Shown here one piece after another: positions 1 through 64,000 of a stretch of 64,000 nt of DNA. Both the position numbers and the translations under genes were made by a program. Numbering within the stretch: the stretch's first letter is position 1; every line of letters begins with the position of its first letter. The DNA comes from Tausonia pullulans (lineage: Eukaryota; Basidiomycota; Tremellomycetes; Cystofilobasidiales; Mrakiaceae): NCBI GenBank assembly GCA_951802195.1, contig OX637625.1, forward strand, positions 682,001 through 746,000, read 5' to 3'. Below the pieces are notes generated by a model. That model was given only the letters and a program-made list of their open reading frames with translations. It searched no databases and had not been told where the DNA came from.

Positions 1-13
1 TCGTGCGACAGTT

Positions 14-87
14 GATCGATTAGCTCAGTTGGTTAGAGCGTGGTGCTAATAACGCCAAGGTCGCGGGTTCGACCCCCTCATTGATCA
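14..87 (+). tRNA. tRNA-Ile(AAT)
   Basis: A 74-nt cloverleaf without intron. The acceptor GATCGAT pairs with ATTGATC, the anticodon loop CTAATAA gives AAT, and the T loop is standard. A T5 run at 92-96 is a likely Pol III terminator. Identical copies lie at 3,298-3,371, 29,363-29,436, 33,115-33,188 and 37,868-37,941. Confidence 0.95.
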
Positions 88-1390
88 TGTCTTTTTGGCT
101 GTGTCATCGGTGGCGTACGAGCCGGGACACGGAGTTGCCATTCCCCATGACCTTCCTCTCCTCGAATCGCACCTAGAGTCACAACAGACGTCTGGCCGCT
201 TTGCGGATATTTGATGTCTAGAGCGTGCGTGAGGTCCAGTCTCCAGGTGGAGTATGCTGGGAACTGAGGAGTAGCCATCTTTGATGTATCTCGCTCGCGA
301 CCGATCCAACCATCTCTCAACCTCCCCTGTCCATCGCCTTCTTTGCCCTCCTCAGCTCGTCTCTTCTTCCCTCTCGCTCCTTCCCTTGTCTACCAGATCA
401 TCACAGGTCCTCAAACAGTGTGTTATCCTTCTCGAGGCGCACACGCACTCCTACCTACGCAGCCTTCGCTGCGTCCAGATCACTGACGGGGTTGGCCAAT
501 GATTCATTGGCATTTCAGCGTGCTCGAGAGCTCCACGTACTCGCCTCCAGGGTCCTACTGGCGTTTGCCTCTCCTATCCTGCATATGTTGAGTGCTGCGT
601 TCTCCTTTATTATATCGGAGTCTGCGCATGCTGGGGCGGTGATGGCTGTCGATCGGTGCCGTCGTCTCTGCTCTCAGTCTCCCTCGTCGGCTCCGCTCTC
701 CTCTTGTCTCCTCTCTTCTCTTGTCTCCTCTCTTCTCTTGTCTCCTCTCTCTCCTTCTCGGTCCCTCTTGCCCCTTGTCTCCTCTCCCTCCCCCCTCCTC
801 CCCCCTCCTCTCCAGCCTGTCGACGATTTCGTCCGTTGATTTCGTCCGTTTCTCTTCCGGTCAAAGGACCCAGCACTCGCGCTCTATACTTTGCCGTCTC
901 CTTCGCCAAAAGTCTCGGCAACAAGAGTTCTGCTGCTCATTCTATGTCAGGAGACCCAGCATTGCTTCCTGAGCGTCGCCTGCCCCAGCACCTTGACTTC
1001 AATTCAACACCTTCCCCCCTTTCATTCTTACGTCCCGGATCGTGTCTTGGCCCTACGTTGCCTGCGTGTGTCTGCGTGTGTCTGCGTGTGTCTGCGTGTG
1101 TCTGCGTATGACTGGCCGATCTGTCGCCAGTCGATGATGATCGCCGAGCTTTGAAGATCAGGGTTTCTCCTTTGCCCATTTCGCTTGCAGTCCACGTTGC
1201 TCCACCCTCTCGCGCTTTGCATTCTCTATTAGCAGTGTGCAGTGTGCAGTGTGCAGTTTCCAGTTTCCAGTTTCCGTAGTCTGACTCCGAAGTGAGGAGG
1301 CTTGAACCGACGGGATCGAGCCTCTTGATGACGTGCTCTAGCAAGGACAAAGGCCCGGCGCCTGCGATGACGGCCGCAGCCAAGGGCAGG
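88..1390. repeat. Gene-free stretch with simple repeats
   Basis: No tRNA or protein gene is recognisable here. It holds a pyrimidine-rich tract (about 650-815, CTCTTGTCTC-like units), an 8-bp GTGTCTGC tandem (about 1,061-1,108) and short cagtgtg and cagtttc repeats near 1,237-1,275. The open frames over the tract are low-complexity by-products. The mirror is about 31,812-33,114. Confidence 0.6.
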
Positions 1391-1414
1391 CGGGTTCGAC
1401 TCCCGGCAGGGGAA
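1391..1414 (+). pseudogene. Junction remnant of tRNA-Glu(TTC) 3' end
   Basis: This is the B box and 3' acceptor end of the tRNA-Glu(TTC) that is intact in the right arm (31,320-31,391). Upstream of 1,391 the sequence matches DNA that lies 468 bp away in the right arm. The left arm has thus lost the Glu 5' part and a whole tRNA-Tyr, and the junction sits in a 13-bp B-box repeat. Confidence 0.85.
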
Positions 1415-1524
1415 TACACCTTTTGCAACGGCTTCCAATGCATTTTCTCGAGGTAGGGAACGAGTCCGGCGATAGCTGGCGCGCGCTGCTCGGTCATATC
1501 CTGGCCAGCTTGACGGCCACCACC

Positions 1525-1582
1525 GCCTCGGTAGCTTATCTGTTAGAGCGTCCGGCAGCCTGGTTGGCCGAGGCTCGAGGCA
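1525..1582 (+). pseudogene. tRNA-Phe pseudogene
   Basis: The 5' acceptor and D arm and the 3' acceptor match the tRNA-Phe at 2,901-2,973, but the anticodon arm and much of the T arm are missing (58 nt against 73). It cannot fold as a tRNA. The mirror is 31,152-31,209. Confidence 0.75.
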
Positions 1583-2083
1583 TCCCGTTGGCCGGTGCGA
1601 ATCGCGGCGAAGGAGCTAACAGCAGCGCGGAAGCCAGTCGCAGCGCGGAAGCCAAGAACAGCGCGGAAGCCAAGAGCAGCACAGAAGCTAACAGCGATGC
1701 AAGATCTCTCTCGGAATCTCGCGGACCTTGTGCCACTCCTCACAAGCTCTCCATCGCGGCTGTCATGGTTCCTGATACTGCTCGTCAATAGACGGCGAGT
1801 ATTGTCACAGCGAAGGCTGGGCAGGACGCACAAGACGGAGATGGGCCGAGGCAAGAGTATGTGTCCCTGTCGCGGAGTCGCTCTGGACTCATGCCCTCGT
1901 CCCGCCGACGTCGCCCGGCGTTGCACTCCCTGTTTGGGAGCCATCATTGTGTCTTGTGAGACTTGTTGTGGCTTGCTGTGTCTTGTTGTGGCTTGCTGTG
2001 TCTTGTTGTGGCTTGCTGTGACGTTGGGTTGGTTCGACCGTCTGAACTTGCGCACGCCAGCAACAAAAGAGAGCGGACGCTCA
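1583..2083. repeat. Spacer with 18-bp tandem repeats
   Basis: Two short minisatellites lie here: an 18-bp unit around AGCGCGGAAGCC (about 1,618-1,700) and a unit around GTGGCTTGCTGTGTCTT (about 1,958-2,022). No gene was recognised. The mirror is about 30,651-31,151. Confidence 0.6.
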
Positions 2084-2156
2084 AGCTTCCTAGCCGAATC
2101 GAACGACTGACCTCATCATTACTAGTGACGTGTTATAGCCCCTAAACCAAGGAAGC
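2084..2156 (-). tRNA. tRNA-Thr(AGT)
   Basis: A 73-nt cloverleaf with acceptor GCTTCCT/AGGAAGC, anticodon loop CTAGTAA and T stem AGTCG/CGGCT. There is no intron. The mirror is 30,578-30,650. A third copy with a weakened T stem is at 11,765-11,837. Confidence 0.95.
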
Positions 2157-2510
2157 GATGGATGTCATTCGCCTTCGTTGGATCGACCTTCTCGGGTGCC
2201 ATCTCCGTCGTCCCGTCTTTTTTTTCCAGACGTTCACAAGCTGGACGAATCGACTCACAGGTCGTCTTCAAGCCTGTCCAGCCTCAACAGCCTCGTGGCC
2301 TGTTCGTCTGCTCCTGTGCAGGACCCGGCTGCAATACGCCGGCTGCACCATGCCGGCTGCACCACACCGGCTGCACCACGACCGCCATACTGCAGATACA
2401 CAGGCAGGGCTGGGCGGAGGAGGGAAGCGCCAAGGAAATGGATAGGGGTGGGAGAGAGAATGATCGTCAGAGGGCGAGACAGGCGATGGATATGGCATGA
2501 ACAACCGCCT
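2157..2510. other. Gene-free spacer
   Basis: It holds a T9-10 run near 2,218 without LINE-tail sequence and a short imperfect repeat around GCCGGCTGCACCA (about 2,325-2,380). No gene was seen. Confidence 0.5.
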
Positions 2511-2583
2511 GGGGATTTAGCTCAGTTGGTAGAGCGTACGCTTAGCATGTGTAAGGTCATGAGTTCAACTCTTATAGTCTCCA
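2511..2583 (+). tRNA. tRNA-Ala(AGC)
   Basis: 73 nt, acceptor GGGGATT/AGTCTCC with two G-U pairs, anticodon loop TTAGCAT, no intron. A second copy in the same arm is 8,094-8,166. The mirrors are 30,151-30,223 and 24,568-24,640. Confidence 0.95.
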
Positions 2584-2900
2584 AGATGATCCTCTCTCTC
2601 GTCGAGAGGCCGTCGTCCTTTTGTTGGGCGGGGCGGGACAAAGCCAGTGACAGCGGCGAAGCAGGCGAAGCAGGCGATCGGCCCATCGGCCCATCGGCCC
2701 ACTGCGTACATGCCACCACGGCAGGTAGCTCGTGCGAACACACCCGGCGGTACGTACACACATGGCGCTCATCCACATCCACCATCTTGCAAAGCACCGC
2801 CGAAAGAGCTAGTCTCCGTCCGGTCCGCCCCGGACGGCAACAAACACTCAGGACCTGCCGTCACCCTGCCGTCACCCCCTATGAGGGCAGCAAAAGAGGA

Positions 2901-2973
2901 TGCCTCGAGCCTGGCTCGAACAGGCCACCTTACGCTCTTCAGGCGTACGCTCTACCAGATGAGCTATCGAGGC
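2901..2973 (-). tRNA. tRNA-Phe(GAA)
   Basis: 73 nt, acceptor GCCTCGA/TCGAGGC, anticodon stem TACGC/GCGTA around CTGAAGA, no intron. The mirror is 29,761-29,833. A decayed relative is at 1,525-1,582. Confidence 0.95.
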
Positions 2974-3297
2974 AGTCGTGGTGGTCACCGATGGACCACA
3001 TCAATACAAAACACACAACCCACTCCCGTCTCTTCCATGGCCAGGCGAGATGATGGACGACAGCTGAATCGGACAGACTCCGGCCAACGGCATCTCGGCG
3101 GGAGGGCAACAGTGGGTGGCCGCCGATACTGCAAGGGACGAGGATGCAGCTTGCGGGGATCGGTAGGGTGGTCCGTGAGCGGCACAACAATAGAAGAGCG
3201 AGACGCCAGGTCGACAGACAAGAACGAGACGCCAGGTTGATCGGCAAGATCGAGGGGCCAGGTCCAGGTCGATCGGCAGGACGACCGACAAAAATCT

Positions 3298-3371
3298 TGA
3301 TCAATGAGGGGGTCGAACCCGCGACCTTGGCGTTATTAGCACCACGCTCTAACCAACTGAGCTAATCGATC
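3298..3371 (-). tRNA. tRNA-Ile(AAT)
   Basis: Identical in its 74-nt body to 14-87 but inverted. A LINE 3'-tail fragment (about 3,436-3,526) lies about 65 bp upstream. The mirror is 29,363-29,436. Confidence 0.95.
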
Positions 3372-3435
3372 AACTGTCGGACAGTGACCGCAAGTGTCAG
3401 GCACGCGATGCCTTCACAAGCGCCCGTGCCAGCCA

Positions 3436-3526
3436 TCTGTCTCTCCCTCTATCTAGCTACGACTCGCTGTCGCTCATAGGGGTACCTCGTTCTCTGCGTA
3501 TGACTCGTGACTTTGATACAAAAAAA
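3436..3526 (+). mobile_element. 5'-truncated LINE 3' tail upstream of tRNA-Ile
   Basis: About 90 bp match the 3' end of the LINE at 15,466-20,140: a CTATCTAGCTACGACTCG core, then CTCATAGG, TTCTCTGCGTATGACTC and an A-rich end. The A tail points away from tRNA-Ile and the truncated 5' end faces it about 65 bp away. The mirror is about 29,208-29,298. Confidence 0.75.
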
Positions 3527-3802
3527 GCGAGAAGAAACAAGGAAGAAGAAAAAAGGAAAAAGAAAAAGAAAAGAAAAGGGACAGCATCCAACGCACGCTC
3601 TGTCCCGCTGCCCCGGATGAGTCCTCCGTCCATCTCTTCGACGAGCCTGTCCTGTCGTGCGCGCCGTCTGGACCGCTGCCGTGTGCGTCTCGCCTCGCCT
3701 CGCCCCCTCTCGCCTCCCCTCGCCTCGCCTTGTCCCATTACGTCCCACTACAACATGGACCAGAAAAGAGATGCTCTCGACGCCCCGCAAAAAGGAAGTT
3801 TT

Positions 3803-3955
3803 CGAAGATGGCAGGATTCGAACCTACGCGGCCAAAGGCCAACAGCTAACGATCGGGCGCTCCCAGTGTGTGCCCGACTGACAGCGGACAATCCAACACA
3901 ATCGGGAAGCTGGACTCGTTCGAAACTATCATCGTAACCACTTGATTACATCTCC
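3803..3955 (-). tRNA. tRNA-Ser(CGA), 71-nt intron
   Basis: A class II tRNA with acceptor GGAGATG/CATCTTC and variable arm GGCC-TTT-GGCC. The anticodon stem ATAGT pairs with GCTGT across the intron (3,848-3,918), which starts after A37. TCG near the intron 3' end can pair with the CGA anticodon, as in known eukaryotic tRNA introns. The mirror is 28,779-28,931. Confidence 0.85.
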
Positions 3956-4250
3956 AGACCGACGACTCATGGCAATGACCGCAGAGGTGACCATTACCAC
4001 CGGCCGCTGCCCAACAGCACGCCGGCCCATTGTCGCACGCCGCAACACTCCATCTCCCCACATTGACACAGCTAGCCACCCCCGCATCATCGACCTGTCG
4101 ACGACTGCACACTGGCCCGCTTCCGTCACCACCTCACCCACCTCGCGCACGAAGGAGGTCGTGTTGCTCGTCCCAGCGCTACTTTCTCCCGTCACATACG
4201 ACATCGAGGACGAACAACGAACGTCGCGGCCAACGGACGGCCGTCGGGGA

Positions 4251-4345
4251 AGGGGCGCAGGAGCTGGAAGGGGCGCAGGAGCTGGAAGGGGCGCAGGAGC
4301 TGGAAGGGGCGCAGGAGCTGGAAGGGGCGCAGGAGCTGGAGGGGG
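4251..4345 (+). repeat. 18-bp minisatellite, five copies
   Basis: Five near-perfect copies of an 18-bp unit around GGGGCGCAGGAGCTGGA. It produces repetitive open frames in several frames that are not genes. The mirror is about 28,389-28,483. Confidence 0.85.
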
Positions 4346-4458
4346 GAGGAGCGGAGACGCACGCAGGGCGAGCGCGTCCAGCTCGGAGGCGAAGAGCCAG
4401 GGGCAAGCTGAGCCGAGGGACGTGGTCGGCTCTCGCTGTGTTGTTCATCACATTACAC

Positions 4459-4553
4459 GGTCGGATGGCCGAGCGGTCTAAGGCGCTAGCTTAAGGTTCT
4501 TGAATAGAACTCGCTAGTCTTCACGGGCATGGGTTCGAATCCCATTCCGATCA
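4459..4553 (+). tRNA. tRNA-Leu(AAG), 15-nt intron
   Basis: A 95-nt class II tRNA with acceptor GGTCGGA/TCCGATC, anticodon stem CTAGC/GCTAG, TT-AAG-G, and intron 4,497-4,511 containing CTT able to pair with AAG. T5 at 4,560-4,564 may end transcription. Copies are 28,181-28,275 and 39,566-39,660. Confidence 0.95.
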
Positions 4554-4737
4554 TGTTTCTTTTTCCTCTCTTTGCCTCTCTCCTCTCTTTGCCTCTCTGT
4601 TTCTTCGCAGGGGACGTTGAGCCTCCTTAAGCCGCCGCCCAAGCAGGCTGGACGTGACCAGAGACCACGCTTCTCAGCACCGGACCCCGATGGGTTGTCT
4701 TCGCCGGCTGTCACAGCCGGACCGCATACTGTATCTG

Positions 4738-4750
4738 TTTGTATCTAAGT
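4738..4750 (-). mobile_element. Minimal or decayed LINE tail upstream of tRNA-Lys
   Basis: Thirteen bases resemble the last bases of the LINE 3' end (tail form TTTGTATTTAAGT, one difference). It is oriented with the tail end away from tRNA-Lys, about 94 bp upstream. It is too short to be certain. Confidence 0.35.
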
Positions 4751-4843
4751 GGAGGCGATTTGTGCCATGGTGGCCAGGGCCCGGTCCGACGACTGGCGTC
4801 CATCGACCAGCGTCCATCGGCCGCTCAGGCTGGATCGTCTGCT

Positions 4844-4943
4844 GCCCTGCTAGCTCAATCGGTAGAGCGTCAGACTCTTAGGCAGGATGCTATCATCGTC
4901 ACTGGTGATCTGAAGGTTGGGGGTTCGACCCCCCCGTGGGGCT
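4844..4943 (+). tRNA. tRNA-Lys(CTT), 27-nt intron
   Basis: 100 nt with acceptor GCCCTGC/GTGGGGC and anticodon stem TCAGA/TCTGA around C-T-CTT-A. The intron is 4,881-4,907. Copies are 27,791-27,890 and 38,964-39,063, the latter with one intron substitution. Confidence 0.93.
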
Positions 4944-5291
4944 AATGTTTCCTTTTGCAGGCCCTCCTGCTCTCCAGAGCTTCCCCTTGGGTGTGTGGGC
5001 CTGGGGGCAGTCATGTCGGAGAGTAAGGCGATGGTCCGGCGAGGACCTTGCAGGGGCCCAACGGTCCGCCATCTTCTCAGGGCTGCGCATCGTGATGACT
5101 TCTACACATCCATCAGCCAAGTCACCTCGAACTGCCGCGCGCGTTCGTTGAGCTGAAGGCCTGCGAGGGCCGGTGAGGGCCGGTGAGGGCCTGTGTTCCC
5201 CCCGGGCATGTTCTCGGCGTTGGCGACTGAAGCAGAGACGAGATGGAAACCGAGAAAGGACGGTCAGTTGATCTCGCCTGTCGAGTCCATC

Positions 5292-5364
5292 TCTCGGCTA
5301 GCTCAGTTGGTAGAGCGTCAGACTGTTAATCTGTAGGTCGACGGTTCGAACCCGTCGCTGAGAG
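5292..5364 (+). tRNA. tRNA-Asn(GTT)
   Basis: 73 nt, acceptor TCTCGGC/GCTGAGA, anticodon loop TGTTAAT, no intron. T4 follows about 8 bases downstream. The mirror is 27,370-27,442. Confidence 0.95.
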
Positions 5365-5773
5365 TGTTCTTTTGCACGGCCATCGGAAGAGCGAGCTGCC
5401 AGGCATTGGCCGTTGGTTGTTGGCCGTTGGTCGTCGGTCGTTGGAGGCGTCCTGCTGGATCTCGACGAGAGCCGCAGCTCACTGTTCATGATGTAGGCCA
5501 CTGCTCTTTCCAGCTCACCACAAGAGCCGGGGCTTCCCTTGTGGCCCTTACACACCCCTAGGTCAGGTCACTTGGTGAGGTCAAGTCGTGGCTCGTGTTG
5601 CAGCGTGTCCAGGTCGCGCTCCTGCCTTGCCGAGGGCTACCTAGTGTCGTGCAGTCGGGTCTCTTGCGATCCGACCTAGTGTCTCTTGCCGGGCGAGTTT
5701 GTCCCGGAATGCCCTCCTCGGAAACACGTCCTCCGACTTGCCGGCCTCACTAGCTTGCCGCAGCCCCTTCCCG
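5365..5773. repeat. Spacer with short dispersed repeat
   Basis: About 5,650-5,700 holds a motif around GGGTCTCTTGCGATCCGACC that recurs at about 12,749-12,793 and, inverted, near 38,557-38,575. Imperfect GGCCGTTGGT units lie near 5,405-5,440. No gene was seen. Confidence 0.55.
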
Positions 5774-5793
5774 TTTTTTTTTGTATTTAAGTC
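5774..5793 (-). mobile_element. Very short LINE tail upstream of tRNA-Glu
   Basis: A T run followed by GTATTTAAGTC is the complement of the LINE 3' end. The tail points away from tRNA-Glu and the 5' side faces it about 89 bp away. The mirror is about 26,941-26,960. Confidence 0.6.
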
Positions 5794-5881
5794 TTCCCGT
5801 TCCCGGGTATTCTACGTCACGGTCCGAGCCTGCGGAGGTGCGAGCGTCGATATGATCGGTGGCCGTCCGACCACCAGCCCG

Positions 5882-5953
5882 TCCTTTGTTGTCTAACGGC
5901 TATGATATGACGCTCTCACCGTCAAGGCCCGGGTTCGACTCCCGGCAAGGGAA
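5882..5953 (+). tRNA. tRNA-Glu(CTC)
   Basis: 72 nt, acceptor TCCTTTG/CAAGGGA, anticodon loop TCTCACC, no intron. Copies are 13,807-13,878, 26,781-26,852 and 40,106-40,177. Confidence 0.95.
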
Positions 5954-6296
5954 TTGTTTTGACGCTTGAAGCTTTGCGTTTCGCGTTTTGCGTCTTGATG
6001 TTCTGATGTTTTGCTCAGGGCGAGATGTTGGGGTTGAGGATGGAGCGAGCAAGGACAGAAGCGAGTGTTCTGCCAGTGCAGGTCGCAGCGCCATCAGTGG
6101 AGCTCCTGGTGGGCACTGGTGGGCCTTCTCTTCTCAGGCCAACTGCCTCCCTCCCTTCAGACGCGCTCGCCTCGTTGCCCCTACCTGCTCCGTGGTAGAT
6201 GAAAGGTGAAGGATGACCGGTAGCCGGTAGACGGGGGAAACGAATTGTAGTCTGGACATGGACGATCGTGCTGGCAGCGGCTCCCCATCCATAGTT

Positions 6297-6369
6297 GGGG
6301 GTTTAGCTCAGTTGGTAGAGCGTTCGCTTCGCATGTGAAAGGTCATGAGTTCAACTCTTATAGCCTCCA
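6297..6369 (+). tRNA. tRNA-Ala(CGC)
   Basis: 73 nt, acceptor GGGGGTT/AGCCTCC, anticodon loop TTCGCAT, no intron. It differs from the Ala(AGC) genes at a few positions and shares their T arm. The mirror is 26,365-26,437. Confidence 0.95.
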
Positions 6370-6539
6370 TCGGTCTCTTTTGTCGCCGGGCCACGGGGGC
6401 AGGGGGAACAAGCTGTAGTTGCGACTCGCTAGTCGCGAGTTGCGGTTGTGAGCTGCCGTCGCGAGTTGCCGCTGCGAGCTGCGGTTGAGAGCTGAGCGAC
6501 CTCCTGGTTGCACTGCTCCATCCCACCGCATCCCACACG

Positions 6540-6655
6540 GCTGGGATGGCCGAGCGGTCGAGGGCGCGAGCCTAGGGTGCATCCTCAGAAGTCGCTAGTC
6601 TCCACAGGCATCGGTCTGGGGTTCTCTGGGGTTCTCTGAGGTTCTCTGAGTATCC
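6540..6655 (+). pseudogene. tRNA-Leu pseudogene with a repeat in place of its T arm
   Basis: Acceptor, D arm, split anticodon arm and variable arm resemble tRNA-Leu(AAG) at 4,459. The anticodon position reads AGG (a proline anticodon) and stem pair 28-42 is mismatched. After the variable arm there is no B box, only imperfect copies of GGGGTTCTCT/GAGGTTCTCT (about 6,617-6,650). The mirror is 26,079-26,194. Confidence 0.7.
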
Positions 6656-6802
6656 CTGAGCTTCTTACTGATCATGATCCCGACTGGCCGCCTCCAACGG
6701 CCGAGGGGTTGTTTCAGCCGGGACAGAATATCGGGAAGGTGTCGAGCTGCGGTGCCCAAGCTGGCGCTGTATCAGTTTGTGTCTTGTGAGGATTCCAGTC
6801 CG

Positions 6803-6936
6803 TCTTTGGTGGTCCAACGGCTAAGATGTCCGCCTGTCAGTGAAGCTCGTATCCCCTGTTCGTCTCTTTCAGGAGCGGTTGGGCGAACGAGCAAGCTTGC
6901 CCGCGGGAGACCGGGGTTCGACTCCCCGCCAGAGAG
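6803..6936 (+). tRNA. tRNA-Asp(GTC), 62-nt intron
   Basis: 134 nt with acceptor TCTTTGG/CCAGAGA, anticodon stem TCCGC/GCGGG, T33-GTC-A37, and intron 6,840-6,901. The mirror is 25,798-25,931. The intron is long for a fungal tRNA. Confidence 0.9.
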
Positions 6937-7134
6937 CGCTCTCTTTTGTCGGGCCGCGGAGATGGCGTGAGGCCGAGATGGCGGGACGCCGGGACGCCGG
7001 GATGGCGGGATGTCAGAAGACGTTCCAGACCAGCAGCACCCAGTCGTGATATATGCGCCTACTCACTCGAGACAGGCGTAGACGACAAGTCGAAGAGCTG
7101 ACGGTTGGCGTCGAGTTTTCGACCAGTATGGAGT

Positions 7135-7229
7135 GCGAGTATGGGACAGTGGTTACTCCGTTGCCCTGCTATGTACAGCTGCATAGGCAATGCCCTCTGG
7201 GTGCGTCGGTTCGAATCCGTCTGCTCGCG
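7135..7229 (+). tRNA. tRNA-Ser(GCT), 13-nt intron
   Basis: A 95-nt class II tRNA with acceptor GCGAGTA/TGCTCGC, anticodon stem TTGCC/GGCAA and variable arm GCCC-TCT-GGGT. The intron (7,172-7,184) contains AGC able to pair with the GCT anticodon. The mirror is 25,505-25,599. Confidence 0.93.
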
Positions 7230-7425
7230 TGCTTCCTTTTGGCGGCAACGATCATCGTCGAGGGAGACGAAAGCATCTCAGATGACTGCCCCGTCGTCTC
7301 CGCTGATGAGCTTGGTCGGCCGCAAGGACGGAGGGCGGAGGGATGTCGCGGCGGCGGGGATGAGGCGAGAATGCGAGGGCGAAGGGATGGGAATCGTCAG
7401 GGACGTACTACCACCACCCGTTGTC

Positions 7426-7497
7426 GTCGGGATCGTATAATGGTTAGTACAAGGTGTTAACACCGCCTAGACCCGGGTTCAATTCCCGGTCCTGATA
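7426..7497 (+). tRNA. tRNA-Val(AAC)
   Basis: 72 nt, acceptor GTCGGGA/TCCTGAT, anticodon loop TTAACAC, no intron. Copies are 25,237-25,308, 35,361-35,432 and 38,705-38,776. Confidence 0.95.
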
Positions 7498-8093
7498 TGC
7501 CTGAGATGGCTGAGGTGCACATGCACACAGGTGACCTGCACGGGTGGCTGTCTTCTTTTGTCGCTCTCGAACTCTGATGGCGCAAGAGAGAAGCGGCCAG
7601 GGAAATGCGCTGCTGTGTGGACGGGGGTGCAATTCGGCATGCACCTCGAGAGTTGATGCAGTTCCGAAGGACGTGGACGACACTGCATACATCGGGAGTG
7701 GAAGGGGGAGAGAGTCTGGATGGCATACCCCCGACGGCGAATCAGCCACGGCTGCGAGTCGCCATCACCGGCACTTGCTCCCGGCGCTTGCTGCTCCCGA
7801 CACTCACTCCGAGGACAGTCTCTTTCTCTTGCTAGACAGGCCTCTGTCCATCTGCCTGCGGGACACAAGCTGATCGTTCCTCCTCTATCAATCGCACTTG
7901 CCTCCGTCTCACCCGCGCTCAGAGGCTCATAAGCCCCCACGTGCCGTGCGCTCCTGGCTCCAGCCCCCACGCATCAACATCTCTCGTGGCTGACTCTGAT
8001 GCAGAGGGGACCACTCGACTGGCGAGGAGCTTGCCAAGTCTGCCGAAGGATGGCGTATCGTGTTCTCCATCGTGTTGGCAGCAGCACCTGCTC
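7498..8093. other. Gene-free spacer
   Basis: Unique sequence between tRNA-Val and tRNA-Ala. Several overlapping open frames on both strands show no family, no matching codon bias and no intron structure. I see no gene. The mirror is about 24,641-25,236. Confidence 0.5.
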
Positions 8094-8166
8094 GGGGATT
8101 TAGCTCAGTTGGTAGAGCGTACGCTTAGCATGTGTAAGGTCATGAGTTCAACTCTTATAGTCTCCA
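8094..8166 (+). tRNA. tRNA-Ala(AGC)
   Basis: Body identical to 2,511-2,583. The mirror is 24,568-24,640. Confidence 0.95.
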
Positions 8167-8304
8167 AGCATTGCTCCTCTTCACAGGAGGAGTATGCAGT
8201 TTTGTCAGTCGTGCGATGCGCCAAATCTGTGCGTTCTTTTTTTTTTTCTTGACGGAGGGATGAGGGCCAGGGGGTCGGTCAGCGGGTCAGGAGGGTGGGG
8301 ACGG

Positions 8305-8424
8305 GGGGCGAGGGGCGAGGGGCGAGGGGCGAGGGGCGAGGGGCGAGGGGCGAGGGGCGAGGGGCGAGGGGCGAGGGGCGAGGGGCGAGGGGCGAGGGGC
8401 GAGGGGCGAGGGGCGAGGGGCGAG
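8305..8424 (+). repeat. Heptamer satellite GAGGGGC, about 17 copies
   Basis: A perfect 7-bp tandem repeat. The mirrored array (about 24,339-24,428) is 28 bp, or four units, shorter, so it is one of the few places where the arms differ. Confidence 0.95.
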
Positions 8425-8499
8425 AGTAGCTCCGGATACCTCCTGCCGAAGATGTATGTACACCCTCTGGGACATTTCCACATATCGATATATCGATAC

Positions 8500-8629
8500 G
8501 ATTGATTAGTCTAGGTGGTTAGGGCGTTGGCTTGTGGCGAACAAAGGTCTCGTCTCTCCGTCACCGAGCAAGACGAGGCTGTGACTCATCATAACGCCAG
8601 ATACCAGGGTTCGAGTCCCTGATCGATCA
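8500..8629 (+). tRNA. tRNA-His(GTG), 57-nt intron
   Basis: 130 nt with acceptor GATTGAT/ATCGATC, anticodon stem TTGGC/GCCAG, T33-GTG-G37, and intron 8,538-8,594 containing CAC that could pair with the anticodon. Discriminator A. The mirror is 24,133-24,262. Confidence 0.88.
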
Positions 8630-9003
8630 GCGCTGCTTGGCAGTTTCGCTTTTGTCGACTGACGCTGTGTTGATGATGAACGCCGTAGGGATCGTCCGAC
8701 CGACATCATACTGCGAGGTCGCATGGACAATGGATCTCGCGCATGTCAGCGATCCACCACCTTCCTTCGCCAACACACTTGCAGAGTTGCCATGGCTCTC
8801 GGGAGCCAGACACCCTTGGGTCTGCTCGGTTAGGGTGGCAAGCTAGTGTCAACCAGGGCGACGAGCTAGTCTTAGCCAGGGCAGGTTCTCTGCTCACCGA
8901 TCCATAGGCCCACACGCGCAAGACGCCTCGCCATCGAGTGACACGCAGTCTGTGAATATAGCATAGAGCGAGGCCCTGGGTGACGAGGGAAACGGCCCAA
9001 AAG

Positions 9004-9146
9004 GGACCCAGACCGGATTTGAACCGGGGACCTCGTCCATGATCAACCAGTATCCTCTCTCTCGAGCGAAGGCTGGCTTGCTACCCCGATATGGGGCGGG
9101 TTGAAGACAGCCCGAAGGACGCGTGATACCACTACACCACTGGGTC
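9004..9146 (-). tRNA. tRNA-Pro(CGG), 71-nt intron
   Basis: 143 nt with acceptor GACCCAG/CTGGGTC, anticodon stem CGTCC/GGACG, T33-CGG-G37, and intron 9,040-9,110. The mirror is 23,616-23,758. Confidence 0.9.
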
Positions 9147-9230
9147 GAGCCAGAGCCGCTAGGGCTGGTCGGGTGGTGGAGCAGAGCAGCCGGCCGTTGA
9201 GGAGGAGCGCGCCGACGGCGAGATCAGCCG

Positions 9231-9330
9231 GCTTGCCAGCTCTCGCCAGCTCTCGCCAGCTCTCGCCAGCTCTCGCCAGCTCTCGCCAGCTCTCGCCAGC
9301 TCTCGCCAGCTCTCGCCAGCTCTCGCTAGC
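9231..9330 (+). repeat. 10-bp satellite CTCGCCAGCT
   Basis: About nine to ten near-perfect units. The mirrored array (about 23,472-23,531) is exactly 40 bp, or four units, shorter. Confidence 0.95.
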
Positions 9331-9537
9331 TCAGGCTAGCTCAGGCGACAGGTCCTCTATGCTTGATGGAAGACCTAACATGTCAAAAGAAGAAACGCTC
9401 ACAGTCAGCAAGAGCATGGGACGACCGGCATGTAGTCCTTCCAGCCAGAGAACGGGATGAGACATGGTGTGTGAACACTGCGCATATCAGGGCTGACGCC
9501 GGAGGCGATGGTTGCTTGATCGATCCGGGCCAGGCCT

Positions 9538-9618
9538 GCCCGCCATCGCCCGCCACCACCTGCCATCGCCCGCCACCACCTGCCACCACCTGCCACCACC
9601 TGCCACCACCTGCCACCG
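9538..9618 (+). repeat. CCACCACCTG-type tandem repeat
   Basis: Imperfect 10-20 bp units of CCACCACCTGCCA and CCATCGCCCG. The mirror is about 23,184-23,264. Confidence 0.8.
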
Positions 9619-9755
9619 TCTGTCTTCTAGACTTGAGCTGCCTTGAGTTTACGCAAGGATGACAGAAACCCGTACAGTTGTGAGGATCAACGGTCTGGCT
9701 GACGGAGGGAGACGTCGAGCATCGAGCATCAGGCATCTCGCATTGCTTTGTGCAA

Positions 9756-9846
9756 CACCGCTTAGCTCATCTGGAAGAGCGTCAGACTGTAAAGTTACTA
9801 TAATACACTCCTCTGAAGGTATCTGGTTCGATCCCGGAAGTGGTGA
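9756..9846 (+). tRNA. tRNA-Tyr(GTA), 18-nt intron
   Basis: 91 nt with acceptor CACCGCT/AGTGGTG, anticodon stem TCAGA/TCTGA, C-T-GTA-A and intron 9,793-9,810. The mirror is 22,956-23,046. A different Tyr gene with an 18-nt intron is at 31,700-31,790. Confidence 0.93.
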
Positions 9847-10190
9847 TAGCTTTTGCCAGTCCTGTGCCGGTTTGTTGCCGCTCTTGTGCGCCTTCCTGTG
9901 TCTTTTGTCTGAAGGACAGAGAGGTGCCATGAGGGCGGTGAAGCCGGCGGTGCCTCAGGTTGGCCAGACGCCCCCACGGTAAGCCCAAGTCAACAGGCAA
10001 GGCTGGGCAAAGGCAAAAGACGAGGATGCAGCCCAGACGAAAAGGCGAAATGAAGCTGGTTAGTAGCAGCCAGGCCAGGCGGCGCGGTGTGCCATCCTTG
10101 TCACTCACACCTTACCTCTTTCGATGCTGCGAGGCCTTTCCCCGTACGAACGAAACTGTTGGGCGAAAACCAAAGGAAAGGAAAGACAAC

Positions 10191-10266
10191 GACAAAGGAA
10201 AGAAATGACAAAGAAAGGACAAAGAAAAGACAAAGAAAAGACAAAGAAAAGACAAAGAAAAGACAA
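10191..10266 (+). repeat. A-rich AAAGAAAAGAC repeat
   Basis: Imperfect 10-11 bp purine units just 3' of tRNA-Gly(GCC). On the minus strand this gives a T-rich stretch that could also stop Pol III. The mirror is about 22,536-22,611. Confidence 0.8.
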
Positions 10267-10272
10267 AAAATG

Positions 10273-10359
10273 TAATGGTGCCGGGAATTGAACCCGGGCC
10301 TAGTGCATGCTGCAAATCTGCTTGGCAAGCACCAATGATAGCCACTTCACCACACCATT
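10273..10359 (-). tRNA. tRNA-Gly(GCC), 15-nt intron
   Basis: 87 nt with acceptor AATGGTG/CACCATT, anticodon stem GGTGC/GCACT and TT-GCC-A before a 15-nt intron. A second, inverted copy in the same arm is 11,358-11,444. The mirror is 22,443-22,529. Confidence 0.88.
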
Positions 10360-10449
10360 CACCGCATCTCAACGCCGACGCCTGAGATTGATGGTCATTC
10401 AGCGACCCGCGCTCAACCACCGCGGCATCTTTCGAGCTCCCAGGTTTGT

Positions 10450-10475
10450 GTCATGACTTGTATACAAAAAAAAAA
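10450..10475 (+). mobile_element. Short LINE tail upstream of tRNA-Gly
   Basis: A form of the LINE 3' end (TCATGACTTGTATAC followed by A11). The A tail points away from tRNA-Gly(GCC) and the truncated end faces it about 91 bp away. The mirror is about 22,327-22,352. Confidence 0.65.
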
Positions 10476-10619
10476 GAGTTTGTATTCTAACCATCGAGTC
10501 ATCTGCAACTTCAAAATACAATGACCGTAGTCAATGAGAGGCAGCGGACCGGGGAAGGGAGACGAGCTATCGTGCGCGCGCTCCCGGAAGCGGCGGGGAT
10601 GGCCAACCGGAGTAAGGAG

Positions 10620-10664
10620 AAGGAAGGGTGTGTGTGTGTGTGCGTGTGGGGGGGGGGGGGGGGT
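10620..10664 (+). repeat. GT/G microsatellite
   Basis: A (GT)n tract followed by G16. The mirrored tract at about 22,140-22,182 has one base fewer. Confidence 0.9.
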
Positions 10665-10890
10665 GAGCGTAAGAGGAGGGTCGTTCCTCTCCTCGCGTGT
10701 TTGTCCCTGCAGCTCCTCGTGGCTCGTCGCGACTCCTCGTGGCCCCCTTGTGGCTCCTCGCAAGAGTCGACACAGGAGACCCCCTAAAGTCACGCCTACG
10801 CAGAATACCGAGCAGAACAAAGCCGTGGGCTCAAAGACGCAAGCGCAGGCGAGATCCCCGGTGGCGTGCAAGGATCATCGAGCGATTGAG

Positions 10891-10962
10891 GGATGTGTCG
10901 TATAGTGGTTATTATTCAAGATTTCCATTCTTGAGACAGGTGTTCGATTCACCTCACATTCA
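10891..10962 (+). tRNA. tRNA-Gly(TCC)
   Basis: 72 nt, acceptor GGATGTG/CACATTC, anticodon stem CAAGA/TCTTG around TTTCCAT, no intron. The mirror is 21,841-21,912. Confidence 0.94.
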
Positions 10963-11357
10963 ACCTTTTGGCCTTTCAAGCCGCATCCTGATGAAGCGGC
11001 CCTTTGGACCTTTTGCTCTAAGAACCTCCTCTTTTCCTCTGCCCTTTGCTGAAAGTCGTCCAGGATGAGCTGCCGATGAGCCAGCACACTTGTCGCATGG
11101 CATGGCCTGGCGCACGAGAGACAGAGACTGATGAGAATCTTGAGCGATGGATGGTGAATGGCAAATAGCACTGCAGACGGCGGACCACACTGCCAGCGTC
11201 TTTGAACCAGGCCGCTAGGATTCCTGATGCAAGAAAACAGGAACGCTTTCGTGTTTTTGGACATGTGTGGTGATGGCCTGAAGCAGTCGGTGAGATTGGG
11301 ATGGCTGTGTGAGGCGACTGCTGATGTGATAGAGGCTGCGGTGACTGAGATATGCGG
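10963..11357. other. Gene-free spacer
   Basis: Unique DNA between the two Gly genes. Open frames here are unsupported. The mirror is about 21,446-21,840. Confidence 0.5.
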
Positions 11358-11444
11358 AATGGTGTGGTGAAGTGGCTATCATTGGTGCTTGCCAAGCAGA
11401 TTTGCAGCATGCACTAGGCCCGGGTTCAATTCCCGGCACCATTA
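11358..11444 (+). tRNA. tRNA-Gly(GCC), 15-nt intron
   Basis: Same 87-nt body as 10,273-10,359 with intron 11,395-11,409. T6 follows within 5 bases. The mirror is 21,359-21,445. Confidence 0.88.
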
Positions 11445-11764
11445 CATTTTTTCTCCGTGTCGTTCGTCTGGCCATGTGGCCATGTGGACATGCTTATAGG
11501 CCGTGACCAGCTTCGGTGAGGGGACCAGCGGGAGCTCAGCGCCTGCGTCTACCTCGCCTGCCCTAGGCCTCTCTCTCTCCCTTGCTTGCTCGGCATTCCC
11601 CCTCCTTCGGTCCTTCTCCTCCCACGCCGACACCCACTCTTTGCTTTCTCGTCTTTTTTCGTCTCCTCCATTCTTCTCGCCTTTCGCAGTAGCGCACTTC
11701 TTCAGGCTCCCCGCCGGAGAGGCGAGCCAAAGATATGGTCCCAAAAACGGACGGCACGTCCAAC

Positions 11765-11837
11765 GCTTCCTTGGTTTAGGGGCTATAACACGTCACTAGT
11801 AATGATGAGGTCAGTCATTCGATTCGGCTAGGAAGCT
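11765..11837 (+). tRNA. tRNA-Thr(AGT), T-stem variant
   Basis: As the arm copies (2,084-2,156), but A at 11,817 replaces G. One T-stem pair is lost (AGTCA/CGGCT) and the base next to the B box is changed. It may be a weak gene or an early pseudogene. Confidence 0.8.
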
Positions 11838-13082
11838 GGTGGACATGCCGTTGCCATACTGCCTGTCTTTTTGAATGTCATTGTTCCCAATGGATCGATC
11901 GCTTGACGGCCGGACGTGCCAGCCAGAGCAAGGTCGAACATCCTCCTTCAGCTTTGGGTATGCAAACTGGTACCTCGCGGCCAGCCAGTCTCAGACAGAT
12001 GCTCAGTTCGATATCGACCGACTGAGCGAAGTGCGCCGATCTCGGCCAGTCGCTTCTCTGTGGGCACCTCGTACCTCGCCATCCTGCTTCTGAATCGGCG
12101 AGCGAAGATCAAATAACCGAGACAACCCTAATCAACCTGCTAAAATATCCGGTGCAAAGGAGCTCTCCGTCAATTACGTTCATTGTCGAAACATGCGACT
12201 CCGCGCTGCAAAACGACCAGGACATGGATCCTCAGCCGCCGCTCTCGCCCATTAGTCTCCTTGCCGGCGGCTTTTGGTGCGTCATGTCCGTCTCGCCTGG
12301 GGCAAGAGGTCGGGATCAGGAGCAAGGGGCAAGATGATGGACTGCCCGCTGTGGCCAACCTCACAAGATGACACATGCCTTGGAGGATATGCGCCTTGAC
12401 CAGGACAGAGTGTGCGACTCGGCAGACAATGCCTCCAGCGTGGTCCCGTGAACACTTGCGTGAAACACTGAGCCTGAGCATGCATTGGCCAGTGCGACGA
12501 GCGAGAGGGCAAAAGTTTTGAAGGTCAAGGTTCGCCCTGGGGTCCAATGTGGTTGCAAGCTTATTTCACATAGCTACTTGACCTACCTGCTCATATAGGG
12601 TTAACCAAGGGGCATACAAAGTACTAGAAAGAGGAGGACAAGGGATGAAAAATACTATATTATAGGTCTCCGCGAATCGCTCCTTCCAACAAAAAGGGTA
12701 TAGTCGAGATCATGCTTCTGTGCCGGCGTTGGCGACTTAGTCTCGAACAATCGGGTCTCTTGCGATCCGACCTAGTGTCTCTTGCCGGGCGACGTGCCGA
12801 AATGGGTAAAGCATGAACTCCGTTCCTTACACTACACCACCATTGTATTGTATTATAGCCATCGGGTTACCCCCAAATTTCAAAGCACAACTGACGTAGT
12901 CAGTGGCGGCCAGCGGAGGCATCCAACGGATTGTACGACTCGGAAGGACAGATTTGTAGTCCAGCATGCCGTTGGTATGCCCCGTGCCGTTGGAAGACGA
13001 GACACTGGATGAAAACGCCTGCACGGGATGTGGCTTAGCACCCCGCGGTTCACAGTCAGCCGGTTTCCCAGGATTCCGCCTT
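11838..13082. other. Gene-free spacer with solo repeat end
   Basis: No gene was seen. About 12,524-12,690 is one end of the long-TIR element found at 14,797-15,412. About 12,749-12,793 carries the GCGATCCGACC repeat also seen near 5,660. Confidence 0.55.
12524..12690 (+). repeat. Solo end of the long-TIR element
   Basis: About 165 bp match the left terminal repeat of 14,797-15,412: GGTCCAATGTGGTTGCAAGC, then a GCTCATATA...GGTTAACC block and TATAGGTCTCC. The opposite end was not found nearby. Confidence 0.75.
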
Positions 13083-13165
13083 GCCTCGATAGTTTAGTTG
13101 GTTATGACTCAAGTCTCATATTATCGTGCGATCTTGCGACCCCAGTTCGAATCTGGGTCGAGGCA
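13083..13165 (+). tRNA. tRNA-Met(CAT), elongator, 10-nt intron
   Basis: 83 nt with acceptor GCCTCGA/TCGAGGC, anticodon stem CAAGT/TCTTG with a T31-T39 mismatch as in yeast elongator Met, C-T-CAT-A and intron 13,121-13,130. A copy at 36,681-36,763 differs within the intron. Confidence 0.88.
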
Positions 13166-13806
13166 TGAATTGTTTGATTTCGAATCAAGCACTTGCTGCC
13201 TTTTGCCAGTCCTGTCCTTGATCTGAGGAATGTTCGGCGCGGAAGGCCTAGGGAGGTTTTTGTCCGCTCATTTTCAGTGGAGCTGATGTCTGAGTGGAAG
13301 GAACAAAAGCAAATGCATACGAAGAGCACTGCATGCACTTGCGTGCTTTCCGCTGTCAGCCAGCATCGAAACGCGGTAAGCTCCGGGCAACACAGATGGA
13401 CGAATCCAAAATGAATGAACATCAAGGGAGTTGGCCGCCTCACTCGCATCGCCTTCAAGAGCGACTGACGGATGGCCCATCAGCTAGCTTTGTGTGACAC
13501 AGAGACCATTCAACCGAAAGAGGGCCTGGTGATACGTCCCTCAGCCTCCTTCACACGCTTCGAGGATGACGCCCAAAGTGCACAGAGTGTCTCTACTTGC
13601 GGGCACCTCAACGTTCGACGACTGACAGAAAGTCGATGGCCGGCGCTCTGCAGGGCGTGCTATCATCCTATCGATCGGGGACTCGAGTGCTAAGACGACG
13701 CCTCCGGAGACAACCAAGGCGAGTGTTCTGATGCCCGCATCCCCCATACCACATTTTGGCTCTCACAAAACGAAGTCTTCCTCACGCCACATGAGGAAAA
13801 AACTGA
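13166..13806. other. Gene-free spacer
   Basis: Single-copy sequence between tRNA-Met and tRNA-Glu. I see no gene, repeat or conserved motif in it. Confidence 0.5.
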
Positions 13807-13878
13807 TTCCCTTGCCGGGAGTCGAACCCGGGCCTTGACGGTGAGAGCGTCATATCATAGCCGTTAGACAACAAAGGA
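13807..13878 (-). tRNA. tRNA-Glu(CTC)
   Basis: Same 72-nt body as 5,882-5,953. A LINE tail (about 13,930-13,989) lies 50-65 bp upstream with its A tail away from the gene. Confidence 0.95.
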
Positions 13879-13929
13879 TATGGTGATGAAGAACGAGTCG
13901 GGTGTCAAGTGCTATATGACCTCACAAAA

Positions 13930-13989
13930 GGTGTACCACCGAAAGGTTCTCTACGTATAACTCATGACTTGATACAAAAACAAAAAAAA
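13930..13989 (+). mobile_element. 5'-truncated LINE tail upstream of tRNA-Glu
   Basis: About 50-60 bp of the LINE 3' end (TTCTCTACGTATAACTCATG core, then GACTTGATAC and an A-rich end). The 5' side faces the tRNA 50-65 bp away and the tail points away. Confidence 0.75.
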
Positions 13990-14199
13990 GGACGGGCATA
14001 GCATTTGTCATAGGGCCTTTTTCATGGGGAAACTAGCTTATGGATCAGAGAGAAGCATCCGAACGTTCAGCTCAGAGGGTTGTTCTACGAGTGCTGGCTC
14101 ACCAGTCGTCTCTACGCGCTTCCTCCCATTGACTATGGCCGTTGTACCGTTACATTCCGAGCGATTTCATAGTCAATATATAAATGGAGCCTCTACGTG

Positions 14200-14660
14200 G
14201 GGACGCACCGAATGCTCGAGGGCCGAGGAGGATGGATGAAAAGAGAGGCGTCGATGGAGGGGTGGAACGGAAGTGGTAGACGTGGCCCAAGCTCGGTTGA
14301 GGTAGGTATTGGGCGGGGTTGTCGAGCCCGAGTGATAGCCAGAGCGCAGAATAAGATCTGCGACGAGCTGAGACCTTTATGGACAGGGCGAGGGTGAGAA
14401 CAAGGGAGGGGCAGGGGAGGGCGGAAGGCGTTAGAAGCCAAGGAAGTGTGGCGTGATGGGACAAGAAGAAGGAGGATGTAAAGGTAAAGGAGTGTGGCAC
14501 AGGTGGTAAAATGAGAAGAGAGGGGAGAACAAAGAGGCAAAGAGCGTGAGACAGTATGGCGGACGAAGGGACGAAGACGAGGGAAAGCCGAGCAAGCAGG
14601 AAAGTCGCTAGACGTGCGCGGAGTTGCCAGGCACAGAGTTGAGGTGGCAAGTCTGTGTGA
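14200..14660 (+). repeat. Dispersed repeat family R, copy 1
   Basis: About 450 bp sharing blocks with about 20,935-21,290, 37,225-37,640 (inverted) and 62,075-62,450: an early GTGGAACGGAAGTGG block, a GAGTGATAGCCAGAG-like block, a CTTTATGGACAGGG block, and a late GGCACAGAGTTGAGGTGGCAAG block. No coding capacity was seen. It is probably a non-autonomous element or fragment of one. Confidence 0.65.
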
Positions 14661-14796
14661 TCCCCGAAAGGGGGTCGAAGTCGCCCAACGTCGGTTGCGT
14701 CGTCGGTTGCGGATCCGTGGCTCTTTACCCAGTGAGGAAAGTGCCCCACCAGATGGTGTCGATGGCGGCGTCCTCCAGCTTGTAGAGGTCAGAGGT

Positions 14797-15412
14797 GTTG
14801 AAGGTCTATGTTCGCCCTTGGGTCCAATGTGGTTGCAAGCTTATTTCATATACCCACTCGACTCTACCCGCTCATATAAGGTTAACCTAGTGGCGTAAAA
14901 AGTACTACAAAGGGAGGACAAGGGATGAAAACTACTAGATTATAGGTCTCCGTGAATCGCTCCTTCCAACAAGAAGGACATTGAAGGATACGATCAAAAT
15001 ATATGGCCCAGGGGGCGCTGGAGACCCTCGCCTGGGCAGCGTGGACGACACGCCCAACGGGCCAGATGGGGTCTACCGAGACAAGACTCATTGATGACAC
15101 CTTTGTAATTCTGTGTGCTAATCTTCAAACCTCTCGCACCCTTTGTCAGAGCGTCCGACTGTCATCTACTTTTGCATCAAAGTCATGGACCAAGCGTAGA
15201 GGACAGTATGTCCCTATGAGAGGGAGGAGAGGGCGGAGGGGGAGGAGCGAATCACGAAGACCCACAATACAGTACTCTTCATCCCTTTGTTCCCGTCTTT
15301 CTGTTACTTTCTACGCCACTCGGTTAACCGTATATGAGCGGGTAAAATCGAGTCGCTATATGATATAAGCTTGCAACGATATTGGACCCCAGGGCGAACC
15401 TAGACTTTCAAC
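14797..15412. mobile_element. Long terminal-inverted-repeat (foldback/MITE-like) element
   Basis: The ends are diverged inverted repeats of about 170 bp (14,797-14,970 and 15,241-15,412). Both start GTTGAAGGTCTA-like and contain GGTCCAAT...GTTGCAAGCTTAT and a GGTTAACC block. The roughly 270-bp interior has no transposase. About 15,165-15,260 inside it resembles a diverged LINE tail. A lone end lies at 12,524-12,690. Superfamily unknown; target duplications were not identified. Confidence 0.6.
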
Positions 15413-15729
15413 AAGTGGCACGCCGACGATCGTTGAAGCGATCACCGTCATACCTCCATGTTGTACCTTTTTTTTTTTTTTTTCTTTTCTTTTCTTGTGT
15501 GTGTTGTAATTGGAGTCATGAGTCATACGTAGAGGACGATTAAACCCTATGTGAGATGGCGAGTCGTGGCTAGATAGAGGGAGATCGAAAATGAAAGAAG
15601 AGGTGGAAGGAAAGCAAGAGATGGGTATGGACATAGGCCCATTAGAAAAGGTAAGATATCAAGATGACCAGATACATAAAGCATTGGATATGGACCACCA
15701 GCCATACTTCCCCACCCCTGACCTGTTTC

Positions 15730-18700
15730 TCACCCGGGACCATTGGCGGCACCGACAGCAGGACCAGCCATCTGGCCACTGCCAGCCATCCACCTCGTGC
15801 TCGACTGCCAGAGTGTCCGTCGGATCATAGACGCGATCTTGCGGATCTCCTCGTCCGTGACAGGGTCGAGGGCTGCGATCTTGCTGTACCTCCGCCTCCG
15901 GGCGAATCGCCATGTCCGGGCTACAAAGATGCAGTGGAAGAGGAAGGCCGCCCTCGGCGGCGACGGTGTCGGGCAGACGAGCGTCTGGAGAGAGGGAGGA
16001 TGGGAGGGGATCGAAGGCGAGGCACGTGCAGCAGCCGCAGCAGACCAGATAGCGCGCACGACGGGACACGGCTCGTCGAAGAGGTGGAAGAAGGACTCGA
16101 CGGGGGCCGTCAGGCACAGCGCGCATCGCTTGGACCTGTTGTGCGGCGTAGCGGTGCCGTCGGCAAGGAATGCCGCAGCGGTATGCTTCCCTGGGTGGAG
16201 GCTGTACAGCGAGAAGCGATGGGCCAAGTCGATGTCTTCGGGCGACGCTCGGGACACGGCCTTCAGCAGGCACCACTGACGCTTCCAATCGATCTTGGTA
16301 AGCGCCGGAAAGTGGTCTTGCCACCCCTTTGGGATGATGAGGCCGCGGTTGGCTAGAGTACGACTGTGTGCGCCGTGGGGCTCACGAGGGGCGTTCAGCC
16401 GGCCGAGGTTTGTGTGGATAGGGAGGAGACCCAGCCGCAACTGGCTATCTGTACCGAACGTAGACATCCAGTGGACAGCGTTCCTCCAGCGGTCTTGATT
16501 CCAATAGCTCATGTCAAAGCTGACTTCTTCGAACCATGCCCGGAGGTAAGCCTGCCATCGTGCAGGGAGAGCTCCTTGGAGCGTTGGGATGGCATTCCAC
16601 CAGACGAATCGCGCAAGGAGAGGGAGGTCGTGCAGAGGGATGCGCGCGAGTCGAGCCTTCAGTTTGCCGATGACATCTCGCCAGCAAGCAGGACCGTTGA
16701 TCGTGCGACCGCATGGAACGCCGAGGAAGTCGAATGAAAGCGTTTGGACGCGCCATTCGTGGTACCTCGTAGGCGCATCCGTCCGGCATGGCCCTAGAGG
16801 ATAGAGGAGTGACTTCTGGTAGTTCAGCTTGCTTGCTGCGGCTTTCTCGTACTCTCGGAGGCAGACCGTCGCCTCATCGACCTCCGACCAGGTCCGACAC
16901 CGGATACTGAGATCGTCTGCAAAGAGGAGGACCTTCCGCTCATGTAGAGGGGGCGGATTGGCTGGTGGGAGGCGATGGCGGAGCATACATGCCAGCGGCT
17001 CCAGAAGGAGAGCGAAGATCGTCGGTGCCGCGGGATCGCCCTGGCGGACACCAGACCGGATGTCGATGGCTTGGCCCATCCATCCGTTGATCATGAGCCG
17101 AGCGGTCTGGGAGGTCATCGTTGAGGTGATCCACGCGGCGGCGCGCGGGCCGAACCCCATGTGGCGGAGGCAGGGGCCAATAAAGTCGTGCGATACTCTG
17201 TTGTATGCCTTCTCAAAGTCGACTTGGGCGAGGACGCCAGGCAAAAGGTCTTCGTCGTCAATGGCGAGCTGGAGAGAGGAGATGTTGCGACCCGAGTCGC
17301 GGCCAGGGAGGAAGCCTGTCTGGTCCCCGTCGATGAGGGTGTCCACGACGGTGAGCAGGCGGCTGTTGATGGCAAGGGAGAAGATGCGAGCGTCAACGTT
17401 GATGAGCGAGATCGGACGGTAGTTGGCAATCTGGTCGCGATCTCCCTTCTTCTTGAAGATCAGATGGATATGGGCCTCGCGCTGTGAGGCGGATCGGAGG
17501 CCTGTCTCCGGAACGAGGTTCAGTAGGCTGAGGAGGATCGGGCCGACGACAGCCCATGTGGCCTGGTAGAACTCGACGGGGATCCCGTCACTTCCTGGTG
17601 TCTTGTTACGGTTCGATCTGAACGTGGCTCGCCTGAGCTCGTCCAGTTCGAAAGGAGACTCGAGGGTCCGACTCTGGGAGTCGTCGAGTGTGTTGGTGAC
17701 ATATCGGAGGGCGTTGGCGTGCTCGGCAGCTGGCGTCGGCTTGGGCTCATAGAGAGTCGTGTAGAAGGCATGTGCTGTAGTAAAAATGCTCTCGTTGTGT
17801 GTGGCGGCTGCGGCTGCTGGGTTGTTGAGTGGCCGCAGGGCTGCGATAGTGTCGGCCTGGCGGACGATCTTGAGTCGCTGCTTGACGGCATACTCGCTTG
17901 TGTTGGCTGGTTCGAGGTGGGCTCGAAGAGCGTGGCCATGGAGGATCGACCTGTGTGGATCCCCGCCTGACACTCTGCTCATTCGGGCGAGGTGTCTTGA
18001 GATGTCTGACGCGTGATCCGCTATCTGAAGCTTGGTCTCGTCCCAGGCCCCGAAGGGGTCCCTGGTCTCTGTAAGCGCATCGTGGTACCACTCGGGGATA
18101 TGGAATAGGAAGTATTCGACAAAACCGGTAATCTTCAACAGGTGTGTGCCGATCTTGTATGATCCGGGACCGTGCTCTATTGCACCGGGGAAGGTGAGGC
18201 TGAGTTCGATCGGCTTGTGGCTAGAGTAGAGATGGCCAGACGGTCGTGGCAGGAAGCGCTGTCGTACGGCTCGGCTAGCGAGCAGAGGGGACAGATAGAA
18301 GCGATCAATGCGGCGATCTGCTCGCGTGATGCCAGTATAGTTTGTGTATTCGCGCTGGAGCGGGTATAAGGATCGGTATGGGTCGGAGAGGGCAAAGTCC
18401 CGGGCCAGCCGGCACATTTCCTCCTTTCCCACGTTCTGGGTAAATTGGCTCATCCCGTCGAGGTAGCTGTCCTCCACACAGTTCCAGTCTCCGCCAAACA
18501 GGAGAGGGATGTCAGAGTGGGCAGGTATCTTGCGAGATAGAGTAGAGAGGAACTCCTTTGTCGAGCGGCCGTTCGATTGGTTGTCTCGGCAGGGGACGTA
18601 GACGGCAGCCATCCTGACGGCTTCGCCGGCGATAACAAAAACGGCATCCGTCAGGTTGGTTCGTAGGATGGGGGAGGAGCGGGATATGGATCTGATCCTA

Positions 18701-18972
18701 GTCGGAGGGGTATCGGGAGGGAGGAATCGAGAGGCATGTCGCCAGAGGATGGCAGTCTGGCATCCGACCGTAAAGATCGAGCCGAAGCCCATATCTTCAC
18801 ACTCAGTTGTCCAGGTCGCTACCTGATCTGGTGTTGTGCATGCCACTTCTGAGAGAAGGTATATGTCAGCCTTGGATCGTGAATAGAGGGAGAGGAGGAG
18901 ACTGCGGGCGCGATCTCGCGTGAGCACCCTCTGGATGTTCGCCGCGACGATCTGGACATCGTTGTACACCAT
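15730..18972 (-). CDS. LINE ORF2: endonuclease-reverse transcriptase
   Basis: 1,080 residues in one open frame. Residues about 1-240 form an AP-endonuclease-like domain: an LSEV motif for the catalytic glutamate, GGDWN for the aspartate-asparagine pair, and SSHKPI near its end for the catalytic histidine. Residues about 480-740 form the reverse transcriptase: NYRPISL, DFEKAYNRV, a GVRQGDP motif, FADD with the catalytic aspartates, and KLNYQKS. The C terminus has a zinc-finger-like CALC...FFHLF...C stretch typical of the zf-RVT region. No RNase H domain was recognised. Its ATG overlaps the ORF1 stop in TAATG, suggesting stop-restart translation. The intact frame argues for recent activity. Confidence 0.93.
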   Translation of the reverse strand: MVYNDVQIVAANIQRVLTRDRARSLLLSLYSRSKADIYLLSEVACTTPDQVATWTTECEDMGFGSIFTVGCQTAILWRHASRFLPPDTPPTRIRSISRSSPILRTNLTDAVFVIAGEAVRMAAVYVPCRDNQSNGRSTKEFLSTLSRKIPAHSDIPLLFGGDWNCVEDSYLDGMSQFTQNVGKEEMCRLARDFALSDPYRSLYPLQREYTNYTGITRADRRIDRFYLSPLLASRAVRQRFLPRPSGHLYSSHKPIELSLTFPGAIEHGPGSYKIGTHLLKITGFVEYFLFHIPEWYHDALTETRDPFGAWDETKLQIADHASDISRHLARMSRVSGGDPHRSILHGHALRAHLEPANTSEYAVKQRLKIVRQADTIAALRPLNNPAAAAATHNESIFTTAHAFYTTLYEPKPTPAAEHANALRYVTNTLDDSQSRTLESPFELDELRRATFRSNRNKTPGSDGIPVEFYQATWAVVGPILLSLLNLVPETGLRSASQREAHIHLIFKKKGDRDQIANYRPISLINVDARIFSLAINSRLLTVVDTLIDGDQTGFLPGRDSGRNISSLQLAIDDEDLLPGVLAQVDFEKAYNRVSHDFIGPCLRHMGFGPRAAAWITSTMTSQTARLMINGWMGQAIDIRSGVRQGDPAAPTIFALLLEPLACMLRHRLPPANPPPLHERKVLLFADDLSIRCRTWSEVDEATVCLREYEKAAASKLNYQKSLLYPLGPCRTDAPTRYHEWRVQTLSFDFLGVPCGRTINGPACWRDVIGKLKARLARIPLHDLPLLARFVWWNAIPTLQGALPARWQAYLRAWFEEVSFDMSYWNQDRWRNAVHWMSTFGTDSQLRLGLLPIHTNLGRLNAPREPHGAHSRTLANRGLIIPKGWQDHFPALTKIDWKRQWCLLKAVSRASPEDIDLAHRFSLYSLHPGKHTAAAFLADGTATPHNRSKRCALCLTAPVESFFHLFDEPCPVVRAIWSAAAAARASPSIPSHPPSLQTLVCPTPSPPRAAFLFHCIFVARTWRFARRRRYSKIAALDPVTDEEIRKIASMIRRTLWQSSTRWMAGSGQMAGPAVGAANGPG

Positions 18973-20139
18973 TATTCTTCCATGTCCTCGGCTTCAGCCA
19001 AGGTCACGAGGGTGCGCTCGATGGATGCCTGGGAGGACGGCGTGGAGGGGATGAGAGAAGGAGTGGAGGGTGAGTTCAGGGGGATTGAAGATGGGGGGGA
19101 GGGGGATGAGGGAGGGGGAGACGATGGTGACAGGGGAGGTGGGGTGGGAGGAGGATGCTCGTCTTCGACCTGCATCCCGTCTTCTGTCCTCTCCAGACCC
19201 CCCTCGTTGTCCTCCTCTAGGGCGCTCAGCGTGCGAATGGGTTGCGAGCCCGCATTGCGCGGTGCTTGCTCTGAGTGGGAGTGGGAGGAGTCGGCGTGGG
19301 CAGGAGGTGTCGCCACCTCCGTCGTGGCTTCAGTCGGCCTGTTCAGTGACCTCCTCTTGGATTTTTGTACAAGCTGGAAACCATCCAGGTCTGTTCCCGG
19401 TTCGACAGGTCGTTGGGGGGGTCCTTCGGTTGGTGCTCGCGCACTCGCTGGAAGGTTTGCCTTCGGACGACCTGGGCATCGGGTCGAAGGGTGGGCGCGC
19501 GATCCACATCCGCTACACTCTGGAGCGGTGGGACACTCGGGACGAGCGTGCTCAGATGAGTGGCAGTAGTAACAGTACGTCGAGGCTGGTTGGGATGGAG
19601 AGTTTGTCGCAGCGCCAGCCTGGACAGGTTTGAAAATGACAGCGCTGTTGACCCAGCCGGGGAACTGCTGAGTGAAGGCGTTTGCCCTTGGTATCGTCTT
19701 GGAGCCAGAGAGGTCGAGCAGGACTCTGACCCGGCCAGTTAGGGAGTTGGGTGCGCGGGGGTGGAATTGACGCTGGAAGAAGATGACTCTGTCTCCGGAG
19801 GCCTCTACCTGTTTGCGAAACTCCTCCTCCACTCCTTCGGTCTCTTCGAAGTTCACCAGCAGGCCTTCCTGCAGGAATTTGTTTTGGGAATTGTAGCACG
19901 CGTGAATCTGAGGTTTCACTCCTCTCACATTCAGCGGGAGGGACTGTAGTTGGTTCAGAATGTCCTGAGCATTTCCTCGAGGGTCAACTTTGGATGAGCA
20001 TTCTGCCTCTAGGGTCTTTAAAGGGACGGGTCAAGCCAGGAAGCCGTTCGTCGCACTTGGCAATTTCGATCGCGATCTCGAGAGGGGTGGTATCTCGGGG
20101 GACGGAGATGGCTAGACAGTTCCCACGATCGACAGCCAT
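18972..20139 (-). CDS. LINE ORF1: nucleic-acid-binding protein
   Basis: The uninterrupted part (18,972 to about 19,980) encodes a protein with two CCHC zinc knuckles of spacing CX2CX4HX4C (CYYCHSSEHARPEC and CSGCGSRAHPSTRC) after an N-terminal RNA-binding-like region, then an acidic, proline- and serine-rich tail. A plausible N terminus starts at ATG 20,139, but its frame stops at 19,984-19,986 and the downstream frame is offset by one base, so this copy carries one frame break or uses frameshifting; a sequencing error is possible. ORF1 proteins of this type package LINE RNA in the cytoplasm. Confidence 0.8.
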
Positions 20140-20221
20140 GGTGGTTGTCGCGAGAAATGCCGGTGGAGATCGAAGCGCAGCTGCGGAGAAGACGTTTCCA
20201 TCACAATGTCGTCAGGCACCA

Positions 20222-20303
20222 GCTGACTTAGCCAAGTGGTTACGGCGTTTGATTAGAAATCACATCCTCTTTGAGGGCGCAGGTTCGAGTCCTGCAGTCA
20301 GCT
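20222..20303 (+). tRNA. tRNA-Ser(AGA)
   Basis: An 82-nt class II tRNA with acceptor GCTGACT/AGTCAGC, loop TTAGAAA, variable arm CCTC-TTT-GAGG and no intron. One anticodon-stem mismatch (28-42) is shared with the copy at 35,764-35,845. The LINE 5' end lies within about 80 bp upstream. Confidence 0.93.
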
Positions 20304-20934
20304 TTTCCCTCGTTCTTTTACGCCGCGATGTTAGCTCCTCGTCCTGTCGTCAGGCACGACACCGGACACTTGCTCCTCTTGTCCCCGATCTCACCCCCTC
20401 CCCAGCACGATCAGGACCTCAGTCTTGTTGTCGTCATTGGCCATCCAGTCCCATACAGTCGGATCTTATACCATCCCATTCAGTGCATTTCACTGGGCCA
20501 CATGGCAAAACGGTAAATCATCACCCAATCCTCTCAGACCCTGACTTTGCTCTAGAGACCTCGCAAGCAACGTCGGGATGCAGTGCAAGATATCATCGTG
20601 ATCAATAACGGCGTCGGGCCCACAGCGTTTGCATTCCCGGCACCACGCCCTATCCAGCCGAGCCAATCGATCTGGGGAATGATGGTAGGGAGAACACTTT
20701 CGAGCGAGCGCTCGATCTCGACGGCGGCCCACGTCGTGTTTCCGAACCGGGCGACTGACTGGCAGAAGGATCTCCCAGCTCTGACCAGCGCCGACTGGCG
20801 CCGACTGGCGCCGACTGCAGGCAATGTTGCTGGCGTCAGCCCAAGGGCCAAGGGCCAAGGACCAAGGGCCAGGGGCAGAGGAGAGGGATGAGGAGAGGGA
20901 TGAGGAGAGGGGTGAGGAGAGGGGTGAGAAGAGG
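20304..20934. other. Gene-free spacer
   Basis: No convincing gene. About 20,840-20,935 has imperfect heptamer and decamer units (CAAGGGC, GAGAGGGATGAG). A tRNA-like stretch near 20,500-20,650 was tested and rejected. Confidence 0.5.
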
Positions 20935-21290
20935 GGCGTCGGTGGAGGAGCATCGGAGGAGGGCATCGGTGGAAGAGCACATGTGGAGGAGTGGACTGAA
21001 GTGCAGACAATGAATGGCACAGGCTCGCTTCGGGGTCGTGGGCGGGTTTGTCGAGTCCGACTGATAGCGAGTGCAGAACTACTATCTGCGATGGACTGAG
21101 CGGAGCGTTTTGCAGACAAAGGGCGAGAAGAATGGAGGAGACGAAAAAAGACGAGAAAGCAAAGAGTGGGTGTCGGCGTGGGAGGAGAAGGACCGAAGGA
21201 GGGGGAATGCCGAGCAAGCAAGGGAGAGAGAGAGGCCTAGGGCAGGCGAGGTAGACGCAGGCGCTGAGCTCCCGCTGGTCCCCTCACCGA
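20935..21290 (+). repeat. Dispersed repeat family R, copy 2, spanning the palindrome breakpoint
   Basis: It shares GGCTCGCTT, GAGTCCGACTGATAGCGAG and AATGCCGAGCAAGCAAG blocks with copies at 14,200, 37,225 and 62,075. The inner end of arm identity (21,121-21,123) falls inside it. The matching left-arm piece (about 11,513-11,682) is only a part-copy. Confidence 0.65.
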
Positions 21291-21358
21291 AGCTGGTCAC
21301 GGCCTATAAGCATGTCCACATGGCCACATGGCCAGACGAACGACACGGAGAAAAAATG

Positions 21359-21445
21359 TAATGGTGCCGGGAATTGAACCCGGGCCTAGTGCATGCTGCA
21401 AATCTGCTTGGCAAGCACCAATGATAGCCACTTCACCACACCATT
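21359..21445 (-). tRNA. tRNA-Gly(GCC), 15-nt intron
   Basis: Mirror of 11,358-11,444. Confidence 0.88.
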
Positions 21446-21840
21446 CCGCATATCTCAGTCACCGCAGCCTCTATCACATCAGCAGTCGCCTCACACAGCC
21501 ATCCCAATCTCACCGACTGCTTCAGGCCATCACCACACATGTCCAAAAACACGAAAGCGTTCCTGTTTTCTTGCATCAGGAATCCTAGCGGCCTGGTTCA
21601 AAGACGCTGGCAGTGTGGTCCGCCGTCTGCAGTGCTATTTGCCATTCACCATCCATCGCTCAAGATTCTCATCAGTCTCTGTCTCTCGTGCGCCAGGCCA
21701 TGCCATGCGACAAGTGTGCTGGCTCATCGGCAGCTCATCCTGGACGACTTTCAGCAAAGGGCAGAGGAAAAGAGGAGGTTCTTAGAGCAAAAGGTCCAAA
21801 GGGCCGCTTCATCAGGATGCGGCTTGAAAGGCCAAAAGGT

Positions 21841-21912
21841 TGAATGTGAGGTGAATCGAACACCTGTCTCAAGAATGGAAATCTTGAATAATAACCACTA
21901 TACGACACATCC
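21841..21912 (-). tRNA. tRNA-Gly(TCC)
   Basis: Mirror of 10,891-10,962. Confidence 0.94.
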
Positions 21913-22442
21913 CTCAATCGCTCGATGATCCTTGCACGCCACCGGGGATCTCGCCTGCGCTTGCGTCTTTGAGCCCACGGCTTTGTTCTGCTCGGTATTC
22001 TGCGTAGGCGTGACTTTAGGGGGTCTCCTGTGTCGACTCTTGCGAGGAGCCACAAGGGGGCCACGAGGAGTCGCGACGAGCCACGAGGAGCTGCAGGGAC
22101 AAACACGCGAGGAGAGGAACGACCCTCCTCTTACGCTCACCCCCCCCCCCCCCCACACGCACACACACACACACCCTTCCTTCTCCTTACTCCGGTTGGC
22201 CATCCCCGCCGCTTCCGGGAGCGCGCGCACGATAGCTCGTCTCCCTTCCCCGGTCCGCTGCCTCTCATTGACTACGGTCATTGTATTTTGAAGTTGCAGA
22301 TGACTCGATGGTTAGAATACAAACTCTTTTTTTTTTGTATACAAGTCATGACACAAACCTGGGAGCTCGAAAGATGCCGCGGTGGTTGAGCGCGGGTCGC
22401 TGAATGACCATCAATCTCAGGCGTCGGCGTTGAGATGCGGTG

Positions 22443-22529
22443 AATGGTGTGGTGAAGTGGCTATCATTGGTGCTTGCCAAGCAGATTTGCAGCATGCACT
22501 AGGCCCGGGTTCAATTCCCGGCACCATTA
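22443..22529 (+). tRNA. tRNA-Gly(GCC), 15-nt intron
   Basis: Mirror of 10,273-10,359. Confidence 0.88.
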
Positions 22530-22955
22530 CATTTTTTGTCTTTTCTTTGTCTTTTCTTTGTCTTTTCTTTGTCTTTTCTTTGTCCTTTCTTTGTCATTTC
22601 TTTCCTTTGTCGTTGTCTTTCCTTTCCTTTGGTTTTCGCCCAACAGTTTCGTTCGTACGGGGAAAGGCCTCGCAGCATCGAAAGAGGTAAGGTGTGAGTG
22701 ACAAGGATGGCACACCGCGCCGCCTGGCCTGGCTGCTACTAACCAGCTTCATTTCGCCTTTTCGTCTGGGCTGCATCCTCGTCTTTTGCCTTTGCCCAGC
22801 CTTGCCTGTTGACTTGGGCTTACCGTGGGGGCGTCTGGCCAACCTGAGGCACCGCCGGCTTCACCGCCCTCATGGCACCTCTCTGTCCTTCAGACAAAAG
22901 ACACAGGAAGGCGCACAAGAGCGGCAACAAACCGGCACAGGACTGGCAAAAGCTA

Positions 22956-23046
22956 TCACCACTTCCGGGATCGAACCAGATACCTTCAGAGGAGTGTATT
23001 ATAGTAACTTTACAGTCTGACGCTCTTCCAGATGAGCTAAGCGGTG
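22956..23046 (-). tRNA. tRNA-Tyr(GTA), 18-nt intron
   Basis: Mirror of 9,756-9,846. Confidence 0.93.
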
Positions 23047-23615
23047 TTGCACAAAGCAATGCGAGATGCCTGATGCTCGATGCTCGACGTCTCCCTCCGT
23101 CAGCCAGACCGTTGATCCTCACAACTGTACGGGTTTCTGTCATCCTTGCGTAAACTCAAGGCAGCTCAAGTCTAGAAGACAGACGGTGGCAGGTGGTGGC
23201 AGGTGGTGGCAGGTGGTGGCAGGTGGTGGCGGGCGATGGCAGGTGGTGGCGGGCGATGGCGGGCAGGCCTGGCCCGGATCGATCAAGCAACCATCGCCTC
23301 CGGCGTCAGCCCTGATATGCGCAGTGTTCACACACCATGTCTCATCCCGTTCTCTGGCTGGAAGGACTACATGCCGGTCGTCCCATGCTCTTGCTGACTG
23401 TGAGCGTTTCTTCTTTTGACATGTTAGGTCTTCCATCAAGCATAGAGGACCTGTCGCCTGAGCTAGCCTGAGCTAGCGAGAGCTGGCGAGAGCTGGCGAG
23501 AGCTGGCGAGAGCTGGCGAGAGCTGGCAAGCCGGCTGATCTCGCCGTCGGCGCGCTCCTCCTCAACGGCCGGCTGCTCTGCTCCACCACCCGACCAGCCC
23601 TAGCGGCTCTGGCTC

Positions 23616-23758
23616 GACCCAGTGGTGTAGTGGTATCACGCGTCCTTCGGGCTGTCTTCAACCCGCCCCATATCGGGGTAGCAAGCCAGCCTTCGCTCGA
23701 GAGAGAGGATACTGGTTGATCATGGACGAGGTCCCCGGTTCAAATCCGGTCTGGGTCC
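23616..23758 (+). tRNA. tRNA-Pro(CGG), 71-nt intron
   Basis: Mirror of 9,004-9,146. The intron is 23,652-23,722. Confidence 0.9.
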
Positions 23759-24132
23759 CTTTTGGGCCGTTTCCCTCGTCACCCAGGGCCTCGCTCTATG
23801 CTATATTCACAGACTGCGTGTCACTCGATGGCGAGGCGTCTTGCGCGTGTGGGCCTATGGATCGGTGAGCAGAGAACCTGCCCTGGCTAAGACTAGCTCG
23901 TCGCCCTGGTTGACACTAGCTTGCCACCCTAACCGAGCAGACCCAAGGGTGTCTGGCTCCCGAGAGCCATGGCAACTCTGCAAGTGTGTTGGCGAAGGAA
24001 GGTGGTGGATCGCTGACATGCGCGAGATCCATTGTCCATGCGACCTCGCAGTATGATGTCGGTCGGACGATCCCTACGGCGTTCATCATCAACACAGCGT
24101 CAGTCGACAAAAGCGAAACTGCCAAGCAGCGC

Positions 24133-24262
24133 TGATCGATCAGGGACTCGAACCCTGGTATCTGGCGTTATGATGAGTCACAGCCTCGTCTTGCTCGGTG
24201 ACGGAGAGACGAGACCTTTGTTCGCCACAAGCCAACGCCCTAACCACCTAGACTAATCAATC
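24133..24262 (-). tRNA. tRNA-His(GTG), 57-nt intron
   Basis: Mirror of 8,500-8,629. Confidence 0.88.
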
Positions 24263-24338
24263 GTATCGATATATCGATATGTGGAAATGTCCCAGAGGGT
24301 GTACATACATCTTCGGCAGGAGGTATCCGGAGCTACTC

Positions 24339-24428
24339 TCGCCCCTCGCCCCTCGCCCCTCGCCCCTCGCCCCTCGCCCCTCGCCCCTCGCCCCTCGCCC
24401 CTCGCCCCTCGCCCCTCGCCCCTCGCCC
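24339..24428 (-). repeat. Heptamer satellite, about 13 copies
   Basis: Mirror of 8,305-8,424, four units shorter. Confidence 0.95.
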
Positions 24429-24567
24429 CCCGTCCCCACCCTCCTGACCCGCTGACCGACCCCCTGGCCCTCATCCCTCCGTCAAGAAAAAAAAAAAGAA
24501 CGCACAGATTTGGCGCATCGCACGACTGACAAAACTGCATACTCCTCCTGTGAAGAGGAGCAATGCT

Positions 24568-24640
24568 TGGAGACTATAAGAGTTGAACTCATGACCTTAC
24601 ACATGCTAAGCGTACGCTCTACCAACTGAGCTAAATCCCC
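24568..24640 (-). tRNA. tRNA-Ala(AGC)
   Basis: Mirror of 8,094-8,166. Confidence 0.95.
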
Positions 24641-25236
24641 GAGCAGGTGCTGCTGCCAACACGATGGAGAACACGATACGCCATCCTTCGGCAGACTTGG
24701 CAAGCTCCTCGCCAGTCGAGTGGTCCCCTCTGCATCAGAGTCAGCCACGAGAGATGTTGATGCGTGGGGGCTGGAGCCAGGAGCGCACGGCACGTGGGGG
24801 CTTATGAGCCTCTGAGCGCGGGTGAGACGGAGGCAAGTGCGATTGATAGAGGAGGAACGATCAGCTTGTGTCCCGCAGGCAGATGGACAGAGGCCTGTCT
24901 AGCAAGAGAAAGAGACTGTCCTCGGAGTGAGTGTCGGGAGCAGCAAGCGCCGGGAGCAAGTGCCGGTGATGGCGACTCGCAGCCGTGGCTGATTCGCCGT
25001 CGGGGGTATGCCATCCAGACTCTCTCCCCCTTCCACTCCCGATGTATGCAGTGTCGTCCACGTCCTTCGGAACTGCATCAACTCTCGAGGTGCATGCCGA
25101 ATTGCACCCCCGTCCACACAGCAGCGCATTTCCCTGGCCGCTTCTCTCTTGCGCCATCAGAGTTCGAGAGCGACAAAAGAAGACAGCCACCCGTGCAGGT
25201 CACCTGTGTGCATGTGCACCTCAGCCATCTCAGGCA

Positions 25237-25308
25237 TATCAGGACCGGGAATTGAACCCGGGTCTAGGCGGTGTTAACACCTTGTACTAACCATTATACG
25301 ATCCCGAC
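25237..25308 (-). tRNA. tRNA-Val(AAC)
   Basis: Mirror of 7,426-7,497. Confidence 0.95.
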
Positions 25309-25504
25309 GACAACGGGTGGTGGTAGTACGTCCCTGACGATTCCCATCCCTTCGCCCTCGCATTCTCGCCTCATCCCCGCCGCCGCGACATCCCTCCGCC
25401 CTCCGTCCTTGCGGCCGACCAAGCTCATCAGCGGAGACGACGGGGCAGTCATCTGAGATGCTTTCGTCTCCCTCGACGATGATCGTTGCCGCCAAAAGGA
25501 AGCA

Positions 25505-25599
25505 CGCGAGCAGACGGATTCGAACCGACGCACCCAGAGGGCATTGCCTATGCAGCTGTACATAGCAGGGCAACGGAGTAACCACTGTCCCATACTCGC
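25505..25599 (-). tRNA. tRNA-Ser(GCT), 13-nt intron
   Basis: Mirror of 7,135-7,229. Confidence 0.93.
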
Positions 25600-25797
25600 A
25601 CTCCATACTGGTCGAAAACTCGACGCCAACCGTCAGCTCTTCGACTTGTCGTCTACGCCTGTCTCGAGTGAGTAGGCGCATATATCACGACTGGGTGCTG
25701 CTGGTCTGGAACGTCTTCTGACATCCCGCCATCCCGGCGTCCCGGCGTCCCGCCATCTCGGCCTCACGCCATCTCCGCGGCCCGACAAAAGAGAGCG

Positions 25798-25931
25798 CTC
25801 TCTGGCGGGGAGTCGAACCCCGGTCTCCCGCGGGCAAGCTTGCTCGTTCGCCCAACCGCTCCTGAAAGAGACGAACAGGGGATACGAGCTTCACTGACAG
25901 GCGGACATCTTAGCCGTTGGACCACCAAAGA
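25798..25931 (-). tRNA. tRNA-Asp(GTC), 62-nt intron
   Basis: Mirror of 6,803-6,936. Confidence 0.9.
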
Positions 25932-26078
25932 CGGACTGGAATCCTCACAAGACACAAACTGATACAGCGCCAGCTTGGGCACCGCAGCTCGACACCTTCC
26001 CGATATTCTGTCCCGGCTGAAACAACCCCTCGGCCGTTGGAGGCGGCCAGTCGGGATCATGATCAGTAAGAAGCTCAG

Positions 26079-26194
26079 GGATACTCAGAGAACCTCAGAG
26101 AACCCCAGAGAACCCCAGACCGATGCCTGTGGAGACTAGCGACTTCTGAGGATGCACCCTAGGCTCGCGCCCTCGACCGCTCGGCCATCCCAGC
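26079..26194 (-). pseudogene. tRNA-Leu pseudogene
   Basis: Mirror of 6,540-6,655. Confidence 0.7.
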
Positions 26195-26364
26195 CGTGTG
26201 GGATGCGGTGGGATGGAGCAGTGCAACCAGGAGGTCGCTCAGCTCTCAACCGCAGCTCGCAGCGGCAACTCGCGACGGCAGCTCACAACCGCAACTCGCG
26301 ACTAGCGAGTCGCAACTACAGCTTGTTCCCCCTGCCCCCGTGGCCCGGCGACAAAAGAGACCGA

Positions 26365-26437
26365 TGGAGGCTATAAGAGTTGAACTCATGACCTTTCACA
26401 TGCGAAGCGAACGCTCTACCAACTGAGCTAAACCCCC
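26365..26437 (-). tRNA. tRNA-Ala(CGC)
   Basis: Mirror of 6,297-6,369. Confidence 0.95.
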
Positions 26438-26780
26438 AACTATGGATGGGGAGCCGCTGCCAGCACGATCGTCCATGTCCAGACTACAATTCGTTTCCCC
26501 CGTCTACCGGCTACCGGTCATCCTTCACCTTTCATCTACCACGGAGCAGGTAGGGGCAACGAGGCGAGCGCGTCTGAAGGGAGGGAGGCAGTTGGCCTGA
26601 GAAGAGAAGGCCCACCAGTGCCCACCAGGAGCTCCACTGATGGCGCTGCGACCTGCACTGGCAGAACACTCGCTTCTGTCCTTGCTCGCTCCATCCTCAA
26701 CCCCAACATCTCGCCCTGAGCAAAACATCAGAACATCAAGACGCAAAACGCGAAACGCAAAGCTTCAAGCGTCAAAACAA

Positions 26781-26852
26781 TTCCCTTGCCGGGAGTCGAA
26801 CCCGGGCCTTGACGGTGAGAGCGTCATATCATAGCCGTTAGACAACAAAGGA
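26781..26852 (-). tRNA. tRNA-Glu(CTC)
   Basis: Mirror of 5,882-5,953. Confidence 0.95.
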
Positions 26853-27369
26853 CGGGCTGGTGGTCGGACGGCCACCGATCATATCGACGCTCGCACCTCC
26901 GCAGGCTCGGACCGTGACGTAGAATACCCGGGAACGGGAAGACTTAAATACAAAAAAAAACGGGAAGGGGCTGCGGCAAGCTAGTGAGGCCGGCAAGTCG
27001 GAGGACGTGTTTCCGAGGAGGGCATTCCGGGACAAACTCGCCCGGCAAGAGACACTAGGTCGGATCGCAAGAGACCCGACTGCACGACACTAGGTAGCCC
27101 TCGGCAAGGCAGGAGCGCGACCTGGACACGCTGCAACACGAGCCACGACTTGACCTCACCAAGTGACCTGACCTAGGGGTGTGTAAGGGCCACAAGGGAA
27201 GCCCCGGCTCTTGTGGTGAGCTGGAAAGAGCAGTGGCCTACATCATGAACAGTGAGCTGCGGCTCTCGTCGAGATCCAGCAGGACGCCTCCAACGACCGA
27301 CGACCAACGGCCAACAACCAACGGCCAATGCCTGGCAGCTCGCTCTTCCGATGGCCGTGCAAAAGAACA

Positions 27370-27442
27370 CTCTCAGCGACGGGTTCGAACCGTCGACCTA
27401 CAGATTAACAGTCTGACGCTCTACCAACTGAGCTAGCCGAGA
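27370..27442 (-). tRNA. tRNA-Asn(GTT)
   Basis: Mirror of 5,292-5,364. Confidence 0.95.
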
Positions 27443-27790
27443 GATGGACTCGACAGGCGAGATCAACTGACCGTCCTTTCTCGGTTTCCATCTCGTCTCT
27501 GCTTCAGTCGCCAACGCCGAGAACATGCCCGGGGGGAACACAGGCCCTCACCGGCCCTCACCGGCCCTCGCAGGCCTTCAGCTCAACGAACGCGCGCGGC
27601 AGTTCGAGGTGACTTGGCTGATGGATGTGTAGAAGTCATCACGATGCGCAGCCCTGAGAAGATGGCGGACCGTTGGGCCCCTGCAAGGTCCTCGCCGGAC
27701 CATCGCCTTACTCTCCGACATGACTGCCCCCAGGCCCACACACCCAAGGGGAAGCTCTGGAGAGCAGGAGGGCCTGCAAAAGGAAACATT

Positions 27791-27890
27791 AGCCCCACGG
27801 GGGGGTCGAACCCCCAACCTTCAGATCACCAGTGACGATGATAGCATCCTGCCTAAGAGTCTGACGCTCTACCGATTGAGCTAGCAGGGC
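27791..27890 (-). tRNA. tRNA-Lys(CTT), 27-nt intron
   Basis: Mirror of 4,844-4,943. Confidence 0.93.
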
Positions 27891-28180
27891 AGCAGACGAT
27901 CCAGCCTGAGCGGCCGATGGACGCTGGTCGATGGACGCCAGTCGTCGGACCGGGCCCTGGCCACCATGGCACAAATCGCCTCCACTTAGATACAAACAGA
28001 TACAGTATGCGGTCCGGCTGTGACAGCCGGCGAAGACAACCCATCGGGGTCCGGTGCTGAGAAGCGTGGTCTCTGGTCACGTCCAGCCTGCTTGGGCGGC
28101 GGCTTAAGGAGGCTCAACGTCCCCTGCGAAGAAACAGAGAGGCAAAGAGAGGAGAGAGGCAAAGAGAGGAAAAAGAAACA

Positions 28181-28275
28181 TGATCGGAATGGGATTCGAA
28201 CCCATGCCCGTGAAGACTAGCGAGTTCTATTCAAGAACCTTAAGCTAGCGCCTTAGACCGCTCGGCCATCCGACC
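28181..28275 (-). tRNA. tRNA-Leu(AAG), 15-nt intron
   Basis: Mirror of 4,459-4,553. Confidence 0.95.
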
Positions 28276-28778
28276 GTGTAATGTGATGAACAACACAGCG
28301 AGAGCCGACCACGTCCCTCGGCTCAGCTTGCCCCTGGCTCTTCGCCTCCGAGCTGGACGCGCTCGCCCTGCGTGCGTCTCCGCTCCTCCCCCCTCCAGCT
28401 CCTGCGCCCCTTCCAGCTCCTGCGCCCCTTCCAGCTCCTGCGCCCCTTCCAGCTCCTGCGCCCCTTCCAGCTCCTGCGCCCCTTCCCCGACGGCCGTCCG
28501 TTGGCCGCGACGTTCGTTGTTCGTCCTCGATGTCGTATGTGACGGGAGAAAGTAGCGCTGGGACGAGCAACACGACCTCCTTCGTGCGCGAGGTGGGTGA
28601 GGTGGTGACGGAAGCGGGCCAGTGTGCAGTCGTCGACAGGTCGATGATGCGGGGGTGGCTAGCTGTGTCAATGTGGGGAGATGGAGTGTTGCGGCGTGCG
28701 ACAATGGGCCGGCGTGCTGTTGGGCAGCGGCCGGTGGTAATGGTCACCTCTGCGGTCATTGCCATGAGTCGTCGGTCT

Positions 28779-28931
28779 GGAGATGTAATCAAGTGGTTAC
28801 GATGATAGTTTCGAACGAGTCCAGCTTCCCGATTGTGTTGGATTGTCCGCTGTCAGTCGGGCACACACTGGGAGCGCCCGATCGTTAGCTGTTGGCCTTT
28901 GGCCGCGTAGGTTCGAATCCTGCCATCTTCG
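28779..28931 (+). tRNA. tRNA-Ser(CGA), 71-nt intron
   Basis: Mirror of 3,803-3,955. The intron is 28,816-28,886. Confidence 0.85.
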
Positions 28932-29207
28932 AAAACTTCCTTTTTGCGGGGCGTCGAGAGCATCTCTTTTCTGGTCCATGTTGTAGTGGGACGTAATGGG
29001 ACAAGGCGAGGCGAGGGGAGGCGAGAGGGGGCGAGGCGAGGCGAGACGCACACGGCAGCGGTCCAGACGGCGCGCACGACAGGACAGGCTCGTCGAAGAG
29101 ATGGACGGAGGACTCATCCGGGGCAGCGGGACAGAGCGTGCGTTGGATGCTGTCCCTTTTCTTTTCTTTTTCTTTTTCCTTTTTTCTTCTTCCTTGTTTC
29201 TTCTCGC

Positions 29208-29298
29208 TTTTTTTGTATCAAAGTCACGAGTCATACGCAGAGAACGAGGTACCCCTATGAGCGACAGCGAGTCGTAGCTAGATAGAGGGAGAGACAGA
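29208..29298 (-). mobile_element. 5'-truncated LINE tail upstream of tRNA-Ile
   Basis: Mirror of 3,436-3,526. Being part of the arm duplication, it is not an independent insertion. Confidence 0.75.
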
Positions 29299-29362
29299 TG
29301 GCTGGCACGGGCGCTTGTGAAGGCATCGCGTGCCTGACACTTGCGGTCACTGTCCGACAGTT

Positions 29363-29436
29363 GATCGATTAGCTCAGTTGGTTAGAGCGTGGTGCTAATA
29401 ACGCCAAGGTCGCGGGTTCGACCCCCTCATTGATCA
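29363..29436 (+). tRNA. tRNA-Ile(AAT)
   Basis: Mirror of 3,298-3,371. Confidence 0.95.
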
Positions 29437-29760
29437 AGATTTTTGTCGGTCGTCCTGCCGATCGACCTGGACCTGGCCCCTCGATCTTGCCGATCAACCT
29501 GGCGTCTCGTTCTTGTCTGTCGACCTGGCGTCTCGCTCTTCTATTGTTGTGCCGCTCACGGACCACCCTACCGATCCCCGCAAGCTGCATCCTCGTCCCT
29601 TGCAGTATCGGCGGCCACCCACTGTTGCCCTCCCGCCGAGATGCCGTTGGCCGGAGTCTGTCCGATTCAGCTGTCGTCCATCATCTCGCCTGGCCATGGA
29701 AGAGACGGGAGTGGGTTGTGTGTTTTGTATTGATGTGGTCCATCGGTGACCACCACGACT

Positions 29761-29833
29761 GCCTCGATAGCTCATCTGGTAGAGCGTACGCCTGAAGAGC
29801 GTAAGGTGGCCTGTTCGAGCCAGGCTCGAGGCA
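29761..29833 (+). tRNA. tRNA-Phe(GAA)
   Basis: Mirror of 2,901-2,973. Confidence 0.95.
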
Positions 29834-30150
29834 TCCTCTTTTGCTGCCCTCATAGGGGGTGACGGCAGGGTGACGGCAGGTCCTGAGTGTTTGTTGCCGT
29901 CCGGGGCGGACCGGACGGAGACTAGCTCTTTCGGCGGTGCTTTGCAAGATGGTGGATGTGGATGAGCGCCATGTGTGTACGTACCGCCGGGTGTGTTCGC
30001 ACGAGCTACCTGCCGTGGTGGCATGTACGCAGTGGGCCGATGGGCCGATGGGCCGATCGCCTGCTTCGCCTGCTTCGCCGCTGTCACTGGCTTTGTCCCG
30101 CCCCGCCCAACAAAAGGACGACGGCCTCTCGACGAGAGAGAGGATCATCT

Positions 30151-30223
30151 TGGAGACTATAAGAGTTGAACTCATGACCTTACACATGCTAAGCGTACGC
30201 TCTACCAACTGAGCTAAATCCCC
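30151..30223 (-). tRNA. tRNA-Ala(AGC)
   Basis: Mirror of 2,511-2,583. Confidence 0.95.
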
Positions 30224-30577
30224 AGGCGGTTGTTCATGCCATATCCATCGCCTGTCTCGCCCTCTGACGATCATTCTCTCTCCCACCCCTATCCATTTCC
30301 TTGGCGCTTCCCTCCTCCGCCCAGCCCTGCCTGTGTATCTGCAGTATGGCGGTCGTGGTGCAGCCGGTGTGGTGCAGCCGGCATGGTGCAGCCGGCGTAT
30401 TGCAGCCGGGTCCTGCACAGGAGCAGACGAACAGGCCACGAGGCTGTTGAGGCTGGACAGGCTTGAAGACGACCTGTGAGTCGATTCGTCCAGCTTGTGA
30501 ACGTCTGGAAAAAAAAGACGGGACGACGGAGATGGCACCCGAGAAGGTCGATCCAACGAAGGCGAATGACATCCATC

Positions 30578-30650
30578 GCTTCCTTGGTTTAGGGGCTATA
30601 ACACGTCACTAGTAATGATGAGGTCAGTCGTTCGATTCGGCTAGGAAGCT
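30578..30650 (+). tRNA. tRNA-Thr(AGT)
   Basis: Mirror of 2,084-2,156. Confidence 0.95.
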
Positions 30651-31151
30651 TGAGCGTCCGCTCTCTTTTGTTGCTGGCGTGCGCAAGTTCAGACGGTCGA
30701 ACCAACCCAACGTCACAGCAAGCCACAACAAGACACAGCAAGCCACAACAAGACACAGCAAGCCACAACAAGTCTCACAAGACACAATGATGGCTCCCAA
30801 ACAGGGAGTGCAACGCCGGGCGACGTCGGCGGGACGAGGGCATGAGTCCAGAGCGACTCCGCGACAGGGACACATACTCTTGCCTCGGCCCATCTCCGTC
30901 TTGTGCGTCCTGCCCAGCCTTCGCTGTGACAATACTCGCCGTCTATTGACGAGCAGTATCAGGAACCATGACAGCCGCGATGGAGAGCTTGTGAGGAGTG
31001 GCACAAGGTCCGCGAGATTCCGAGAGAGATCTTGCATCGCTGTTAGCTTCTGTGCTGCTCTTGGCTTCCGCGCTGTTCTTGGCTTCCGCGCTGCGACTGG
31101 CTTCCGCGCTGCTGTTAGCTCCTTCGCCGCGATTCGCACCGGCCAACGGGA

Positions 31152-31209
31152 TGCCTCGAGCCTCGGCCAACCAGGCTGCCGGACGCTCTAACAGATAAGC
31201 TACCGAGGC
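31152..31209 (-). pseudogene. tRNA-Phe pseudogene
   Basis: Mirror of 1,525-1,582. Confidence 0.75.
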
Positions 31210-31319
31210 GGTGGTGGCCGTCAAGCTGGCCAGGATATGACCGAGCAGCGCGCGCCAGCTATCGCCGGACTCGTTCCCTACCTCGAGAAAATGCATTGGA
31301 AGCCGTTGCAAAAGGTGTA

Positions 31320-31391
31320 TTCCCCTGCCGGGAGTCGAACCCGGGCCTTGACGGTGAAAGCGTCATATCATAACCGTTAGACAACAAGGGA
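31320..31391 (-). tRNA. tRNA-Glu(TTC)
   Basis: 72 nt, acceptor TCCCTTG/CAGGGGA, anticodon loop TTTCACC, no intron. It is the only Glu(TTC) in the window, and only its 3' end survives in the left arm (1,391-1,414). Its B box (31,331-31,343) is one end of the 468-bp indel. Confidence 0.95.
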
Positions 31392-31699
31392 GATCGTCGT
31401 CGTCGACTCAGTCAGTACGCACTCTGCTCTCGCCAGATCCAACTGCCCTCGCGCTCTCGCAAGTGCCTCATCAGTCAAGGTGCTCATTTGGCAATACAGA
31501 GAGAGCCTCGATGTCTTGTGGTTCTGGCTGGCCGCTCTAATACAAGCTCCGGCGGGTACGCCATGGTCGGTGGTCGGGCCGACCTTCCGCTCCCGGGCTC
31601 CTGGTTCCGCTGCTCCTGCTCCTGCTCCTGCTGCTTCTGCTGCTGGGGTCTCGCTTCACCTTCACCCTCCTCGACCAAGCTCGGGACCCCAAAACATTT
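31392..31699. other. Right-arm-only spacer
   Basis: Part of the 468 bp missing from the left arm. A TGCTCC-type simple repeat lies near 31,611-31,640. No gene was seen. Confidence 0.5.
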
Positions 31700-31790
31700 T
31701 CACCGCTCGCGGGATCGAACCGCGCACCTTGAGAGATGTGTGTGTGGGTGGCGTTACAGTCTCACGCTCTTCCAGATGAGCTAAGCGGTG
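31700..31790 (-). tRNA. tRNA-Tyr(GTA), second type, 18-nt intron
   Basis: 91 nt with acceptor CACCGCT/AGCGGTG, anticodon stem TGAGA/TCTCA, C-T-GTA-A and an 18-nt CA-rich intron. It differs from the arm Tyr gene (9,756) in stem and intron. It is absent from the left arm. Confidence 0.92.
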
Positions 31791-31798
31791 GCGGCGTT

Positions 31799-31811
31799 GG
31801 AGTCGAACCCG
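31799..31811 (-). other. Orphan B-box copy, end of the 468-bp indel
   Basis: A perfect 13-bp copy of the tRNA-Glu(TTC) B-box segment (31,331-31,343), exactly 468 bp away and in the same orientation. No full tRNA surrounds it. It lies 9 bp upstream of the tRNA-Tyr 5' end and is probably a tRNA remnant. Confidence 0.75.
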
Positions 31812-33114
31812 CCTGCCCTTGGCTGCGGCCGTCATCGCAGGCGCCGGGCCTTTGTCCTTGCTAGAGCACGTCATCAAGAGGCTCGATCCCGTCGGTTCAA
31901 GCCTCCTCACTTCGGAGTCAGACTACGGAAACTGGAAACTGGAAACTGCACACTGCACACTGCACACTGCTAATAGAGAATGCAAAGCGCGAGAGGGTGG
32001 AGCAACGTGGACTGCAAGCGAAATGGGCAAAGGAGAAACCCTGATCTTCAAAGCTCGGCGATCATCATCGACTGGCGACAGATCGGCCAGTCATACGCAG
32101 ACACACGCAGACACACGCAGACACACGCAGACACACGCAGGCAACGTAGGGCCAAGACACGATCCGGGACGTAAGAATGAAAGGGGGGAAGGTGTTGAAT
32201 TGAAGTCAAGGTGCTGGGGCAGGCGACGCTCAGGAAGCAATGCTGGGTCTCCTGACATAGAATGAGCAGCAGAACTCTTGTTGCCGAGACTTTTGGCGAA
32301 GGAGACGGCAAAGTATAGAGCGCGAGTGCTGGGTCCTTTGACCGGAAGAGAAACGGACGAAATCAACGGACGAAATCGTCGACAGGCTGGAGAGGAGGGG
32401 GGAGGAGGGGGGAGGGAGAGGAGACAAGGGGCAAGAGGGACCGAGAAGGAGAGAGAGGAGACAAGAGAAGAGAGGAGACAAGAGAAGAGAGGAGACAAGA
32501 GGAGAGCGGAGCCGACGAGGGAGACTGAGAGCAGAGACGACGGCACCGATCGACAGCCATCACCGCCCCAGCATGCGCAGACTCCGATATAATAAAGGAG
32601 AACGCAGCACTCAACATATGCAGGATAGGAGAGGCAAACGCCAGTAGGACCCTGGAGGCGAGTACGTGGAGCTCTCGAGCACGCTGAAATGCCAATGAAT
32701 CATTGGCCAACCCCGTCAGTGATCTGGACGCAGCGAAGGCTGCGTAGGTAGGAGTGCGTGTGCGCCTCGAGAAGGATAACACACTGTTTGAGGACCTGTG
32801 ATGATCTGGTAGACAAGGGAAGGAGCGAGAGGGAAGAAGAGACGAGCTGAGGAGGGCAAAGAAGGCGATGGACAGGGGAGGTTGAGAGATGGTTGGATTG
32901 GTCGCGAGCGAGATACATCAAAGATGGCTACTCCTCAGTTCCCAGCATACTCCACCTGGAGACTGGACCTCACGCACGCTCTAGACATCAAATATCCGCA
33001 AAGCGGCCAGACGTCTGTTGTGACTCTAGGTGCGATTCGAGGAGAGGAAGGTCATGGGGAATGGCAACTCCGTGTCCCGGCTCGTACGCCACCGATGACA
33101 CAGCCAAAAAGACA
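31812..33114. repeat. Gene-free stretch with simple repeats
   Basis: Mirror of about 88-1,390, including the substitution at 32,899. Confidence 0.6.
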
Positions 33115-33188
33115 TGATCAATGAGGGGGTCGAACCCGCGACCTTGGCGTTATTAGCACCACGCTCTAACCAACTGAGCTAATCGATC
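33115..33188 (-). tRNA. tRNA-Ile(AAT)
   Basis: Mirror of 14-87, the outermost visible gene of the right arm. Confidence 0.95.
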
Positions 33189-33404
33189 AACTGTCGCACG
33201 ATGGCAAGCCATCAGGCCCGGCACGCTACACCCCGGAGCGCTTGCTCGAAAAGAGGTCGGGCTAGCCAGTCGAGGGAGCCAGTCGAGGGAACCAGGCCGG
33301 CGACAGATACAGTCCTTCGGGTCACTGTGAACCCGGCTCGACTCCGAAATGTCCCCCCGAACCCCCTCGCTCCGACGGACTCGCCATCTCCCACGTCCCG
33401 ACCA

Positions 33405-33495
33405 ACAGCCCCCACCCAACATCCCTACCAACATCCCTACCAACATCCCTACCAACATCCCTACCAACATCCCTACCAACATCCCCACAGACACC
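33405..33495 (+). repeat. 12-bp satellite CCAACATCCCTA
   Basis: About seven units, the last ones degenerate, followed by a C-rich tract to about 33,535. Confidence 0.85.
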
Positions 33496-33777
33496 CCTAT
33501 CAAACACCTACCAACCCCCCCCTCCCCCCCCCCTACCGACGCTCCCACCAAGTCTGTGACCACGAGGAACCCAAGTCCGGCGCATGCCTCCGAGGGCTAC
33601 CCGTCGATCCTCCATCTTTGGGCTCGTTCGCCGCTGGCCGATGCCAGCGCGTTTCCCGGCGGTATCCGTCTCCGTGGCCCGGCACGATGGACGAATACGA
33701 TAGCGGGCAAAGGTTCATTCCTGGGGAGAGAGTGAAGGGGCAGCTGGTCCAAGTGGAGAAGGATTGATGGGGGGAGG

Positions 33778-34070
33778 TTTTTTTTTGTATGAAGTCATGA
33801 GTTATACGTAGAGAACGAGGTAACTCTATGTTTTTTTTGTATTTAAGTCTCTATGTTTTTTTTTTTTTTTTTTGTATTTAAGTCATGAGTTATACGTAGA
33901 GAACGAGGTAACCCTATGAGAGATGATGATTCGTAGCTAGATAGAAGGAAAGCGAAAATGAATTTTTTTTTTTTTGTATTTAAGTCATGAGTTATACGTG
34001 GAGAACGAGGTAACCCTATGAGAGATAGCGAGTTGTAGCTAGATAGAGGGAGAGCGGACATGACCGAGCG
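33778..34070 (-). mobile_element. Stack of four LINE 3' tails
   Basis: Four head-to-tail pieces of the LINE 3' end, each with its own A tail (T run on the plus strand): about 33,778-33,830, 33,831-33,854, 33,856-33,962 and 33,963-34,070. Lengths range from about 24 to 107 bp, all in the same orientation. They may be repeated insertions at one site or slippage during reverse transcription. Confidence 0.8.
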
Positions 34071-34089
34071 CGAGAACGTCGGGCGAGGC

Positions 34090-35217
34090 GCCGTGGGAAG
34101 AGGGTTGGTCGAACCACTGGGGATGGTTGGCCGGACGGCGTGATGGGCGCCGTGAGAGGGGGGGGGGGGTTGGTCGAACCACCGGGATGGTGGTTGGCCG
34201 GAAGAGGGTTGGTCGAACCACCGGGGATGGTTGGCCGGACGGCGTGATGGGCGCCGTGAGAGGGGGGGGGGGGGGTTGGTCGAACCACCGGGATGGTGGT
34301 TGGCCGGAAGGGGGTTGGTCGAACCACTGGGGATGGTTGGCCGGACGGCGTGATGGGCGCCGTGAGAGGGGGGGGGGGGTTGGTCGAACCACCGGGATGG
34401 TGGTTGGCCGGAAGGGGGTTGGTCGAACCACTGGGGATGGTTGGCCGGACGGCGTGATGGGCGCCGTGAGAGGGGGGGGGGGGGTTGGTCGAACCACCGG
34501 GGATGGTTGGCCGGACGGCGTGATGGGCGCCGTGAGAGGGGGGGGGGGGGTTGGTCGAACCACCGGGATGGTGGTTGGCCGGAAGGGGGTTGGTCGAACC
34601 ACTGGGGATGGTTGGCCGGACGGCGTGATGGGCGCCGTGAGAGGGGGGGTCGAACCACCGGGATGGTGGTTGGCCGGAAGAGGGTTGGTCGAACCACCGG
34701 GGATGGTTGGCCGGACGGCGTGATGGGCGCCGTGAGAGGGGGGGGGGGGGTTGGTCGAACCACCGGGATGGTGGTTGGCCGGAAGGGGGTTGGTCGAACC
34801 ACTGGGGATGGTTGGCCGGACGGCGTGATGGGCGCCGTGAGAGGGGGGGGGGGGTTGGTCGAACCACCGGGATGGTGGTTGGCCGGAAGAGGGTTGGTCG
34901 AACCACCGGGGATGGTTGGCCGGACGGCGTGATGGGCGCCGTGAGAGGGGGGGGGGGGGGTTGGTCGAACCACCGGGATGGTGGTTGGCCGGAAGGGGGT
35001 TGGTCGAACCACTGGGGATGGTTGGCCGGACGGCGTGATGGGCGCCGTGAGAGGGGGGGGGGGGTTGGTCGAACCACTGGGGATGGTTGGCCGGACGGCG
35101 TGATGGGCGCCGTGAGAGGGGGGGGGGGGTTGGTCGAACCACTGGGGATGGTTGGCCGGACGGCGTGATGGGCGCCGTGAGAGGGGGGGGGGGGGTTGGT
35201 CGAACCACCGGGATGGC
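34090..35217 (+). repeat. Compound minisatellite with B-box-like core, about 21 units
   Basis: Two alternating unit types of roughly 40 and 65 bp, each with TTGGTCGAACCAC(C/T)GGG. On the minus strand this reads GGTTCGACCAACC, close to the tRNA B box GGTTCGANTCC. Units end in a G run of varying length. Long Pro/Gly/Arg-rich open frames on both strands are by-products of the repeat. The array is bounded on both sides by LINE tails. Confidence 0.9.
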
Positions 35218-35220
35218 GAC

Positions 35221-35286
35221 TTTTTTTTTTGTATTTAAGTCATGAGTTATACGTGGAGAACGAGGTAACCCTATGAGAGATGGCGA
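35221..35286 (-). mobile_element. 5'-truncated LINE tail upstream of tRNA-Val
   Basis: T10 then GTATTTAAGTCATGAGTTAT and the CGAGGTAACCCTATGAGAGA block. The truncated 5' side faces tRNA-Val 75 bp away and the A tail faces the minisatellite. Confidence 0.85.
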
Positions 35287-35360
35287 TGACAAAGAGGCGA
35301 GAGGCAGCGTCGGAGTTGGAAGAGATGGCAGGGATGGAGGAAGACCATCAGCAGTTGATT

Positions 35361-35432
35361 GTCGGGATCGTATAATGGTTAGTACAAGGTGTTAACACCG
35401 CCTAGACCCGGGTTCAATTCCCGGTCCTGATA
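35361..35432 (+). tRNA. tRNA-Val(AAC)
   Basis: Body identical to 7,426-7,497. It lies outside the inverted repeat. Confidence 0.95.
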
Positions 35433-35763
35433 TAGCGTGAGCGTGAGCTTGAGGTGACGCTCTACTTTTGCTGTCGATTGGCGTAGAACCAACCCTTGAC
35501 AACACGAGTCGTGTCCTAGAGTAATCTGTGGAAGGGTCCGGGCTGTCTGTCTGCTGTCTGCTGTCTGCTGTCTGCTGTCTGCTGTCTACCCCGTACAGAG
35601 CGTATATGGGGCCGTTGTCGCGTGGGAGCGACGTCGTCAAGATATGTGTGTGTGGAAACAAGAGTAACATGCCGAATGTATGGACAGATATTGGGCAGCC
35701 GAAGCAGCTGACGGCTGCGGACAATGATTGGCATGCCATCGCATTGCTGTAAGGCAGGCACCG

Positions 35764-35845
35764 GCTGACTTAGCCAAGTGGTTACGGCGTTTGATTAGAA
35801 ATCACATCCTCTTTGAGGGCGCAGGTTCGAGTCCTGCAGTCAGCT
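35764..35845 (+). tRNA. tRNA-Ser(AGA)
   Basis: Body identical to 20,222-20,303. The 5' flank CAGGCACC is shared as well, so the two genes come from one segment. Confidence 0.93.
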
Positions 35846-36680
35846 TTTCCTCCGCATTGCAACGTACACTGTGCAGCAGGAGATGGAGAGCATCAGGGAG
35901 GCCGTGTCCTCGACAGTGCCCCCTACTTCGCTGTTGCACATTCCATCCCAGTCGCAACCCTTTTCTCGCCCAAGGCTCGAGCGAACTGTTTGGACGTTGC
36001 AGTCCGAGCCCGGCACACTGTGGACTGCGTCAATCGAAATGGAGGGAGGGACGCTTGCACCCATGCGAGAGCCAGGGAGTACTGTCCTGGCCCTTGGCTC
36101 TGGCTCTGCCTCAGAGACGGCCAAGTGGCTGGATGAGCACCGCAAGCACCGCGAGCACCGCGCCCCGTACAACCCGGGGCTCTTCTCTGGCCTGAAGGGA
36201 CTGAAACGAGGGACACTCTGCCGAGGAGGAGCGAGACGAGGCTCAGCCACCATGGGAATAGACCCCTTGACTCTGTACAAGCAAAGTCAGTGTGCGCTCT
36301 ACCGCCTGAAACGAGCTTATCCCCGGAGCGATGGGCATGCAGACAGCGAGAGTCCAAGGAGGAGACCATTCTTCCTCCGACGGCCGATGCTGGGGTACCC
36401 CCAGCAGTCGTGTGAGCCCGCGTGGAATGTCGCACGGTCTTCCCATATGTCGAGCTCGCAGGCTGGGAGGCGGCGGCTGGCGGCTGGCGGCTGGCGGCTG
36501 GCTCTCCTGTCGGCAGGCCTGCGGTCGGGTCCCCGGATGGAGGGGACTCGTGCAGTGCTGTCATGTCGCCACGGTTCTTCGTCCGGATCGAGCAAACAAG
36601 ACGACAGCCTGCGCCAGCTAGGGTGGACTCCGTCTGCGGAGCTGGGACGACCATCAGCTGGGTTCTCCTTGAGACCCCTT
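35846..36680. other. Gene-free spacer with a tRNA-like remnant
   Basis: A 274-codon open frame on the plus strand has no recognisable domain and is probably chance. At about 36,251-36,324 (minus) there is a D-arm-like and a TGACT/AGTCA anticodon-stem-like fold with a poor B box and no acceptor stem. It is at most a decayed tRNA. Confidence 0.35.
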
Positions 36681-36763
36681 GCCTCGATAGTTTAGTTGGT
36701 TATGACTCAAGTCTCATATCTGCATGCGATCTTGCGACCCCAGTTCGAATCTGGGTCGAGGCA
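36681..36763 (+). tRNA. tRNA-Met(CAT), elongator, 10-nt intron
   Basis: Exons identical to 13,083-13,165. The intron (36,719-36,728) differs and contains ATG able to pair with the CAT anticodon. Confidence 0.9.
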
Positions 36764-37224
36764 TCCATCGCGGCGTCACGTGCGGGCTTCGCTTTTTTGC
36801 ACGGGTGCACGGGTGCACGAATGCACTGGTTCACTGGTTCGCGGGTTCACGGGTTCACAGGAGCACAAGGGCGCAGTATCAGGATCTCGTGGACTTGCCA
36901 CCTCGGCTCTGCGCCTAGCTATTTCTTTTCTGCCCCTCTTCTCGCGCATCCTTTTCAGCCCTCGACCCCTGAGAGAGAGCCCCATTGGAAACTGGACCGC
37001 TTCCTCGGCCTGTCAAGCTGGGTGGGAGCTTCGGAGGACGAAAATGCATGTCGAAAGGACTTGACGAACGACCGTCTTCCGTTCGACGACTCGGCTGACG
37101 GGCGCGTCCAAACTAGACATTTAGCGAGACAGAGGAGTCGCGCGAGAACCGACATGTAACAACCGCACGCTTGCAGAAGAAACCTTCGTCTGCTGGGAGT
37201 CCAATCCGGGTGATACAGCTAGAT
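36764..37224. repeat. Spacer with short repeats
   Basis: About 36,803-36,870 has 8-9 bp units (ACGGGTGC, GGTTCAC). About 36,883-36,960 is a truncated inverted piece of dispersed repeat R. No gene was seen. Confidence 0.5.
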
Positions 37225-37640
37225 TGTCAGGATCTCGCGGACCTGCCACCTTGGTTCTGCGCCTGGCTAGCTCTGTGCCTGTGTTGCCTTTTCCCTGCTT
37301 GCTCCGCATTCCCTCATCTTGGACCATTCTTCCGCCACATTGGCTCATGCTCCTTGTCTTGTTGCTCTTTCTTCTCTCTTTATTCGACATCTGCCCTATA
37401 CTCTTTGCGTTCTCGCGCTTCTCACCCCCTCCCTTGTTCTTACCCTTGGTCCATAAAACGCTCAGATCGTCGTAGGTCTTGTTCTGCACTCTGACTATCA
37501 TCTGGACACGACAAACCAGCCCAATATCCTTAAGCGAGCCCGTGTCACCTCCGCCACTTCAGTTCCATTTCATCACCCGCCACCGCTCTCAGTACACTTC
37601 GTCGCCAACGTCCCTCTCCTCGCTCAACCCTCTCTGCCAT
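37225..37640 (-). repeat. Dispersed repeat family R, copy 3 (inverted)
   Basis: The reverse complement shares the GGAACTGAAGTGG, GATGATAGTCAGAGTGCAG, GCGTTTTATGGACC and GAGGGAATGCGGAGCAAGC blocks of the family and ends near a GATCCTGAC motif. It is non-coding. Confidence 0.7.
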
Positions 37641-37867
37641 CGACCCTTGGGCCAATCCTAACATAGATCGTCATACTACTATAGCCCTGAGACACCAAAG
37701 GAGGAGGTGGTCGACGGGAAATGCGGTGGCTCGAGTGCTGGAGACTCGGGATGGCCCTCTTTTCGGTCAGATGGAGGAGAGACTGGCCCATCCGCCGAGT
37801 CAGGCGCACGCTCCTCCCGCCCTGGCAAAGAGAAGAGAGTATCCTGAGTGGAGGATGCAAAAGGAGA

Positions 37868-37941
37868 TGATCAATGAGGGGGTCGAACCCGCGACCTTGG
37901 CGTTATTAGCACCACGCTCTAACCAACTGAGCTAATCGATC
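37868..37941 (-). tRNA. tRNA-Ile(AAT)
   Basis: Same 74-nt body as 14-87, the fifth copy. Confidence 0.95.
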
Positions 37942-38704
37942 GACCAGGAGATGGTTGTCAGGCCATTCAGCCACGCCTCCTCGTGCTCCTCCTCGTACTC
38001 TCTCTCTTGCCCTTGACTCCGATTGATTGCATACGTCATCCGCGGCGATCATCGGATGACGGAAATTCGGAAATGGGCAGGCCAGCACGCTGAGATCGAG
38101 GGTGACAGTGGTGGCTGCGGATACGAGATGAAAGGTGAAGAATGCGATCGTGATCATCGTCCGACGGCGTGGCGAGGGAATGGACTGTGTCCCACTTTCT
38201 TCTTTGCTCGCCACTGCACGCAGACTGCAGAAGAAAGAGGCTCTTCCCTTGTTCCCTGTTGGGCGAAGATGAGCGCAGGTCCATCGTCACGCCGGTCTGA
38301 CGGGATACACAACGGCCGGTTCAAGCGGCTCGCAGCTCGTAGCCCATAGCCCATAGCCCATAGCCCATAGCCCATATGGGATGGGCCTTCCCTATAGCCT
38401 ACTGCTCGACAATACCATACGCTCCATACGCTCTAGGTCTGACTTTGTCGGTGTCGCCTACCAGATCGCCGCCGCTGGATCTCCTCTAGCCCGTGTGTGA
38501 GGTACGGAGTCCATGCTCTGACCCAAATCGACGCATGACCCGGTAAAGGGCACTGAATCGGATCGCAAGAGACCCGCTTGAATGAGACCAAGCAGCCAAT
38601 GGCGAGGCGGGAGCGTGATCCTGACATGGCTATAGGGATGGAACAGATAGAGCAGTCCCGGGGCAAAAGAGAAGAACGAATCAGGAATGATGTCGCGTGC
38701 TTGA
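37942..38704. other. Gene-free spacer
   Basis: It contains a 7-bp AGCCCAT tandem (about 38,337-38,373) and, near 38,557-38,575, an inverted piece of the repeat also at 5,660. No gene was seen. Confidence 0.5.
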
Positions 38705-38776
38705 TATCAGGACCGGGAATTGAACCCGGGTCTAGGCGGTGTTAACACCTTGTACTAACCATTATACGATCCCGAC
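38705..38776 (-). tRNA. tRNA-Val(AAC)
   Basis: Body identical to 7,426-7,497. Confidence 0.95.
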
Positions 38777-38963
38777 GATGATGTGCTGATGGTGGTGTTC
38801 ACCTGCGCCCGAGTCCGGACGCCGGATCCCAGTTCTTTGGTTCGCCGTTCGTTCCCATCTCTCCTTGTGGCGACGAAGAACAGCCTGTATGATGGCTGCT
38901 TCCACATCATGAAGCTTTCGGAAAGGTGAAAAAGGAAACATGAAACATGAAAAAGGAAACATT

Positions 38964-39063
38964 AGCCCCACGGGGGGGTCGAACCCCCAACCTTCAGATT
39001 ACCAGTGACGATGATAGCATCCTGCCTAAGAGTCTGACGCTCTACCGATTGAGCTAGCAGGGC
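38964..39063 (-). tRNA. tRNA-Lys(CTT), 27-nt intron
   Basis: As 4,844-4,943 with one intron base changed. The 3' flank (AAAAGGAAACATTAG on the plus strand) is shared with the arm copy. Confidence 0.93.
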
Positions 39064-39154
39064 AGCAGACAGTCCAGCCGAAGCCGTCGTCGTTCGATGG
39101 CAGCCTTCGACCGGTCGCGGACTGACCCTGACGGATGTTTCTCTTGACAAGTTC

Positions 39155-39174
39155 GTACTTAAATACAAAAAAAA
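39155..39174 (+). mobile_element. Very short LINE tail upstream of tRNA-Lys
   Basis: TACTTAAATAC followed by A8. The A tail points away from tRNA-Lys and the truncated side faces it about 92 bp away. Confidence 0.6.
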
Positions 39175-39302
39175 GTTCGTCTTCAGCAGCCTCCTGTGAC
39201 CAATGGGTATGCAGAGTGCTCCGTTCTCCCTGGTCCGACCTCCCGTACCCGTACCAGAGCCTGGGGCCTGGGGCCTTGAAAACCTCGAAAGCCTCGATCG
39301 AG

Positions 39303-39540
39303 CCCTGAGCCCTGAGCCCTGAGCCCTGAGCCCTGAGCCCTGAGCCCTGAGCCCTGAGCCCTGAGCCCTGAGCCCTGAGCCCTGAGCCCTGAGCCCTGAG
39401 CCCTGAGCCCTGAGCCCTGAGCCCTGAGCCCTGAGCCCTGAGCCCTGAGCCCTGAGCCCTGAGCCCTAAGCCCTGAGCCCTGAGCCCTGAGCCCTGAGCC
39501 CTGAGCCCTGAGCCCTGAGCCCTGAGCCCTGAGCCCTGAA
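39303..39540 (+). repeat. Heptamer satellite GAGCCCT, about 34 copies
   Basis: About 238 bp of nearly perfect 7-bp repeats with one variant unit near 39,467, immediately 3' of tRNA-Leu on the minus strand. Confidence 0.97.
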
Positions 39541-39565
39541 CCGGGAGAGCTCCGCAAAAAGAACA

Positions 39566-39660
39566 TGATCGGAATGGGATTCGAACCCATGCCCGTGAAG
39601 ACTAGCGAGTTCTATTCAAGAACCTTAAGCTAGCGCCTTAGACCGCTCGGCCATCCGACC
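39566..39660 (-). tRNA. tRNA-Leu(AAG), 15-nt intron
   Basis: As 4,459-4,553. Confidence 0.95.
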
Positions 39661-40105
39661 GTGTGCTGTGTTGCCAGTCGTCCCGTTCGCGGCCCCACCT
39701 CGTCCAACGGCCCGCTGTCCCTTGCGAATCCACTTCGCCGCCCCCGGTAGCAGCCATTCATCTTCGTGTTCCCTAGTTCGAGTCCGACGGCCGCCTGCCC
39801 ACAGACGCCCACAGACGCCCACGGGCGAGCGCCGTCAGTACCCCAAGTTCTGACCTCAGTCGAACGGCACGTACTCCAAGGGCGCGGTCGCTGGCCTCGA
39901 CGTCATCAACGTCTGTGAGGACGAACTTGGGATAAAAGGGATGCTTAGTGGCGGGAAAGCAAGATGGGATGCGCGCGGGGGGCCGCTGCTCCTGCCGCTG
40001 CTCCTGCCGCCGCTCCGACCGCCGTGCCCGCCGCCCGCGCCTGCAGACATCCCAAACCGAGACTGCGCTGACTGCACTGACGAGGCTGGCATGGCAAAAA
40101 GGAGA
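39661..40105. other. Gene-free spacer
   Basis: A GCTCCTGCC-type short repeat lies near 39,985-40,040. No gene was seen. Confidence 0.5.
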
Positions 40106-40177
40106 TTCCCTTGCCGGGAGTCGAACCCGGGCCTTGACGGTGAGAGCGTCATATCATAGCCGTTAGACAACAAAGGA
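40106..40177 (-). tRNA. tRNA-Glu(CTC)
   Basis: As 5,882-5,953. Confidence 0.95.
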
Positions 40178-40396
40178 AGTGGCAGTCGCGCGACGCTGTC
40201 ATGCAATCGCTCCTTCCCTATCCGCCCAGAACACCTCTCTCCATCGTGCTCATGGCAATCTACAGCACCTTCCCGGTTCCCGGCTGCTCCTCATAACCGC
40301 GAGACATGTCAAAAAGAGTGAAACAAGCAGGAAACAAGCATCGCTCGCCTCTTGCCAAGCAAAACCAAGCCCATGAAGGGGATGATCTGCTTGCTA

Positions 40397-40468
40397 TATC
40401 AGGACCGGGAATCGAACCCGGGTCTAAGTGGTGTGAGCACTTTGTACTGACCGTTATACGATCCCGAT
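40397..40468 (-). tRNA. tRNA-Val(CAC)
   Basis: 72 nt, acceptor ATCGGGA/TCCTGAT, anticodon stem AAGTG/CACTT around CTCACAC. It is related to the Val(AAC) genes with changes in the D and anticodon arms. It is the last tRNA gene before the protein-coding compartment. Confidence 0.94.
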
Positions 40469-41673
40469 GGCAATGGTCGATCGTGGTAAAAGATCAACGT
40501 GCTCACGTCCGGTACTCTGTCCATGTCAACTCGCCTTCTCCCTTTCTCCTCTTCTCCCCTCGTTGCTTCTCTTAAGGTCAGACCAGATACCCACTCCTCA
40601 TCCTTGACCTCGCCCACCGTTTTTTCCTCCATATTCTCCTCCCGAGCAAGCGCACCGCGTCCGCCTCGCACAGCAAGCTCAAGGGCCTCGTCGACGTCAT
40701 GGACGCCGAGGTCCGAATGGACACGTCCTTCATCCGATGCACGCATCGGTCGACGGACACGAGGTGGTGGGAAGGCTGACATGCTGGGGCTGGGGGGACG
40801 GGGGTCATGCCCTTGGTGGTGAAGGGGATGATGATGGGATGATAGTAGTGATGGCAATCGATCGTTCGGGCGATCTGCGTGCGATTTTGGTCCTCTCTTC
40901 CCTTCACCTTTCCTCTTCACCATCTTATTCCTCCCTTCTCCCTTTGTTGTACTCTATTGCCTGTTATCTGCCATCTCCCTTCCCGCCTGTCTACTTTCTC
41001 TCCCCTGTCTCCCTCACTAGATTGGGACTGGCTAGATTCCCTCTCCCCTTCCTCCCTGTCGCTGTCTCTCATAGGGTCATTCGGGCATATAAGCTTGGCA
41101 TATGGGTATAATACATAATCCTGGGCAGATTGTATGTCGCGACGAGAGGGGAAGTCCGCTCTCAGCGGACGCAACGTTGCAGAACCGGATGCAAGATGGC
41201 TGCTTCTTATCTCTTTCTCTTCTAATCTCCTGTTTTCCCACGACTAGCCTTTCCTCGTGGCCTTTTTTGAACCTTTGGTTCATGGGCCTCAGGCTCTAAC
41301 TGTCGCCGATGGCGCGGTATGTCTACGTCATTGTTGTGTCGATCCGCCATCGGAGAGCGCATCGAGTGCCAGCGCCAAGCAGATGACGCCGGACAGGTAT
41401 GAGCACGCGACGGGCTTTGCTTCTCTGTCCTGTTGGGGCGAAGGGAGGGACAGGAGACAGAGAGACAGATTGTAGCACTCGGTTCACGAATAACTCGAAT
41501 GCATAAGAGGAAGGAGACGAGAACAGATCTGTGGATGTCACGGCTTCAGAGCGCGCTAATGTGGATGGAACGGTGTGTACGTATGTATCTGGAATGGGGC
41601 GCGATAGAAGAGGGAGGAAAGAGAGATAGAAAAAGAAGAGAAAAGAAAAGTCCAAGGAGAGGAGAAACAGACG
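40469..41673. other. Transition region, no gene seen
   Basis: Mixed pyrimidine-rich DNA between the last tRNA and the 3' end of the kinase gene. A weak match to the LINE 3' end (CTGTCTCTCATAGGGT, near 41,060) lacks an A tail. Open frames are low complexity. Confidence 0.5.
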
Positions 41674-44821
<3,148 letters not shown>

Positions 44822-47034
44822 ATCGAGCTTCTGGCGAAGAGAAGACGGCGCGAGAGATCGCGCGAGGAGAGAGGGGTGGACGAGCGTGAAGTGGAGGACG
44901 AGCGCAAGAGGACGAACTTGAGATCTGACCCCGAGGCGGGTCTAGGGAGAGGAGGAAGAGAGAGGGAGGGGAGAGGCAGGGGAGAGGGGAGTGTAGCTCT
45001 GTCTGTGTCTCTGGCCAGAGAGCGAGGGAGCAGCGGGGGAGGTGGGCGTAATGTGCGCGTTGGCTTGGGTCTACCGAGATCTGGGATGTGGTCGGGGGCC
45101 ATCCATAAGCAGCTGGGGTGGGGAAGAGCCAGTCACCCTGTTTCGCGTTGAGAGCGAGGGACGCGGGGAAGCAGCACTCAGCTCACATCACTCAAAGATG
45201 GGCTGAAATCTTTCACTCATCTGATGATTGCGATGATGGCGCCAGATGGGGAGAAGCTCAAGCCGAGTCCAACGTCGTGTCGATTGACTGAGCGCGCGCG
45301 CATTATAAGGATCCTCGGTGCCATCCGGATTTCCGCATGATGACTTTTCGTCACGCCAGAGGATGCGGTGTTCGCATGGATGCTGATTTTCATCTCGAGC
45401 TCGAAAATGTTTTCTTCTCGAAGGGCTGGAAGTCCATCTGGAAAGAGGATCCGAATGGCAGGCTTCGCTCGACACTAAATGGCCTCGCAGATTCTCAGTG
45501 AAATTTATTTCATCATTCTGGCGCATGGAATTGGACTATGGGAAGAGATTTATCAGAACCTATGGGGAGGATCTGACGCAGCGCCTTTGTCAACGTGTCC
45601 TCCTGCCCTGCGCTTGGCTCCTTAGGCTGTTGACGCTACTACGGCAGGCTCTCCTGGAGCGCGTTGATTCAATATCACATCCCCTGAGTCGTTCCATCGT
45701 TCAGTCGCCTCCCAGCATCCCTTATCAACCCCAAACTCCAAGGCACGGCCATTTCCCATCTAAGATAGCGCTTGAAGCTGAAAGAGAGATGAAAGGCGTT
45801 TCAGGTTCGGCCGGCCCTTTCATCATGGACTACTTCCCAAGATCCGTTCCTTTCATTGCCCCTCCCTGGTCCGGCCGTCGCCAATCCCCTAGTCACGAAA
45901 CCAACTCGTATACGCCCTTACTGCTGAGCAGGCCTTCTCTCAAACCTAGCTTTCTCCTTCCTAACTTCCACTTCCCTTCCACCTTCCCCCCCCCTGAGGA
46001 CCGCGCGCGCGCAACTGAGCTTCCCTCCTCGGCATTCAATGTCGTCCTCCCCGTCTCCTGCTCATGCCCCCCCATTCCCTCTCACACGTGGCTTTCGACT
46101 CTCGGCCCAGTCGCCGTACCCTTTCCATAACACAACCACAACTCCGCACGGGTCTTCTTCCACAGCAAGTAGAGCCGACCTACTTGCCATCGCGGCCTCC
46201 TCGTCGTTGTCTTCCTCTTGCCACCCACCTCCTCCTCGAATACAAGCTCCTTCAAAAAAACTCGATGTTGAATTCCGACCATCTGATGCAAGCAAGCGAG
46301 TCGCCTTTTCTCCCCTCTCTCTGATCGCCTGCGCTGTGAAAACCCGGCTGACTTGCCGTCGCCGCCCCGTGTCCACCGGACCAGGCCGCGTTATCAGCCG
46401 CCTCAGGGCAAGGCCGACAGGACAAACAAGGCCCTCAAGAAGCCTTCGTGCAAGAAGCCGACGTGTGAGTTCTTCTCGCCCTTTGCCGAGAAGATGAGGA
46501 AGCTTGAGACATGATTGTGGAGGTAACTAACACGTCTTTGTTCTCGCACACATCGCTACGTGTCTCTTTCCACCCGCAGTCATCCTGACGCTATACGAAT
46601 GCCTCAGTGGGTACTCGTATCTTCCCCCTGGTCCAAACGGCTCGAGTGCGACCAAGTCGCGTCCTCTCTCGCGAGCGAGAAGCTCAAATCGGACGCTACT
46701 GGGATGCACCGTCTCGACTGACGTCGCACCCATTTCTTCCCTCTCTTTCTTTCATCGTCACAGAGAGCCCTTCCATCCAGTCTTGTGAATAACTCATAAC
46801 TCTCTCGCTTTTCTTCGTTCTTGAAAACTGATATCGCTCTCGAACGATTCAGATATGCGCTGGCACGAGAGCGGCAATCATATCCTCATATTTCGGCCTC
46901 AAGAGCTGGTATATCCCATTCCTTCTTTCATCTCTCATGGCAGAGTGAGCTGAGTGTGGCCAAATTTCTTTAGCTATCTCACCTTAGTCGACACAGAAGT
47001 GCGTCCCACTCTTCGCTGCCAGTAGACTTGGAGA
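44822..47034. other. Unresolved region, possible small gene about 46,039-46,790 (+)
   Basis: From 46,039 an ATG opens a Ser/Pro-rich frame of about 150 codons, and a candidate intron (GTAACT at about 46,523 to a CAG at about 46,579) is followed by more open frame. Three frames stay open around 46,300-46,500, so no exon structure can be fixed and no domain is visible. A 210-codon frame from 45,498 is equally unsupported. The rest is probably the promoters and 5' leaders of the flanking genes, which run in opposite directions. Confidence 0.25.
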
Positions 47035-49234
47035 ATGGACCAGGGGAATCCCGCTAACCCGATCCCGCTCAGTCTTCAACATGATGCGCTTTACCAGTTT
47101 TACGCGGTAAGTTCTCTTTCTGTCGTGTCTAGTCTGTGGAAGGAGCTGACCTAAAGGTCGATCTCAGGCAACTCAACGTCCGTCGTCTCCGGCTTGTTTT
47201 CATCCATCAGCAGCTCACTCCTTTGCTCCTCCCTCGGCACAAACATCAGATCTACGGCTTGTAAGTATCCTCAAAGCTTTTATGTAGAGCCCTCTTGATG
47301 GAAACTGATTGATGTAGCTTGTGCCCGACAGCATGAAGGATCTCCCCTCAACGATCTGTGACCTCGGCGTCTCTGACTGCTCGGTTTGGAGTGAGCAAGC
47401 CTTTTCTCTCAATCCAGTAGGGACGCAAAAATCAATCCTACCTGTTACTTCAGCCCATCCCACGCTCAAGCAGAACTCGACGCTCGAGAATATCCTTGCT
47501 TTCAAGCGGCGCGTCACTGGGGGGTACACCCTCCCGGAGACAGCCAACGACGGGCAGCAGCCTGAGGAACTAAATCAGCACCAGCAGAAGCAGTCGTCCA
47601 GCAGCCCTCTTTACCCCTCGTCCGCGACAGCTTGGAGATCAGCCTCCACTGCCCTGCCTAGCCATTGTCAGCTTCCCGCAATCCCAATCGGCCACCAACA
47701 GCAGCAGTCCCTCATGAGCAAACGACAGCAGCCGTCCAGCTCTCCAGTCGCCCACAAGACACTCGGACCGCCCTTTCAGTACGTCGCCAGAAAACGCCAG
47801 CCTGAGAAGCAGCGGCGGTGCTCGACGGCGATTGAGGTTCACAACGAGCCTCCCATTGGCCTGGACCGATTCTCGCGCGCGTTTGAGGCGTTCGAGCCGA
47901 TAGAACAGCCATACAATGAAGATTCACGGGCCGCCGGGGTGGTTGCCAGCTACGGCTGCGGAGATAGGTGTCCAGAGCTCTATGACGGTCGTCCAATGAT
48001 CATCTCCTATGGCGCGCCTCCGCCTCCTCCAGCTCTTTACGGTCATCCAATCCCTCCTCAGGAGGACTACCACTACCCGTTGACCCTACGGCACTACCAG
48101 CTTGAATCTCCCTCGTTATCCTACTACAGCCCGGCACCTCCCGCTCACGTCGACTACACACCGGCTTTACAATTATCCTCGCCGCTGCTACCGCCTAACT
48201 ATCAGGTGAAGGCGCCGTCCCTTCGTTATATTAGCCTTGAATCAGACTGCCAGAACTCCTCCTCCTCCTCTCACATTCACCTCGGCCCCTTCCGCGGTCC
48301 CTCCGGCGACTGGGCGTCGTCGTCGGCTGCCACCTGCGGCTACGCTCCTCTATCGTCCCCTTCGACCCGACAGCCTCAGTCTCAGCCCTCTCGTCCGGGC
48401 CCCCTGCCCTTCTCCGAGCGAGGAGAAGACAGCCATTTCCAGTACAGCAACGATGACACGTACGAGCTCCCGCCCCCTTCCCTCACGACGCAGCAGCTGC
48501 TACTCTCGACGAGCTCAGCTGGGTCGTCGTCCGTCAATCGGGGGTACCGCGCAGGAGGAGCCCGCCGACTTCCTCCTCGGCTAGTCATGATGGAAAATGT
48601 TTTGTCCCCCGTCGAGCATTTCACGGACGAGCAGATGCACCGAGACGGTCAAAGTGACGACGCATCGCCAGCAATGAAGGGCATCGACGTGGGCCAGCAA
48701 GCTGGGCCGTTGTCGTCATCACACTATTACCGCCAGGACGAGCGCCACCTCCAACAGCAACATGACCACCGCCATCACCATCAACAGGCGGGATCAATTG
48801 GCCACGGCGGCCCCCCTCTGTTGGACGCGTACCTGTCTCCGAGTCCTGGTGAGCTCACCGGTCCCATTTTTTTTTTGTGCATTTTTGCTGAGTATCAACG
48901 TTGCTGAACTCCTCTACACTTCTGTCAGAGTCCCCGCCTTTACTCTCTTACGTCTCCTCTACGACCACGGACGACATCAAGTGAACCTGTTTTCTTTCTC
49001 CTCTTTTTTCTTGTATCTGACTCTCCTCAATACAAACCTCGCCGTAGCCTAACCCCCGAAGCCGCCCTTCTCATCAACTTTTCCTCCGGGGCAACGAATC
49101 ACAGCCGGAGCAGCCAGCCTCTGTATTCGGACTCGGACATTCATGGCGAAGAAGGATTCGACCATGCGCATCCAAGGAGCTTCCACTTTGATCAGCGGAC
49201 ATCGTCGCCGGAGGGGGAGGGGAAGGAGCGATAA
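47035..49234 (+). CDS. Uncharacterised Ser/Pro/Gln-rich protein
   Basis: Five exons keep one frame with good GT-AG sites: 47,035-47,106, 47,168-47,260, 47,318-48,848, 48,929-48,980 and 49,048-49,234, giving 644 residues (1,935 nt including stop). The protein starts MDQGNPANPI and ends GEGKER. It is rich in Ser, Pro, Gln, Tyr and His, with Q/H runs near the middle and end and no signal peptide or membrane segment. A more conserved-looking N-terminal part (around KDLPSTICDLG and NILAFKRRVTGGY) may be functional. I do not recognise the family; composition suggests a disordered regulatory protein. It converges on the carboxypeptidase gene 250 bp away. Confidence 0.7.
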
Positions 49235-49483
49235 GCACTCCGCTGATCTTCCTACCCTCGTTCGGGGCCACCCATGAACGCTGCCTTCTGTTTTCATTTT
49301 GCTTTCCCTCTTTCTCTTTCTTTTTCTTCTTCTGCCTTGTTCCGATGACCCAAAGGCTGCAAATTTCTTCTCTCTTTTCATTAATGACAAACCTTGTTCC
49401 GCCCAATAACGCACACAGGGAGCACATACCGATCTAGATGGCCCATTCGGGTAAATAAATAGCGAGCTCCTCTTCCGGGGTAC

Positions 49484-51747
49484 TCAAAATTCCTCTCCCG
49501 CTAGCCACCGCGTGAGCATGTATCTGTCAACCATTCGTCAGTAAGCACGCCCTGCTGGGCCTCCTTAGAAAGAAAAACGAGCGTCCCACTCACAGCGACT
49601 CCTTCGGCTTGTTCAGTGGCGCCAAATGCCCAGCCCCGCGGATTGTCGCATAGGTGAGGAGGCCTTTCTTGCCGGAAGTGCGAATCTCACCCGCAGGCGC
49701 GACGGACTCGGGGAGAAACCAGGTGCGCTCGGGGGTGGAAAGGTAGGCAGAAGAGCCGGACCAGACTGGGCAAGCTTGTTAGAAGAAATGGGAAGATGAA
49801 AGAGATATGAGCGCTGAACATACGGAGGTCGTCGACCCATTGCCGGATACCGAGAAAGTTGCAGGCCTAGACGATTTTCGAATGTCAAGCGATCAGGAGG
49901 CGAAGAGAGGGAAAAGGAGGAATTGGAAACGCACAAAGTCGACCTTGCCGACGTAGATGAGCACGCGGATTCCGTGTTCGAGGAGGCTGCCGACGTAGAG
50001 CTGAGTTTGATGGTGCTGTTGCGAGAAAGGACCGACGATGAGCGTGAGAGCAAAGTTCGAGGGAGAGCTAGACTGGGACATACGACGTCCATACTGGAAA
50101 GACGAGCGTCCGATCAGTGCCCAAGTCTCGTATCCACTGCAGTAATCGACTTACCTAGACTTCGACCCAATTGCTCCAAATGCAGCAGAGACAACCTGAG
50201 AGCTTGCCGCCCAAGGCCCCTTCCACTCTGGGTCAATCCCCAAGATCACCTTCGTCTCATTCTTGTTCAGGTATTCCACCAGCGCGTCCTCAAGCACCTT
50301 GGACGAGCACTTTCCGCCTACATTGACTCTGCAGTCTTCGCTCATGTCGTACCAGTTCCGACCAAGCGCCTGGAATGGCGTGATTGAAATGGACGTGCAG
50401 AAGTCAACGGCCATCCCGCACGCGAGGAGATCGAACCGGTCCCGACACTCCTCCTGGATCATCCTATGGCAACGAGGGAGAGCCTCTTGAAGCTTGACGC
50501 AGGTGCCGATGGACTGTATGGGGTCGACGCCTGGGAAACTCTCGTCTTCAGCTTGAAGCGGCATACGCTGACGCCTGCACGCGATACCCACCAGACAGTC
50601 CCGTGCATTGCTGCTGGACGTAGCCACTGAACATCGTAAGAGAGTCGGTCCAGCCCTAGCATCAAGCCAAACATACTTGTCAGTTACTCGGCTTTCCAGA
50701 AAAAGATACGAAGGAGAAATAATCACGTTGCCAATAAGCACCGACTGCAGGTTGATTTCGCTGACGTTGCGGGCCATGGCGAACTTGTTGCCATCGACGA
50801 CGGCCGAGGCAAACAGCGGAAGGTACCGGCCTCCGTACGACTCGCCGGACATGTGGAACGCGCGACCCTTGTACTCGTGGAATGTCTCGAAGAAGATGGA
50901 GATGAAGGCCTGGTACATGGGCAAAGTCATCAGCTCTGATAGAAGGCAAGGTGTAGACGACGGACCTGAACGTCGATGGCGGCTTGCTCCGTGGTCGAAT
51001 AGACCGGCTGACCACCCTTGGAGTACGAGTACCCGACGCCCGCCTGGATCAAAGAGATGAGATGTCAGCTAGCCCGCGATATTTGCGGGCTTGAGCCCAA
51101 CTCACGGGCTGGTCGAGGAAGAAGATGTTGGCGTGGCTGTTCCAGCTATCAGGGTTGTGGACAACTTCTTTTATATCTGCAGAGATCCTGCAGGGTCCTA
51201 GCTCCATAAAGAGACCGAAGGCAGAGCTTGCTCCGGGGCCGCCGTTGATCCTGGATGGTATGAGAGCAAGGTGATGAACAAGAAGTCAGGCGCTCGCTCC
51301 GTCGATCGACGGGACCCGCCCTCACTCGTTGTCGATACGGCGCGTACCACATCATGACTGGGTCTTCCTTGGGCTTGTCCCTCGACTCGAAGAAGTAAAA
51401 GAAGAGACTGAGGGGAAGCGAGGTGCCACCAGTCAATGCAGGCGACGAGACGCGCTCTCTCACTAGCTCACTCACCTCTGCCCATACCCATCGACATCAA
51501 TGTACCCTGAAAAACTCCTCGCCTTGCTCTCGCACCAGCCCGTGGTCTCCTTGATCCGAAGCCGCTTCCCAGGGAAACTCTTGTGCTTAAAGGCCGCGTG
51601 CTTCTCTGGGCCGACGTGCGAAGCAAGCGAATAAGAGCTCTCGGTTGCGGAATGAACGACGTCAATCGGCGCTTGTTGCTGGGGTCTTGTGTGGGCGAGG
51701 GACCTGAGTGTGAGACATAGGGTGACGAGGACGGGTAACAGCAGCAT
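49484..51747 (-). CDS. Serine carboxypeptidase (carboxypeptidase Y-like, S10)
   Basis: S10 peptidases remove C-terminal residues, typically in the vacuole. The N terminus [19 protein letters not shown] is a signal peptide, followed by a propeptide-like stretch. The mature part has [19 protein letters not shown], the oxyanion-hole region [11 protein letters not shown], the nucleophile in [10 protein letters not shown], the catalytic Asp in VGKVDFVCNFLG and the His in [11 protein letters not shown], so the triad is complete. Several short introns interrupt it: exon 1 is 51,476-51,747 and the last exon is 49,484-49,523, coding [12 protein letters not shown]. It runs in the same direction as CDT1, whose stop is 455 bp upstream of its start. 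Confidence 0.9.
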
Positions 51748-52202
51748 CCTGCAAGGCTAGGAAGAAGATGGGCGTTGAGGGAGGAGAATGACTGACCGAT
51801 CTTGTTCTCTCTTCGCTTCGGGCAAGCGCGAGAGAACTCCGCGTGGGTCGTTCGGGGGTCTCCGATCAGCTTCTCCCAACTGACAACTCGCCCGCTCGCT
51901 TGCACCGAAATTACTTCTTACAAGTGGAGCGACAGAGCCGCGCAAGACATAAATTGAGAGGAGAGGAAAGAGGACAGGTCCGAAGTGGTGAGAAAGAAGC
52001 TACCAGTGAGCTCCTTGAAACAAATCGAAGAAGGTTCTACATCATACAAACAAGGAGAGCGAGAGCAAGACTCAAGAGGTGGAGGATGACGCAAGCAGGA
52101 AACGGGAAAGCCAAAACAAGAAGGAACTGCAAAAGAGGGAACAGGTGACTCCAAGAAGAAAGCGGAGGAGATGCGATCGGCAAGATGGTATAACGGCTCA
52201 GC

Positions 52203-54293
52203 TCACTCGCCGAGCTCCCTCCGGATCCGCTCCCTGACCTCTCTGAGGCCGCCACCACCGACTTTCCTGACCTTGCCCGGGCTCGCCGGCCCGCCAACGG
52301 CCGAGATCCCTGCCGCCAGCCCAAGGCTAGCGGCAGAAACGACAGTCGGCGCGGGCATCTCGACGTAATCCTCGCCCGCGAGTGGGAGGAGCCGGATGAA
52401 GGTTGGGCAGAGCTCGGCAAGCATCTGGAGCGACTGGATCGCCTCGGCGTGGGAAATTTCGGTCTTAGAGGATTTGACGACGACGGAGGCGACGTCTTCG
52501 AGCGGAAGGGCGCGGCGTTTTTGTGAGGAGGGGGAAGGTGGCACAAGAGAAGAAGAGGGAGGGGTAGTAAAAAGCCTGTAGCACGAAACGCATGGGCTGA
52601 CATTAGACCAGAGATCGTACGAGGAAGGAGAACGGGCAGCGCTTACATGAAGACAGCTTCAGCGACGCCACTGAGTCGGCTGAGAATCGACCGTCGCTTG
52701 AGCTCGTCCCGGTCGAGCAGAAGGGCCTTGCCAGCACGGCCAACCCGGGCCGAGTCCTCGAGGAACACCTGAGCATCACTCCTTGTCTCCGTCGGGTTCG
52801 AGAGGAAGTTGGTTGATGAGGCTGCGGCCGACTTGGCAGCGATGCGGTCGCGGAGGGCCTGACGGCGCGCAGAGACCGATAGGGCCTCCTTGACCGTGCC
52901 AACGGGCGTTGTCGGGGGGGAGGAGGTAGCAGAGGAAGAGGTCAAGGAGGACGCCGAGGCAGAGGCGAAGGCGGGCGGGAAAAGGATCCTGGCGGGCGAA
53001 GACATGGTCGTAGAATCCTTGCGAATCGAGATCTGCGCTGGAGCAGGACGGAGCGAGCTCGGAGACTTGGGAGCTAGGCCCGCCGCAGTCGCCATCATCG
53101 ATCCAGGAAGAGGCTCCAGCCGCTTCATGGGCGTGAGGCGGACCTTCCAGAGCGGAACGTCGCCCTCGTCACCGACTTCGCTCTCCTGAATCTGGCAAAG
53201 CTCGACCCATCGGTCGAGTCGACGTCGGAATTCGAGATCCCGCTCCTCGGCTCGCGAGGACCAGCGGCCGACGGCGCCCGTGACACCGCCGGTGATGGCT
53301 GAGAGAGTAAGGGCGAGATTGAAGCAGTATGTCTGCGTCTCGGCGCGCGAGATGCGGGCGAGCGTCCGGGTTGGCGTGATGGTGAGGTTCATGAGCGAGC
53401 TCGAGGGAGACGCCTTGTCGGCAGTTCTTGACGAGGAGGACAAAAGTGCTGGCCCGAGCGAGAACGCCGACGTAGGGAGAGCCTCACCATCCCACTCGTA
53501 CAGCCAGGCGAGGCGTTTGAGATCCTCCAGAGCGAAATTGCGACCGGCGCCGTTCTCGACGGTCTCGCGGATCCCGGAGATGCCCTCATAGTTGGCGACC
53601 TTCTCAAGCACAACTTCCTCCTCCAGCAAGCCGTTTGGGTCTCGCTTGCGCTGGGCGACTGTGGGCGGTGGAAGCACAGGGGGATGCGTAGCGAGATGCA
53701 GGGAGAGTGTGACAGAGAGGGAGCGGTGAAGGAGAAGAAGCGACTGGAGCGCTGGCGGGAGCGTCTTGTGCGGTGAGGGACCAGGCGAGACTGGTGGATA
53801 GATCAGGCTTGATTTGGAAGGTCCCGCTGAGCTTGGTGGAGGGGTCGACGGCGAGAGGGACTCGACGGAGGGGGCAGCGAACACGACACGCTTCCTCGGC
53901 GTAGCGGAGCCGGGAGCGACAGTGCGCGCAAGGGGGAACGGCGAGTTCTTGTGCGGCGAGGGCGTCGGAAGAGCACTACCACGACTGTAGGGACCCGAGG
54001 TCAATGTCGAGAGAAGAACTAAGTCAGCCCACAGCTTGAAAAGGAAGCAAGCACTCCATGACTAATGCGAGAGAGAAAGGGGCGGCGAGAGGAGCGAGTC
54101 CTTCATTGGCGGATGACACCTCCCTCGGCTGCCTCCACGAACCCATCTCAGGAACTTACGTCTGAGATCTCGTCTTCTTCCGAGGCGTCGAAGCAGGCGG
54201 GCTCATCGAGGTCCTGGCGCGGCGCTTAGTCGGTGAGGCGAAGACAGGGGGAGAGGGAGGCGCGAAGGAGGACGAAGAGGGAGGGGCAGACAT
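52203..54293 (-). CDS. CDT1: DNA replication licensing factor Cdt1
   Basis: Cdt1 loads the MCM2-7 helicase at origins together with ORC and Cdc6 in the nucleus. Three exons (54,160-54,293, 52,647-53,984, 52,203-52,575) give 614 residues in frame. The N terminus is Ser/Pro-rich with basic TPRKK and TPRKR patches. The middle region (around LPPALQSLLLLHRSL, LEKVANYEGI and FALEDLKRLAWLYEW) resembles the Cdt1 winged-helix domain that binds geminin in animals. The C terminus (RRSILSRLSGVAEAVF ... ALPLEDVASVVVKS ... ISHAEAIQSLQMLAELCP) matches the MCM-binding winged helix. An upstream in-frame ATG at 54,494 would add about 67 residues; 54,293 is preferred because the added part looks like leader sequence. 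Confidence 0.85.
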
Positions 54294-54849
54294 GGTGAGA
54301 CGGCGAGATCTAGATACAAGAAAGCGGACGAGGAGGAGGGAGGAGGGAGGGGGAGGGAGGAGAGAGACAAGAAGTGCGGAGACCCTAGGAGGAGAGGAAG
54401 GCGGGTCAAGAAACGATGAGAGAGGGGAGGAGGGCGTCAAGGAGAGATCGCCAGCGAGAGCGCGAGCGCGATTGATGAGAGCCTTCTTCAACATGTTCTG
54501 TCGTCAAGGGAGAATCACCATCATCGTATCTGCCATGGTGTTTAAATATGAGGGATACAACCTGATTCGATATTTCTATTGATTTATATTTCGCTGTTAT
54601 ACTTGCTGAATTGCGGAGGCCAAAATTGCCCTCGTGCCAATCTCAGGGAGAGCGAGCCACGATTAGAGAGGTGTGTACTGCATGCTAGAGCTGAATGTGG
54701 ATGATCAAACGAGGCAATCGTACGTGCAGATTGGAACAAAGTATGTATGTGTGGGAGCAAGGAGCCGTCGGATGCCCTATCTCAATGGTCGAAGCCCCTC
54801 GTCAAAGAAGTCTCTCCCCTTCCTCCTCCTCCGTCGTCTATAGATCGAT
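54294..54849. other. Intergenic region between CDT1 and PAM18
   Basis: It holds the CDT1 promoter and 5' leader and the PAM18 3' region. No further gene was seen. Confidence 0.6.
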
Positions 54850-55925
54850 TTAAAAACGCTTGTCCTTCAAAGCGAAAGGATTGAGAGTGTGTCAGCAGCG
54901 AGAACTGTGTCACGCCGCAGGGCCGGCCATCGGGCAGGCAGGACACGCACGAGCAGGTCCTTCGCCTCGTTGATCTTCGACGCGATGTAGGGTGACTAAT
55001 TGTACGGATGAAGAAGGGCCGGTCAGACAGCCGTTGCCGACGGAGACTTACAGGTAAGACAGTGACGACTCACGCCTCCACGATCCGGGTGATTCGCAAT
55101 CATGATCTTACGGTGACCCTCCTTGACCTTCTTGAGAGTTCCAGGTTCGCTGTAATGTAAAGAGAGCTAGGCGTTAGCCGAGAGTTCGGCGTCATAGAGG
55201 TCAAAGCTGGACACGGAGCGCGCCGATTCAATCGCCGCCCGCCCCCACCATCGAGCGATCTGACCCTCGCCATGTTAAGTCCAACCTCTTAACAAGACTG
55301 AAAGAATACAGAGCGGCCTTGAACAAGCCCTATGCACGTCCGAACTGCCCAGGCGCTCGACACACCTGACCGGCCCTCCACCTGTCCGCATGCGTTGCGT
55401 GTAGTCGGACGCGGGCGTTCTTTCGACCACAAAAACAAGTTGGCACAGCCGTGCATGTCCGCCTTGCCTAGTAGACTAGGACTCTTGGTCTTTCTGGCGT
55501 GTCTGCTGCAGCGAACGCGTCCCGGCCTGCCCGCCGGCTGGCCCACCCGCACCTGGAACCACCACCACCGAGAAAGACCGACAGCAACTAACTCCTCCGA
55601 CTCACCGAACACCCAAGATCGCCATGGCTTCCCTGTGGTCCATCTTGGCTTGGAAGCCGCCCTTGGCCCACTCGGCCTTGACGTTCTTCGCAGCCTTGGA
55701 GAGGGCGCGGACGTACCACGCGCCACCGAGGGCGAGGATGCCGCCGAAAACGAGGCCCGTCGTCGCGAGGGCAGACCGTTCGGGGGCGGCCGCCTGGATG
55801 GGCGCATACCCTGGTGGCGGAGGGGCGGGGGCGACGGCGGCCATGGGAGAGGGGGCAGCTCGCTGTACCTGATAAGAGGGCCCGGCATCCGAGTTGGGCG
55901 AAGGAGGCGAGAAGATAGTGGACAT
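54850..55925 (-). CDS. PAM18: Mitochondrial import motor J-protein Pam18/Tim14
   Basis: Pam18 stimulates mitochondrial Hsp70 at the TIM23 translocase. Four exons (55,606-55,925, 55,074-55,149, 54,951-54,995, 54,850-54,864) give 151 residues. Residues about 1-50 are a Pro/Ala-rich intermembrane-space tail, followed by one membrane segment (GLVFGGILALGGAWYV) and the J domain: GGFQAKMDHREAMAILGVR, KEGHRKIMIANHPDRGG with the HPD motif, and SPYIASKINEAKDLLDKRF at the C terminus. HPD separates it from Pam16, which lacks it. The first intron is long (456 nt) and the last coding exon only 15 nt including the stop. Confidence 0.93.
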
Positions 55926-57383
55926 GGCGGAGGGAAGTGGTTGGTAGGTGGAGGGGGTCCAGCCGTCGCTTGCGCTTTTCGAGACAAACCTCGGACGGCT
56001 CCCCGTCTACCCAGCCGACACAATAAGTTCACCCGACGACGACGGCGACACGACCATCTCGGTTTCCTTCCCTTGCCATTGACATGTCGTGTCCTCCCTT
56101 CTATCCTTCCCTCCTCTCGCCTGGGTGGTGCTCTCAAGGAGGCACGAGGTTCGACAACGGGTGATACCAGCGCATGGATCAGGCGACTGGCTATCCTTTC
56201 TCTTCTCGACAGGACACCAGCAGATCCTAAGTAGCCTTCTGCTGGGCCACTAAGTTAGCCTACGGTAAAGCAGCTGCATGGTCGAGGAAGTCTTCTGCAC
56301 TCTCGCTCCGGAAAGTCGATGGTGGCGCGATTGCGTGGTCGCAGCAGCACGCGCGCTCATCCAAGCTCTCGGCCATCCACTTCATCAAAGTTCAGACAGG
56401 ATCTTTTCCAAGTACACAAATGGCCTCTTGTGTGTACAACCAAGAGAACCTCGCCCCAACGCTCGTAGGGTTGACGGAGGAGGCTGTTGCGGGCTGAACG
56501 CCTCGCGGCTTTCGCTCATCGCTTGAAAGGCTGTGGACGGTATTCGTTCCTGCTTGCAAGCAGATGTGCCTCTTCCGTCGATCTGCTATTTTCTCCGCTT
56601 CGATCTCCTAGTGATCCTGGATTCTCAATCCCATCCTCTTCCCGAAGCGCTTAGAAAGGAGAGGAGCCAAGAGCGCGCCAAATCCCCTCCGCGTATACTC
56701 TAGCGCAAGCGCAGAGTTGCTCGGACAGCATCCATATGCAGGCCGACTGCTCTCTCTCACGCGGGGTATTGTTCTTTTGTCTGGGGTCTTGTCTTGGACC
56801 GCATGGAAACTCTCGCCCATCGCCTGCCTCGAAAGAAGCAGAGGGAGTGCCACGCCGGCCAATGGCTGCGCGTGAGCGAGGGGTGCGGGATATCCGCCAT
56901 AGCTTTCAGACTGACCTTGCCTCTCGCCTGCCAACGCGACCTTTTCGGTTCCTGAACTCTCCTCCTTTTCTCCCAGTTCACTCAACTGTGCGCGCAAAAA
57001 TCGCGCCAATCATTCTCCTTCCCTCTCCCAGCGAAATCAGGACGCCTCTGCTTTGCGAACTCAAGGCCTGAGCTGTGAGCTGGCTTTGTGCATGCGAGCG
57101 AGGCAAACAAGGCGGTCCCCGACACAGGCAGATAATAGCTCTTCTGCCTGCTTCAGCCCTCCCCTTCTCCTCCCCCGGGCTCTTCCTCTTCCTGTCCTTC
57201 GCGTTTTTGCCTCACCTCTCATGTCCGATGTACAAGCCAGCTCAGCTCGTCTTGAGCAGGCCATTCTGGCTCAAGATCTTCTGACCTCTAACCACACCTC
57301 CACGTTCTTCACCTTCATCCACCCTCACTTCCCTTCACTCCCATCAGCCAGCCAGCCCTCTTCGACCTCTTTCTTTAGGTAGA
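55926..57383. other. Intergenic region between PAM18 and the potassium transporter
   Basis: A divergent promoter region of about 1.4 kb. A CAG acceptor-like TTTCTTTAG just before 57,379 suggests a 5' leader intron or upstream exon of the transporter. An ATG at 57,220 opens a 53-codon frame, not clearly joined to it. No other gene was seen. Confidence 0.5.
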
Positions 57384-60300
57384 ATGTCATTTGTTGAGAA
57401 ACAATCGCTCAGTGGTATAACTGCTCGCAAAACGCTTCTAGGGACCGCCATCCTTGCATACAACTCGCTCGGGTGAGTCGCTGCTCTCATCGAAGAATAC
57501 TGTTCAATGGAGATTGGCTGAATGCCCTATATTTTGAATGACTCAAGCGTCGTATACTCGGACCTCGTCAGTCTCGGCGAGACTGTATCTTATATCGCTC
57601 TGTCCTGACAGTTTTTCTTCTCGCACACTGCACGCATTCTCTAGGGCACTTCGGTGAGGTCCCCTCGCCAGCCCTGCCTCCTCGCACACCTCTGATGACT
57701 CCCTCTTTCAGCCTCTCTACGTTATGAATGGTATTTTCCCCGCCTCCAGATCGGCGCCTTCGCCGGAAGACACCATCGGCGCGATCTCGGGTAAGCTCGA
57801 CAAACTGTTTTGACATTCGAGCATGGCTGATCAGTCTACCCTGATCAACAGCCATCATCTGGACCCTCACCCTGCTGCCGCTCATAAAGTACTGTGTCAT
57901 CTGCGTAGGTCTCGGCTATTCAAATTCTTCCAGTTTTTGGAGGCTCACTATTCCCTGCTACTGTAACTTCAGCTCGCCTTCGGTACTGAGGATGGCGAGG
58001 GAGGAGTTTTTGCCGTGTACACCTCGCTATTCCCTCGGCATATCGACCAAGATGACGACGGCCGGTCCATGACCCAGTGGTCCGCTGGAGATCTCAACGA
58101 CGCCCAGCCTCCTCGGGAGGGATGGTCCTGGAGCGCACTCTACAGGTCCAGATGGGCGCTTCTCGTCTGGGCAAGTTTTGGGCACATAAAGGCGCTTTCG
58201 TAATCTGGGCCATGGGCTGATCTGCTCTTGTACTGAATCAACAGGCGTTTTTTGGAACTTCTCTCGTCATCTCAGACGGTGTTCGTTGCTAGCTATTCTG
58301 CGACAGACTTCCAACTCCCCGCTTACGTCTGATTCCTTCTTTTCTAAGATCCTCACTCCCGCAGTCTCTGTCGTAACGGCCGTAGGAGGAATTGCTGTCG
58401 CTAAGCCAGCCATTATCAATTCGGTCGTCGGCATCTCGGTCGCCTTCCTCGTCCCGCTCTTCCTCGTCCAGTCCTTCGGAACACGGAACATCGGCTTCAC
58501 CTTCGCCCCAATAACTGCAGGCTGGCTTCTTTTGCTGGGTGTCACCGGGGCCATCAATATTTCGCATTATCCGGGTGTCTTCCGCGCCTTCGACCCCTCG
58601 CGCGCCGTCATGTTCTTCGTTCGCTCGGGCAACTACGATGCGCTCTCCGGCGTCGTCCTTGCTGTCACTGGATCTGAAGGGTAGGTTGCCTCAGATATTG
58701 ATGGGTCCCTTCTTCGACCCGCAAAATGAGCTTATGATCGACATTTTTAATAGTATCTTTGCCAATCTCGGCCAGTACGACGTCTGGAGCATCCGGATCG
58801 GCTTCCTCTTTGCCTACGGTTCGTAACACTTTTGTCTCTTCTCAATTCTTCCCGCTGGGGTAACATTTGAAGCCTGGTTGAACCCTTTTCAGTCAACCTT
58901 CTCCTCGCCTATCTTGGACAGGGAGCCCAGCTCTGTGTTCATGGCGACGAAATTATCTCCTCCATCTTCTACCTCTCCGTTCCGGGTGGTGTTGGCGGCC
59001 CCGTATACTGGATCCTGTTCATCTTCGCTATCGCCGCCTCGCTCGTCGCCTCCCAGACCATGGTCACCGCGACTTTCTCGCTTATTCAACAGCTTGTCAA
59101 CCTCGAGTGCTGTCCCCGGTTCCGAATGTTCCATACAAGCGACAAGTACAAGGGCCAGATCTACTTTCCCGCGGTCAACTACCTTCTCATGATCGGTGCG
59201 TCATCTTCCAGTCATATTGATGACCTTCCCCCTCCTGTCCCTCCCCCCTGACTTTGGTCACGCTTTTTTTTTTTTAGGTGTCATCGCCGTCGTCGCTGGT
59301 TTCGGCACGGAGGCCGCCTTGACCAATGCCTACGGCTTCGCCGTCTCGTCGGTCTTCTTCGTCACGACGACTCTGATATCCCTCGCCATCGTCTTTGTGA
59401 AGAACAAAAATGTCCTAGTTGCCATCGCATTCCTCGTCTTCTTCGGCTTCATTGATGGCCTCTTCTGGGGGGCGTCCCTCCGCAAGGTGAACCGAGCCTT
59501 CCTTTGTCAGATGGTCGATTTGGAGTGGGAGTAGACTGACGGGGCTGTCTTTGTCAGGTTCCCCACGGCGCCTGGTTCCCGCTTTCAGTCGCCTCCTCCC
59601 TCACAATACTTTTTGTCTTCTTCACGTGAGCGGTGATCTTTTGATCTTTATTCAGGTTCCCAAGATTCCGCGACTGACCGTGCTATCTCCTCTTTCCAGC
59701 TGGGGTCGAGTGCACTCTTTTCCTCACCCTTCTTCCTCCCCAATGGGCAATCAGCTGATCAAACTCCTCTTTTAGCGACTTGAACACTGCTTCGAGGACG
59801 CAAACATCTCTCGCCTCAGCGCTATCATCTCTCCGGCCTCATACTTTACCTCTGGCAGCGAGGGCTCGCACGAGAACAAGAGCCACGTCGTCCAGGTTGG
59901 CGCTCTTGCCGTCAATCTCGGCCATACCCCTGAGGAGGACCATATCGAGACTTTCCACCCGGTCGTTGAGCTCGAGAAGGAAAGGGAGGCCACGCATAGG
60001 GACGAGACTCTTTGGCTCACTTTGAACGAGGGACACCTTGCGCTACCGAGAATCTCAACCTTCGGTCAGTTTCAGGCCATTCTCGGAGCTGAATTCGGCA
60101 ACTGAGATCACTTCCACCCACCCATAGCGATTTTCCATAAGTTTTCGGCCCCCGGCAAGGGTATACCGCACTCCTTTACTGCCTTTCTCCGCAGGTGGCC
60201 CGCTCTTCCTCGCGTCGTCGTCAGTTCCTCTCTGAGTCTCGTCTTCAGCTGATTGGTCCCCTGATCGCAAGTATTTTTCCAGATCTTCCTATCGACCAAG

Positions 60301-60886
60301 GTCGTCGCCATTCCGTATGTCTCAATCGAGGACCGCTACGTCATCTCCAAGGTCCGCTCGCTAGAAGGTAAGCTTGCCGCCTCCCCATCTATCTCTTCCT
60401 GTATACAAATTGTGTCTAATATAGCCATCCTCCATACCCTAGGTTTCTACAGCGTCACTGTGCGCCTTGGTTACCGTGATTCTCGCCACAGCGAGACCTA
60501 TGCAGCCGAGCTTGCACCCCGCCTTTCCGCCATCGAATCAAGCCTCGCCGGCCCCGCCGTTGTGCGGAACAAGATACTCGAGGACATCAAAGAGGCCGCG
60601 AACAATGTCACTCAAATTTTGCCCGCATATGTTCTCCAGTCGCTGATGGCGGACTCAGAGGAGAACGTGAGTGTGGCCGGGAGAGGGTGGGCGTTCGTGA
60701 GACGGGTGATGGTTGAGGAGCTCTTCGCTCGGCTGAGGTGCAGTTTAACTCTTTCTACTTCTCTTTCTTGCGTTTGGACAAGCTCTGACCAAAATTTCTC
60801 TTAGGCAAATCTTCCCGGATGAGGATAGCTCGGCCACCGCCAACGGGGAGGAGATTGTCCACGTCGGCATCATCGCCAAAGTCTAA
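57384..60886 (+). CDS. HAK1: HAK/KUP-family potassium transporter
   Basis: HAK transporters take up K+ with high affinity across the plasma membrane. About fifteen short exons can be joined in frame. In order: MSFVEKQSLSG, the family motif LGVVYSDLGTSPLYV, TLLPLIKYCVIC, FGTEDGEGGVFA, VWAFFGTSLVISDG, TPAVSVVTAVGGI, SHYPGVFRAFDP, NLLLAYLGQGAQL, YWILFIFAIAASLVASQ, FGTEAALTNAYGFAV, GLFWGASLRKVPHGAWFPL, then a long hydrophilic C-terminal part with VSIEDRYVISKVR, ending VHVGIIAKV. One intron (donor GCAAGT near 58,168) is of the GC-AG type. The true start may lie in an upstream exon. A decayed tandem copy follows. Confidence 0.9.
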
Positions 60887-61099
60887 TGAGGCGGCCTAGC
60901 TTGTTACTAAGTACTGTGTTTCCTTGAAGCGCGCTCCTCTTGCCTTCCTCAGTTTTCTTTTCTTTTCTTTCTGACTATATGCTTCCACTCTATCAATGCG
61001 CTAGTCTTTAATATCTCGCCACTCACCATTTGAAGGTGCTCCCGAGTTCTCTCGCTTTCTTGCTTTTGAGCTCCGACTGGGGTCTCCTAGCTTCTTTCA

Positions 61100-63097
61100 C
61101 AATGCAACCGATTTCAGAGACAACCTCGACTGTCGTTCATTGCGCTATACTGTCCACGTCTTCTTTATTCCTGCCAGCTTGCACGCTTGTCTTCCAGGAC
61201 CAGCAGTCGGCCTCCGCCGAAGATGCGCTCGCCTGCTCTCGTTGCTCACACAACAGCCGCCTTAATCTCACCCGAATGATCCATACCAGCAGTACCTCCA
61301 AGGAGGATGTTTTCTTCCATGGAGAGAACCACCTACTCACGGATGGTGTTGTCTCGGTTGTCGCTGACTATGAAACGCATGATGCTCTCACCAATGTCTT
61401 GTGCTTCGCGATGGTCACCGACTTCATCGCCACATGGACGCTCATCTCCCTCGTCCTCGTCTTCGTCAAGAAGGTTACGTTATTCTATCCTCTCGCCTTC
61501 TTTGTTTTCTTCGATTTCATCAACAGGGTTTTCTGGGGAGCGACGTTTGCAAGATGAGCTTCCGACAGCACAAGGGAACCCAGATTGACCGATCTCACAT
61601 CATGTCCCCACGGCGAACAATTCTCCCCGGCCTCGCTGCGAGCCTATTCAAGGTCTTGAATGATTTCAGGTAAGAGATAGGTCTAGTCATTTCGCCTATT
61701 GCACTTTGCTGAACGTTTCTCAGTTGATACGTACAGATAGGGAAGGATCAGCCCGTTGCGGGGGCAAGCATATCTTCTGTGCTCGACCTAATCAATCTTC
61801 GCATGCTGCGAGAACTCGAACCTCAGTTCGATGGAAACAACACCGGCCAATCTCAGTGCCGTCATTTCTCCCGGCTCTAGTCTCAGTCGTTACGCCGAGT
61901 CCTCCAAGCGACGCGAGAGGAAGGACAGCGCCTCGAAGTTTCACTCTCAGACGGACCACGTCACGGAACTCGGAGCTCATTAAACTCCCGCGGATGTCTG
62001 AGGGCGCATAGCTCGAGACTTAGCTTGCATACGATGATGGACAGCTTGCAGAGGTTAGTGTTAAGGTTGGCCTAAAAATCGAGGGCTGAAGAGGATGGGC
62101 GATGAGGTGGCGTCAGTGGAGGAGTGGAACTGAAGTAGTGGGCACGGGCTCGCTTTGAAGTCTCGGGCAGCTTTGTCCAATCCAAATGATAGTCAGTGTG
62201 CAGAACAAACTCTACAATGAACTGAGCGTTTTATTGATGGGGGCAGAGAACAAGGGAGGGGATGAGAAGGAACCGAGAGCAATGAGTGCGAGACAGATGA
62301 GACAATATAAGAAACGAAGAGGGAAATGCTGAGTGAGTAAGGGAAACGCTGCACTGGCGCTGAGTTGGTCAGGCGCAAGGCGAGGTGGCAACTCCCCCAG
62401 ATCTTGACACAAGACCAGGATGGCAAATCCGCGAGATCCTGACAGTCGGCCTGGAGAGAATTTCTAGCTTGCGATGGACGAGAGCCACCTTTCTCTTCTG
62501 AGGGTGTCCACGCTGGGCAAACGAGTGGGAGCCATTTTGTAATCCTTTTCCTGATGGCTGACAAGTTCTCGTACTCCAGCCATCTTCCACAAGTCGTCTT
62601 CCATCAGCAAAGACATTCTACGCTCGTTCAAAGAGTTCCCTCGGAAGTGCGTTACCGCGTTTGTACCTTGTCTATATCACGGCTAACAGCTTTACTCTTC
62701 GAGTCCTTTTCGGTGGCCGGCTCTTCCCAGACTGTCGTCAGTATCCAGTATCCACACCAAGCAGAGAGCGGCTGCGAGTTTCGTCTCATTCTCTTCCGGC
62801 ACACTTCATATCCTTCACTAGACCCAGATTGTTGACGTTCACAATATCGCCATCGACGACCGTTTTGTCATCACCAAAGTCAGGTCCTTCAATGGTGAGC
62901 GCCAGATATCCTCAGTCTTCTTTCAGCACTGATTCTTGACCTGTTTCCCCGGTCCAGGTCCTGAAGTCTCGTTCTGAGCTTGCCAAAGCACTTTAATTAC
63001 CATTTTCAGGCACATGCGAGTCTTTTCGGATGAGGGCAGTTATGTCGCTCTCAGTGGCAAGGTGATCGTGCGTTTTGGCATCGCCGCCAAAGTGTGA
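61100..63097 (+). pseudogene. Decayed tandem copy of the HAK transporter gene
   Basis: Pieces align in order with the gene at 57,384-60,886. RMIHTSSTSKED...HDALTNVLCFAM matches RMFHTSDKYKGQ...EAALTNAYGFAV. FFVFFDFINRVFWGATFAR matches FLVFFGFIDGLFWGASLRK. IAIDDRFVITKVRSFNG matches VSIEDRYVISKVRSLEG. The end VIVRFGIAAKV matches IVHVGIIAKV. The N-terminal half and several internal parts are missing and frames are broken. Dispersed repeat R is inserted at about 62,075-62,450. It cannot make a transporter. Confidence 0.85.
62075..62450 (+). repeat. Dispersed repeat family R, copy 4
   Basis: It shares GGAACTGAAGTAG, GATAGTCAGTGTGCAGAAC, GAGCGTTTTATTGATGG and GCGAGGTGGCAA blocks with the copies in the tRNA compartment. 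It interrupts the transporter pseudogene and is the only repeat clearly shared between the two compartments. Confidence 0.7.
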
Positions 63098-63363
63098 GCG
63101 GAGACGCGCGCTGGACCTATTTTGGCCTGTACATAATAGAGGGTTTTCCTTCCATTATTCTGGAATTCGTTTCTGGTGGTGTTCATGTGGAGATCCCCGA
63201 GCGCACGTACTTTCATTCGAGTAGGACGAGGTTGTTCCAGATACCTGTCTGAGCGAAATCTCTGGCGACAAGCGACGCGAGTGCGATCGTGGCTCGACGC
63301 GTCGTACTCCTTCCTTTCCCTCCACCTTTCACCATCGCTCGACGACGGACGCCTTAGCCTGCC

Positions 63364-64000
63364 ATGTCCCAGAGCCATCTTCTCTCTCTCAACTCATTCA
63401 CCCCTCTCTACAGCGTGGCTATTCCTACAAAGTACGTTGACGGACACTGCCGTCTCTGCATTCTCAAACACATGTCGTTCGCTCTTGTCCTGCCTCGCTC
63501 ACACCCGCCCCGATGGGTCAGGTCTCTCTTGCACCCCCAAGCTTGCTCGCCGACCATGGACATTGCTGCTCTGGTCTCTTACCCGATTGAGCCCACCTCC
63601 AGCCTGTCAATGTCGAGCCCGGTCAAGGAGGAGGCCACCGTCTCGCTTTGGAGACTCGCCGGTGGCAAGGTTTGGGCGGTCGACTTGCCAGGACGCGTCG
63701 AAGGACTGGGCTGGAGCTCGGATGGTGAGTCTGAATGGCCACAATATTCTCGTAAAGATGTTCACGCTCTCGGGGGGGGGAGGGACCAGGTCTCCACCTG
63801 GCCGTTTACCTGCCCGGCAAGCTCGTCGTCCTCTCCGTCCACGACGGCGCTGTCGTCAAAGCTGTGGACATCAGCCTTCCACCCCCCATGTACGGCTTTG
63901 CAAAGGGCAAAGAACGGGCGCTGGAGAATGTTAGTATCGACTGGCGAGAAGTTGAGCTGCCTGGAAAGTGGCCAAAGCCAGGACAAGCGGCGTCGTCGGC
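63364..64000 (+). CDS. APC4: Anaphase-promoting complex subunit 4 (5' part)
   Basis: Apc4 is a scaffold subunit of the APC/C ubiquitin ligase that drives mitotic exit. Exons 63,364-63,431, 63,522-63,724 and 63,790 onward join in frame. The N terminus starts MSQSHLLSLNSF and continues CSPTMDIAALVS, the motif at the start of the Apc4 WD40 domain, then VSLWRLAGGKVWAVDLPG, VEGLGWSSDG and LAVYLPGKLVVLSVHDGAVV, matching the first WD repeats. The gene runs off the window. The start was chosen because exon 1 and exon 2 restore the frame leading into the Apc4 motif. Confidence 0.8.
   Translation, partial: MSQSHLLSLNSFTPLYSVAIPTKYVDGHCRLCILKHMSFALVLPRSHPPRWVRSLLHPQACSPTMDIAALVSYPIEPTSSLSMSSPVKEEATVSLWRLAGGKVWAVDLPGRVEGLGWSSDGESEWPQYSRKDVHALGGGRDQVSTWPFTCPASSSSSPSTTALSSKLWTSAFHPPCTALQRAKNGRWRMLVSTGEKLSCLESGQSQDKRRRR

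Follow-up and report, generated by a model that had tools for sequence, protein, structure and literature searches.

Copies of a LINE retrotransposon lie mostly 59–109 bp upstream of tRNA genes and in one orientation in the fungus Tausonia pullulans

The window, a 64,000-nucleotide stretch of Tausonia pullulans contig OX637625.1, carries copies of one LINE beside seven tRNA genes and probably beside an eighth, and its two arms are nearly identical across about 11.7 kb. Some copies consist of no more than 18–23 nt of the LINE 3' end. The features, in window coordinates, are:

3441–3718, plus strand: LINE fragments 68 bp upstream of tRNA-Ile (3297–3372, minus), transcribed away from it; score 90, 0 of 200 shuffles.
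29016–29293, minus strand: mirror copy of these fragments on the other arm.
4738–4750, minus strand: probable, weak LINE 3' tip 93 bp from tRNA-Lys 4844 (plus); 12/13 nt, score 22, reached by 2% of shuffles.
5775–5793, minus strand: LINE 3' tip 88 bp from tRNA-Glu 5882 (plus); 19/19 nt, 0 of 200 shuffles; flanked by ACGGGAA repeats.
10451–10473, plus strand: LINE 3' tip 91 bp from tRNA-Gly (10272–10359, minus); 21/23 nt, 0 of 200 shuffles; GTTTGT flanks.
13946–13993, plus strand: LINE 3' end 67 bp from tRNA-Glu (13807–13878, minus).
15470–20141, minus strand: 5'-truncated LINE copy 79 bp upstream of tRNA-Ser 20221, transcribed away; 3' end placed by eye at an A-run.
15730–18972, minus strand: ORF2 frame, reverse transcriptase, 1080 aa; Pfam RVT_1, 8.3e-25.
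18972–19928, minus strand: 318 aa from the 3' part of ORF1; no Pfam match, two CCHC-like knuckles by eye.
20221–20304, plus strand: tRNA-Ser(aga), adjoining the long LINE copy.
33778–35287, minus strand: LINE tails chained with SINE-like elements, whose repeat of about 104 bp is expanded; 72 bp upstream of tRNA-Val 35360 (plus), transcribed away.
39157–39174, plus strand: LINE 3' tip 93 bp from tRNA-Lys (38964–39063, minus); 18/18 nt, 0 of 200 shuffles; GTTCGT flanks.

The tRNA gene at 38964–39063 is labelled Thr by ARAGORN when introns are allowed.

By BLAST, element sequence lies upstream of tRNA-Ile 3372 at 68 bp, of Glu 13878 at 67 bp, of Ser 20221 at 79 bp and of Val 35360 at 72 bp. For the short copies, a 62-nt tail was aligned locally with 400-bp flanks of the tRNA genes, with 200 shuffles as the null. 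By BLAST or tail alignment, seven of the eight sites tested are clear (Ile, Glu 5882, Gly, Glu 13878, Ser, Val and Lys 39063), as the initial annotation had proposed; the copy at tRNA-Lys 4844, which it had called probable, is present as a weak match (p 0.02). At the tRNA-Ser site the tail test finds nothing, since the copy there is a long one whose tail is far from the tRNA. At the 24 other tRNA flanks of the window, an upstream match pointing away reached p < 0.02 at two: Val 38776, which picks up the Lys 39063 copy again from 381 bp away, and Met 13082, where the match is weak (score 23, p 0.005). Apparent target-site duplications, read from the sequence, flank three of the very short copies (Glu 5882, Lys 39063 and Gly 10359), and the identity of the arms implies a mirror position for the Glu 5882 tip. 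The array at tRNA-Val had been taken for a LINE 3' end; its LINE tails, distance and orientation bear this out, but they are mixed with a distinct SINE-like element.

The copy beside tRNA-Ser was described as the full LINE. Its position and orientation stand but it is not complete, as other copies extend about 740 nt further 5' and its ORF2 lacks 435 bp found at nine other loci; full-length elements measure about 5.8 kb. A relative at locus L018 has a 1224-aa ORF2 (4790–8464; RVT_1 4.5e-25), residues 20–236 of which match the EEP endonuclease family PF03372 at E 1.7e-4 and 21.8 bits, below the curated cut-off of 24.5; several ORF2 homologues carry the same family. No RNase H domain was found by Pfam in ORF2. 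In the L018 copy a 645-aa open frame ends at the same ORF1/ORF2 junction. Against solved structures, ORF2 matches human L1 ORF2p at E 4.2e-45 and the best R2 chain at 1.2e-15, and by these reverse-transcriptase match scores the element is an L1-type non-LTR retrotransposon. Its copies show A-tails, 5' truncation and target-site duplication. The closest matches of the window ORF2 are two uncharacterised ORF2-like proteins of Microbotryum silenes-dioicae (P0001 and P0002; 36% identity across 71%), which are not among the matches listed for the longer L018 query, a search that scored only those 8000 candidates with most words in common.

A search of the 23.9 Mb genome gave 509 matches to the LINE 3'-end motif and three to a reversed control. 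Examination covered 94 of the 100 exact tails listed, leaving out four in an array on contig C2 and two left of the window, and the counts of tRNA association rest on the 44 of these 94 that were traced to their 5' boundary. From each tail we walked in the 5' direction until the first tRNA on either strand, bridging unmatched stretches of at most 400 bp. The walk ended at a tRNA for 38 tails, every one on the opposite strand and 34 at 59–97 bp. Five further tails reach tRNAs, those in L046 and L057 by BLAST to tRNA genes and three in L039, at 80 and 90 bp, by reading and by ARAGORN with the intron filter off; in the L039 genes the intron is oddly placed, and Rfam gives no match up to E 0.5. 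An initial filter for tRNA introns of 60 nt or less had concealed long-intron genes in L039, L046 and L047. All 43 tRNA-reaching tails are upstream and in opposite orientation; the remaining traced tail, L028 (C2:1266069), has no tRNA at its 5' end. Elements in L011 and L030 that appeared to point towards a tRNA were rejected as such when the walk reached a tRNA on their other side, at 79 and 69 bp.

We pooled LINE-centred stretches, a tRNA-centred sample and the window into 53 sites of 15 labelled isotypes, removing L034, L074, L075, L080 and the right arm of the window as duplicates; this set takes the nearest element within 300 bp upstream only and tRNA introns of 60 nt or less. At all 53 sites the element points away from the tRNA with its 5' side facing the gene, as originally claimed. 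The median distance is 85 bp (interquartile range 75–96, smallest 59); 47 sites fall at 59–109 bp and at the other six the nearest element lies farther off, at 119–261 bp. The tRNA-centred sample comprises 21 genes in 20 stretches, all labelled Trp, Asn or, in one case, Ala; its source was the 63 top-scoring Rfam matches, less genes in examined stretches or the window, one gene on C21 and some duplicates. In this sample 15 of 21 genes have an element within 300 bp upstream, all 15 pointing away and one of them (L104) a weak match of 66.7% identity at 213 bp, while the 300 bp downstream yielded a single match, 46 bp long.

Positions were also compared with random placement by coordinates. With a list of 133 tRNAs, five of 50 LINE 5' ends fall 75–106 bp away from a gene on it, in each case upstream and pointing away, and none occupies any of the other three categories of position and orientation up to 300 bp; random placement, with 1 Mb assumed for some contigs, gave a mean of 0.034 and a maximum of 1 in 1000 trials. 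The tRNA list is incomplete, and for 44 of the 50 ends it names none within 300 bp. At 300–1000 bp tail orientation is mixed, the totals up to 1000 bp being 16 upstream-away, 10 upstream-toward, 0 downstream-away and 4 downstream-toward; for LINE 5' ends there are 10 upstream-away and 2 downstream-away. Dense tRNA clusters may be the cause of this mixture. Among scored candidates for other Pol III genes, in small numbers, 5S (one match) and U6 (three, one below cut-off) had no listed exact tail within 5 kb. The check proposed in the initial annotation returned a distance peak and complete strand bias in the examined copies, and neither outcome that it had named as a refutation holds for them.

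The SINE-like element occupies the same upstream position. It measures about 210 nt, or 208 nt as far as the motif's end. About 122 nt of these are not LINE sequence, and the 3' end, about 80 nt, matches the LINE tail. Its mid-element motif has 162 matches, compared with three for a control, and it is the best match of the tRNA-nearest block at 8 of 51 sites, starting 41 and 51 nt into the block in L088 and L107. A B-box-like sequence, GGTTCGACC, is seen by eye, and tRNA families were the only family matches at the SINE-bearing loci scanned.

The presence of LINE 3'-end copies at a fixed tRNA distance and orientation is therefore confirmed as an observation and its interpretation as targeting is supported. 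The examined copies keep their position and orientation whatever the isotype, vary in 5' truncation, carry duplications and include one pair of empty and filled sites. We hold it very probable that an L1-type LINE inserts repeatedly, mostly 59–109 bp upstream of tRNA genes and oriented away from them, under positioning by Pol III that we infer. In this model the LINE protein complex would be positioned by the RNA polymerase III machinery on the tRNA gene, probably through TFIIIB/TFIIIC by analogy with the Dictyostelium element TRE5-A, and would nick the DNA just upstream of the Pol III complex. Reverse transcription would then be primed from the same strand every time, so that the A-tail would come to lie on the far side, with the 5' end facing the tRNA. 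Alternatively, the endonuclease might read a DNA motif upstream of tRNA genes without Pol III factors, and sequence preferences are indeed known for L1-type endonucleases. However, such a motif would have to recur at the same place and on the same strand upstream of many isotypes, whereas by eye the 5' flanks vary between isotypes with no obvious common word, and we consider this alternative unlikely.

That the copies are separate insertions, as the initial annotation held, agrees with the differing truncation points, flanks and gap sequences at different isotypes. Target-site duplications of at least 5 nt accompany 12 of 29 copies, compared with 9.4% in mismatched pairs; the 29 include duplicate loci (L073–L075; L080 and the window Glu 13878). 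An empty site was also found, in a paralogous pair in which L096 is empty and L036 is filled by a 207-nt fragment 85 bp from tRNA-Asn, with a 12-bp duplication bearing one mismatch. Segmental duplication, by which the tails would be old tRNA-gene flanks spread together with their genes, is real here, as seen in the near-identical window arms, in the one insertion common to L073–L075 and in that at Glu 13878, common to its paralogues L080, L002 and L003. As an account of all copies it is nevertheless very improbable, since the 53 sites and 15 labelled isotypes are what is left once recognised duplicates are removed, their gaps and truncation points differ, and L036/L096, an insertion that followed duplication, contradicts it as the full explanation. 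It is no less implausible that the LINE inserts anywhere and survives only in gene-poor tRNA flanks, which are plausible safe places where selection could enrich copies, since selection alone yields neither a single orientation at 53 of 53 sites nor a one-sided interval of a few tens of bp.

Under repeated Pol III-directed insertion, later copies would land between the tRNA and older ones, and such re-entry into the same interval would lead to head-to-tail chains of LINE and SINE. Nearer copies, if younger, would be expected to have fewer motif mismatches; this held in eight comparisons and failed in five, with three ties, a mixed result. The listed tails of the array at 363–401 kb on C2 all point away from tRNA-Ile at 401,190 and are regularly spaced at 6.1–6.3 kb. 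This array is a candidate for head-to-tail growth from a single tRNA; its regular spacing also fits tandem duplication.

The nearest known behaviour is that of TRE5-A and other TRE5 elements of Dictyostelium discoideum, described in the sections consulted as two-ORF non-LTR elements with APE and RT domains and an A-tail, lying upstream of tRNA genes in opposite orientation (PMC5911963, PMC5006619). The fungal LINE shares its non-LTR class, two ORFs, A-tail and placement upstream of and opposite to the tRNA, a likeness of features. It differs in host, a fungus and not a social amoeba, in distance, TRE5 being placed at about 44–54 bp in those sections, and in having a tail-sharing SINE at the same place, of which they make no mention for TRE5. 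For TRE5-A, the same sources report that the ORF1 protein binds TFIIIB and that an intact target B box is needed (PMC5911963, PMC5006619). NLTR-B of Polysphondylium pallidum, a non-LTR element 39–64 bp upstream of tRNA genes, is given there as only a distant relative of TRE (PMC5911963, PMC5006619), so that the tRNA-upstream habit arose more than once; it carries an RNase H domain, unlike the fungal ORF2 as scanned by Pfam. Among fungi, Ty1, Ty3 and other LTR elements use tRNA genes as landing sites, according to the parts of a 2018 review consulted (PMC5911963). These have LTRs and an integrase whereas the present element is non-LTR with an A-tail and 5' truncation, and Ty1 inserts up to about 1 kb upstream and Ty3 at the transcription start. 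Zorro3 of Candida albicans (PMC7175516), 5.76 kb long, is another two-ORF LINE of the L1 type in a fungus, but targets poly(A) sequences. As far as its consulted parts go, the review lists no fungal non-LTR element in its table, describes the targets of fungal retroelements, LINEs included, as incompletely worked out, and expects Pol III targeting to feature (PMC5911963). The statement in the initial annotation that no fungal LINE has been so described holds for the literature searched, consulted in part, in which social amoebae are the only described hosts of tRNA targeting by LINEs.

We lean towards the view that a fungal L1-type LINE evolved strict one-sided tRNA targeting independently of the amoebal elements, and that the SINE with the same tail is brought to the same interval. 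If so, the address would be set by the LINE machinery through the 3' tail that both elements carry, not by the element body, and insertions between tRNA and older copies would grow long LINE/SINE arrays from single tRNAs. The tail-sharing SINE provides a natural test of whether targeting resides in the LINE proteins. The fungal case would show cross-kingdom convergence on Pol III genes, in a LINE with a predictable landing site, and would bring the mechanism within reach of genetics in yeast, an organism whose Pol III factors and Ty1/Ty3 tethering are already well understood.

A LINE of the L1 type lies upstream of tRNA genes in the Tausonia pullulans genome at a narrow range of distances and in one orientation. 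When all sampled loci are pooled, with recognised duplicates removed and elements up to 300 bp upstream included, 53 tRNA genes of 15 isotypes (ARAGORN labels) carry an upstream element at a median distance of 85 bp (interquartile range 75–96), and at 47/53 the distance falls within 59–109 bp. All 53 elements are transcribed away from the tRNA gene. Within 300 bp downstream of tRNA genes, all sampled loci yielded three matches, two of which (both in stretch L027) are upstream copies of neighbouring tRNA genes, with the third a 46-bp match in L097. A control sample was centred on the best Rfam tRNA matches, chosen irrespective of the LINE and excluding genes in stretches already sampled. In this sample an element lies no more than 300 bp upstream of 15 of 21 genes, oriented away in 15/15. 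Alignment of the tail alone, meaning the LINE 3′ end with its 19-nt motif CTACGTATAACTCATGACT, scored at least 30 upstream and away in 7/21 of these genes and in 0/21 for each of the other three combinations of side and orientation.

The initial annotation had proposed a set distance and orientation, and the 53 sites show both a distance peak and a single orientation. When 133 tRNA positions from a partial tRNA list were compared with 50 LINE 5′ ends, five ends lay within 120 bp upstream and away, against a mean of 0.034 under uniform random placement, and none fell in the other categories; the remaining 45 have none of the 133 tRNAs on this partial list that near. Tails within 300 bp comprise 14 upstream-away (random mean 0.2) and one upstream-toward (C2:1458499), which is part of a chain that begins at a tRNA-Asp located on the opposite side of it. 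Up to 1000 bp the orientations are mixed (16 upstream-away, 10 upstream-toward and four downstream-toward), as would be expected if clustering of tRNA genes brought tails close to genes not their own.

The window belongs to a 23.9 Mb assembly of 21 contigs. Its tRNA genes are densely clustered (ARAGORN initially called 41, and Rfam gave 49 matches), and much of the cluster falls within an inverted duplication (1–11684/21119–33201) whose arms are near-identical except for short interruptions; this duplication is either recent or a product of the assembly. LINE copies annotated upstream of tRNA genes in the window were recovered at eight sites, all oriented away, with that at tRNA-Lys 4844 weak.

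LINE copies in the window (tRNA numbers are window positions)
20141 to ~15470, minus strand: LINE copy, ORF1 and ORF2 in tandem
68 bp from tRNA-Ile 3372, away: LINE 3′-end fragment
67 bp from tRNA-Glu 13878, away: LINE 3′-end fragment
72 bp from tRNA-Val 35360, away: LINE 3′-end fragment
At tRNA-Glu 5882, away: very short LINE 3′ tip, 19/19 nt
At tRNA-Gly 10359, away: very short LINE 3′ tip, 21/23 nt
At tRNA-Lys 39063, away: very short LINE 3′ tip, 18/18 nt
At tRNA-Lys 4844, away: LINE 3′ tip, weak match

The three very short tips have alignment scores equalled by 0/200 shuffles and are bordered by 6–7-nt repeats, which we read as target-site duplications. The 5′ side of the copy at 15470–20141 ends 79 bp upstream of tRNA-Ser 20221, which upholds its annotated position but not its full length, as compared with longer copies its 5′ end is shorter and 435 bp of ORF2 are missing.

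LINE copies appear to have been inserted by target-primed reverse transcription, judging from their A-tails, differing 5′ truncations, direct repeats and an empty/filled pair of sites. The search for target-site duplications found direct repeats of at least 5 nt bordering 12 of 29 copies, compared with 9.4% of mismatched pairs. The empty site came from paralogues within the same genome, the tRNA-Asn loci L096 and L036, whose flanks are 97–98% identical. L036 is filled by a 207-nt LINE fragment 85 bp from tRNA-Asn, bounded by a 12-bp repeat GCGTCTGACYAC with one mismatch. In the empty locus L096 an older copy already starts 84 bp from the tRNA, and the same upstream window has therefore been struck twice.

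Genome-wide, the motif with up to three mismatches has 222 + 287 occurrences, and its reversed control three. The 100 exact copies listed, from C1 to C6:893,992, form a sample drawn irrespective of tRNA genes, and 94 lay in stretches examined, the window included. Each tail was followed 5′-ward along the element until a tRNA on either strand was met: 38 ended at a tRNA, four had none and for 52 the stretch ended first. The tRNA is on the opposite strand in 38/38, with the innermost junction at 59–97 bp in 34 and at 137, 151, 260 and 261 bp in the remaining four. By BLAST, the 5′ side of copies in L046 and L057 runs into tRNA sequence. In L039, three copies trace to two tRNA-like genes called by ARAGORN (80–90 bp, the outer copy farther along the same chain); these genes have a 78-nt intron at an unusual position and no Rfam match at E up to 0.5. 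Altogether, 43 of the 44 copies followed to their 5′ end share this arrangement with a tRNA, the three in L039 on weaker tRNA evidence; the L028 copy is the sole case in which the 5′ end was reached and no tRNA found. For the other 50 of the 94 tails, outside the 44, the stretch ended before the 5′ end. Many of these copies are probably full length, because 19 distinct LINE 5′-end motifs pair with listed tails on the same strand at 5.7–6.05 kb. From coordinates we infer that three of these 50 tails can be placed at tRNA genes: C2:1556496 and C3:411595 each pair, at 5.8 kb, with a LINE 5′-end motif, and these two motifs are separated from tRNAs on the list by 75 and 106 bp; C5:642687 fits a copy starting 89 bp from tRNA-Asn (L098, L063). 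tRNA or tRNA-like genes with introns of at least 60 nt, easily missed by standard tRNA calls, occur at 6803–6937 in the window and in L046, L047 and L039.

Measured from the 5′ end up to and including the motif, one long LINE copy spans 5796 nt. In stretch L018, ORF1 is open (645 aa as listed, although the listed start precedes the first ATG that belongs to the element) and overlaps at stop/start with an ORF2 of 1224 aa. ORF2 matches RVT_1 (4.5e-25) and, below threshold, EEP; among solved structures human L1 ORF2p is best (4.2e-45) and R2 proteins are far weaker (1.2e-15). The best named relatives are Microbotryum silenes-dioicae proteins (36%). For a protein encoded in the window, one match reaches 99%, and the next best, among named sources, come from mushroom-forming fungi at 33–36%; these similarities point to a probable basidiomycete host.

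At C2:363000–401190 (partly in L025), LINE and SINE units are spaced 6.1–6.3 kb apart with all listed tails away from tRNA-Ile at 401190, an array formed by serial insertion or tandem duplication. At C6:794000–835000, three segments ~17.6 kb apart (L073–L075) each hold the same tRNA-Glu and LINE tail. A 172-bp LTR-like sequence at 14798–14972 and 15240–15413 of the window, with a diverged inverted copy nearby, has more than 30 genome copies at 98–99%, many on C14, C19 and C20; several same-orientation pairs lie ~4.53 kb apart, and it therefore probably represents the LTRs of a retrotransposon.

The annotation's statement that no fungal LINE had been described in this way agrees with a full-text search, covering subscription journals little, in which tRNA-targeting non-LTR elements were found for social amoebae only. 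In the portions of the sources available, a review table that names TRE5, TRE3, NLTR-A and NLTR-B includes no LINE from a fungus (PMC5911963), Zorro elements have other insertion habits (PMC7175516), and Ty1 and Ty2 are named for tRNA genes (PMC13269885). Within this mostly non-subscription literature, the fungal tRNA-targeting LINE appears to be without earlier description.

A single side, strand and distance across many isotypes is the pattern expected if the Pol III initiation machinery were to position the complex that carries out insertion upstream of tRNA genes. For TRE5-A, the accessible parts of published accounts report that the B box is needed and that ORF1 protein contacts TFIIIB (PMC5911963, PMC5006619); a Pol III step for the LINE here is proposed by analogy only.

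The LINE tail is shared by a SINE-like element of ~208 nt, with a non-LINE 5′ part of ~122 nt, a 3′ part matching the tail and a diagnostic C at the second base of the motif. Its mid-element motif has 67 + 95 occurrences (control three). A ~104-bp repeat of the 5′ part, expanded beside tRNA-Val 35360 at 33778–35287, contains a B-box-like GGTTCGACC. At 8/51 sites the SINE-like element is the best match for the tRNA-nearest block. One of these sites lies at 150 bp and seven at 65–100 bp; in two of the seven, L088 and L107, the first 41 or 51 nt of the block precede the match. That it occupies the same place as the LINE suggests that the factor setting the address may act on any RNA with this tail.
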